A DNA stretch of 39,222 nucleotides, from positions 73,973-113,194 of the forward strand of contig JAIDCZ010000029.1 of NCBI GenBank assembly GCA_029055565.1, written 5' to 3'. Positions 1 through 39,222 of this stretch are shown piece by piece. How positions within the stretch are numbered: position 1 is the stretch's first letter; each line of letters opens with the position of its first letter. Made by a program: the position numbers and the translations under genes. A model generated the notes under the pieces. It had not been told where the DNA came from, did not search any database, and saw only the letters and a program-made list of their open reading frames with translations. This DNA is from Clostridiales bacterium (GTDB taxonomy: Bacteria; Bacillota; Clostridia; Christensenellales; Pumilibacteraceae).

Positions 1-3000
1 TCAACGCGTAGGACGCTTCGCCCGCCGCGGGAGAAAGGAAGGTTATAGTGGTGGTGTACGTGTAGTAGAATGCGTCCTTTGCTACGTACGATACCGACGC
101 GGGAATCCTAACCTCGTCCAGACGAGAGTAGTACATGGCACGCGTAGGTATCGTGTTCACTCTGCTATGCAGCGTGTAAACACCGGTCTTTGCGCGCGGC
201 AAGGCCCAAAGGTCTACCGTGCCGGCGGTGGCGTTGTTGTAGTACAACACGCCGTTGTCGGAATAATACACGTCTGCGCCGCCTTCCGCCGCGTATACGT
301 TAATCTCCCGAACAGAGCTCATGGTTTCAAACATACGCGGCAAAATGGTTTCCATCGTGCTGGGTAAGTTAATTTCTTGTATGCCCTGGCAACTGTCAAA
401 CGCGTCCTTGGCAAGCTGTGTTATGGGATAAGCAATCGTATCACCCGCCATTTTGTACGTTGCGGGTATGGTAGCTACCGGCACGTCGCGTTTCGCTTTC
501 GGGTTGGACTTGACCATGTAGTAGAAGCCCGCACTGCCGCCCTTGGTTTTTTCAAACGTAAACACGGACAGCCAGCTTGCGTACAGCTCGGTATCGCCGG
601 CAATGCTCCATACGCCCAAGCCGTTGCCGCGCTCGTCGGTGTACGTAGCCGCCGTGCCTATACTGTTGGCGCACCAACCGCCGAACACGGTAGTGCCGTC
701 CACTATGGTATCGGGCGTGGGGAGCTTAAACGGCTTGCCGTAGGTTACCGTCGCTTCCGCAACGCCGGTGCCGCCGCCGTTATAGTTGAGCGTAATCTTA
801 TACGTCTTGGGCACCCAGCTGGCGTAAAGCACCATGTCGCCCGCCGCCGTAAATGTCTTGTCGGCAAAGCGCGCGCCGTTTCCGTCGGGTCCGCTCGGCG
901 TAGTGTAAAAATCGCCCAGCGTGTAGCCGTCCTTGGTAATTTGCTGTGCCGTGGGTAACGTTATTTCGTCGCCTACCGCGTAGTATTGGGTAAGCCGAAC
1001 GCTCGCCGCCGCCACTCCACCGCGCGTGTCGAACGTAAGCGCGTACGCCTTGACGGACAACGGCGCCCAAGCGCTCGTTTCGTCGCCGGCAAAGAACCGT
1101 ACTTCTATCTTGTTGTCGCCCGCTTCCGTCAACCTTACGCGCGCGGAAGCCGAGCCGTCGGTAACGCGCACTACGTCGCTCTCGTTTACGCGCACCTCGT
1201 ACGCGGTGGCGCCGATAACCGGCCGCCACGACACGGTGTTTTTGGCGTACGACAGCGAGCTGTGCATTGCGTAGTAGCGTGCGTCAACAGCGTCGCTCCA
1301 CAAGGACGACTGTCCGCCCTTAACCGCCTTTACGTAAATTTTGTAGTCCGAACCCTTGGTCCAGTTTACGCTTTGTCCGGCAAGGTCGAGCGAATTGGTA
1401 GTTGCTTCTATTTCCTTGTCGCCAATGCGCACTACGTATTTGTCCGCGCCGGTGCTATTCCAGCGGAGCGTGGTTTCGACGATGCGAATATCGCTCGGCG
1501 TGGCTGGTGCCGACTTTTGCGCGGCAGTTATAAGTATGGTCGTGGGATCGGGAGAATTGTAGCCCTTGGTGCGCGGCGTAATGCTGACCGTCAAGCCACC
1601 GTCGGGCACCGCACATTCCTTTACGCAATAGCTCGTCGCTCTGCCCAAATCGAGCCGCGTGTGCTCGTGTCCCGTCGTGCCGCACAGCACGGTAACGTCG
1701 TAGTTGGTGGCGTTGGGCACCGCTTGCCACGACACAGTTTGGGTAGCCTCGTCGTACGCCGGCGCGGGCACGGCGGCAAGATCCTTAGCGTACGTAAACG
1801 TTTCGGAGGTAGACGAAGTGTAGCCGTCGGCCACCGCGGTTACGGTAAACTTAATTCCGCCGCGTTGCATCTCGCAGTTGGCAAAGTTGAAGTAGGTGGA
1901 CTTTCCGTTGTCGAACGCGGAATGGTCGTGCAGCTCGTTACCGCAATCGACGGAAACTATATACTTTTCGGCGTTGTCGACGGCGTTCCACAACAGCGTG
2001 TCGCCAACGACGCTGAACAGCGATACGCGCGCAAGCGGATTGTACAAGTACGTGCGCGTGGTGGGATTGGAATTGTTGCTTGCGCCGGCGGCCGAAACGG
2101 CGGTTACCGTAACCGTGTACTTGCCGACGACGGTAAACGCAACCTCCGTGCTCGTTTCGGTAACGGCACGGTCTATTTCGGCAAAGTTCTGATTTGCGTC
2201 GGCCGGCACGCACGACACTTGAACTCGGTACTGCGAAGCTTGCGCAACCGAGTCCCAAGATATGCGGTTGCCCACTACGCTGACGGCGGGCGAAGACAGC
2301 TTGCTGCCCTCCCTCGCGCCTTGCCATACGGCGTAAAGCGTGGTGTTCTCCCTATAAACGGTATCGGCGTCCACGCGGTTAGTCAGTTCGTCGGCCTTGC
2401 CGGTAGCGCTGTACCACCAGCCCAAAAAGGTATAGCCCTCGCGCGTGGGCTGCTGCAAGCCGTAAAGCTTGCCGCCCACCGTGGTTTTGGGTTCGGGATT
2501 GACCGCGCCCTCGTAATCGCCCACGTCAAACGAAACGGTGTACACGTTTTCGCCGAGCACGCTTTTGCCCCACTGCGCGTACAGCGTAGTATCGGCGCTT
2601 ATAATATCCGACTCGAATATGAACGGCGTTTTGTATTCGTCGTCCTTAAACCAGCCCAAAAATGTGTAGCCGTCGCGCACCGGATCGATCGGCTTGGCAA
2701 GCGACTTGCCGTTGAGCACCTCAACCTTGGCGACCTCGCTACCCTCGGCGCTGTCAAAGCTCACGGAGTATATAACCCTACGCAAAAACTGCATGGGCAC
2801 GCTGTTATAAGTAACGGTAATAACCGAATTGTCGGCGTTTATCTGCGCGGACATATTGCCTACGTCCCCGCCGTACTTAAACGAAATATCGTTATTCTTG
2901 CGCGTATAAGTTCCGTTGGCCACGGTGTTACCCATGATCACGGTAGCCTTGTTGCCGTCGGCAAGCGACAGCAAGTACTCCGATCCGCTGTAATCGTAGT

Positions 3001-3133
3001 AATACACGCCCCACTCGCTCTGCGCGGTGGGCTTCGGCTTTTTGTCGTCCTTGTTTCCGCAGCCCACGGCGGCAACGCCGAGCAGCGCGAATACGCAAAC
3101 TATCAATCCTACCAATCTGCCGGATTTTTTCAT
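1..3133 (-). CDS. Large repeat-rich surface lipoprotein (InlB repeats, FN3-like repeats, BspA-type LRR), 3' end outside window
   Basis: The reading frame is open from 3133 to the window edge (1044 codons seen). I chose the ATG at 3133 because GGAGGA (3141-3146) lies 7 nt upstream; an in-frame ATG at 3139 is too close to it. The N-terminus is a lipoprotein signal (MKKSGRL..., hydrophobic core, ...AVGC, lipidated Cys25). In order there are two InlB/Listeria-Bacteroides repeats (about residues 122-268, GYTFLGW...TTLYAQW pattern), four or five fibronectin-III-like repeats (about 275-620, each with an ISWDSV or VSWQAV-type strand), two more InlB repeats (about 695-856), then BspA-type leucine-rich repeats (LRR_5; AFDSCQGIQEINLPSTM) running off the edge. 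Such proteins are exposed on the cell surface and bind ligands or polymers; the ligand cannot be read from sequence. It has its own promoter and a leader hairpin. Confidence 0.88.
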   Translation of the reverse strand, partial: MKKSGRLVGLIVCVFALLGVAAVGCGNKDDKKPKPTAQSEWGVYYYDYSGSEYLLSLADGNKATVIMGNTVANGTYTRKNNDISFKYGGDVGNMSAQINADNSVITVTYNSVPMQFLRRVIYSVSFDSAEGSEVAKVEVLNGKSLAKPIDPVRDGYTFLGWFKDDEYKTPFIFESDIISADTTLYAQWGKSVLGENVYTVSFDVGDYEGAVNPEPKTTVGGKLYGLQQPTREGYTFLGWWYSATGKADELTNRVDADTVYRENTTLYAVWQGAREGSKLSSPAVSVVGNRISWDSVAQASQYRVQVSCVPADANQNFAEIDRAVTETSTEVAFTVVGKYTVTVTAVSAAGASNNSNPTTRTYLYNPLARVSLFSVVGDTLLWNAVDNAEKYIVSVDCGNELHDHSAFDNGKSTYFNFANCEMQRGGIKFTVTAVADGYTSSTSETFTYAKDLAAVPAPAYDEATQTVSWQAVPNATNYDVTVLCGTTGHEHTRLDLGRATSYCVKECAVPDGGLTVSITPRTKGYNSPDPTTILITAAQKSAPATPSDIRIVETTLRWNSTGADKYVVRIGDKEIEATTNSLDLAGQSVNWTKGSDYKIYVKAVKGGQSSLWSDAVDARYYAMHSSLSYAKNTVSWRPVIGATAYEVRVNESDVVRVTDGSASARVRLTEAGDNKIEVRFFAGDETSAWAPLSVKAYALTFDTRGGVAAASVRLTQYYAVGDEITLPTAQQITKDGYTLGDFYTTPSGPDGNGARFADKTFTAAGDMVLYASWVPKTYKITLNYNGGGTGVAEATVTYGKPFKLPTPDTIVDGTTVFGGWCANSIGTAATYTDERGNGLGVWSIAGDTELYASWLSVFTFEKTKGGSAGFYYMVKSNPKAKRDVPVATIPATYKMAGDTIAYPITQLAKDAFDSCQGIQEINLPSTMETILPRMFETMSSVREINVYAAEGGADVYYSDNGVLYYNNATAGTVDLWALPRAKTGVYTLHSRVNTIPTRAMYYSRLDEVRIPASVSYVAKDAFYYTYTTTITFLSPAAGEASYAL

Positions 3134-3167
3134 ATACATATCCTCCGATACGATACTTCTTTCAAAT

Positions 3168-3210
3168 AAAAAAGCACAAGGGCGTCGTAAATCGCTTACA
3201 ACGCCCTTGT
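3168..3210 (-). terminator. Intrinsic terminator-like hairpin inside the leader of the first lipoprotein gene
   Basis: A perfect 10-bp stem, ACAAGGGCGT (3176-3185) with ACGCCCTTGT (3201-3210), is followed on the minus strand by CTTTTTTATTT. It lies between a strong promoter (3221-3250) and the start codon at 3133, so it sits in the 5' leader. It could act as an attenuator or a 5' stabilising hairpin. It could also stop read-through from the gene ending at 3349. Confidence 0.75.
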
Positions 3211-3220
3211 TGTTCTAAAA

Positions 3221-3250
3221 ATTATACCACAAGCGGTTTTTATATGTCAA
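3221..3250 (-). promoter_or_regulatory. Sigma-A promoter of the first lipoprotein gene
   Basis: On the minus strand TTGACA (3250-3245) and TATAAT (3226-3221) are separated by 18 bp. The predicted start of transcription, near 3214, is only a few bases before the hairpin at 3210-3176. An 11-bp inverted repeat, AAGCGGTTTTT (3231-3241) and AAAAACCGCTT (3297-3307), surrounds the -35 box. Confidence 0.8.
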
Positions 3251-3348
3251 GTATTTTCACAGTAGTTTTATAGTACTAACACAGTTTTTGCGCACCAAAA
3301 ACCGCTTATTCTATATTATATTACCATTATACTACCGCTTATGAACGC

Positions 3349-6300
3349 TTACGCGTTTTGGGCGGGCGCCGATACGGTAACGAAGGTACGGTTTTCAAAG
3401 TCCAGCCTTGCGTACGCATGCTTAACTACGTAGTCGGTAGTGTCGATGTACGTTATGTGTATCAACGCGGAATGCTCGTCGCTTTCCTCTATAGTGAACT
3501 GTCCGCTGTAAACTCTGCCGTAGCCGTCCACGTAGTACGCGCCATTGTAGCCGTTGAGGTTGATTACCGTCAAGTCGTCGCCCTCGTAGGTGCCGAAGTA
3601 GTTCATATCGGCTAGCTCGGCAACGTACGAAACCTCGCCGGTCTGCTCGTCGGTATTCATTTGCAGACGGAAGCGGAACAATACCTCGGTGCTGTCCGCC
3701 GTAACGTGCAAGAACGCAAAGCCGTTGTTGGCGTACTGAACGTAAATGCCCATTATGGTTTTATCCTCGCCGTTATAGTCGTAATGCAAATACGCAAACG
3801 CCATACCGGACATTTCTATCTTGGTGGCAACCGCGTCATGCTCGGGCACCGCCGGCACAGCCTCGGTATCCTCGGTCGCGTCCTGTCCCTCGGTAGCGGG
3901 AACCTTGACTGTAACCGTTTCGGACAGAGTGAACATGCCCTTGGCTTCCGCTACGTAGGTGTTGTCCATAATGAACACACCCATGCCGGAAATTATCTTA
4001 AAGTAGAACTGCGCGCCGTTGGTAGCGGTAAGCACCCATATCGACCAGTCGTCGCTCCACTCCAGCACGCCTTGGTACTGCGTTTGGTACTGAGTGTTGG
4101 GATAGAGCGTAAGCACGTGCGCCGAATATCCGCCACCGCCAAGCGTGCCTATGCGCGCGGGCTGACCTACGCTTGCCGACATGTACAGCACGTACTGCGT
4201 TTCGATTTTGAGCACGAACTTTTTGAAGTATCTTATATTCGTTCTGTCTCGGCCGATGCCAAAGGTGAACATTTCGGTAACCTTGTTGCCATCGCCGTCC
4301 ACGTCGCCCGTTTCGTAAGTAAAGTCGTAGCCGATGCCGAACGTGGAATCGTACAACGCACTGCTGTCCCTAGTCAGCTCGTACGTACCGTGGTACTCGG
4401 TGTACGACTGATTTTCGGCGTCGTATTGGTAGTAGGTAGCGCCGTACGTGCTTGCCTCGCCGTCTACCGCCTCGCCCGAAAGGTACATATAGCTCTTGCC
4501 GTCGTCGGCGGAAAGCGCGTAACCTTCCTCGCCGCTTACGCGACGGAAGCCGGATATTGCGCCGTTACTATACTCGAGCTTAAAGGTTATGGTCTGCGCG
4601 GTGGGCTTGGCGCCGCCGGACTGCTGGGTGGTATAGGTAAAGTACACTCGATCGCCCAGCACGCTATACGTTCCGTTATATTCGGTATCGCCGTTGCCGT
4701 CCGTACCCTTAACTATATAAGTGGCCGCGGCGGACGGTACGTTCACATTATTGCCTTGGCCGTCCGTCGTTTCGGTGACGGCAAGCGGCTTAAGCGTAAG
4801 CTCGGCCTCCGCGGTTTCTATCACTATCTCGTCACCGTCGTCGGCCGCGTTGCCGTCGTACACGTAAACGATGGTAGAGGTGACGTCTTGACCTTTGTTA
4901 TCCTTGACGGTAGACGTGCGGATTACGAACTTAAAGTCCTTAATCATTTTGTTGACGGTAAGGAAGTCGTCGGAGAACGATACGCCGTCGTCGCGCACGA
5001 ACTTGCCGCGCGTGTGCTCTTCGTCCTCCCACGTAACGGTGCCGAACGCAAACGCTTCGAACGTGGAATTGCTCGTAAACGTAAGCATCGCCGTGCTGTT
5101 TTTAAAGAACATCATTAGGAAGGGTATGTCGCTGTTGTTGGTGGCATGGCTTTTTTCGTACGCCACGAACTCGTCGTCGTAGTCTATAAACAGCACGGTT
5201 TCGTCCGGCTTTTTGGAGTCGGGAACGAGGAACAATCTTTTTATGCCCAGCGCCGTGTTGTATATATACTGAATATTGTCGCTTTCGCTTTCCGCAGTGC
5301 CGAAGCCGTTAAGCGTGTACTCTACGTCGTTATAGGTTACCTTGCGGTCGGCTTGGTAATCGCCTATTACCGTTACGTTGACGTACGATATGCGCTGGGT
5401 CGTAGCCGAATAAACGAACTGAAAGCGGAAGCTACCGAACGTGCCCACGTTGAGCACTTGGCCGTACAATGAGCGATACATATTGTACAAGTACGCAATA
5501 ATCTGCGGGTTTATTTCCGCACTGAACTCGTACACGTTTGCGCGCGGGTCGGCGCCGCCCGTTTCGGTCTTGCCCTCTACCGCTACGGTAAAGTCGCCGA
5601 ACACCATGCGGGTGTAGTCCATGACGACGTTGCCGTAGAAGGTGTCGTCGTACATAGGTATACGGAAGGAGAACGCCGCGCGGTTGTTGTTGTAAATGCT
5701 GAGCGTATATATAAGGTTGGGGCCGAAAACGGAATCCAAACCTCTGACAGCGTACTGACCGTACAGCTCGTCAACCGGCTCGAACACGGGCACTCTGTCG
5801 TCGCCCTCGCCGCTAAGCGTAATCTCGAATCTAAGCTCCGCGCCGCCCGCAGTCGGGATTATGCGCAGCGTGCCGGCGGTGCTGTCGTAGTAATACTTAC
5901 CCTTGACGGTAACGGTCTGTCCCTCGCCGTCGGTGTAGGTATAGGTTGCGCTGTCGGCAACTACGCTGTAGCCGTCCAACACTATCTTGTCGGCGGTGGC
6001 GGTGTTAAGCGCCGCACCACCCTCGGGCGCGCCGTAAATGGTCGCCTCGAACTTTTGCAAGTACACGTTGGTGTACACGTTGGTGTCGTCGGTGGAAAGC
6101 GTGTGATAGGTGCCCTCCAAAAGCAAGCAGTCGAACTGCCGCATTTGAAGCGAACTGTTGAACAATCTTACACGCACCTCTTTGCCGTCGGTGCCGGCGT
6201 ACGCGCCCTCGCCCGAGGTATAGCTATACCGACCGTTGAACGGCGTGGTAATTCTGCCGGAAAGACTGCTGTTAAAGCCGGACACGTACATGGTGGCGTA

Positions 6301-7884
6301 GCCGTAGCCGTCAAGCTGCATGGTGTACGTCAAATCCACGTTGCCCGCTTGTGTAATGTTATTCCACGTACCGTACTCGGCGCCGCGAATCATAAAGGTC
6401 GTAAATCCGTCCGCGGTATGTATCAAGCGGAACGCAAACTCCGCTTTGCCGTCTACGGTAAACAGCATGGATCCGTCACTGCCCGATACGTACTTGCCGT
6501 TGGTCGTATCGGTGCCGTCGCTGTAAACTGCGGTGCCGTCCTCGTTAAGCTTGAGCGTTACGGCAGAATCAACCGTTTCGTCAAGCTTTTGCAGCTTGTA
6601 CGTAGCGGCGTTCTCCGTATTAAGATACGTAAACGTGTTATGCGCGCTGTCCGCAATGCCGCGAAGCAAAACTCCGTCTTGCTCGGACGCGTTCGCCTTT
6701 TTAAAGGTGAATATATGGTGGGTCGGGTCGTACTCGCCCGCAAGATCGCTAAGTCCGGTGCGCTCGAGGTAAGGCACTACGCGCTTTACGCCGTCAATCT
6801 TTTTTTCAATCAAGTACACGCGGTCGGAGGAGCGGCCGGCAATCTCGGTCATGCCCTTTACCCAACGCGCGTACATTGTAGTCGATTTTTCTACGGTAAA
6901 CGTTTCGCCCTCGCGGTATTCCACCTCACCCTCGGGCATAGTGGACCAGCCGCTAAAGCGGTAGCCGTCCGCCTTGAATCCGGTTTCCGCGTCGTTGGCG
7001 GGCACGGTATATTCCTCGCCGTGGCCGCAAGTCATGGACTCGACCGAGCCGGTATATTCCACGTCGGCCGGAAGGTTGGCGTTAAAAATCACGTCGTAGC
7101 CGACGATTTTGAAGTAAAGATCGAACGCATTTTGCGCGCTGTTTTTGTTGAGATTGGCGTAAAGAACGTCGTTGTCCTTGCCGTCGTCGTAGTAGTAGCC
7201 GGCATAGGTCGGCAGTCCGGCAACCTTGTCGCCTACGAACGCCGATTTATTAACCACTTCGTCCGGCTGAGCCGCGTAGTTGCCGCTGTCGAATTTGGTT
7301 TCCAGATATACGTTAATCTTGTAGCCTACCGAATACTTGGCCACCACCTCGGCGTTGCCCTTGGGCATTTTTTGGCCGGACGTCGCCGTAATCTCCGACG
7401 TGCCGCGCAAAAACCAACCCTTAAACGTGGCGTCGCTGTTCTCGACGGTGGGCGTAATATCCTTGACCAAACCGTAAAGGTCGTCGCCCTCTTTTGCGAT
7501 AACCGTCTTTTTATCGTCGGGAATAACGCCTATGCCGGCGTTAAAGTTAAGATTGTACCGTGCCGAAAAAACGGCGTAGTACGTGCGGTTGCCGGCCGGC
7601 ATTTTGTCGGGCAGCGCTTCCACCGGACCGTTTGCCGTCTGGCTCCAGCCCTCGAATACGTAGTTGACTCCTCTGTCGGGATCCTCGTCCTTATTGAGCT
7701 TGTACGAACTGCCCGCTTCGACGGTAACGCTATCCCAGCGCACGGTGCCTACCATAAAGGTAAGCGTATACCGCGGCTTGGCGGCGCCGCCCTCTTTGTC
7801 GCCGCACGCGGTAATGCACGCCGCACCCAAAGCAAGTATAACGGCGAATAAAACCGCCAACAGCACTTTGCGAAATTTTTTCAT
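3349..7884 (-). CDS. Giant lipoprotein with N-terminal InlB-type repeats (1511 aa), function unknown
   Basis: I chose the ATG at 7884 (MKKFRKVL...) over the longest possible start at 8010: it begins a lipoprotein signal with lipobox ITAC (Cys27), and GAGGTGG lies just upstream. The 42 extra residues would be translated leader. Residues about 35-345 hold four InlB-like repeats (FKGWFLRGTSE, FSGWSTMPEGE, TMYARW). The remaining ~1150 residues are beta-rich and Tyr/Thr/Gly-rich with recurring motifs such as GTYELTRDSS and GTYSVLGDRVYFTY, suggesting many lipocalin-like or small beta-sandwich units. No catalytic motif is recognised. It is probably an exported, lipid-anchored surface protein. It is divergent from the metalloprotease gene at 8265 and has its own promoter. 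Confidence 0.85.
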   Translation of the reverse strand: MKKFRKVLLAVLFAVILALGAACITACGDKEGGAAKPRYTLTFMVGTVRWDSVTVEAGSSYKLNKDEDPDRGVNYVFEGWSQTANGPVEALPDKMPAGNRTYYAVFSARYNLNFNAGIGVIPDDKKTVIAKEGDDLYGLVKDITPTVENSDATFKGWFLRGTSEITATSGQKMPKGNAEVVAKYSVGYKINVYLETKFDSGNYAAQPDEVVNKSAFVGDKVAGLPTYAGYYYDDGKDNDVLYANLNKNSAQNAFDLYFKIVGYDVIFNANLPADVEYTGSVESMTCGHGEEYTVPANDAETGFKADGYRFSGWSTMPEGEVEYREGETFTVEKSTTMYARWVKGMTEIAGRSSDRVYLIEKKIDGVKRVVPYLERTGLSDLAGEYDPTHHIFTFKKANASEQDGVLLRGIADSAHNTFTYLNTENAATYKLQKLDETVDSAVTLKLNEDGTAVYSDGTDTTNGKYVSGSDGSMLFTVDGKAEFAFRLIHTADGFTTFMIRGAEYGTWNNITQAGNVDLTYTMQLDGYGYATMYVSGFNSSLSGRITTPFNGRYSYTSGEGAYAGTDGKEVRVRLFNSSLQMRQFDCLLLEGTYHTLSTDDTNVYTNVYLQKFEATIYGAPEGGAALNTATADKIVLDGYSVVADSATYTYTDGEGQTVTVKGKYYYDSTAGTLRIIPTAGGAELRFEITLSGEGDDRVPVFEPVDELYGQYAVRGLDSVFGPNLIYTLSIYNNNRAAFSFRIPMYDDTFYGNVVMDYTRMVFGDFTVAVEGKTETGGADPRANVYEFSAEINPQIIAYLYNMYRSLYGQVLNVGTFGSFRFQFVYSATTQRISYVNVTVIGDYQADRKVTYNDVEYTLNGFGTAESESDNIQYIYNTALGIKRLFLVPDSKKPDETVLFIDYDDEFVAYEKSHATNNSDIPFLMMFFKNSTAMLTFTSNSTFEAFAFGTVTWEDEEHTRGKFVRDDGVSFSDDFLTVNKMIKDFKFVIRTSTVKDNKGQDVTSTIVYVYDGNAADDGDEIVIETAEAELTLKPLAVTETTDGQGNNVNVPSAAATYIVKGTDGNGDTEYNGTYSVLGDRVYFTYTTQQSGGAKPTAQTITFKLEYSNGAISGFRRVSGEEGYALSADDGKSYMYLSGEAVDGEASTYGATYYQYDAENQSYTEYHGTYELTRDSSALYDSTFGIGYDFTYETGDVDGDGNKVTEMFTFGIGRDRTNIRYFKKFVLKIETQYVLYMSASVGQPARIGTLGGGGYSAHVLTLYPNTQYQTQYQGVLEWSDDWSIWVLTATNGAQFYFKIISGMGVFIMDNTYVAEAKGMFTLSETVTVKVPATEGQDATEDTEAVPAVPEHDAVATKIEMSGMAFAYLHYDYNGEDKTIMGIYVQYANNGFAFLHVTADSTEVLFRFRLQMNTDEQTGEVSYVAELADMNYFGTYEGDDLTVINLNGYNGAYYVDGYGRVYSGQFTIEESDEHSALIHITYIDTTDYVVKHAYARLDFENRTFVTVSAPAQNA

Positions 7885-8027
7885 ATCCACCTCGTTTGCA
7901 GTGTCCGTATGCCGTCCGTAGCGCGACCGTCGCCCCGCTTGCGCGGCAAAAGCTCGCTCGATTTTTTGTAGCATAATATCGGCCTTGGCGGACACCCTTG
8001 TAAAAACCAAAGCCGATTGCTATTTTA

Positions 8028-8056
8028 AGTATAGTACAAATCGACGCTTATGTCAA
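8028..8056 (-). promoter_or_regulatory. Sigma-A promoter of the giant lipoprotein gene
   Basis: TTGACA (8056-8051), a 17-bp spacer and TATACT (8033-8028) on the minus strand. The leader to the ATG at 7884 is about 137 nt. I see no recognised riboswitch in it. Confidence 0.78.
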
Positions 8057-8201
8057 ACGTAAATACCTTTTTTGCCCGCTTTTGCTCGCAAAAAAGTTTT
8101 TTCGCACGGATAGGCGCTCACCGTCCACGCCGCAGAATAGCTTTTGAACCGGCCCCGACCGTTTCTAATCAAATTCTAATCTTTTTAACCAACGTTTTCT
8201 C
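8057..8201. other. Spacer between divergent promoters
   Basis: Within the 380-bp gene-free interval 7885-8264, this part separates the minus promoter at 8028-8056 from the plus promoter at 8202-8230. It is AT-rich near 8180 and shows no ORF. I see no convincing operator palindrome. Confidence 0.5.
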
Positions 8202-8230
8202 TTGAATTTAAAATTTTTTAGGTGTATAAT
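8202..8230 (+). promoter_or_regulatory. Sigma-A promoter of the M6-like metalloprotease gene
   Basis: TTGAAT (8202-8207), a 17-bp AT-rich spacer and perfect TATAAT (8225-8230). AGAGGA at 8251-8256 is the ribosome binding site, 8 nt before the ATG at 8265. Confidence 0.82.
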
Positions 8231-8264
8231 TTAATTACGAAAACCTTACGAGAGGAATAAGGCA

Positions 8265-10568
8265 ATGAAATTTAAAAAGTACTTGACAGCCATTTTGACG
8301 GTAATCGCCGTTATCGCGTCGGTCGCGTGCCTTACCGCATGCGGCGGCAAAAGCGACGGCAACGGCGGTACCGCCCAACCCACGTACGTCGTTACGGTAA
8401 ACGCCGACAAACCGCTCAACCTCGAAATCGGCGCCACCGTCGACTTCAAGCAGTATTTTACCGTTAAGGATAGCGGCGGCAACCAAATAGTGGTAACCGA
8501 CGAGATGCTCGATCTTACCAAAGCGGACACCTCCAAGGCCGGCACCTTTACCGTCACCCTAACCGTAGGCAACGTCAAAAAGACTGTAACTTTTACAGTA
8601 ATCGACGACGATGGCGGCAATGGCGGCGACCCTATATCCGTGCTTGCCAAGTACGCCGACCGCACTACGTGGAACTTTGCTACCACGCTTTCGTACACCT
8701 ACGACGGCGATACCTACAGCGAGTACTACGAGCACAATGGCAACGCCACCAAGTACGTATACGACGAGGACGGCGACACCTACACCGATTACATAAGCTA
8801 CGATCCCACTGCCGATACCTACTACTATTACTCCGAGCAAAACGACGGTAGCTACGCAAGGTACGCCGAGGGCACGGACGACTTCGACCAATGGTTTTGG
8901 TACGCCGCGCCGGTAGACCTAAGCGAAATCAAGGACTTTGAATTTACCGAGAGCAACGGCGTATATACGGCGACCAAGCCCAACGACGTCGGCAAAAGCG
9001 TTATCGGCGAATACACCGGCATTTCGTGGACGGCGTTTAGGGTAGAGATACAATTCGGCAATATACACTCGATTACCGGAGAAATGAGCGACGGCGAAAA
9101 ATACGTCTACGTATTTTCCAAGCACGGCTCTGTAAGCTTTACCTTGCCCAACGTCGACGGCACGAGCGACACGCCCACCACCCCCACCGGCACGATGGAT
9201 AAGCAGACCTACAACCCCAACGACTTCGACGACGAGCGCTTGCAAGACAAAATTACCAAGACGGGCGACGAACCAGACCCCGCCATCGGCTTGTCCGCTA
9301 TCGGCAAGTACCACGCGCTCGTTATTCCGGTACAGTTTACCGACGATCTCATCGAGGACGGAGAGCTGGCAAAGCTTAACGTAGCGTTCAACGGCGATAC
9401 CCAAAGCACCGGCTGGCAAAGCGTTCATTCCTACTACTACCAATCGTCGTACCAAAAGCTGGATATTACCTTCGACATAGCCGGATATAATATAGCGCAA
9501 AACAAAGCGACCTTTACCGCACCTAGCGGCGATTCCGCATACTACGCACGGCAAACGGCAACCGACCCCGACACCAATCAAAAATACAAAAACGGCGACA
9601 ATCTGTTGTTGCACGAGGCGCTCAAGTACTACGACGACGTTATTGACTTTTCGGACTACGACTACGACGGCGACGGCACTCTGGACGCGGTATACCTTAT
9701 ATACACTGCCGATATAGAATATGACAGCGACGACTCATTCTACTGGGCGTACGTCACTTGGAACTACGAGGACGAACAGTACGACGAAACCAACGTGTTC
9801 TACTACTTGTTTGCCGGTGTGGACTTTATGATAGAAAGCGTTAAGGACGGATTCGTGGACGAGGAGTACTACCCCGAAATATCCGGACTTATCGTCAATG
9901 CGTCCACGTACATTCACGAAACCGGCCACCTTTTGGGACTGGACGACTACTACGACTACGACGACCGATCGGGCAGTAACGAGGGGCTCGGCGGCGCAGA
10001 CATGATGGACGCGACGGTCGGCGACCAAAACGTTTATTCCAAAATCATGCTCGGCTGGGTTACGCCGCAGATAGTGGTATCCACCAAAACGGTAACGATC
10101 AAAAGCTCGCAGACCCAAGGCGACGCAATACTCATTCCGCTCAACTTCAACAATTCGTACTTCTGCGAATATCTGCTGATCGACCTATACTCGGCGGACG
10201 GACTAAACGCCATGCACGCCTCGGCAAGCAACAGCTACCTCTACGACGGCAAGGACTACGGCGTGCGCATATACCACGTTTCGTCGTCCATAGGCAACGG
10301 ATACAGCACCGACTACGGCTCGTTTACCGACAACAACAATACCGACACGAGCTACGCGCTAATCAAGCTCGTCGAGGCCGACGGCACCAAAAAGTTCTCC
10401 AACAGCCAAGGCTACGCCGCGGACAGCGACCTTTGGCAAGCCGGCCAAAAGCTTAGCACGGTGTTCCCAAACTATACGACCAACGCCGGCAAAAAGCTTA
10501 ACTTCGATATATCCATAGACAGCGTTTCCGCCGCACAAGCAACTATCACCATCACCTACGCCGCGTAA
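8265..10568 (+). CDS. M6-family-like zinc metalloprotease lipoprotein
   Basis: This 767-aa protein has a lipoprotein signal (MKFKKYLTAILT..., lipobox LTAC, Cys26). A domain at about residues 40-115 looks Ig-like (LEIGATVDFKQYFTVKDSGG), followed by a Tyr/Asp-rich region to about 300. The C-terminal half carries the zinc motif HETGH (His551, Glu552, His555), then LLGLDDYYDYDD and GGADMMDATVGDQNVYSKIM, the pattern of M6 (immune inhibitor A / InhA-like) metallopeptidases, in which HExxH binds zinc, Glu is the catalytic base and an Asp-rich stretch follows. It is probably an exported, lipid-anchored protease acting on extracellular protein. It is monocistronic, with a promoter at 8202-8230 and a terminator at 10598-10632. 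The protein is strongly acidic. The M6 assignment rests on motif and context; substrate unknown. Confidence 0.9.
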   Translation: MKFKKYLTAILTVIAVIASVACLTACGGKSDGNGGTAQPTYVVTVNADKPLNLEIGATVDFKQYFTVKDSGGNQIVVTDEMLDLTKADTSKAGTFTVTLTVGNVKKTVTFTVIDDDGGNGGDPISVLAKYADRTTWNFATTLSYTYDGDTYSEYYEHNGNATKYVYDEDGDTYTDYISYDPTADTYYYYSEQNDGSYARYAEGTDDFDQWFWYAAPVDLSEIKDFEFTESNGVYTATKPNDVGKSVIGEYTGISWTAFRVEIQFGNIHSITGEMSDGEKYVYVFSKHGSVSFTLPNVDGTSDTPTTPTGTMDKQTYNPNDFDDERLQDKITKTGDEPDPAIGLSAIGKYHALVIPVQFTDDLIEDGELAKLNVAFNGDTQSTGWQSVHSYYYQSSYQKLDITFDIAGYNIAQNKATFTAPSGDSAYYARQTATDPDTNQKYKNGDNLLLHEALKYYDDVIDFSDYDYDGDGTLDAVYLIYTADIEYDSDDSFYWAYVTWNYEDEQYDETNVFYYLFAGVDFMIESVKDGFVDEEYYPEISGLIVNASTYIHETGHLLGLDDYYDYDDRSGSNEGLGGADMMDATVGDQNVYSKIMLGWVTPQIVVSTKTVTIKSSQTQGDAILIPLNFNNSYFCEYLLIDLYSADGLNAMHASASNSYLYDGKDYGVRIYHVSSSIGNGYSTDYGSFTDNNNTDTSYALIKLVEADGTKKFSNSQGYAADSDLWQAGQKLSTVFPNYTTNAGKKLNFDISIDSVSAAQATITITYAA

Positions 10569-10597
10569 CGTAACGCAAACGAAAAATTCCAAAACAA

Positions 10598-10632
10598 AAA
10601 ATCCGAACTCGCCTATCCGCAGTTCGGATTTT
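10598..10632. terminator. Bidirectional terminator between convergent genes
   Basis: AAATCCGAACT (10599-10609) pairs with AGTTCGGATTT (10621-10631), with an A-run before and a T-run after. It can serve the plus-strand metalloprotease gene ending at 10568 and the minus-strand gene ending at 10645. Confidence 0.88.
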
Positions 10633-10644
10633 TGTTTTGTCGTA

Positions 10645-11790
10645 TTACACCACTCCGTCGTATTTGCCGTTTAGCGGCGGCGCGACGTCAAGCTCTATCG
10701 ACTGTTCGTCCGTCGCGGTCGGGCGCGACAGTAAGCGCATAAGCGTGGCGTATTCCGCGGCGGAAATCGTGCTTTTTATTATCGGGTATGTCAAGTCGCC
10801 GGTAAGCTTAAACCTAATCCAAATATCGTCCTTGGTTTCGCGCACGTAGCTCACCTTGTCGTACGATATTCTGATTACGACTATGCTGTCTTGATTATGA
10901 ACGCAAACCATTATGCAATCGGCAAAAATAAAATACTCGTTCACCGCTCCGATCTTAACGCTACGCGCGGCCTTACTCAATATATTGCGCAAGTAAAGGT
11001 AATATACGAGTGCGATTATAAAGATAATAGACGCCGCCCACAGCACTGCGATTGCCCATATCGGCATAGCTTCGCTTTTGTAGTTGAGTATTACGCTCAA
11101 CAGCATTCCCACAAAACTGCATACGCCAATCAATACGGAAACTACGAACCTACTTTTCATAATCTGCTTATCGCGCGACACGTACTCGCCGAACTTGGAT
11201 TTTATAACGCGACGGTTTTCGACGGACACAACCTCGGATATATCGGGCACGGCGTTGCCGTTTTCGGCGTACGCCGGCAACGCTACCTCGCCTATTCCAT
11301 CAAGCGGCAGTCCAAACGTTCGGCGCACGGCGTTAAGCTGTTCGGGCGACAGTCCGTCTTTTGGAATAATATTGCCCGCCTTGTTCGGACTCAAAAGCTT
11401 AAAGTACCGCTTTTTCTCTTTGGCTACGGTAAAATCTCTGCAAAGGTACCGTTCCTCGCCGTAATCGCCGCGCTCACTCGTCCGCATTATCATATAGTCG
11501 GAATACAGCGCGGTGGTGATAACGCTTTGTCTTTTTTGGGCTTTTACTATGGTTTCCAATACGATAACGCAAAACGACGAAGCAAAAGCCGTACACAGCA
11601 TAAACGCAAACGCCAAGATAAATCTATAGCGCGTCGCCGTTATCGCGTCGTTAAGCGTTACCGCAAAAACAACGAATCCAAAAATCGCGAACGCGGCAAA
11701 CAGTATTATCTGTATGCGAAAGTATATCCAAAACATTTTGCTCGCTTGGATTTTGGTTTCTATCGGTTTCAGTTCGGTTTGTTCGTCCAT
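10645..11790 (-). CDS. Multi-pass membrane protein with two YcxB-like halves
   Basis: This 381-aa protein has four clear membrane spans in two hairpins (about residues 20-48 and 55-80; about 214-235 and 240-262). Each hairpin is followed by a soluble beta-rich part of the YcxB-like type: the first includes RYFKLLSPNKAGNIIPKDGL, the second an analogous stretch around ISYDKVSYVRETKDDIWIRF. The tandem arrangement suggests an internal duplication. The function of YcxB-like proteins is unknown; some are thought to be membrane-associated sensors. There is no export signal other than the spans. The start at 11790 has AGGGA upstream. It is the last gene of the probable 14688-10645 operon and ends at a bidirectional terminator. 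Confidence 0.75.
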   Translation of the reverse strand: MDEQTELKPIETKIQASKMFWIYFRIQIILFAAFAIFGFVVFAVTLNDAITATRYRFILAFAFMLCTAFASSFCVIVLETIVKAQKRQSVITTALYSDYMIMRTSERGDYGEERYLCRDFTVAKEKKRYFKLLSPNKAGNIIPKDGLSPEQLNAVRRTFGLPLDGIGEVALPAYAENGNAVPDISEVVSVENRRVIKSKFGEYVSRDKQIMKSRFVVSVLIGVCSFVGMLLSVILNYKSEAMPIWAIAVLWAASIIFIIALVYYLYLRNILSKAARSVKIGAVNEYFIFADCIMVCVHNQDSIVVIRISYDKVSYVRETKDDIWIRFKLTGDLTYPIIKSTISAAEYATLMRLLSRPTATDEQSIELDVAPPLNGKYDGVV

Positions 11791-11839
11791 AATTTTCCCT
11801 ACGCCGACCGTTTACGGTAGGCTCTGAGTAATAAGTTTT

Positions 11840-13246
11840 TTATGCGGAATAGCTAAGCGTTATGCACGGCCGCACGCAATGGCTTGCGCCGTCAACTGCG
11901 TACTCGCTTAGGTAGCCGCCCGAGTTCACGTTCCACGCGCAGTAGTAATATTTGCCCGACGGCGACCGCGTCCAGTACGAACCGTTGTTCTTTAACCCGC
12001 TTGCCGTATTGCACCACGCGCCGCGTGCCCGCGCGTAGTCGGTGGTTTTGCACTCGCGCGTTGCGGACTTATCGTCGGCGGCCGTAGCAAAGCCGTAGTC
12101 TGCGGTTATATAATCTTGATAGCTCGGCAAATACACTTTGTCCGTGGTGTCGCCGCACGCGTATCCGTTGGTTGCCGCCGCCGTCGTGGTCGCGCCGTTA
12201 CTCACCGTAGTCGTCGCAACGTACGAGCTGTCCCGAGCAAACGCCATCGCGTAAAAATAGCCGTTCAGCCAAGTCCGAATATCGCTCCGTTCGTAGTTGT
12301 TGGCGTAAACGGTATCGTCGCCCGTTTTTCTGTCGGCATACTCGGCGTAGTACGCATGCGTATCCAACAGCTTGTCGGCAAGCAAGTAGTACGTGCCGTT
12401 TTCGCCGCTAAGCACTCGCCACGTAATGACGTCGCACTTAAACCAGTATTCCGCGCCGTCCTCTATAGCCGTGCCGTCGTCAAATGCGTAGCTTTCACCG
12501 TTGCACACTTGCGCCGTCTGCTTGGCGTAAAAATCATTGCCCAGCAAGTACCAGCCGATAGACGTCGGCTCAAGCTTATCCAGCTCGGCCGTTACCGCTT
12601 GATCGCTAACGTGCGTTTGCGGATAGAATCCGTACTGAACGGTTTTGCCGTCCTCCGAAAGCTTGGGCACCACTCCGGCAACTTGATCTCCGGTATATTT
12701 AGCGGTAAACTGCGCCGTGTAAGTAACGTTGTCGGTAACCGCGCCGACCGACGGACTCCAGCCCGAAAACTCGTAGTTAATATCCAACATGCTCGCCCTT
12801 TGCGGCGTCGGACCGTTATACTCGGGTGTCGCGCCGTACTCGACGTCGTCGTCGGTTTCCAGTACCGTGCCGTCATAGTTTTTCCACGTCACGGTAAATC
12901 TGCTCGTATACTCCGTAAAGGTCGCGGTATAGGTAACGTCGGCCGTCACCTTGGCAAGCTCGGGCGACCAGCCGGCAAACACGTAGTAGCACTGCGCCGT
13001 TCCGTCCTTTGCGGGTATTGCGCCGTCGTAGGAGGGCATGCTCCCCGCCTTTACGTTCTTATCCGTTTCAAGAACCTTGCCGTCGTCGCTTTTCCAAGTT
13101 ACGGTATACGTTTTTTCTTTTTCGCCGCCGGTGTTACCTCCGGCACCGCTCTTGCCGTCGTTTGCGTCGCCGCAAGCGGTTGCGCCGAACGCGCACAGCG
13201 AAAGGCCTACTGCAAGCATTAGCGTTGCTATCGTTTTTCTTTTCAT
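11840..13246 (-). CDS. Lipoprotein with InlB-type repeats and a DUF6273-like domain
   Basis: I chose the ATG at 13246 (MKRKTIATLML...), with AGAGG 7 nt upstream; an in-frame TTG at 13252 is less likely. The 468-aa product has a lipoprotein signal (GATAC, Cys25). Two near-identical InlB-like repeats follow (about residues 45-180; VTWKSDDGKVLETD and VTWKNYDGTVLETD, each ending YTATF or YTAQF). The C-terminal ~270 residues (VQYGFYPQTHVSD ... WRVLSGENGTYYLLADKLL ... IRTWLNGYFYAMAF ... NGSYWTRSPS ... HCVRPCITL) match the DUF6273-type fold of gut Firmicutes surface proteins, related to formylglycine-generating-enzyme/C-lectin-like modules. It is a surface adhesin or binding protein by inference. 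It lies 38 bp after the preceding gene, so is probably co-transcribed. Confidence 0.85.
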   Translation of the reverse strand: MKRKTIATLMLAVGLSLCAFGATACGDANDGKSGAGGNTGGEKEKTYTVTWKSDDGKVLETDKNVKAGSMPSYDGAIPAKDGTAQCYYVFAGWSPELAKVTADVTYTATFTEYTSRFTVTWKNYDGTVLETDDDVEYGATPEYNGPTPQRASMLDINYEFSGWSPSVGAVTDNVTYTAQFTAKYTGDQVAGVVPKLSEDGKTVQYGFYPQTHVSDQAVTAELDKLEPTSIGWYLLGNDFYAKQTAQVCNGESYAFDDGTAIEDGAEYWFKCDVITWRVLSGENGTYYLLADKLLDTHAYYAEYADRKTGDDTVYANNYERSDIRTWLNGYFYAMAFARDSSYVATTTVSNGATTTAAATNGYACGDTTDKVYLPSYQDYITADYGFATAADDKSATRECKTTDYARARGAWCNTASGLKNNGSYWTRSPSGKYYYCAWNVNSGGYLSEYAVDGASHCVRPCITLSYSA

Positions 13247-13284
13247 TGCCAAACCTCTTTCTCGTTAATTTCTTTCACGGCCGA

Positions 13285-14688
13285 CTATTGCGCCGCTTCT
13301 GCGGAAAGTACGAATTCGATTGCCGTTATATACAACGGATACTTTTTGCTCGTAGTGTTTATGGTGGCAATCGTCACGCTCGAAGTACTTTCAAAATCCA
13401 AGGTAATCGTAGAAACGTTGCCAGCCTCCAGCGCGTCCTTGTCTATTACGGTCATGTCCGTGCAAGTATGAGTAACGGTCTTGCCGTCGTTCTCATCGTC
13501 CGTCCAATCGGTGGAAGTGCTGTCGCCCACTCGTATCTGACACTTAGTATCATTTACGTATCCGGTAATAATAACGCGGCTTACGTTTGTGTTTAGCGTA
13601 AACGTTATACTTCCCGCGACGGAGGCGGTACCGACCTTAAACATATTACCGGCACTCCACTTATTGTCACCGCTTCCCCCCGAACCGCCGCCGTAAATAT
13701 AAGCAGTGCTTACGCCGGTGATAATGCCGTCGCCGCCGCCTACAAGCTTCAACGCCGAAAACACACTTTCGTCGCTTAACGCCTTGTTCGAGTTTGTGGT
13801 ACCCGATATTTCATACACGACTGACGTGTCGGACGAAGGCTCGCGCGGCGCGTTGACGGTAACCGCGCATTCTGCGGAAAGACTGCCGCACTCCGCCTTT
13901 ACCGTTGCGGTGCCTTTTGCAACCGCAGTAACCGTGGCAACGTTACCGGCCGACGTTACGGTTACGAAGTACTCGCCTTGCGTTACGCTCCACGTCACGT
14001 TGCCGGCTTCACCGCTCGTCGTAACCGTCGCCGTAACCATGCCGCTTTCGCCTACGGTCAAGGTCAGCTTGTCGGGACTGAGAGTTACGCGCTCGGACGG
14101 CACAAAGTTCACAATCGAATTTTCTATGTCCTCCCACGGCACGCACGCACGCATGTTTTTGGCAATGGTAGCCACCTTAACGCCGGTCGCGCGGCCTTGC
14201 TCGGCCACGTCCTTTGCCGCCCGCACCTTGGCGGGGTCTACGCCCGAAGCCTCGTAAATCCACAGCAACAATTCGGGACACAGCAAGTTGGAGTACACGC
14301 GCGTTTTGGCGCTCGCGTCCCAATCGAAGGAGCCGTCGTCTATGCTCGGGTATAACCAAGAATCGAAAAAGTGCCACTTTTGATTAGGCTCATGCTTTTC
14401 CTTATCTACTATCATGCCGGCAGTCTTTTTGGCTAAGTCTATGTACCCGCCGCTCGCTTGCTGATACCTTTCTATAAACTCGTCGGACAGCGGATAGTGC
14501 GCGTCCTTTTCACTGAGGAAATCCGCAATATCACGCATCGTCACGGCGGTCGCGGCGGCTTGCACTACGGCGCCGCTCGGCGCGGGTTCACCGCTTTCGG
14601 TCGGAACGCTTTGCACGCGACTACAACCGCACGCAAAAGTCAAGCACGCAATCAAACCAATCGCTATAGATAACAATTTTCTGCCCAT
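13285..14688 (-). CDS. Lipoprotein with bacterial Ig-like (Big_2) domain
   Basis: The ATG at 14688 (MGRKLLSIAIGL...) follows GGAGA by 7 nt and begins a lipoprotein signal (FACGC, lipidated Cys20 or 22); the longer frame from 14787 would read through the promoter. The 467-aa product has a helical N-terminal domain (about residues 50-190; TMRDIADFLSEKDAHYPLSD) of unknown role. A Big_2 Ig-like domain follows (about 195-280; VTLSPDKLTLTVGESG ... VTAVAKGTATVKAECG). The C-terminal beta-rich domain (about 290-465; GSITFTLNTNVSRVIITGYV ... YPLYITAIEFVLS) is jelly-roll-like and resembles carbohydrate-binding-type domains without a firm family. It is the first gene of the likely three-gene operon 14688-10645. 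The exact function is unknown. Confidence 0.82.
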   Translation of the reverse strand: MGRKLLSIAIGLIACLTFACGCSRVQSVPTESGEPAPSGAVVQAAATAVTMRDIADFLSEKDAHYPLSDEFIERYQQASGGYIDLAKKTAGMIVDKEKHEPNQKWHFFDSWLYPSIDDGSFDWDASAKTRVYSNLLCPELLLWIYEASGVDPAKVRAAKDVAEQGRATGVKVATIAKNMRACVPWEDIENSIVNFVPSERVTLSPDKLTLTVGESGMVTATVTTSGEAGNVTWSVTQGEYFVTVTSAGNVATVTAVAKGTATVKAECGSLSAECAVTVNAPREPSSDTSVVYEISGTTNSNKALSDESVFSALKLVGGGDGIITGVSTAYIYGGGSGGSGDNKWSAGNMFKVGTASVAGSITFTLNTNVSRVIITGYVNDTKCQIRVGDSTSTDWTDDENDGKTVTHTCTDMTVIDKDALEAGNVSTITLDFESTSSVTIATINTTSKKYPLYITAIEFVLSAEAAQ

Positions 14689-14742
14689 AACGTTTTCTCC
14701 GAGGTTAATATATAATAGTTGCAATAAATCTCTGTACGATTC

Positions 14743-14771
14743 ATTATACCACACGCCCAAACAATTTACAA
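14743..14771 (-). promoter_or_regulatory. Sigma-A promoter of the three-gene lipoprotein operon
   Basis: TTGTAA (14771-14766), a 17-bp spacer and TATAAT (14748-14743) on the minus strand. It lies just upstream of the ATG at 14688. Confidence 0.72.
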
Positions 14772-14783
14772 GCATACCGCCCC

Positions 14784-14822
14784 ACAAAAATAAAACCGAG
14801 CCGAACGCAATTCAACTCGGTT
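14784..14822 (-). terminator. Second (distal) terminator after the aldo-keto reductase gene
   Basis: AACCGAG (14794-14800) pairs with CTCGGTT (14816-14822). On the minus strand the stem is followed by TTTATTTTT. It is in tandem with the stronger hairpin at 14853-14888 and insulates the promoter at 14743-14771. Confidence 0.7.
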
Positions 14823-14852
14823 ACCCATAAGCGCCGGCAACCGACGCCCCCC

Positions 14853-14888
14853 TAAAAACAATTAGGCGCACCACAGTGGCACGCCTAA
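14853..14888 (-). terminator. First terminator after the aldo-keto reductase gene
   Basis: TTAGGCGCACCAC (14862-14874) pairs with GTGGCACGCCTAA (14876-14888) over most of its length, with two G-U pairs and a minimal loop. A TGTTTTT tract follows on the minus strand. It lies 38 bp after the stop codon at 14927. Confidence 0.82.
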
Positions 14889-14926
14889 TACTCGATAAAT
14901 TGAATTTTATATATTCCTATTTCAGC

Positions 14927-15772
14927 TTATTTCGTTTCGTAATTCGGTTTCATTGCCGCAAACGACTTCAACATTTCGTCCGTGCGGTAGTAATATCTTT
15001 TATTCTTATTAAGCTTAGCAATTTCAGCCATATCCTCTTTGGTCAGAGCAAAGTTCAAAATCTCGAAATTGTCTTTTACGTGATTAACCTTGCTCGTCCC
15101 CGGTATTACGCAAAATCCCATTTTCAAATGCCCGCGAAGAATTATCTGCGCCGAAGTCTTTTTATATTTTTTGCCAAGCTCTGCAAATATAGGTTCGTTT
15201 ATAAGCGCCGCGTCGCCGTGGCCGAGCGGATACCAACTCATAAGCACGATACCGTGTTTATCGAGCTCTTTCACAAGCTCGTCTTGCGTGAAATACGGAT
15301 GCGCTTCAGCTTGCATAACTTGCGGTTTAATTTCGCAGTTAGCCAAAATATTATCAAGATACTTGCCTTCGCAGTTGGAAATACCGATTGACTTAACCCT
15401 GCCTTTCTTCACAGCCTTTTCAATCATTTTGTAGCCGTCCATATAATGCTCGGTGGGCTGATGTATGAAAAGAAGATCGATGTAATCGAGTCCCAGCCTC
15501 GCAAGCGTTTCGTCGACGGCGTTTGGGTTAAGATACTCGGTCGCCCAAATTTTTGTGCTTACAAAAATGTCTTCATGCTTAACGCCCGAAGCCTTTATCG
15601 CTCTGCCGACCGCCCGCTCGTTGACGTAGGCGTTGGCGGTATCCACAAGCCTATAACCCATTTTCAACGCTTCGCAAACGCATACTTCCGCGTCCTTGGG
15701 CGAAATCGTAAAAGTGCCTATGCCGACGGCCGGCATCTTTTCGCCGTTGTTTAAAGTCATTACTTCGTTCAT
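14927..15772 (-). CDS. Aldo/keto reductase (NADPH-dependent oxidoreductase)
   Basis: This 281-aa cytoplasmic protein has the full length of a small AKR TIM barrel. The catalytic tetrad is in place: Asp44 and Tyr49 (RLVDTANAYVNE), Lys74 (VSTKIWATEY) and His104 (LLFIHQPTEHY). The C-terminal half holds the cofactor-binding pattern (CVIPGTSKVNHVKDN). AKRs of the 2,5-diketo-D-gluconate reductase type reduce aldehydes or ketones with NAD(P)H. It follows the flavodoxin gene by 27 bp and is probably co-transcribed with it, a common clostridial redox pairing. The physiological substrate is unknown. Confidence 0.95.
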   Translation of the reverse strand: MNEVMTLNNGEKMPAVGIGTFTISPKDAEVCVCEALKMGYRLVDTANAYVNERAVGRAIKASGVKHEDIFVSTKIWATEYLNPNAVDETLARLGLDYIDLLFIHQPTEHYMDGYKMIEKAVKKGRVKSIGISNCEGKYLDNILANCEIKPQVMQAEAHPYFTQDELVKELDKHGIVLMSWYPLGHGDAALINEPIFAELGKKYKKTSAQIILRGHLKMGFCVIPGTSKVNHVKDNFEILNFALTKEDMAEIAKLNKNKRYYYRTDEMLKSFAAMKPNYETK

Positions 15773-15799
15773 TTAATATTACTCCTTATAATAGAATTT

Positions 15800-16303
15800 T
15801 TATTTAAGCCATTTTTTTACGGACAGTCCCGCCGTGCTGACGGTAGCGCCATGCAAAGCAAGTCCGCTTTCGACTTCGGCGTTTGGGCACAGTTTTTTAA
15901 TGTCCGATACGCTACTACCCATACCGCTACCCTCGTGCGTGCAGAATGGCCGAATCGTCTTTCCGCTGAAATCAAACCGTTCCAAAAACGTAAACACGCA
16001 CATAGGCATCGTTCCCCAATAGTTGGGATAGCCGAGATATATAACGTCGTACTCGTCTAAGCTTTCCGGATATTCCGTAAGCTCGGGACGCGCGTTTCTG
16101 CGCTGGTCTTCTTGCGCCTCGTCTATACATTCGTTATAGTTGTCGGAATAGCTTACTTGCGGCACGATTTTGAACATGTTCGCGCCGGTGCTATTCCTTA
16201 TCATATTTGCAACCACTTCGGTATTGCCGACTTTGAGCGGCTTTATCGTGCCGTTCACGTAGTTTTCTCCTATGCGCGAAAAATACGCAATCAATTCCTT
16301 CAT
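15800..16303 (-). CDS. Flavodoxin family protein
   Basis: This 167-aa protein begins MKELIAYFSRIGENY, the first strand and FMN-phosphate loop of flavodoxins. YLGYPNYWGTMPMCV forms the aromatic FMN-contact loop, and FCTHEGSGMGSSVSDIKKLC is the conserved stretch of the Flavodoxin_4-type family. It probably carries FMN and acts as an electron-transfer protein or quinone/nitro-reductase-like enzyme in the cytoplasm. AAGGAGG lies 9 nt before the ATG at 16303. It is first in the flavodoxin-AKR operon. A weak minus-strand promoter candidate is TTCCAA -17 bp- TAAAAT within 16330-16362. Confidence 0.93.
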   Translation of the reverse strand: MKELIAYFSRIGENYVNGTIKPLKVGNTEVVANMIRNSTGANMFKIVPQVSYSDNYNECIDEAQEDQRRNARPELTEYPESLDEYDVIYLGYPNYWGTMPMCVFTFLERFDFSGKTIRPFCTHEGSGMGSSVSDIKKLCPNAEVESGLALHGATVSTAGLSVKKWLK

Positions 16304-16348
16304 TTCAGCCTCCTTGCTTTCCGCATGTTTATTTTACAACAAACACCG

Positions 16349-16377
16349 TTGACTTGGAAGTGCAACTTTGATATAAT
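16349..16377 (+). promoter_or_regulatory. Plus-strand sigma-A promoter with no protein gene downstream
   Basis: TTGACT (16349-16354), a 17-bp spacer and TATAAT (16372-16377). It reads away from the flavodoxin gene and into the gene-free hairpin array. A 38-codon frame starts at 16376 within the -10 box itself, so it cannot be this promoter's normal product. A GGTTGCAACC palindrome (16378-16387) sits at the expected start of transcription and could be an operator. Confidence 0.6.
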
Positions 16378-16463
16378 GGTTGCAACCAAAAGTTATAACA
16401 AAGTCGGATATTTCAAAATTAAAATCGGCCTAAACGTCATAAGACTTTTAGTACGATTAGTTC

Positions 16464-16745
16464 GGCGGGCTAGTCGTAATCAAAACGAATAATGAAATGT
16501 TGGATCAACATGAAATATATTCGATATGAAATAACACTGCGCGTTATGAAATAAAATTCGCCAATCATACGCGAAGCGTACTTCATATTTCGTAAGAAAT
16601 ATTTCATTGCAGTGCTATTTAACTCGCCGTAAGGCGAATTTCATTGTAAAACCCGAAACGATATTCGTTTCGGGTTTTACATGGCGGGCAGTCATCATCC
16701 GAATTTGAACTTTTTATGTACAAAAAGTGTTTAGGGATAATGATA
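16464..16745 (+). repeat. Structured repeat element: array of small hairpins with ATGAAAT/ATTTCAT words
   Basis: ATGAAAT occurs at 16492, 16510, 16526 and 16546, and the complement ATTTCAT at 16601 and 16638. Between them are short palindromes: GTTG-gat-CAAC (16499-16509), ATAT-tcg-ATAT (16517-16527), TACGC-gaa-GCGTA (16568-16580), ATTTC-gtaa-GAAAT (16587-16600), TCGCC-gtaa-GGCGA (16624-16637) and a 16-bp stem at 16646-16680. Long-range matches also exist: AATAACACTGC (16530-16540) with GCAGTGCTATT (16609-16619), and AAATTCGCC (16554-16562) with GGCGAATTT (16633-16641). GGCGGGC[T]AGTC flanks the array at 16464 and 16683. The tail 16692-16742 folds into a bulged hairpin (TCATCATCC/GGATAATGA outside, ACTTTTT/AAAAAGT inside). 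No protein is encoded. It may be a non-autonomous mobile element or an RNA gene. Confidence 0.65.
16646..16680. terminator. Strong symmetrical hairpin at the end of the array, probable terminator
   Basis: GTAAAACCCGAAACGA (16646-16661) pairs perfectly with 16665-16680 around the loop TAT. The stem ends in TTTT on either strand. It lies downstream of pgmB (stop at 16770), so it may terminate the glucan operon. It could also end a plus-strand transcript from the promoter at 16349. No T-run follows outside the stem. Confidence 0.6.
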
Positions 16746-16769
16746 TATGATTTTTAATCGAAAATGCAA

Positions 16770-17405
16770 TTATATTTTAAGTAAATCGGAAAATTTATCG
16801 AGGCGGATATCGGTATGTTCGTAGTCGCGTGCGGTGCCTATGCCGGCGGTGGTGAACCCGCCGCTTTTGCCGGCATCAATGCCCGAGTACGCGTCCTCTA
16901 CCACAAGGCAGTCTTGCGGCGGCAAGCCTATCATTTGCGCCGCCTTTAAAAACACTTCGGGGTCGGGCTTGCTTTTTGTTATGCAATTCCCATCAGCTAC
17001 GGCGTCGAAAAAATCGCCCAAGCCTATTTGCTTTAAAATAGCGGGAGTGTTTTTGCTTGACGAGCCTATCGCCAATTTCAAACCCATTTTGCGTAGCGAG
17101 GTAAGAGTGGACAAAACATCATCATCCAAATCCTTAGGCGACATATTGTTTAGCATTTTTTTGTACATACCGTTTTTGCGTTCGGCAAGCTCAAGCTTTT
17201 GCTCGGGCGTATACACCCTATCGCTTTTTGCCAAAACGACCTTCAAGCTTTCCATTCGGCTAACGCCGCGCTGCTTCATATTATCCTCACGGTTAAAGTC
17301 CCGAATTCCCAATTCCTCCGCAAGCGCCTTCCACGCAAGATAATGGTACTCGTCCGTCGAGCAGATAACACCGTCCAAATCGAATATTATGCCATTGAAT
17401 TTCAT
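16770..17405 (-). CDS. pgmB: Beta-phosphoglucomutase
   Basis: This cytoplasmic HAD-superfamily enzyme (211 aa) converts beta-D-glucose 1-phosphate to glucose 6-phosphate, the step after an inverting GH65 phosphorylase. The nucleophile Asp9 and general acid/base Asp11 are in IIFDLDGVI. The cap-domain arginine region (MKQRGVSRMESL), Ser/Lys motifs (IGSSSKN, TKSKPDPEVF) and metal site (VVEDAYSGIDA) are all present. I chose the ATG at 17405 over a GTG at 17411 because AAGGAG is 7 nt from the ATG and would abut the GTG. The start overlaps the stop of the upstream GH65 gene as ATGA, so translation is probably coupled. It is the last gene of the long glucan operon. Pairing with GH65 is the classic arrangement of maltose, kojibiose, nigerose and trehalose phosphorolysis. 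Confidence 0.96.
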   Translation of the reverse strand: MKFNGIIFDLDGVICSTDEYHYLAWKALAEELGIRDFNREDNMKQRGVSRMESLKVVLAKSDRVYTPEQKLELAERKNGMYKKMLNNMSPKDLDDDVLSTLTSLRKMGLKLAIGSSSKNTPAILKQIGLGDFFDAVADGNCITKSKPDPEVFLKAAQMIGLPPQDCLVVEDAYSGIDAGKSGGFTTAGIGTARDYEHTDIRLDKFSDLLKI

Positions 17406-19357
17406 GTCCACTCTCCTTTTTTGCCGAAAATTGCCTTAGCCGCCATCCATGCACCGCCGCTCGCCGCGGGATGTGTGCCGCCTATGTAAACGTCTCCCGC
17501 CCACTGCTTTCCGCCGCCGCGCAAATCAATTTCCGCAGAGTCCAAAAATGCCGAATACGCGTCGTCCGGTTTTCCTATTCTGCACGCGGTAAGCGCATAC
17601 GCGCAGTGACTTAACGACGAGCCGTGTTCGGTGTACGGCAGATAAAACTCGTAGTTTTTGCGCTGTATATCTGTCGGGAATAAGTCGGGATAAAGATTAA
17701 ACAGCATTATAACGTCGGCTTGCTTTATTACTCTTGTAGCGGTGGCAACGCCGCCCGATCCGCCCCAATACTCACGCGGATGTGCAAGCCTGCCGCGAAC
17801 AGTTTCCACACTCACGTCTTCCAATCCGAAATATCCGTCAAACTGTTCTATAACGCCGTCGGCGTTGGGTTGAGGCAGGTATAGTTTTTCAACCCATTCT
17901 TTAAGCTTTTTAACGGCACTTGCCGAGTAAACGTTTTTAAACTTTTCGGCAAGCTCAACGCCGCGTTTGGTGATTTGATAGAACATATAGTTGGTGTAAG
18001 CATTATTGTTTACGCGTTCGTGATACTCGTCGGGGCCGATTACGTCAAGCAATTCGTATCTGTCTTTAATATGATTATAGTAGCTGTAAGTGCGGGCAAA
18101 CTCGGCGCATTCCAAAACGGTTTCAAGTCCGCCGTTAAGCATAAGTTTATCGTCGGCGGTGCGGTTATAGTATTCCAAAATCGCATACGCGACGTCGGCG
18201 GATATATGGATTTGCTTATCCTTAAAATACGTCCTAATAGGTCTATGTGTGAACACGTCGGTCACGTTAAAGTCCGAGCAAGCGTCGTAGCCGTCCTGAC
18301 TCTCCCATGCGTAAAACGCGCCGCCGTAGCCGTAATACTTTGCCTTTTCCTTTGCCGCAGGCAAGGTGTTTATTCTATATTTAATAAGTCTTTCGGCAAC
18401 GTCGGGTAGCGCCGATAGGTAGAACGGCAACATAAATATTTCGGTATCCCAAAACACCGCGCCCTTATACGTTTGTCCGGACAGGCCGCGTGCCGCTATG
18501 GAATAATCGCCCTTAGGCGCTATTATTAGCAAGTGATATATGCTGTAATCGAGCGCAAGCTGTCCGCGCTCGTCGCCGTCAATAATCATTCGGCAATCGC
18601 GCCACAGTTTTTTCCAAGCGCCCGCATGTTCGACCAACGCTTGATCGTAGCTTTCGTATCGTATTACTTTTTCATCGTCAACCGAAACGTAAGCAAGCCT
18701 ATCCAGCATAAAGCTTTCCCCCGCCTTGACAAATGCGGTTATTAAACCAAAGCCGTTATCGAACTGCGTGACTTCGCCGGAATACTCGCAAGCTACCCTT
18801 ACTTTGCGCCCAAGCTCCTGCGTTACGCCTGTCGCCTCGATAACGTTTTTTGTAAGCTTGGTTTTAACGTCTTTAAAGTGCGGTCCGTTAAGCTCCCAAA
18901 TATCCGTATCCACGCCCACGCGGAACACGAACAGCATATCCTTGTCGGACGTAACAACAGTGCGCGAGCAAATATTATTCTTGTTTGCCATATTGACAAA
19001 CCGCTCGGTGCGCAATGTCACCGTCGCGCCGCGCACGCTGTACGTAGTTTTACGCGAAAATATGCCGCGCGAAATATCCAAGCTCGTTTCGTGCGATACT
19101 GTATTTTCGCCGCGCACGTCGAGCGAGGTATCGCCGGCAAAGACATGCATATACAGCGGGTTAAACGCATTCACCGTTTCCCGCCACTTGCCTTGCACTC
19201 CGTCGTATACGCCAGCGATATTCAGCCCCACGCATTCAGCTTTGCCAAACTCGTCAAGCATACCGCGGTAGCCGATATAACCGTTGCCCGTCAAAAACTT
19301 ATTGCCGTTTTGTACAATGCTTTCGGGATTGAACCCGTTCTCTTTAATTTCAATCAT
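17402..19357 (-). CDS. GH65 glycoside phosphorylase, short form lacking the C-terminal domain
   Basis: This 651-aa cytoplasmic protein has the GH65 (alpha/alpha)6-barrel motifs: RGLSGQTYKGAVFWDTEIFM for the substrate pocket, FKDKQIHISADVAYAI, and LLDVIGPDEYHERVNNN with the general acid Glu444. GH65 phosphorylases split an alpha-glucoside with phosphate, inverting the linkage to give beta-glucose 1-phosphate. Family members act on maltose, trehalose, kojibiose, nigerose, alpha-1,3-oligoglucan and others; I cannot fix the specificity from sequence. The protein ends soon after the barrel (GGTHPAASGGAWMAAKAIFG). The neighbouring GH65 continues for another ~75 residues, so a C-terminal beta domain appears to be missing. 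Its start overlaps the upstream GH65 stop, and its stop overlaps pgmB, both as ATGA. Confidence 0.93.
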   Translation of the reverse strand: MIEIKENGFNPESIVQNGNKFLTGNGYIGYRGMLDEFGKAECVGLNIAGVYDGVQGKWRETVNAFNPLYMHVFAGDTSLDVRGENTVSHETSLDISRGIFSRKTTYSVRGATVTLRTERFVNMANKNNICSRTVVTSDKDMLFVFRVGVDTDIWELNGPHFKDVKTKLTKNVIEATGVTQELGRKVRVACEYSGEVTQFDNGFGLITAFVKAGESFMLDRLAYVSVDDEKVIRYESYDQALVEHAGAWKKLWRDCRMIIDGDERGQLALDYSIYHLLIIAPKGDYSIAARGLSGQTYKGAVFWDTEIFMLPFYLSALPDVAERLIKYRINTLPAAKEKAKYYGYGGAFYAWESQDGYDACSDFNVTDVFTHRPIRTYFKDKQIHISADVAYAILEYYNRTADDKLMLNGGLETVLECAEFARTYSYYNHIKDRYELLDVIGPDEYHERVNNNAYTNYMFYQITKRGVELAEKFKNVYSASAVKKLKEWVEKLYLPQPNADGVIEQFDGYFGLEDVSVETVRGRLAHPREYWGGSGGVATATRVIKQADVIMLFNLYPDLFPTDIQRKNYEFYLPYTEHGSSLSHCAYALTACRIGKPDDAYSAFLDSAEIDLRGGGKQWAGDVYIGGTHPAASGGAWMAAKAIFGKKGEWT

Positions 19358-21588
19358 AAGCTTACTGTTAAAGTATCTTTGATTTTATATTCGGTGCCGC
19401 ACACTACCGCGTCGACCACACCGCCGACAACGGAAATCGTAGCCTTTTTAGGCTCAACCGTAACGGATATATTGCTGCCCTTATAGTTGAGCTTAAACGA
19501 GTATTTTTTCCAAATTGCGGGAATGCACGGATTGATAACAAGCTTGTTGCCGTCGCTGCGCACGCCACCGAAGCCGTAAACTATATTCAGCCAAGCGGCG
19601 GATATAGATGTTGTGTGCAAGCCCTCGCACGTGTTGCGGTTGTAGTCGTCCAAGTCCAAACGCGTGGCAAAGCCGAAAAACGACACCGCCTTGTCCATCA
19701 AGCCGAGTTCACATGCCAATATCGAATGCACCGACGGCGAGAGCGACGATTCGTGTATGCAACGCGGCTCGTAATAACGGTAGTTAGCCAGCTTGCATTC
19801 CTTGGAAAAATCGCCGTTGTACAAAAACTGGAACATCAAAACGTCAGGCTGCTTTATCATATCGTTGCGGTAAATCCTATCGTAGCTCCAATGCGAGTAC
19901 AACGGAAAATCGCTGTCCGGTATGCTGTCTATATCTATATGCGGAAGATTGTAAAAACCTTCGTGCTGTTCGTACAGCAATGTTTTTTGGTCGTAAAGTA
20001 TTTTCATACTATCGGCGCAACGCTTCCACTCGTCGAGTTCGGTTTGCGATACGCCAAGCCGCGACGTCAGCTTTTGTTTATCGGGATAATCGGCTATCAC
20101 CGACAAAGTATAGTTAAACGTCTTTTTTGCCATGTAATTGGTGTACGTGTTGTGGTTGACCATCATTTGGAATTCGTCCGGCCCCATAACGCCGAAATAT
20201 CCGAACTTGCCGTCGGCGCCCCACTGTCCGCGCGTAACAAGATAGCGGCAAATTTCCACCAACATCTCTATACCCTCGCGGTACAAAAAGTAGGTGTCGC
20301 CAGAAACGTTGACGTAATGGTAAATGCCGTAGGCCACAGCGGTGGACGGCTGCATTTGTAGGCTTGCGTGCTGCCACAGGTTGCAGGACTCATGCCCGTT
20401 GATTGTGGCAATGGGATAGCACGCGCCCGCACAGTCTAATTCCTTGGCGCGGGCTTTGGCCTGCGAAAGCGTGTTGTAACGATACATCAAAAGGCACTTT
20501 GCCGCGTCCGGATTACTGAATAAATAATAGGGCAAGCAATACGATTCCGTATCCCAAAACGCCTGACCGCCGTACGCCTCGCCGGTAAGACCCTTTGCCC
20601 CAATATTGTCGGTAGGATCGGCGGCGTGGTAGGTTTGTTGAAGCTGGAATATACAAAAGCGTATGCCCTGCTGGTTTTCGTCATCTCCGACTATTTCTAT
20701 ATCCGACCTTTTCCAAAAATCCGCCCAATACTGTTCGTTGCGAGCAAGCGCGCCGTCGTAGCCTTCTTTGATTTGCTTAGACAGTTCGTCCTGCGCCTGC
20801 CGCGAACAGTCCTTGCCCGTCTTGTCCACGCACACAGCGACGAGGCGCGTAAAGGTGTATGTTTTATTCGGTTTAAGATTTAATTCAAAGCCGTGACGAA
20901 CGCACCTATCGCCCATTGTTATTTTTTGGGAATGGGCACCGCCCACCGTAGCGTCCATAAAAACGGCGGCCGACTGCGAGCTTGTTTCCGTTCCGCACAA
21001 AAGTCCGTTGTCGAATATTTTGCGTTGCTGCCAGCGCGACGGACTGCCGCCGTGCGGGTTATTAAAGTTTATCTCCGCGCTCAGCGTAAGAATGCAGCTT
21101 TTATCGGCTGTAAATTCAACCGACTGGTAAGCGCGGTGGTAGTTTTGCATATCCAAAAAACGACAAAAATTCATGGTAAGGCGCACGCCGTCCGCAAGCC
21201 AAGTAACAGTGCGAGTAAGGCGTCCGTTTTTCAGCGACAAGTTGCGCGAATAGTTTTCCACCGCGCACGACGCCATATCGAACGGCTTGCCGTTGACCGA
21301 TATTTCCATTTTCCAATAATCGGCGGCGTTCACCATAAAATGGCTTTTGGTGCTGATGCCCTTATACCCCGTTGCAAACGTGTCCGGCGAGTATTCGTAA
21401 ACGCCGTTTAAATAGCTGCCCAAAAGCGACGGCGCCGTCGTGCCCTCCTCCAAATAACCGCGACTGCCCATATATTCGTTGCCGAGCGAAAAAACAGACT
21501 CCGCAACCCTTGAAAAATCGGGCGAAAACAAATCCTCTGTAATATTCCAGCCGTCGCCGACAAAATGCTTACGTGCAGTCTTTGCCAT
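19354..21588 (-). CDS. GH65 glycoside phosphorylase, full length
   Basis: This 744-aa cytoplasmic protein has the N-terminal beta-sandwich typical of GH65 (SLGNEYMGSRGYLEEGTTAP, about residues 33-52), and barrel motifs GLTGEAYGGQAFWDTESYCL and GVMGPDEFQMMVNHNTYTN with general acid Glu472. A C-terminal beta domain is present (GGVRSDGNKLVINPCIPAIW onward). It is quite different in sequence from the adjacent short GH65, so the two probably act on different linkages or chain lengths, for example a disaccharide and an oligosaccharide. Adjacent GH65 pairs acting on alpha-1,3-glucosides (nigerose phosphorylase and alpha-1,3-oligoglucan phosphorylase) are known in clostridia. With the GH87-like gene in the operon that is a plausible role here, but it is inference. 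GAGGAT precedes the ATG; 12 bp separate it from the upstream small gene. Confidence 0.93.
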   Translation of the reverse strand: MAKTARKHFVGDGWNITEDLFSPDFSRVAESVFSLGNEYMGSRGYLEEGTTAPSLLGSYLNGVYEYSPDTFATGYKGISTKSHFMVNAADYWKMEISVNGKPFDMASCAVENYSRNLSLKNGRLTRTVTWLADGVRLTMNFCRFLDMQNYHRAYQSVEFTADKSCILTLSAEINFNNPHGGSPSRWQQRKIFDNGLLCGTETSSQSAAVFMDATVGGAHSQKITMGDRCVRHGFELNLKPNKTYTFTRLVAVCVDKTGKDCSRQAQDELSKQIKEGYDGALARNEQYWADFWKRSDIEIVGDDENQQGIRFCIFQLQQTYHAADPTDNIGAKGLTGEAYGGQAFWDTESYCLPYYLFSNPDAAKCLLMYRYNTLSQAKARAKELDCAGACYPIATINGHESCNLWQHASLQMQPSTAVAYGIYHYVNVSGDTYFLYREGIEMLVEICRYLVTRGQWGADGKFGYFGVMGPDEFQMMVNHNTYTNYMAKKTFNYTLSVIADYPDKQKLTSRLGVSQTELDEWKRCADSMKILYDQKTLLYEQHEGFYNLPHIDIDSIPDSDFPLYSHWSYDRIYRNDMIKQPDVLMFQFLYNGDFSKECKLANYRYYEPRCIHESSLSPSVHSILACELGLMDKAVSFFGFATRLDLDDYNRNTCEGLHTTSISAAWLNIVYGFGGVRSDGNKLVINPCIPAIWKKYSFKLNYKGSNISVTVEPKKATISVVGGVVDAVVCGTEYKIKDTLTVSL

Positions 21589-21600
21589 AATAATATCCTC

Positions 21601-21951
21601 TTAAATTTTTTCGTCGCCGAATTCCAGCGACATTTGCTGCATAAGTCCGATAAGGATTTTTTTTGTTAGCTTGCCCTTGGGTGAGAACACCGCAACGCCT
21701 ATGCGCGTGCCGCCGTTTTGCAGCACGATAAAAGAAACGGTCACCTCGAATTTTTCGGTCTTGGCAAACATTTCTTTAAAGTTTTCATTGACAACAAAGT
21801 CGCCGTAGCCGAGCTTGGCTAATAACTCTTTTGCTCGTTTAATGCAACTATCTACGTCGCAAGACACTTCTATCGGATGAAGTGCGCTGTTTTTGTTGTC
21901 GTCCGACGTGATAGAATAAGTTTCAAAAAACACCGAAAGACCCTTAAACAT
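21601..21951 (-). CDS. Small protein of unknown function in the glucan operon
   Basis: This 116-aa protein has no signal or membrane span. The sequence suggests a small alpha/beta fold: an N-terminal strand (MFKGLSVFFETYSIT), a helix (DSCIKRAKELLAKLGYGDFV), central strands (EVTVSFIVLQNGG and RIGVAVFSP) and a final helix (LTKKILIGLMQQMSLEFG). I do not recognise the family. AGAGGAAG lies 5 nt before the ATG. It sits 9 bp after the ABC ATPase gene and 12 bp before the first GH65 gene, so it is co-transcribed with transport and phosphorolysis genes. A cytoplasmic accessory or sensor role is possible. No catalytic residues can be named. Confidence 0.75.
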   Translation of the reverse strand: MFKGLSVFFETYSITSDDNKNSALHPIEVSCDVDSCIKRAKELLAKLGYGDFVVNENFKEMFAKTEKFEVTVSFIVLQNGGTRIGVAVFSPKGKLTKKILIGLMQQMSLEFGDEKI

Positions 21952-21960
21952 AGCTTCCTC

Positions 21961-23049
21961 TTAAATTACGTTTGTCGTTTCGGGATTGAAAAAGTGCAGA
22001 TTTTCCTCGTTGAACAAAATGGCAACTTCGTCATGCGGATGTATTTCGTTCTTGGCCGAGGTCCTGAAAACAACGCGCTGTTCCCCTATCTTGCCGTGAA
22101 GAATCAACTCGTAGCCCAATAGCTCCACTACGTCGCATTTTGTTTGAATGCTGTTGGCGGACTTTCCTTTAACAAGCTCTATGTCCTCGGGACGAATGCC
22201 GACAACGATATTTTTGCCGTCGTAATCCTTTAAGTGCTCGCACTGCGCTTTGTTCAGTTTTATGCTGAGCTCGCTTTGCTCACCTGCAAAATAGAACTCG
22301 CCGTTTTCGTATTTGCCGTTAAAGAAGTTCATTGCCGGCGAGCCTATAAAGCCGCCCACAAACATATTTACGGGATGGTCGTACACTTCCTTGGGCGTGC
22401 CGATTTGCTGAACCTTGCCATCCTTCATAACAACGATACGCGAAGCCATAGTCATAGCTTCCGTTTGGTCGTGCGTTACGTACACAGTGGTCGCGCCTAC
22501 GTCCTCGTGAATCTTGGCAATCTCCGACCGCATTTGCACGCGCAGCTTGGCGTCGAGGTTACTTAGCGGCTCGTCCATCAGGAACACTTTGGGGCGGCGC
22601 ACTATTGCTCTGCCTAGCGCTACTCTCTGGCGCTGACCGCCTGAAAGCGCTTTGGGCTTGCGTTGAAGATACGGTTCCAAGCCCAATATTGCCGCAGCGT
22701 CATGTATGCGCCTATCGATTTCGTCCTTGGGCAGCTTTTGAATTTTGAGCGCGAACGCCATGTTATTGTAAACAGTCATGTGCGGATACAGCGCATAGCT
22801 TTGGAAAACCATGGCAATGTTTCTGTCCTTGGGCGAAATGTCGTTTACAAGCACGTCGTCTATGTACAGTTCGCCGGAAGATATATCCTCCAAGCCGGCA
22901 AGCATGCGCAGCGTTGTGGATTTGCCGCAACCCGACGGCCCTACAAACACGATAAACTCTTTGTCCTTAACGTCGAGGTTAAAGTCGAATACCGCTTGCA
23001 CCTTGTTGTCGTATATTTTGTTGATGTTGACAAATTTAATAGTTGCCAT
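21961..23049 (-). CDS. Carbohydrate ABC transporter ATP-binding protein (MsmK/UgpC/MalK type)
   Basis: This 362-aa protein has every ABC ATPase motif in order: Walker [10 protein letters not shown] (37-45), the Q-loop, signature [17 protein letters not shown] (about 135-150), Walker [13 protein letters not shown], and the H-loop [10 protein letters not shown]. The C-terminal ~125 residues are the TOBE/OB domain of the MalK class ([16 protein letters not shown]). Two subunits would drive import through the MalF/MalG-type pair encoded in the same operon. In Firmicutes such an ATPase often serves several sugar transporters. Here it is inside the operon, 9 bp from the GH13 gene. AGGAG lies 6 nt before the ATG. 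The C-terminal domain is of the length that can carry regulatory contacts. Confidence 0.95.
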
Positions 23050-23058
23050 AATTCACTC

Positions 23059-24351
23059 CTACAATTTTTGTTCGATTACGATAGGCTCGTTACCTATCGC
23101 CAGCTTGCCGTCTTGTACCGTTACGGTTTTGCCCGTTATTAAATTCTTGTAATCGCCGTCTTGAAGCTTTACCCCCACCGTCACCTCGCCGTCTTCAAAA
23201 TTGAATACACCGACCGACAGGCTCTCTTTATTCGTATAGCTGCACACTGCCGTTTGCTCGCCTTGCATTACGATATCGAAAAAACCGTGCGAATAAATAT
23301 CGTGTTTTTTGATGGCGGCAAGGTTGGCGATATAAGCCGATATATCTTTTGCCGCGTCGTTAAAGCTCCACTTTACCTCGTCGATTTCAAACAAATCGTT
23401 TTGCTTATCAAACGACGTTTCGTCGCCGGCGTAAACAAACGCAGTGCCTTTTAGGTAAAAGTTGAGCGCCCACAGCATTTTCAGCTTATCGCCGCTCCAA
23501 AACTTTGCGGCGCGTTCGCGGTCGTGATTATCGAGATACCGCGCCTTGACGTAATTTATAGGATAACGGCCCTCTTGGTTAAGAACGTCCTTTAACCATG
23601 CACCGAGCGAACCACCCTTTCTTTCCACAAACGCGCTTTGCGTGTCGTGAATATCGTAAACGTACAGCAAATCGAAGTAGTTGTACGCTTCGCCGTCGCT
23701 CATTGCATTGCAGCCCAGCCTTCTAAGCTCGCGCACAAAGTTGATTTCCACCGACTCGCCGAGCATAATAAGATTGGGATTGATTTTATGTAATGCATCG
23801 ACCGCTTGCTTCCAAAATAAAGCGGGCACGAGCGAACATACGTCCATGCGGAATCCGTCCACACCTTTTTTAACCCAAACCGAAAGTATATCGATAATCT
23901 TATCGCACAACTCTTGCTTGGAGTAGTCAAGGTCGTAAACGTCACCCCAATCACCGACTTTATTCGCCGGCTTGCCGTTTACGTGATAGAACCAATCTTC
24001 GTGTTGCTGCAAAAGGACGGAATCGCGCGAGGTATGGTTAAGTACCATATCGATAATAACCTTCAAACCGCGCTTATGCGCCTCATTTAACAGATTGGCA
24101 AAATCTTGTTCCGTTCCGTTCATCGGGTCGATTTTGGTATAATCGTAAATGGCGTACGGACTGCCGACCTCGCCCTTACGGTTGACCTTACCTATCGGAT
24201 AAAACGGCATAAGGTATAGAATATCTGCGCCGAGCGCCTTTATTCTATCCAGCTGTTTGGTAACGCCGTTAAAGTCATGCTTCGGCGAAAACTGACGAAC
24301 GAATACTTGATAAATAGTCTGGTTGTTTAAGTAAGCTTTATCGCAAATCAT
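23059..24351 (-). CDS. GH13 alpha-amylase family enzyme, cytoplasmic
   Basis: I chose the ATG at 24351 (MICDKAYLNNQTIYQVFVRQ); it overlaps the upstream stop as ATGA and has GGAG 9 nt upstream. The 430-aa protein has no signal peptide. All GH13 regions are present: region I DMVLNH (101-106), region II GFRMD with nucleophile Asp170, region III MLGES with acid/base Glu199, and region IV YLDNHD with transition-state Asp277. The enzyme should hydrolyse or transfer alpha-1,4 (or alpha-1,6) glucosidic bonds in imported oligosaccharides. The short single-domain form, with a small C-terminal beta domain, resembles maltodextrin-type or oligo-glucosidase GH13 members; the subfamily is uncertain. It would trim alpha-1,4-linked parts that the GH65 enzymes cannot attack. 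Confidence 0.94.
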   Translation of the reverse strand: MICDKAYLNNQTIYQVFVRQFSPKHDFNGVTKQLDRIKALGADILYLMPFYPIGKVNRKGEVGSPYAIYDYTKIDPMNGTEQDFANLLNEAHKRGLKVIIDMVLNHTSRDSVLLQQHEDWFYHVNGKPANKVGDWGDVYDLDYSKQELCDKIIDILSVWVKKGVDGFRMDVCSLVPALFWKQAVDALHKINPNLIMLGESVEINFVRELRRLGCNAMSDGEAYNYFDLLYVYDIHDTQSAFVERKGGSLGAWLKDVLNQEGRYPINYVKARYLDNHDRERAAKFWSGDKLKMLWALNFYLKGTAFVYAGDETSFDKQNDLFEIDEVKWSFNDAAKDISAYIANLAAIKKHDIYSHGFFDIVMQGEQTAVCSYTNKESLSVGVFNFEDGEVTVGVKLQDGDYKNLITGKTVTVQDGKLAIGNEPIVIEQKL

Positions 24352-25709
24352 TTCTTTTTTCTCCGAACAGTAAAAATTATAAATACAGCGCCGACGGCTA
24401 TGCACACCGCTCCGGCAATAGAAAGCACTACAATCGGTGCGGTAAGTGATGCCGATACCGCAGGTTTATATTCCGTAACGTCCACCGTCTTTTCCGAAGT
24501 ATCAACGCTTTCAAAGTCCAACATATAATCTTCTATTGCGGGCAACGGCGCAATCATTGTAGAAACCGCCTCACACGCCGCAAAGCTTGCAAACTTTTTG
24601 CCTTCGTAGTTGACGTAAACATTGCTTGTGCTATCTATAAATGCGTCTTGCTTAATGCGGCCCTTGGTGTTGCAGTTAAACACAATACCGACGCCCTTAT
24701 TTGTCGCAAGGACTTTGGTAGGATCTTGCGGAAGATCGATATAATACCAATTTTCGTGACCGTCTACTTCTCTGAGCATTTTCCCCGGCCAACTGCCGAA
24801 ATCCTCTACAAGCGTGTTGTTAGCCGCAGCATACGTCCAGTACGCGTATGCGTAAACGGTTTTCCAACGCTGGGTATTGTAATAGTACAACCGCGTAGTA
24901 CCGGTTTTAGGATCGGAATATACGCAGTTAAATTCGTCGTCCGCCGCCGTCTTTGCGTCTTTAAAACCGTAATCGCGGTAGGTGTTGTAATACTTGGTAG
25001 CCTCGACGGGCGCGACTATAATCAGCCGTTCCCTACTGCCCTCGCCGTCGCTGACGACCACGCGCGCACGGAACTTATAATCGTCTTCCGTAGCTTGCTT
25101 TGCCTCGTCGGGAAGATTGTATTTATACCAATGCGCACCTAGCGTAGAATCGGCTTCGAGCGTAACGCTCTCACCGAGGGCGTCGCCCGTTTTATTGTCG
25201 TAACAGCTTGCGGAAATATTTTCCCAGCGCTCCGCCTCGTCATATATCGAGTAGTTGTAGATATAAATGGTATCTACAAGCTTAGGTCGTTTTGCTACGG
25301 CATCGGCTTGCGCCGCATCCTTGGTGGCAAAGCTCGTTTCTCCGTATGTGTGCAAATACGGTCTACTCTTGTTATACGCCACAGTAACGCGATTAACCTG
25401 ATCGTTGGCACTATCGAATATAATCATAGTAACCGATTTTCCGGTAGGATCGTCGGGCAAAACAAACGAATACCAATCATCGCCAATCTCGGGCGCACGG
25501 TTAAGCTCCGTTCCGGGCCAACCGGGACCGAAGTCTACTCCGTTAGCGTAGCAATACACACTTAAATTCCACTCTTGCTCGTCGTACACGTAAACTACTG
25601 CGGCATCATTCTCTTCTGCCGCAACGGGCATGGGCACAAGCGCAGGAACGGTCATTAAAGCGGCAAGCGCGAGGCAAAGCGATATACAAAAACACGCTAA
25701 TTTTTTCAT
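24348..25709 (-). CDS. Membrane-anchored surface protein with three starch-binding (CBM26-like) modules
   Basis: This 453-aa protein has a Sec signal peptide (residues 1-31) and a C-terminal anchor (hydrophobic about 418-441, then RRKKK). Between them are three similar modules at about residues 38-120, 145-245 and 268-360. Modules 1 and 3 show the CBM25/26 pattern: aromatic strand (VYVYDEQEWNLSVYCYA; RLYYYNTQRWKTVYAYAYW), GPGWPGTEL or GSWPGKML, a WYSFVLP or WYYIDLP strand, then MIIFDSAND or IVFNCN. There is no catalytic domain. It should hold starch or related alpha-glucan at the cell surface. TAATG overlap joins it to the GH87-like gene upstream, and ATGA overlap joins it to the GH13 gene. 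The CBM26-like call is by pattern and moderately sure. Confidence 0.85.
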   Translation of the reverse strand: MKKLACFCISLCLALAALMTVPALVPMPVAAEENDAAVVYVYDEQEWNLSVYCYANGVDFGPGWPGTELNRAPEIGDDWYSFVLPDDPTGKSVTMIIFDSANDQVNRVTVAYNKSRPYLHTYGETSFATKDAAQADAVAKRPKLVDTIYIYNYSIYDEAERWENISASCYDNKTGDALGESVTLEADSTLGAHWYKYNLPDEAKQATEDDYKFRARVVVSDGEGSRERLIIVAPVEATKYYNTYRDYGFKDAKTAADDEFNCVYSDPKTGTTRLYYYNTQRWKTVYAYAYWTYAAANNTLVEDFGSWPGKMLREVDGHENWYYIDLPQDPTKVLATNKGVGIVFNCNTKGRIKQDAFIDSTSNVYVNYEGKKFASFAACEAVSTMIAPLPAIEDYMLDFESVDTSEKTVDVTEYKPAVSASLTAPIVVLSIAGAVCIAVGAVFIIFTVRRKKK

Positions 25710-28700
25710 TATTCCTTCCTCCCGTGTTTTTTAAGCAGCATTACGGCAAGCAACGCGGACAAAGCGATTGCGCCGGCAAGCATAACGCCCGACACAACCC
25801 ACAGCGCAATAAATGCGCCGCTTTTTTCAATCTCGCCACTGCCCGTTATATTGATATTTACCTTGTCGTTGACGATAACGACGGTCGCATTGTCTTCCTT
25901 GTGATTGTCCAGCATTTCTTCAAGCGCGGAGTTGATAATCGCGTTGTTCTTTAACAAAATATTGCCGTTTACGTCCGAAGAGAATTCAATCCCGTACGAG
26001 CCGCTGCCCGAAATAGTATTACCCTCCAAAACGAGCGAACTTATAATCGAACCTTGCTCAAACGAAACGCCTTGGTAGGTGCTGTTAAGAATTACGTTGT
26101 CCTTGACCTGCATTTGCGCAAACGAGTCGCAGCCGATAATCATATTGAACCAAATGCCGCCCACCTTTTTGGCGTTTGCGGTGCTATCGCCGCCACAGCG
26201 GTCGATAAGGTTGTTATAAACAAGCACGTATCCGCTGAAATTGGTCGGCTCAAAGTCGGTGGAAATGTTAACGCCAGCGCCGCGGTATGCGGTATCCTTT
26301 AAGATATTGTTGTAAATCTTTACGTCGGTACCGCCGTAAAGCGCGATGCAGTTTGCGTGCCAAGGATTTTGAATAGTGTTGTAACGGTAGGTTATATTTT
26401 TGTCCGAGTTCATAGAACTCCACGCTGCCAAACCGTCGTCGCCGTTGGAGCGCAGCGAATTGTTTTCGATTACACCGTTGATTACGCCCGTTTTATCACC
26501 GGCTTGGAAGTTTACGCCGTCGGCGTAAGTATAGCGTATGCGGTTGCCGCTGATAAACGTATCGCTCTTGTCGGTAAGCCATGCGCCCACCTTGTAGTGA
26601 ACAATCCAAAGATTGGCAAGAGTAAGCCCGGTATGCGCGTCGCCGCCGTCAAAGCAAGCACGTTCGCCGGTATCGTTGCGCGTGTTGGCGTAACCCATAA
26701 GTTTAAGCGAATACACGCTAAGGTCGTTAGCGTTAAGCTCGAATTGGAGTCCATGTATTTCGGTATACCAGTAGCCCGCACCGCGGATGGTAATGCCGTT
26801 CCTGTTTACGTTCAGCGTATTGTTGGCATATTCCAAACAGCTCGCGTTTTTATCGGTAGCGCCGAAGTTGCTGTTTCTCTTGCCCATGTTGTACACACCC
26901 TCGGGTATATACACTTCCTTGCCTTGCCGCGACGCCTCGTTTACGCAAGCAATAAACGCGTCGTAATCGCTTCGACCTTCCACCATGTAATCGGTTATGG
27001 AAAGCGCGTTGTCCGGCTTTTCTATCTTGTCGGGAACAATCTCCGTTTCCAGCAAGTCGAGTGCGTAGTAAGTCGCCTCGTCGTCAAAGTCACGACGGAA
27101 GCGCAGCACCGTACCCGCAGGCAGCACCTCGTCAAACTTATAAGTAAGCTCGTCAAAGTACACGTGATGGTATCCGTCCTTGGGATTGTTGGTGTAATCC
27201 CATTCCTTGTACAGGTGCGTATGTTCGCTTGTAAGCGTAAGGTTGCCGCGATCCTTGCCGTTTACGTACAACGACAGCGAGTAGTTTTTACCCTTGCCGT
27301 CTGCGGTGTCCGGCACCGAGTAGCGCAGTACAAACGCGTTGGCCGCGTTTACAAGTGTAATCTCGGCGTATTCGGTAACGTTTTCCAAAATGACGTAGCT
27401 GCGTCCCGAAGCCTCGGCCGCCATAGAGAAGCGTGTGCGCGAATCGACCTCGACGTTTGCATTGGTCTTGCCGGTTTCCATTTCGTACGCGGTAATGCCC
27501 TGCGTCGCGCCCTGATAACCGTTGGATATTATGTCGGATATTACAATGCTATCCACAGCGTCCGCGCGAGTAAACTTAATAAGGTTGTTGCCCTTGCGCA
27601 ACGGAAGACTTATCTTGTCGAAATCACCCGAAGTAAACTCGGTTACTTTAAGTCCGTCAAGATAGACCTCGTTTTTCACGCCGGTTTTCATGGTGTGCAG
27701 CGTAACCGAATACGTTTTGGCCTCGGCGGCATATACGGAAATTGTGGAAGCGTTGCCCACCGTAAAGCCGGTGTTAAACATAAACCGTCTGTCGGTTGCT
27801 ACCTGCTTTAATTGCAACGACTTATTGCCGTGAGTAACAGTCAAGTCGTCGCCGTACACCTCGTAGTTAAAATAGAACGCGGTATCGTAATCGTGCGTAA
27901 ACTTTTTCCACGCGCTTTTGTTTCCGTTGATATACAAATACTGCCCGTTGCCGTCGCTTACGCGCACGTAAGCACCGTAATGCTCGACGGTAAGATTGGA
28001 CTTGCCGTTAAGGCTGTATTTTCCGTCCTCGACAAAGGTGGACAAAACGGTGTTGTTTACAACTATCTCGTTGGTTTCGATCTCGGCGGGCGCGTCCTCC
28101 AAAATCCAACGTGTTTCCTTTATATCGACCGAAACAAGCGACAAATGAATAAGCGAATCCCTGCCCTTGATATTGACGTATTCGGACAAATAATCCTTGG
28201 CGTTTTGCTCGAAAATCAAAAGGCTGCCGTCGGCATTGTACTTACTTACACCGAACTTTGTGGCGTCGGCTTTGTCCGCCATTTTGGCAAGATAGCCGTT
28301 GCCGAACGAGCCGACGTACAACTCGAAGTTGCGGTTGTACAAAAGATAATTACTGCCGTCGGCTACAAATCGCCAATGGCTGCGCGCGTCCTTTTCCCCG
28401 ACCGCGCCGTAAGCATATCCGCCGTTTGTCTGATAAAAATACAGTCCGTCGGAGTACGCGCTTTTAATCCTAAACCACTTACCCGCTTCTACCGACGTGG
28501 GCGACATGGTAGCCGTCGCGCCCGAATCGAACTTGACCGCCTCCCAGTGCGGCGAACCCCAAGTGGCCTGAACGTCGGAGCCGCACTCAAGCTGTCCGTC
28601 GGTGTGCTCCATGTGCAAAAAGGTCTTGCCGTCGCCCGAGTAGTTAAACCGTATCGCTTCGGGATAAAGGTCGTTGGAATTGCGCAACACCTTCCAAACG

Positions 28701-29863
28701 TATTTTACGTCTTTGGAAAAGCCGAGCGTTCCGTTGTTATAATCCATATATTCGTTTCGCCCGACGTTTTTCAATGCGGAAAGGGTGGTCTTTTCGTCGT
28801 AAATAACTTCCCATTGTATTTGCGTGTTGTTGGGGGCGCTGTTGCCGTAGGTAGGAATGCCGCCGTCGTCAAGCATATACATGTTGAACCACGAGTTGGA
28901 AAGCGTATAAATTCCGTCCAGCTTCAAGTCGCCCAAAACAGTGCCGACCGCTGAAGCAAGCACAATGTTCAGCTTTGCGTTTGCCGCCGTCTTATCGCTG
29001 CCTACGCCGAGCGACGAGCCCTGCGCCGTAAGCACGTTGCCGTCGCCGAACGAGATATTCACCTCGCTTGTGGCAAAGGTGTCAAAGTGCATTGCCTGCT
29101 CTTTGCCGACAAATGAAAACTCTCCGCCGGAGGCAGTAAGATACTGCGCCTTGCCGACGTTGTACAACAACTTGCTTCCGTCGGACGCAAGCTCCAACCG
29201 CCAAATATAATCGTCATTCGGGCCGGACGGCTTTCTAAACGTAAGCGTAGCCGACGTAAGATAATTGCCGTTGTTGTCGCCTATACAAAAGCCGTCGCGT
29301 ATAACGCCTTCAAAGCTTATTTCGCTTGCGTCAAACAAACCCCACAAAGCTTCGCCGTATTCGTAGCTCGATCCGAGCTGCCCGCTTACTACGTAGCCGT
29401 CCGTAACGTCTATAATATGCAACGCCATATCGGCATTGGTGGCGACGTTGAATATTTGAAATTCGTCGCAAGGCAAGGATATATCGATTTTCCACAAATC
29501 GTCGGAAGTAAATTCCGTAATAGTCTTAACCGGAGTTTTATCCCCGCCGCCTACCGAAGTAATAGAGTGGCCCGTTGCTACGTTCTTTATTTCGTAGACG
29601 CCGTCGTGGTCTATAAATTCCCATTTATATTGCGCTTCGTCCGCACTGAGAGGAATGCCGTACCTAAGCATGCCGTTTTCCTCGTACATATACGCACCGG
29701 CGGTATACGAGTTTTTAATATACTTAACAACGGCAGTCGTTTGGGTACTGTCGGTTTCCGCAGCTGTTTCGGCGAGCGTGCTTGCCGCACCGCCAAGCCC
29801 GACGAGCGACGAAATACAAATCGCGGCCGTAAGTATTGATAATAGCTTGTTTGTTTTTTTCAT
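25709..29863 (-). CDS. Membrane-anchored GH87-like alpha-1,3-glucanase with CBM35-like domain and N-terminal beta-trefoil-like repeats
   Basis: This 1384-aa exported protein has a signal peptide (about 1-31) and a C-terminal anchor (about 1347-1375, then LLKKHGRKE). Residues about 45-740 hold roughly five repeats resembling ricin/fascin-like beta-trefoils (ALKNVGRNEYMDYNNG; YLLYNRNFELYVGSFG). Residues about 790-940 look like the CBM35-type domain seen in GH87 enzymes (AYEMETGKTNANVE ... EASGRSYVILENVTEYAEI). Residues about 950-1335 form a right-handed beta-helix beginning LSITDYMVEGRSDYDAF, with an Asp cluster: ADGVNF (Asp1115) and SNGDDGLAAWS (Asp1142, Asp1143), the GH87 pattern. GH87 enzymes are endo-alpha-1,3-glucanases or mycodextranases. 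It would cut polysaccharide outside the cell to feed the transporter. It lies 3 bp after the permease gene. Another beta-helix family is possible. Confidence 0.85.
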   Translation of the reverse strand: MKKTNKLLSILTAAICISSLVGLGGAASTLAETAAETDSTQTTAVVKYIKNSYTAGAYMYEENGMLRYGIPLSADEAQYKWEFIDHDGVYEIKNVATGHSITSVGGGDKTPVKTITEFTSDDLWKIDISLPCDEFQIFNVATNADMALHIIDVTDGYVVSGQLGSSYEYGEALWGLFDASEISFEGVIRDGFCIGDNNGNYLTSATLTFRKPSGPNDDYIWRLELASDGSKLLYNVGKAQYLTASGGEFSFVGKEQAMHFDTFATSEVNISFGDGNVLTAQGSSLGVGSDKTAANAKLNIVLASAVGTVLGDLKLDGIYTLSNSWFNMYMLDDGGIPTYGNSAPNNTQIQWEVIYDEKTTLSALKNVGRNEYMDYNNGTLGFSKDVKYVWKVLRNSNDLYPEAIRFNYSGDGKTFLHMEHTDGQLECGSDVQATWGSPHWEAVKFDSGATATMSPTSVEAGKWFRIKSAYSDGLYFYQTNGGYAYGAVGEKDARSHWRFVADGSNYLLYNRNFELYVGSFGNGYLAKMADKADATKFGVSKYNADGSLLIFEQNAKDYLSEYVNIKGRDSLIHLSLVSVDIKETRWILEDAPAEIETNEIVVNNTVLSTFVEDGKYSLNGKSNLTVEHYGAYVRVSDGNGQYLYINGNKSAWKKFTHDYDTAFYFNYEVYGDDLTVTHGNKSLQLKQVATDRRFMFNTGFTVGNASTISVYAAEAKTYSVTLHTMKTGVKNEVYLDGLKVTEFTSGDFDKISLPLRKGNNLIKFTRADAVDSIVISDIISNGYQGATQGITAYEMETGKTNANVEVDSRTRFSMAAEASGRSYVILENVTEYAEITLVNAANAFVLRYSVPDTADGKGKNYSLSLYVNGKDRGNLTLTSEHTHLYKEWDYTNNPKDGYHHVYFDELTYKFDEVLPAGTVLRFRRDFDDEATYYALDLLETEIVPDKIEKPDNALSITDYMVEGRSDYDAFIACVNEASRQGKEVYIPEGVYNMGKRNSNFGATDKNASCLEYANNTLNVNRNGITIRGAGYWYTEIHGLQFELNANDLSVYSLKLMGYANTRNDTGERACFDGGDAHTGLTLANLWIVHYKVGAWLTDKSDTFISGNRIRYTYADGVNFQAGDKTGVINGVIENNSLRSNGDDGLAAWSSMNSDKNITYRYNTIQNPWHANCIALYGGTDVKIYNNILKDTAYRGAGVNISTDFEPTNFSGYVLVYNNLIDRCGGDSTANAKKVGGIWFNMIIGCDSFAQMQVKDNVILNSTYQGVSFEQGSIISSLVLEGNTISGSGSYGIEFSSDVNGNILLKNNAIINSALEEMLDNHKEDNATVVIVNDKVNINITGSGEIEKSGAFIALWVVSGVMLAGAIALSALLAVMLLKKHGRKE

Positions 29864-29866
29864 GAT

Positions 29867-31249
29867 TTACCCCTTGACCGATCCGCTCAAACCTTCTACG
29901 TAGTATTTGTTCAATGCTATAAAAAGTATCGAGATCGGAACGGCTACGATTACCGCGCCCGCGGCAAAGCTGGTGTACCAACTGTTTATGTAGCTGTTTT
30001 GAAGCATCATATACAATCCGAGCGCAACGGTGTACGAGCTGTAATTGTCACCCATTATTACGCTGGCGAATATATAATCGCCCCACGGCGCCATAAACGA
30101 AGTAAGAACGGTATAGATAAGAATAGGCTTGGCAAGCGGCAAAATAATTCGGAAGAATATTTGCAGCTGGCTTGCTCCGTCTATCATAGCGGCCTCGTCG
30201 ATATCTTTCGGAATAGTATCGATAAAACCCTTAACTATGTAATACCCTGCCGCCGAGCCGCCCGAATAACACAGTATAAGCGCAAACAGCGACTGACTGA
30301 GCCCTATGCCTTTGATAATGTAGTAAATAGCTATCATCGACATAAAGCCGGGGAACATACCCATAATAAGGAAGCCCATAATGAGTTTCTTTTTGGACGC
30401 GAAGTTGAACCTCGACAGCACGAAGGAAATCATTACGATTATGCAGGTCGAAAGAACGCAGGTCGCCGCCGACACCAAAAGTGTGTTGCCGAACCACCGC
30501 CCGAATTGGAATATGGACGTGTCGGTAAAAAGCCTTATATATGCGTCAAACGACCATTTGTCTGGTATAAAGCTGTCTGTGTAAAATCCACGCTCCGCGC
30601 GGAACGAGGTGAACACGATAAACAGCAACGGAAACAGCCAAATAATGCTTAACGTGATTAAGACTATATAGCTTGCCGCAAGCCGACCGCGCTTAAAGAA
30701 TAGAATCGCAAGGATAAAATCCGCAATCAACAGCGCAAAGTAGGCAAACCCCACTTGGCTGAGCATAAACTTGCCGTCCAGCCCTGCGCCTTCCAATCCC
30801 GATTTGTAGCAAAGCATGGTGGAAAGCAGCATATAGCTTAAAACAAAGTACAAAATACCGAGTATCTTGCTGACAACGTAAATATGCTTTTTGTTTTTAA
30901 ACGCAAACTCTTCTACAAGAAAGAAAATAATACCCGCTATCGGCAAAACGGCACACAGCAAATCGGCAACGGCTATATAGGTAAGCTGACCGTTATTGTG
31001 TCCGGAAATAAGTCCGAAAAATCCGAATAGCGTACTGCTCTTTCCGTCGTTAAGCTTGACGATTGGCAACGATACTGCAAGTATCAGCATCAGCAGCGCC
31101 AAACCCCAAAAGAAGAATTTTTTAAAATACTTAAATCCGCGGGAGTTTACTAACGCGCCCAATTTAATGCTAAGCGGGCGGAAAAACTCTTCTATCTTTT
31201 CAAAGGCTTTAACAAAAGCCGATTTTGCTTTACTAAAAACTGCCTTCAT
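29867..31249 (-). CDS. MalG-type sugar ABC permease with extra N-terminal membrane region
   Basis: This 460-aa protein has a C-terminal ~270 residues typical of the MalG/CUT1 permease: six spans and the cytoplasmic EAA loop EAAMIDGASQLQIFFRIILP, which docks on the ATPase. The N-terminal ~190 residues are unusual: a basic amphipathic start (MKAVFSKAKSAFVKAFEKIE) and about four extra hydrophobic segments, whereas MalG-type proteins are usually about 280 aa. The gene overlaps the end of the MalF-type gene by 17 bp. AAGGAGG lies 16 nt upstream, too far for a normal site, so translation may depend on coupling. It forms the membrane channel with the MalF-type protein for alpha-gluco-oligosaccharide import. 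The next gene begins 3 bp after its stop. Confidence 0.93.
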   Translation of the reverse strand: MKAVFSKAKSAFVKAFEKIEEFFRPLSIKLGALVNSRGFKYFKKFFFWGLALLMLILAVSLPIVKLNDGKSSTLFGFFGLISGHNNGQLTYIAVADLLCAVLPIAGIIFFLVEEFAFKNKKHIYVVSKILGILYFVLSYMLLSTMLCYKSGLEGAGLDGKFMLSQVGFAYFALLIADFILAILFFKRGRLAASYIVLITLSIIWLFPLLFIVFTSFRAERGFYTDSFIPDKWSFDAYIRLFTDTSIFQFGRWFGNTLLVSAATCVLSTCIIVMISFVLSRFNFASKKKLIMGFLIMGMFPGFMSMIAIYYIIKGIGLSQSLFALILCYSGGSAAGYYIVKGFIDTIPKDIDEAAMIDGASQLQIFFRIILPLAKPILIYTVLTSFMAPWGDYIFASVIMGDNYSSYTVALGLYMMLQNSYINSWYTSFAAGAVIVAVPISILFIALNKYYVEGLSGSVKG

Positions 31250-32948
31250 TTTTAAACGACGACGACCTCCTTAATACTATTAGCGACAATCCCGCCGAAA
31301 TCAAGAATATGATTATACCGATTGCGGAAGCGTAGGAATAATCCCTATTGTCAACCGTCAGCTTGTACAGCCACGTAACAAGCAAGTCCGTTCCGCCCGC
31401 GCCCTTAAAGTTGTCGAGCGACGCAGGGCCGCCGCCGGTAAGGAAGTATATAACGTTAAAGTTGTTTATGTTGGAAATGAACGCATTTATAAGGTACGGC
31501 GTACAAACAAACATAATGTACGGCAAAATAATTTTACGGAAAACCATAAAAGGGCCTGCGCCGTCTATCTTTGCGCTTTCAAACAAGTCGGACGGAATGT
31601 TCAGCAGTATGCCCGTAGTAATGAGCATGGAAATAGGCACGCCTATCCAAAGGTTGACTATAATTACCGTCGCCCTCGCCCACGTGGTATCAGTCAAGAA
31701 TGGCAGCGGTTCGGAAGTAAATCCGTACTTCATAAGCAGCATATTTACCACGCCGTCGCGTTGCAGCATAGTGCCTATGCTGAGCAGCGAAATAAACGAC
31801 GGGATAGCTATGGTAAGTACAAAGATCGTGCGGAAAATCACCTTGCCCTTTACCCTATTGTTCTTGATAAGCATGGCAAGCCCCATGCCGCCGAAGAAGC
31901 ATGTAAACGTGGAGAAAAACGCCCAAACAAGCGTCCACAAAAGCAGCCGCCAAAAGGTTGACGCAAAGTTGGCGTTCTGTCCGAACAAATAGAAAAAGTT
32001 TTGAAAACCCACCCAATCGAAAAGCTGTCCGGGCGGTTGATGGTTCGCGTCGTAATTGGTAAACGCGATAAGTATCATGTAGATAAGCGGAATAATAGTG
32101 AATATAAGCACACCGGCAAGCGGGATTATAAGCATGATTATGTACAACCGCTTGTTGGCAAACGATTTAACAAATGCCTTAAAGCTGTATTTTTCGTTAT
32201 TCCTAACCGCTTCCGAAAGCCTGAGATTGGACTTGAACGCGAACAGATAGAACAATACCGCAAGTGCAATTACGGCAAGCGTAATAACGCCGGACAACAG
32301 CATTGTCATAGAATTGTCGCCCTCCACCGTGTGCCAATACCCTTCGGCGTCCTGATACCGACCTTGCACAACAGTGCCGAGCGTGCAAAGATTGATAATG
32401 CTCTTTACGCCATAAAAGCCCATAAACACAAAGAACGCAATTTCGACGAGCAAAAACATTATGCCCTCGAAGTATCGCTTGTTCTTGATATGCGACACGC
32501 CCAAAACAAACAAGGACGCTTTTTCAAAGCCGTCGTGTTCGTTCCAAAAAAAGTGGTTCTTTTCGTATTTGATTACGGCCTCTGCATTCTTTTTTGCCTT
32601 ACCGTTTTTGGCAAGCCATAAATCCTTTGTGGAAGAAACCGTTTTTGCAACCTTGTTTTGCGCATTATCGCCGTCCGATATAACAAGCCTAAACTTTTTC
32701 TTTTGCTGCTTGATATCTTTGGGCACGGCGATTTTTACGGTGCACCAACCGTCGCCGTCATCCTCTATAATCGGATTACCCACTTCCACGGGAGAATCGC
32801 CGATACATTCTGTATCGACTTTAAGCTCATCTCCCCAACTATAGTTTTTGTGAAGGTGAATAGTAACCGTTTTTGTAGGGCTTTCTTGCGCCACGGCGTC
32901 CGCCGTTTCGTCTTGCTCTACGTTAAGGTTTTCTTGTTCCTTATTCAC
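31233..32948 (-). CDS. MalF-type sugar ABC permease with N-terminal CBM-like domain
   Basis: Translation starts at a GTG (32948) with GAGGAG 6 nt upstream, and the GTGA overlap joins it to the end of the lacI-type gene. The 571-aa product has the MalF/CUT1 permease core (about residues 270-560) with the EAA loop SAKIDGAGPFMVFRKIILP. Before it come two extra spans (about 163-190 and 215-240). The first ~125 residues are soluble and beta-rich: TVTIHLHKNYSWGDELKVD, DGDGWCTVKIAVP and KFRLVISDGDNAQN match the order of strands in CBM25/26-type starch-binding modules. The side of the membrane it faces cannot be proven. With the predicted spans a cytoplasmic N-terminus is likely. It forms the channel with the MalG-type protein. 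Confidence 0.93.
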   Translation of the reverse strand: MNKEQENLNVEQDETADAVAQESPTKTVTIHLHKNYSWGDELKVDTECIGDSPVEVGNPIIEDDGDGWCTVKIAVPKDIKQQKKKFRLVISDGDNAQNKVAKTVSSTKDLWLAKNGKAKKNAEAVIKYEKNHFFWNEHDGFEKASLFVLGVSHIKNKRYFEGIMFLLVEIAFFVFMGFYGVKSIINLCTLGTVVQGRYQDAEGYWHTVEGDNSMTMLLSGVITLAVIALAVLFYLFAFKSNLRLSEAVRNNEKYSFKAFVKSFANKRLYIIMLIIPLAGVLIFTIIPLIYMILIAFTNYDANHQPPGQLFDWVGFQNFFYLFGQNANFASTFWRLLLWTLVWAFFSTFTCFFGGMGLAMLIKNNRVKGKVIFRTIFVLTIAIPSFISLLSIGTMLQRDGVVNMLLMKYGFTSEPLPFLTDTTWARATVIIVNLWIGVPISMLITTGILLNIPSDLFESAKIDGAGPFMVFRKIILPYIMFVCTPYLINAFISNINNFNVIYFLTGGGPASLDNFKGAGGTDLLVTWLYKLTVDNRDYSYASAIGIIIFLISAGLSLIVLRRSSSFKNEGSF

Positions 32949-33979
32949 AGTACGCTCCTCGTTGAATTTCTTATTATTAACTCCGACTTAATAACCGTTT
33001 TTTCCGCTTTATGCGTATTGGGATTGTTTATTTTATCAAGCAAAATTTTGGCGCACAAACATCCCTTTTCAAAAATATTTTGACGAACGGTAGTGAGCTC
33101 GGAAGAAATGAAGTTGAGCATTCTAATATCGTCGTAACCGACGATGGAATAGTCGTCCGGCACTTTTTTGCCGCGCTCGGCTATGCCGCGCACAATGCCC
33201 AAGGCGGTAATATCCGCCGTACACATTACGGCCGTCACGGGCAGCTTTTCGTCCACAATCCTTCGCCCAAACTCCGCACCGCCCCTAAAATCCGTAATCG
33301 TTCTGTAAACAAACTCTTCGGAAACGCCGTACTCTTTAAGCGCCCTTTTGTAGCCTTGATATCGCTCGGCGTCTACGCCGACTAAGGTTACGTTGTTGCA
33401 AACAAACGCTATCCTTTTGTGTCCCAAATCGAGCAAGTGCTTGACTGCCGCATATACGCCGTCGGCGTCGTCGCTTAGTATTACGTCGCGGTCGGTGTTC
33501 CAAACGTTGTAGTTATCCACAAGCACCGTGGGCACGTTTAGTTTGCCAAGCTGATCGTAAAGACTGTCCGATAGATTTCCCAAATCGATCAATCCGTCAA
33601 GGCTTCGGTTCTGTATCCACTCCAAATACTTGAAGTTGTCGTCCATGCCGCGAACGATACATTCGTATCCGTTGTCCAAAAGCACCCTATGTACGCCGTC
33701 TATAAACTCATGGTAAAATGGGTTGTTTTCCAAAAGATCGGACTGCTTTGCGCCAATCTCCAGCATAGGCAAACACACGCCTATAAGCATCGACTTGCCC
33801 GTAACAAGGTTACGCGCCACCATATTGGTGCGGTAGCCGGTGTCGTTCATGCACTCCAACACCTTGGCACGCGTCCGCTCGGAAACCTTATCCAGCCTAC
33901 CGTTTATCACGTTGGATACCGTCGCGGGAGATACTCCCACCATTTTGGCTATATCGTATATACTGACTTCTTGTTTCAT
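32945..33979 (-). CDS. LacI-family transcriptional regulator, first gene of the glucan operon
   Basis: This 344-aa protein has a classic LacI N-terminus: helix-turn-helix and hinge (SIYDIAKMVGVSPATVSNVI, then NGRLDKVSERTRAKV). The C-terminal ~280 residues form the periplasmic-binding-protein-like sugar-sensing and dimer domain (AVMCTADITALGIVRGIAER, IVGYDDIRMLNFISSELTTV). It probably senses an alpha-gluco-oligosaccharide and represses the neighbouring units. The candidate operator is the perfect palindrome at 37019-37036 beside the binding-protein gene. The ATG at 33979 has no Shine-Dalgarno site, and a -10 box ends 6 nt before it, so the message may be leaderless. It is joined to the MalF-type permease by a GTGA overlap and so is co-transcribed with the genes it likely controls. 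Confidence 0.95.
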   Translation of the reverse strand: MKQEVSIYDIAKMVGVSPATVSNVINGRLDKVSERTRAKVLECMNDTGYRTNMVARNLVTGKSMLIGVCLPMLEIGAKQSDLLENNPFYHEFIDGVHRVLLDNGYECIVRGMDDNFKYLEWIQNRSLDGLIDLGNLSDSLYDQLGKLNVPTVLVDNYNVWNTDRDVILSDDADGVYAAVKHLLDLGHKRIAFVCNNVTLVGVDAERYQGYKRALKEYGVSEEFVYRTITDFRGGAEFGRRIVDEKLPVTAVMCTADITALGIVRGIAERGKKVPDDYSIVGYDDIRMLNFISSELTTVRQNIFEKGCLCAKILLDKINNPNTHKAEKTVIKSELIIRNSTRSVL

Positions 33980-33985
33980 AAGTAA

Positions 33986-34014
33986 ATTATAACAGTTAGA
34001 TGTCGAAAAATCAA
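33986..34014 (-). promoter_or_regulatory. Promoter of the lacI-led operon, predicted leaderless
   Basis: TTGATT (34014-34009), a 17-bp spacer and TATAAT (33991-33986) on the minus strand. The ATG begins at 33979, about where transcription should start. AGTAAAT (33981-33987), the half-site of the malE operator, overlaps the -10, so autoregulation is possible. Confidence 0.7.
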
Positions 34015-34057
34015 ATTAACAATACAATTAGCACGCAATATGCAGCTTTCGGAAAAG

Positions 34058-34095
34058 TAAGGAGCGCCCGTGGAGGAAGGATCGAGCGCTCCTTA
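34058..34095 (-). terminator. Terminator of the malE-CBM lipoprotein unit
   Basis: TAAGGAGCGC (34058-34067) pairs with GCGCTCCTTA (34086-34095). On the minus strand a short CTTTTCC follows. It lies 24 bp after the stop codon at 34119 and separates this unit from the lacI promoter. Confidence 0.75.
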
Positions 34096-34118
34096 TTTCC
34101 GTTAGTGATTAAATCTGT

Positions 34119-35690
34119 TTAAGCGTTAGGGTTGTTAACCGTTGCACCGGTACTGCTAATCCAAACGCCCGCCGCGTCAAGAGTGAAAGTACCGACCACT
34201 CTACCAAATCCGGCTTCTGTATTATTGCTTTCATCGCAGAATATGAAATTAACCGTTTTTCCAATATATGCACTCGGAACATTCTCAAAAGTTACCGAAT
34301 ACCAACCGTCGCCTTCAGCGGTCATAGCTGTGTTACCCCACCCACCGCTAAGAGCGCCGACATCATCACCATAAGCATGCAATAACAACCTGCCGGTAAG
34401 ATTCCACTCGTGTGTAGTCGTATTTTCAGTAGGCTTTTGGAAATATATTTTTAATGAAACAGTATCGCTTGGATCGACATTGTTAAGTTCATCATACTTG
34501 GCTTCTGCGGAAGCAAAATCAGCGAAACCGCCTTCGCCACCGAGCGAAATAAAGTAAAGACCTTCCGGATCTTCCGTATATTTAGGCTTGTTAGTTCCGT
34601 CAACATAAATATTTAGGTTTATGCCGTTACCGGTTGTTAATCCTTTATCGGTACCGAACGAATAGCTGAACCAACCGGCGTGTCCGGAAACCGCAGTCAT
34701 AACCGATTCGTCATTAAATTCGCCGCCAAAGTTACCCCACACGCTTATCGTTACGCTTGTTGCGTCGGGAGCGTACATATAAATCGTATACGAATGTGCC
34801 TTGGGAACATCATTTTCGTCATCTACTGCCGCCGACTGGCTGTTGAATACTTTGCCCTTATTGTTTATATAAATGTCGGTAGCGGGAACAGCGTAACACT
34901 CGAATCTTATTTTAGTTGCTTCCGAACTATCATCATCATTCTCATCAAAAACTATAACGTGACGCCAGATAATTTCATCGGGCCATGCTACGTCGTACGT
35001 GTACCAACCGTTACCCGCGTCAGTCATGCGAGCGCCGCCTTCACCAAAACCCTGTACAACGGTGGATTCGCTGTCCGACTCATCGGCACCATAAGCGTGT
35101 ATACCTATCCAACTGCCTTGCCAATCGGACGGCTTGTGGAAATAAACCTTAACGGTATCGGTCGTGGGTGGGTCGACGGTGCCACCGACGTCGTTCCACT
35201 GCGCATATATTGTACCGTTTGCCGTGAATTCGGTGCTTGTTTCGACTTTGGTTCCACCCGTCGCCGCGGTATACCAACCCTTAAACGTTTTGTTTGCGGG
35301 CGCGGTAGGCGCATTCGGCAACTGCGCGAGCTTGCCGTTTGCGGTATTTACTTTGGTTACTGAACCAAGCGTGCCGCCGTTTGCGTTAAGCGTTATTTCA
35401 TATACGCCGGTCGTATCGTCGTCGCCGCCTTGCTCGGGCATAGTAGCGCCGCAAACGTCGCACTTGCCGTCTTTAAGGTTTACGTCTATATGCGGCTCGG
35501 CGTCCTTTTTCTCGCCATCCTCTTTGCAAACCATCCAGTGGCTCGTCGGGCCGTAGTCCCGCTCCCATTTGTGGGTGTGTCCGGTATTACCGTCATCGCC
35601 ACCGCAAGCGATAGCGCCAAAGCCGACGGTTGCCAATGCCGCGCTTGCCAATAACACGGTCATTATTTTTTTGAACTTGTTTCTTCTCAT
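34119..35690 (-). CDS. Surface lipoprotein with InlB repeat and three starch-binding (CBM26-like) modules
   Basis: Two adjacent ATGs (35693, 35690) exist; the second has AGGAG at 7 nt and is preferred. The 523-aa product has a lipoprotein signal (GAIAC, Cys29). A Cys/His-rich segment follows (HTHKWERDYGPTSHWMVC ... GKCDVCG), then one InlB-type repeat (about residues 95-165). Three CBM25/26-like modules lie at about 180-285, 300-395 and 410-515 (VKVYFHKPSDWQGSWIGIHA with NGWYTYDVAW; YTIYMYAPDATSVTISVWGN; LKIYFQKPTEN with GDGWYSVTFENV). Modules of this type bind starch. It should help hold alpha-glucan or pass oligosaccharides to the binding protein encoded just upstream (gap about 66 bp, same transcript). 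Confidence 0.87.
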   Translation of the reverse strand: MRRNKFKKIMTVLLASAALATVGFGAIACGGDDGNTGHTHKWERDYGPTSHWMVCKEDGEKKDAEPHIDVNLKDGKCDVCGATMPEQGGDDDTTGVYEITLNANGGTLGSVTKVNTANGKLAQLPNAPTAPANKTFKGWYTAATGGTKVETSTEFTANGTIYAQWNDVGGTVDPPTTDTVKVYFHKPSDWQGSWIGIHAYGADESDSESTVVQGFGEGGARMTDAGNGWYTYDVAWPDEIIWRHVIVFDENDDDSSEATKIRFECYAVPATDIYINNKGKVFNSQSAAVDDENDVPKAHSYTIYMYAPDATSVTISVWGNFGGEFNDESVMTAVSGHAGWFSYSFGTDKGLTTGNGINLNIYVDGTNKPKYTEDPEGLYFISLGGEGGFADFASAEAKYDELNNVDPSDTVSLKIYFQKPTENTTTHEWNLTGRLLLHAYGDDVGALSGGWGNTAMTAEGDGWYSVTFENVPSAYIGKTVNFIFCDESNNTEAGFGRVVGTFTLDAAGVWISSTGATVNNPNA

Positions 35691-35717
35691 CATAAATCTC
35701 CTATGATTTTATTTTTC

Positions 35718-35732
35718 GTCGGCCTTTCCGAC
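35718..35732 (-). other. Intercistronic hairpin after the binding-protein gene
   Basis: GTCGG (35718-35722) pairs with CCGAC (35728-35732) between the binding-protein stop (35757) and the next start. No T-run follows on the minus strand. It may protect the upstream part of the message and raise binding-protein levels, as is common for first genes of sugar ABC operons. Confidence 0.4.
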
Positions 35733-35756
35733 TTGGTTTTATTTTATTGTTGCAAA

Positions 35757-36986
35757 TTAGCCCTCTATGGCGGTTACCATTTGATTGAGCTTCGTTTGAA
35801 GATTTGTTTTTGTTATATCGCCGTTGAGCAATTCGGTGCCGAATGCTTTTACCGCGTCCCAGTAGCCCGTAAGCTTACTTGTTTTGGGCTGAACGGTGCA
35901 CACCTTTTCCTGTTCGAGAGCAGCCATAACCGCTTGGTCGTTTTGTACGGATTCAAGAGCAAGCAACGCCTTAATGGTGGGCGCGTCACCGCTGGTGTTG
36001 TAGCGCATTGTTTGGCAAGTAGCATTGCCAAGCCATTCGGCAACAAGGTTTGCAAGCTTGGGATTTTTGGTAGCACTGTTAACTCCGTACGCTTTGTAGT
36101 CGCCGAAGTTTGCCATATCGCATTCTTTGCCGCCGATATTCACCTTGGGCATGGGAACGGCTCTATATTTATCACCGAGCTGGCCTTTAATATCTTTGGC
36201 GCTCCAAGTACCCGAGCAAAGCGCCGCAAGCGTTTTATTCTTTAACGCGTTGCCGTCCGAGCCCGAACCGTCCGCAGGAAAGAATTTGTCGTTGTTTACC
36301 AAATCTATAAGGTATTCGCCTACTTTGTAGCCGTCCGCATTGTTATAGTTGCATTTGATAGTGCTGGGCGTGGGCGCGGAAATCGCATTTTCCTGTGTAA
36401 GGAAGAATGTGGAAAGATACCAAGAATCGTTTACCACGATAGAAAAGTTTTTTACGCCATCGGCTAAATCCTTAGCCATCATAGTATCGAGAGACTGAAC
36501 TTCGGTTTCGGTGTAGAAATCCGAATTGTAATACATAATGAACGTGTTGAGCGTAACGGGTATTGCATACACCTTGTTGTCGAGCATTATGGACTCGACG
36601 GCGTTTTCCGTGTACATAGCATTAAGCTCGGTCATATTCACATTTAAAGGATTGATAAGACCAGCGCTCGTAAGCTCGGTAATACCACCGCTCGGAAAAA
36701 GAAATACGTCCGCCGCCGCTTTATTATCCTTTTGCAGCTGAGTAATAGAGTTGTCGACACTCATTACCTTATACTCAAACTTAACGTCCTTGTAATCGGG
36801 ATACTCTTCCTTGAACGCGTCAATCATTTTGGGAAGATTTACCTGCTCTTCCTGCGGCGCCCAAATAGTCATTTTGTTGGCGCTGCTACCGCCGGCGCCG
36901 TCACCGCAACCGACTAAAAGTCCCGTCATACCCGAAAACGCAACGCATCCGGCAAGCGCCAATGCGGCTATCCGTGCTTTTCTCAT
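35757..36986 (-). CDS. Sugar ABC transporter substrate-binding lipoprotein (MalE-like)
   Basis: I chose the ATG at 36986 (MRKARIAALAL...), with GGAGG upstream; the longest frame would begin inside the -10 region of the promoter. The 409-aa product has a lipoprotein signal (LVGC, Cys27) and is a class-1 extracellular solute-binding protein (MTIWAPQEEQVNLPKMIDAF at the mature N-terminus; KVYAIPVTLNTFIMYYNSDF is the typical ligand-cleft stretch). It captures oligosaccharides outside the membrane and delivers them to the MalF/MalG-type channel encoded in the neighbouring operon. It has its own strong promoter with an operator at the transcription start, so is probably the most tightly induced gene here. 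Substrate is inferred from context: alpha-gluco-oligosaccharides. Confidence 0.94.
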   Translation of the reverse strand: MRKARIAALALAGCVAFSGMTGLLVGCGDGAGGSSANKMTIWAPQEEQVNLPKMIDAFKEEYPDYKDVKFEYKVMSVDNSITQLQKDNKAAADVFLFPSGGITELTSAGLINPLNVNMTELNAMYTENAVESIMLDNKVYAIPVTLNTFIMYYNSDFYTETEVQSLDTMMAKDLADGVKNFSIVVNDSWYLSTFFLTQENAISAPTPSTIKCNYNNADGYKVGEYLIDLVNNDKFFPADGSGSDGNALKNKTLAALCSGTWSAKDIKGQLGDKYRAVPMPKVNIGGKECDMANFGDYKAYGVNSATKNPKLANLVAEWLGNATCQTMRYNTSGDAPTIKALLALESVQNDQAVMAALEQEKVCTVQPKTSKLTGYWDAVKAFGTELLNGDITKTNLQTKLNQMVTAIEG

Positions 36987-37018
36987 ACATATTCCTCCAA
37001 TAAAAGACATAAAACCGA

Positions 37019-37036
37019 TAGTAAATCGATTTACTA
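37019..37036. promoter_or_regulatory. LacI-family operator palindrome
   Basis: TAGTAAATCGATTTACTA is a perfect 18-bp palindrome with the central CG typical of LacI/MalR operators. It covers the bases just after the -10 box of the malE-type promoter, where a bound repressor would block transcription. The likely ligand protein is the LacI-type product encoded at 32945-33979. Confidence 0.85.
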
Positions 37037-37041
37037 AACTC

Positions 37042-37070
37042 ATTGTACTACTTTAAATATAGTTTGTCAA
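37042..37070 (-). promoter_or_regulatory. Strong sigma-A promoter of the binding-protein unit
   Basis: TTGACA (37070-37065), a 17-bp spacer and TACAAT (37047-37042) on the minus strand. The operator at 37019-37036 begins 5 bp downstream, covering the transcription start. Confidence 0.88.
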
Positions 37071-37088
37071 TACATTTTTTTCAAATTT

Positions 37089-37121
37089 TTTAGTAAACAT
37101 TTAGTAAACATTTAGTAAACA
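37089..37121. repeat. Three perfect 11-bp tandem repeats upstream of the malE-type promoter
   Basis: TTTAGTAAACA is repeated at 37089, 37100 and 37111. Each unit carries TAGTAAA, one half of the palindrome at 37019-37036, and the spacing is about one helical turn. They may be auxiliary sites for the LacI-type protein. Confidence 0.8.
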
Positions 37122-37504
37122 TTTCACTTGCCTAACAAGCAAAAATAATGCTTTGCACTGATTGTTTTGGCTATCGAGGTTTCTTTACAACATATTTTCT
37201 ACTAAATCGGGTTTCCCGATTGTTCACTGTCGAATGTGCTTGTGGCACATTCCTTATCCTGCTTATAAAAGTTGTGTGCGTTGCGACAGCAATAACATAT
37301 AATTGCATTAAAAACGTATAATTACAACTATCTAATTTTTCATAAATCATGGAAAGATTTTTTAATTTGACCCAAAACTTTTACAAACGCATGTCCTTGT
37401 TAAAGTAGAGGGCATTAAAAATTTTTTGAGAAATTTTATAACAAACCGTCACATTTTAAAATCTCGTGTCCTTGTTAAGGTAGAGGATATTTTCCAATAT
37501 TAGA
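37122..37504. other. AT-rich non-coding interval with small hairpins and a duplicated motif
   Basis: The stretch is AT-rich with no sizeable ORF. It has two adjacent perfect hairpins, AATCGGG-ttt-CCCGATT (37205-37221) and GAATGTGC-ttgtg-GCACATTC (37232-37252), and a small TTGC-gaca-GCAA hairpin near 37283-37294. Two copies of a 25-nt motif (37391-37415 and 37466-37490) follow. The base composition differs sharply from the glucan operon, suggesting a junction with foreign DNA near 37.1 kb. Confidence 0.6.
37391..37490 (+). repeat. Duplicated 25-nt hairpin/mini-ORF motif
   Basis: Copy 1 (37391-37415) and copy 2 (37466-37490) share the central TCCTTGTTAARGTAGAGG. Both can form a 6-bp stem (ATGTCC/GGGCAT; GTGTCC/GGATAT using G-U pairs), with changes on both sides that keep pairing. 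Both also read as a five-codon frame, (A/G)TG-TCC-TTG-TTA-A(A/G)G-TAG, giving start-S-L-L-K/R-stop. The copies are 75 bp apart, just before the recombinase remnant. Confidence 0.6.
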
Positions 37505-37830
37505 ATGGAGCGAATAAAAAGTTTAAAAGTTTTAACATATCGTCTATATTTTTCAAATGACGAATTTGAAAGCAAGATTGCGGTAAAAAAAGTACGACAA
37601 ATACAGCCGCTCGATTACGAGAAAGTAAAAGCGTTCTTAAATTACTTTGCACGTAAGCAATACAAAAACGGCGAATAAAAGAACGAGTTTGTGGGCTCGT
37701 TCATATACCGCGTGGTGTTATTTGACGATTGCGTTTATATCTTTTACAACACTTCGCCGAACACCCCGACGAAAGTGAAGTTAGATAAAAACGACTTAAC
37801 CGAACTCCGTGAATACCGCGAAAATATAAA
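37505..37830 (+). pseudogene. C-terminal remnant of a large serine recombinase, interrupted by a stop codon
   Basis: An ATG at 37505 opens 57 codons (MERIKSLKVLTYRLYFSNDE ... VKAFLNYFARKQYKNGE) that end at TAA (37676-37678). The same frame continues directly as KNEFVGSFIYRVVLFDDCVY, then IFYNTSPNTPTKVKLDKNDL. The order 'helix with FL..F, then FV..IY.V.L.DD.V.I.YN' is the usual C-terminal end of clostridial large serine recombinases. The catalytic N-terminal domain is absent, and upstream sequence has no ORF. The in-frame stop plus the missing domain indicate decay of an integrative element's recombinase. The 37691 GTG frame running to 37894 reads on through a terminator hairpin. The match is by remembered pattern, so moderately sure. 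Confidence 0.6.
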
Positions 37831-37871
37831 AAGCACTCAATTTGTTCCTCTTGGGTTCAAATTGGGTGCTT
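37821..37871 (-). terminator. Terminator of the DUF5677-like gene
   Basis: AAGCACTCAATTTG (37831-37844) pairs with CAAATTGGGTGCTT (37858-37871), 13 matches plus one G-U. On the minus strand TTTTTATATTTT follows the stem. It lies 42 bp after the stop codon at 37914. Confidence 0.85.
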
Positions 37872-37872
37872 G

Positions 37873-37906
37873 TGGCGGAGCAGTCGCAACCTAAAACGAA
37901 TAATAT
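37873..37906 (+). repeat. Right copy of a motif also found beside the hairpin array at 16.46 kb
   Basis: The sequence starts GGCGGAGCAGTCG and ends AAAACGAATAAT. At 16464-16494 the same orientation reads GGCGGGCTAGTCG then AAAACGAATAAT. About 25 of 32 positions match, including 12 in a row. GGCGGGCAGTC is found a third time at 16683. It may be an attachment-like or element-end sequence. Confidence 0.45.
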
Positions 37907-37913
37907 AATCATT

Positions 37914-39041
37914 TTATTCAATATTGGTATTTAAACTATTAAATATTTTTGATGCCTCTTGTATATTTTCGATTAGGTATTTTTCAAGGTCAATCCCATT
38001 ATAAAATACTTGCTCGTTAAATAAATATGCAAACTGTCTTGCTAAATTTACCAAAATACCACCAGCTTTTTCAATTATCCAGATAAATGAGTGATTTGGA
38101 ATTATTTGATTAATATAATTCCCATGCGAAAATTTACAACAATACTTATATGTAGCAAGGTACATATCATTTTCGTTTTTGCTTGTTTTAGTGCTACATT
38201 CCATTACTTCATTAAAAATATATTTGCGCCTTTTTTGTTTAATATAATCAAGCCACCCATAATTTAAGTAATTTTGACGCTGAACATTGTCTGGCAAAAT
38301 GTCTATAAATTCTTGTGGGTATTGCCCAGTAGATTCATATATATTTCTATATTCCATAAATTTGTAGTATTCATTTGCCGCATTTTCATTATCATAAATT
38401 GCAAGATAAATAAATATACTTTCTATCAACGCTCGTAAAAGCGAAAAGGCACTTCCGCAGTTGTCGATTTCCGTAAGCAATAAAATAGATTTTATATTTT
38501 TCAGCATAACAATAAGTGAATTTATTTTAAAATTCGCATTTGGCACTGTTGAGCGAATATTTCTTTGTAAATTATCATTTATACGAGATAATAGAAAATT
38601 GACCACGCAGTGCATTGAATAGTTTAATGGTGTGTGCGCCAATAAAAAGTGCCTTTCTTCAAAATTCTGTATTAATTGTCTTAGTTGACATTGTTGAATA
38701 GTACGCGCTTTTATATCTTGAATATAATTAGAATCGTTGTAATACTCATGCTTTTTTTCGTCTTTAATCGGTAACAGTAAATACCAATTTATCATTGTCA
38801 AATTTGAACAAATATCAAAATCAACATCGTCAGCACCAAATCCAGAGATAGTGCTAAATTTAAGTTGATAACAAGTAGGCACGATATTTTTAAATTCAAT
38901 GGAATTAATTATCTCTTCTTTCATGCGAATCATAAAATTGGGTTTTATGTATCGCTTAAACATTTCTCGTAGTTCTTGATTGCGGCGCTTATTAAAATCC
39001 GATAAAAAATCACTCATGTTAGGAGGAAAAAACTCTTTCAT
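37914..39041 (-). CDS. DUF5677-like protein of unknown function, AT-rich
   Basis: This 375-aa protein is mostly helical and cytoplasmic, with no signal peptide. The central stretch NCGSAFSLLRALIESIFIYL, followed by AIYDNENAANEYYKFMEY and later YLATYKYCCKFSHGNYINQI, matches the DUF5677 pattern (conserved RALIE motif and a late C.FSHGN motif). The function of that family is unknown; members often occur in variable genomic islands. Codon use is much more AT-biased than in the glucan operon and the lipoproteins, a sign of transfer. GAGGG lies 6 nt before the ATG at 39041, and a terminator lies downstream. It is read on the same strand as the partial gene upstream (gap 25 bp), perhaps as an operon. 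Confidence 0.75.
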   Translation of the reverse strand: MKEFFPPNMSDFLSDFNKRRNQELREMFKRYIKPNFMIRMKEEIINSIEFKNIVPTCYQLKFSTISGFGADDVDFDICSNLTMINWYLLLPIKDEKKHEYYNDSNYIQDIKARTIQQCQLRQLIQNFEERHFLLAHTPLNYSMHCVVNFLLSRINDNLQRNIRSTVPNANFKINSLIVMLKNIKSILLLTEIDNCGSAFSLLRALIESIFIYLAIYDNENAANEYYKFMEYRNIYESTGQYPQEFIDILPDNVQRQNYLNYGWLDYIKQKRRKYIFNEVMECSTKTSKNENDMYLATYKYCCKFSHGNYINQIIPNHSFIWIIEKAGGILVNLARQFAYLFNEQVFYNGIDLEKYLIENIQEASKIFNSLNTNIE

Positions 39042-39066
39042 AGTGTACCCTCAATATACTAAATAA

Positions 39067-39222
39067 TCAAATCCAATAAATAACAGTTCCCGAAACCGCT
39101 GTTATCGTTCCAATAGTCCTACCGCCATAACTACCTTTACCGTTCCCTGCCGCATTACAAGTAACATACATTTTTTGCCCATCGTGTTCTATTTCAAAAA
39201 CGACATTCTCATAATAGGCATA
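39067..39222 (-). CDS. C-terminal end of an unknown protein, cut by the window edge
   Basis: The minus-strand frame is open from the window edge (39222) to TGA at 39069-39067, giving 51 visible codons. The visible part has an acidic strand (YENVVFEIEHDGQKMYVTCN) and a Gly/Thr/Ile-rich end (AAGNGKGSYGGRTIGTITAV then SGTVIYWI). I do not recognise it, and the start is outside the window. It lies 25 bp upstream of the DUF5677-like gene on the same strand, so the two may be co-transcribed. It could also be chance, but the frame is open across the whole visible length. Confidence 0.45.
   Translation of the reverse strand, partial: YAYYENVVFEIEHDGQKMYVTCNAAGNGKGSYGGRTIGTITAVSGTVIYWI

Follow-up and report, generated by a model that had tools for sequence, protein, structure and literature searches.

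The minus strand of the window, by which we mean the whole analysed stretch of 39,222 nucleotides from an uncultured, probably clostridial bacterium, carries all 13 genes lying between positions 16770 and 37043. Family searches, with matches far above chance, found in its place every component that an earlier, sequence-only reading had listed for this packed operon (a regulator, two permeases, a GH87-like enzyme, a starch-binding anchored protein, GH13, an ATPase, two GH65 enzymes and pgmB) and next to it (a binding protein and a CBM lipoprotein). The series begins with an ABC sugar-binding lipoprotein (35757..37043; PF13416, 1.3e-27), the true start of which is probably the ATG at 36986 rather than 37043 because GGAGG lies upstream of it. 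This gene is followed by a CBM26 lipoprotein with a List_Bact_rpt domain (34119..35693; PF16738, 4.2e-09; PF09479, 3.9e-12) and a lipobox-like start recognised by eye, a LacI-family regulator (32945..33979; PF00356, 2.7e-14; PF13377, 3.8e-30), a MalF-type permease (31233..32948; PF00528, 2.9e-18; PRK10999 MalF the best match, below its cut-off) and a MalG-type permease (29867..31249; PF00528, 3e-15; PRK10998 MalG the best match of a truncated query, also below cut-off). Next come the GH87 enzyme of 1384 residues (25709..29863) and an anchored CBM26 protein (24348..25709; PF16738, 1.5e-15) with hydrophobic segments at 7-25 (signal-like) and 426-444 (C-terminal anchor); here, as throughout, signal peptides and anchors were called from hydrophobic segments and by eye. 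The remaining genes encode a GH13 alpha-amylase-type enzyme (23059..24405; PF00128, 8.5e-41; PF18612; PDB 3DHU, 1.4e-85), a UgpC/MalK-type ABC ATPase (21961..23049; NF008653, 493.5 bits against a cut-off of 432), a 116-residue protein (21601..21951), the two GH65 enzymes, GH65-A (744 residues, 19354..21588; PF03632, 7.7e-108; PF03636 and PF03633) and GH65-B (651 residues, 17402..19357; PF03632, 3.2e-86), and the beta-phosphoglucomutase PgmB (213 residues, 16770..17411; TIGR01990 equivalog, 223 bits against 189.4).

Several of these genes call for comment. The called GH13 frame overlaps the CBM26 gene, so that its true start probably lies 3' of the GTG at 24405; the hydrophobic-segment scan gave no signal-like segment for this protein and, since the operon has no second GH13, it shows no secreted amylase. 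No GH31 match was obtained for any of the 13 locus ORFs in Pfam. The 116-residue ORF, absent from the list of the sequence-only reading, belongs to no Pfam family. The MalF-type permease has an N-terminal extension of about 160 residues ahead of its first membrane segment (163-181); it is beta-rich in part, a low-confidence model placing strands between residues 24 and 103. A CBM26-like domain, suspected by eye in this extension, was not assigned, there being no such Pfam match, a pLDDT of only 53 for the single-sequence model and structure matches only at E > 0.001; the 50 structure matches listed are mostly immunoglobulin domains.

A sigma-70-like promoter, TTGACA-17-TACAAT (37042..37070, minus strand, 11/12 matches), ranks first among 19 sites found by a looser scan of 33900-39222, for which shuffled sequences lead one to expect 14.8. 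At this promoter lies a perfect 18-bp palindrome (37019..37036), which suits the LacI-family regulator as its candidate operator. If up to 3 mismatches are allowed, it is still the sole such site in the window, against 0.03 expected, and at up to 2 it is the sole one in the 76%-complete source genome. Read directly from the sequence, three tandem 11-bp repeats, AAATGTTTACT, lie upstream of the promoter (37092..37124, minus strand), and a hairpin with a T-rich tail, a probable terminator, follows pgmB (16652..16674).

The beta-helix protein encoded at 25709-29863 had been taken for a GH87 enzyme, and a profile search bears this out: PF22815 (1.8e-33) and PF22816 (3.3e-13) are matched, the scores being 116.2 bits for CatAgl_D1 and 49.7 bits for CatAgl_D2 against cut-offs of 27, the best PDB match is 5ZRU (6.5e-53), and all six PDB matches are named alpha-1,3-glucanase. 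The three catalytic aspartates, described as D1045, D1068 and D1069 in AglFH1 (PMC10696023), fall in aligned columns on D1115, D1142 and D1143, and the trio is present in 29 of 30 aligned GH87 domains, the exception being a fragment at a contig end. Catalytic D1, beta-helix D2 and the three aspartates are common to the window enzyme and to Agl-KA (5ZRU), Agl-ST (7C7D) and AglFH1 (6K0M). The identity to these characterised enzymes is only 28-33%, however, and the window enzyme has a long N-terminal array and a predicted C-terminal membrane anchor, the comparison with the other three covering less than their full architectures. The array contains beta-trefoil modules (RicinB_lectin_2 in Pfam, together with fold matches), and the ends of the protein bear hydrophobic segments at 7-25 (signal-like) and 1359-1377 (an anchor-like helix). 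In the GH87 tree, from which two fragments shorter than 400 residues were left out, the clade of the window enzyme holds none of the three characterised members included. The proposal that GH65-linked GH87 enzymes form a single clade was not supported: the tree shows three changes, at least two of them forced by well-supported branches, which is no better than shuffled labels.

Could the residues of the two GH65 enzymes help in understanding what they phosphorolyse? The GH65 phosphate site is described as a lysine, a histidine and two serines, with a glutamate as general acid (PMC8626586); we placed the respective columns, in CsKP numbering, at K330, S631, S632 and H675, with E483 as the general acid. 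In GH65-A and in all 86 of its relatives this set is complete. Among the specificity positions 64/392/394/402/416/585, F64, A392 and I394 of GH65-A match FAITQA, the motif of ChGP, one enzyme tested as oligoNP (PMC8537180); N at 402 and S at 585 differ, and 416 is not alignable. GH65-B, in which no PF03633 match and hence no C-terminal GH65C domain was found, shows E-E-Q-S-Y-S at the same positions, with E64, W391 and E392 in 76 of 76 relatives. It keeps the two serines, the histidine and the glutamate; arginine replaces the lysine at 330, likewise in all 76. The glucosylglycerol phosphorylase 4KTP, too, has an arginine aligned with the presumed phosphate-site lysine, and that enzyme is reported also to hydrolyse beta-glucose 1-phosphate (PMC3899277).

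Against the published motifs (maltose KV[MF]NES, kojibiose EEAP and TRIGPP of a trehalose phosphorylase; PMC8537180), neither enzyme matches kojibiose phosphorylase, GH65-B showing EEQSYS and W-E-F in place of EEAPxx and W-E-T at 391/392/417 and GH65-A the F-A-I given above, nor does either match maltose phosphorylase, both lacking K64, V392 and M/F394; TRIGPP is carried by neither. At the level of motifs, the GH65-B group is uniform and unlike the kojibiose or maltose types. These comparisons bear on the two activities, maltose and trehalose phosphorolysis, that would have undermined the sequence-only reading, and at this level neither enzyme is of such a type. We consider GH65-A probably an alpha-1,3-oligoglucan phosphorylase and GH65-B, by synteny and exclusion, probably a nigerose phosphorylase.

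The synteny is seen among the named GH65-A loci, the best 80 of 401 relatives, which do not include L. phytofermentans or C. hydrothermalis. In 56 of these 80, GH65-B follows directly after GH65-A, an adjacency that recalls Cphy_3314 (oligoglucan) and Cphy_3313 (nigerose), with the proviso that GH65-A is itself only a probable oligoglucan phosphorylase. A GH87 gene lies near GH65-A in 4 of the 80; the other 76 show none, many of the flanks being cut. In one of the four (L108) the GH87 enzyme matches the alpha-1,3-glucanase AglFH1 at 77% identity over 510 residues. Across 390 genomes, three of the four with GH87 are among the 14 with GH65-B (hypergeometric 1.5e-4), the test being weaker when one genome per genus is taken (p 0.003). 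Individual neighbourhoods bring together GH65-A, GH65-B, pgmB, GH87 and permease genes (G845), MalF, MalG, GH87, GH65-A and a split GH65-B (G413), or LacI, GH31, a binding protein, MalF, MalG, GH87 and GH65-A up to the contig end (G530). The family around G413 is small (19 genomes). In 7 of the 12 GH87 genomes with inspected neighbourhoods, no GH65 was seen within the fetched stretch.

The closest relative among the best 80 of 401, L058 (uncultured Clostridia MAG, CANRJR010000026.1, isolate Lapin-024), has the gene order of the window, MalF-MalG-GH87-CBM26-GH13-MalK-116-residue ORF-GH65-A-pgmB, at 86% identity for MalF, 56% for GH87, 68% for GH65-A, 72% for GH13, 36% for the CBM26 protein and 55% for the small ORF, which there also lies between MalK and GH65-A. 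It differs in having no GH65-B between GH65-A and pgmB, or elsewhere in the 20.9 kb fetched, which cover no gene upstream of MalF. Predicted loci of this kind recur in several phyla, a recurrence for which we found no published account in a literature search that did not extend to subscription papers such as Nihira 2012, 2014.

The idea of a GH87-GH65 locus is not new, because in L. phytofermentans a GH87 gene is described near the nigerose phosphorylase gene Cphy_1874, together with GH31_u1, an ABC transporter and LacI (PMC9061262). As far as that description goes, GH65, GH87, the ABC transporter and the LacI regulator are shared with the window, which differs in its two GH65 enzymes, GH13 and CBM26 proteins and in having no GH31. 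The same organism is reported to have a characterised nigerose phosphorylase, Cphy_3313, and a characterised alpha-1,3-oligoglucan phosphorylase, Cphy_3314, under consecutive locus tags (PMC8950772); these are two different GH65 enzymes for alpha-1,3-glucosides, a pair of the kind seen in GH65-A and GH65-B; compared by description, the window differs by the GH87 gene in the same operon and the missing C-terminal domain of GH65-B. In view of this cluster and this pair, the claim of the sequence-only reading that the combination is undescribed was too strong. What stands is the exact gene set: for both GH65 enzymes, GH87, GH13 and CBM26 in one operon, the same literature search found no account. 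A putative mutan utilisation locus of Prevotella melaninogenica, with GH87, GH97 and GH99 (PMC13421300), likewise places GH87 in a proposed utilisation locus, but with Bacteroidota-type uptake and hydrolases, unlike the window, and "GH65" does not occur in the main text of that paper, the authors of which state that, to their knowledge, no GH87 utilisation locus has been experimentally characterised.

So what would such a set of genes take apart? We hold it likely, with good though not full confidence, that this is a Gram-positive-type polysaccharide utilisation locus for alpha-1,3-linked glucan, combining GH87, a transporter and two phosphorylases. Very probably, it would serve to cut alpha-1,3-linked, perhaps mixed alpha-1,3/1,4, glucan outside the cell, import the pieces and phosphorolyse them. 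The earlier proposal of an alpha-1,3-glucan phosphorolysis locus gains from the conserved GH65 pairing and the neighbourhoods, which point to alpha-1,3-oligoglucan phosphorolysis. In the scheme that we infer for substrate, localisation, regulation, the GH13 role and the division of labour between the GH65 enzymes, the membrane-anchored GH87 enzyme with its beta-trefoil modules would cut the polymer outside the cell, aided by the CBM26 proteins, which would hold alpha-glucan at the surface, and the lipoprotein and the MalFG-MalK-type ABC transporter would take in the oligosaccharides. GH65-A would then phosphorolyse the longer alpha-1,3-oligoglucans and GH65-B would convert nigerose to beta-glucose 1-phosphate, which PgmB would turn into glucose 6-phosphate, a route that would spare ATP compared with hydrolysis and glucokinase. 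The cytoplasmic GH13 enzyme may cut alpha-1,4 links that interrupt the imported pieces, and the LacI protein may repress from the promoter palindrome until the sugar is present.

The foremost alternative, to which we give somewhat less than an even chance, is a mixed alpha-1,3/alpha-1,4 glucan of the fungal wall (nigeran, or a pseudonigeran that contains 1,4 spacers), with a mycodextranase-like GH87, CBM26 on the 1,4-containing stretches, the GH65 enzymes at 1,3 ends and GH13 at 1,4 links. The presence of two alpha-1,4-type families, GH13 and CBM26, inside the packed operon and their retention in L058 favour this reading, as do the inclusion of mycodextranases in GH87 (PMC13421300, PMC10696023) and the GH87 loci of G247 and G530, in which a GH31 gene is present and GH13 gives no match; yet the use of starch could be all that GH13 and CBM26 are for, and the related G025 has CBM26 with no GH13 match in the fetched 40 kb. 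A rather doubtful extension is a system dedicated to nigeran-type, alternating alpha-1,3/alpha-1,4 polymers. In it, the anchored GH87 enzyme would represent a new clade with that very specificity, CBM26 would bind the nigeran-type polymer and not starch, the two phosphorylases and GH13 would alternate on the linkages inside the cell, and several phyla would have put such loci together independently from different GH87 lineages and the same GH65 pair. Bacterial alpha-1,3/1,6 polymers of lactic acid bacteria (mutan, alternan) seem an unlikely target: a GH87 mutanase is reported to degrade Streptococcus mutans biofilm (PMC13421300) and L058, the nearest named locus, comes from an isolate, Lapin-024, presumably of rabbit and perhaps of gut origin, but a Pfam search of the operon genes gives no domain of the dextranase families GH66 and GH49, although GH13 could in principle cut alpha-1,6 links. 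General starch or glycogen scavenging, in which GH87 would open minor alpha-1,3 parts and maltose or kojibiose would be the main substrates of the GH65 enzymes, is quite improbable, CBM26, GH13 and a MalFGK-like transporter being starch-type families notwithstanding, given the missing maltose and kojibiose motifs (PMC8537180), an only GH13 without a signal-like segment, and the co-occurrence of GH87 and the GH65 pair beyond chance.

Returning to the preferred reading, a locus for the phosphorolytic use of alpha-1,3-linked glucan, the window and its relatives offer testable sets of enzymes and hint at what two widespread groups of GH65 may do. Alpha-1,3-glucan is a polymer of the fungal wall and of dental plaque, and the present findings suggest that phosphorolysis may allow some uncultured Clostridia to feed on alpha-1,3-glucans of fungal or bacterial origin.

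Both alpha-1,3-glucanase domains of the 1384-aa protein encoded at 25709-29863, which the sequence-only reading had described as a GH87-like beta-helix enzyme, score above the curated cut-off in a profile search, so that this part of the reading holds, and all six PDB matches at E up to 0.001 are named alpha-1,3-glucanase. In the alignment, D1115, D1142 and D1143 occupy the columns of D1045, D1068 and D1069, given as the catalytic residues of AglFH1 in a section of PMC10696023, and these three aspartates are kept in 29 of 30 GH87 domains (the window's, those of the loci and three PDB chains), the exception being a contig-end fragment. Identity to the characterised enzymes is 33% for Agl-KA and 28% for both Agl-ST and AglFH1; in a tree of 28 of these domains, built after two fragments had been removed, the window enzyme pairs with that of L058, a locus of an uncultured Clostridia bacterium (100/99), followed by rows from the related genomes G047 and G025 (100/98), and the three characterised enzymes fall apart from this group.

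A hydrophobic segment at each end of the window enzyme is consistent with a signal peptide and a membrane anchor. For its N-terminal part, which was modelled with six sequences (758 residues, mean pLDDT 67.7), the profile search gave a single, weak match to a ricin-type lectin family (28.5 bits against a cut-off of 25.6). The best fold matches of the model are beta-trefoil proteins (fascin, lectin subunits and others); they reach an E of 1.9e-14 but have TM-scores below 0.3 by query length, and so only membership of the beta-trefoil class is claimed for this predicted region. In the kin G047 (L014:626-2257) and G025 (L008), the GH87 proteins are of about 550 aa with no visible signal peptide, and in G025 the gene is followed by pgmB and GH65-B; this suggests a cytoplasmic GH87.

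The locus (16770-37043) comprises 13 genes, all on the minus strand; the window is the terminal stretch of contig C22 in a genome of 1.64 Mb that is 76% complete. The transcription order is binding lipoprotein, CBM26 lipoprotein, LacI, MalF, MalG, GH87, CBM26 anchored protein, GH13, MalK, a 116-aa ORF, GH65-A, GH65-B and pgmB. MalF carries an N-terminal extension (32475-32948) ahead of its first membrane segment. No family was assigned to this extension, and BLAST at 0.01 matched it to no ORF in the compared loci, the MalF start of L058 lying outside the fetched stretch. Outside the locus, 3349-10568 encodes two further proteins: one of 1553 aa contains a List_Bact_rpt domain, and the other, of 767 aa, is lipoprotein-like, has an HExxH stretch and matches no Pfam family. 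Three 11-bp repeats precede a promoter-like site (11 of 12 matches), and downstream of that site positions 37019-37036 form a perfect 18-bp palindrome. With up to 3 mismatches allowed, the window contains no second such site (0.03 expected), nor does the genome as assembled at up to 2; the palindrome is a candidate operator to which LacI would bind. Beyond pgmB lies a hairpin that has a T-rich tail.

GH65-A (19354-21588) and GH65-B (17402-19357) are the only two GH65 matches in the 76% complete genome. Among solved proteins, GH65-A matches 6W0P best (760 bits; maltose phosphorylase 430), an entry deposited under the name kojibiose phosphorylase, listed as unpublished in a portion of PMC8950772 and presumably the uncharacterised human-microbiome GH65, known solely from the PDB, that is mentioned in a passage of PMC8626586; GH65-B matches the glucosylglycerol phosphorylase 4KTP best (413 bits), with kojibiose phosphorylase next (298 bits). 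In the numbering of the kojibiose phosphorylase CsKP, 83 of 86 GH65-A relatives (85 distinct) have F/Y at 64 and all 86 have A/S at 392, whereas E64, W391 and E392 occur in all 76 GH65-B relatives (75 distinct) and F417, where CsKP has T, in 75 of them. Excerpts of PMC8537180 give the motifs EEAPxx for kojibiose and KV[MF]NES for maltose phosphorylases and FAITQA as an alpha-1,3-oligoglucan phosphorylase example; GH65-A agrees with FAITQA at three positions and differs at two, the sixth falling outside the alignable part. Of the active-site residues whose CsKP positions were deduced here from those of another enzyme in part of PMC8626586, both proteins retain the general acid together with the phosphate-site Ser-Ser pair and His, and GH65-A also retains the phosphate-site Lys; GH65-B and all 76 relatives have Arg there, as has 4KTP in its alignment with GH65-B. 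By exclusion and pairing with GH65-A, GH65-B is a probable nigerose-type phosphorylase; in the relevant part of PMC8950772, Cphy_3313 is a nigerose and Cphy_3314 an oligoglucan phosphorylase. GH65-B stops 14 residues past the end-of-catalytic-domain motif, and seven of 66 motif-bearing proteins (L059-L064, L067) stop 14-25 residues past it, and thus all lack the C-terminal domain.

Among the best 80 of 401 GH65-A relatives found by an alignment scan of named genomes, 62 loci contain GH65-B by comparison with the window proteins, 56 directly after GH65-A; pgmB is present in 48, MalF-type in 62, MalG-type in 71 and LacI in 23. Many flanks end at contig ends, and 67 loci have at least 2.4 kb downstream of GH65-A. 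GH87 occurs in four (by record titles, L058, Clostridia; L078, Chloroflexi; L108, Clostridiales; L126, Planctomycetes). In L108 the GH87 gene and GH65-A share a strand, and the enzyme matches AglFH1 at 77% identity over 510 residues, which links the GH65-A group with an alpha-1,3-glucanase whose activity is known. The nearest whole locus among these 80, L058 (isolate Lapin-024), differs in having no GH65-B. A 586-aa protein, L085:14324-16084, reads as a beta-phosphoglucomutase followed by a MalK-type ATPase, apparently two pathway steps fused, and the MalK matches of 595-616 aa in L093, L104 and L113 may be the same fusion.

Among relatives, a search of 151 genomes found the GH87 domain in three, counting the window's; none of the 19 others listed from its genus had a match, which makes the distribution of the gene among kin patchy. 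Across 391 genomes of the class, a GH65-B relative at 1e-100 is present in 15 and GH87 above the cut-off in five, of which G170 is marginal; G345 gave a further match, below the cut-off. With the window genome excluded, three of the four GH87 genomes are among the 14 of 390 with GH65-B (p 1.5e-4; p 0.003 at one genome per genus, G247 and G413 sharing one). In 12 GH87-positive genomes whose surroundings were read (G170 left out), GH65 lies close to GH87 in five: the window's own, G025 (GH65-B, pgmB), G845 (GH65-A, GH65-B, pgmB), G413 (GH65-A, split GH65-B) and G530 (GH65-A, the contig ending after it). The split gene (L039:5322-7530) spans two overlapping open frames, either a pseudogene or a sequencing error. 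GH65 was not found beside GH87 in the other seven surroundings: G047 (short contigs), G247 (one copy at a contig end, another with no GH65 near), G855 (only permease genes, 10-kb contig), G414 (GH65-B on a different contig), G554, G597 and G746. A GH31 gene adjoins LacI in G247 and G530, resembling at GH31 family level the L. phytofermentans cluster, which, in the part of PMC9061262 describing it, includes a GH31_u1 gene and has GH87 near GH65, ABC and LacI genes.

Families and gene order provide good support for a scheme in which alpha-glucan would be cut outside the cell, the pieces imported by the ABC transporter and phosphorolysed inside. As far as the cited sections go, GH87 near GH65, ABC and LacI genes and the nigerose/oligoglucan phosphorylase pair are already known from L. 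phytofermentans. The present locus adds the combination of two GH65 and GH87 in a single operon, GH13 with CBM26 in place of the GH31 of G247 and G530, a predicted anchored GH87 bearing an N-terminal lectin-like array, and recurrence across several phyla, in which the GH87s involved fall into more than one clade of the tree.
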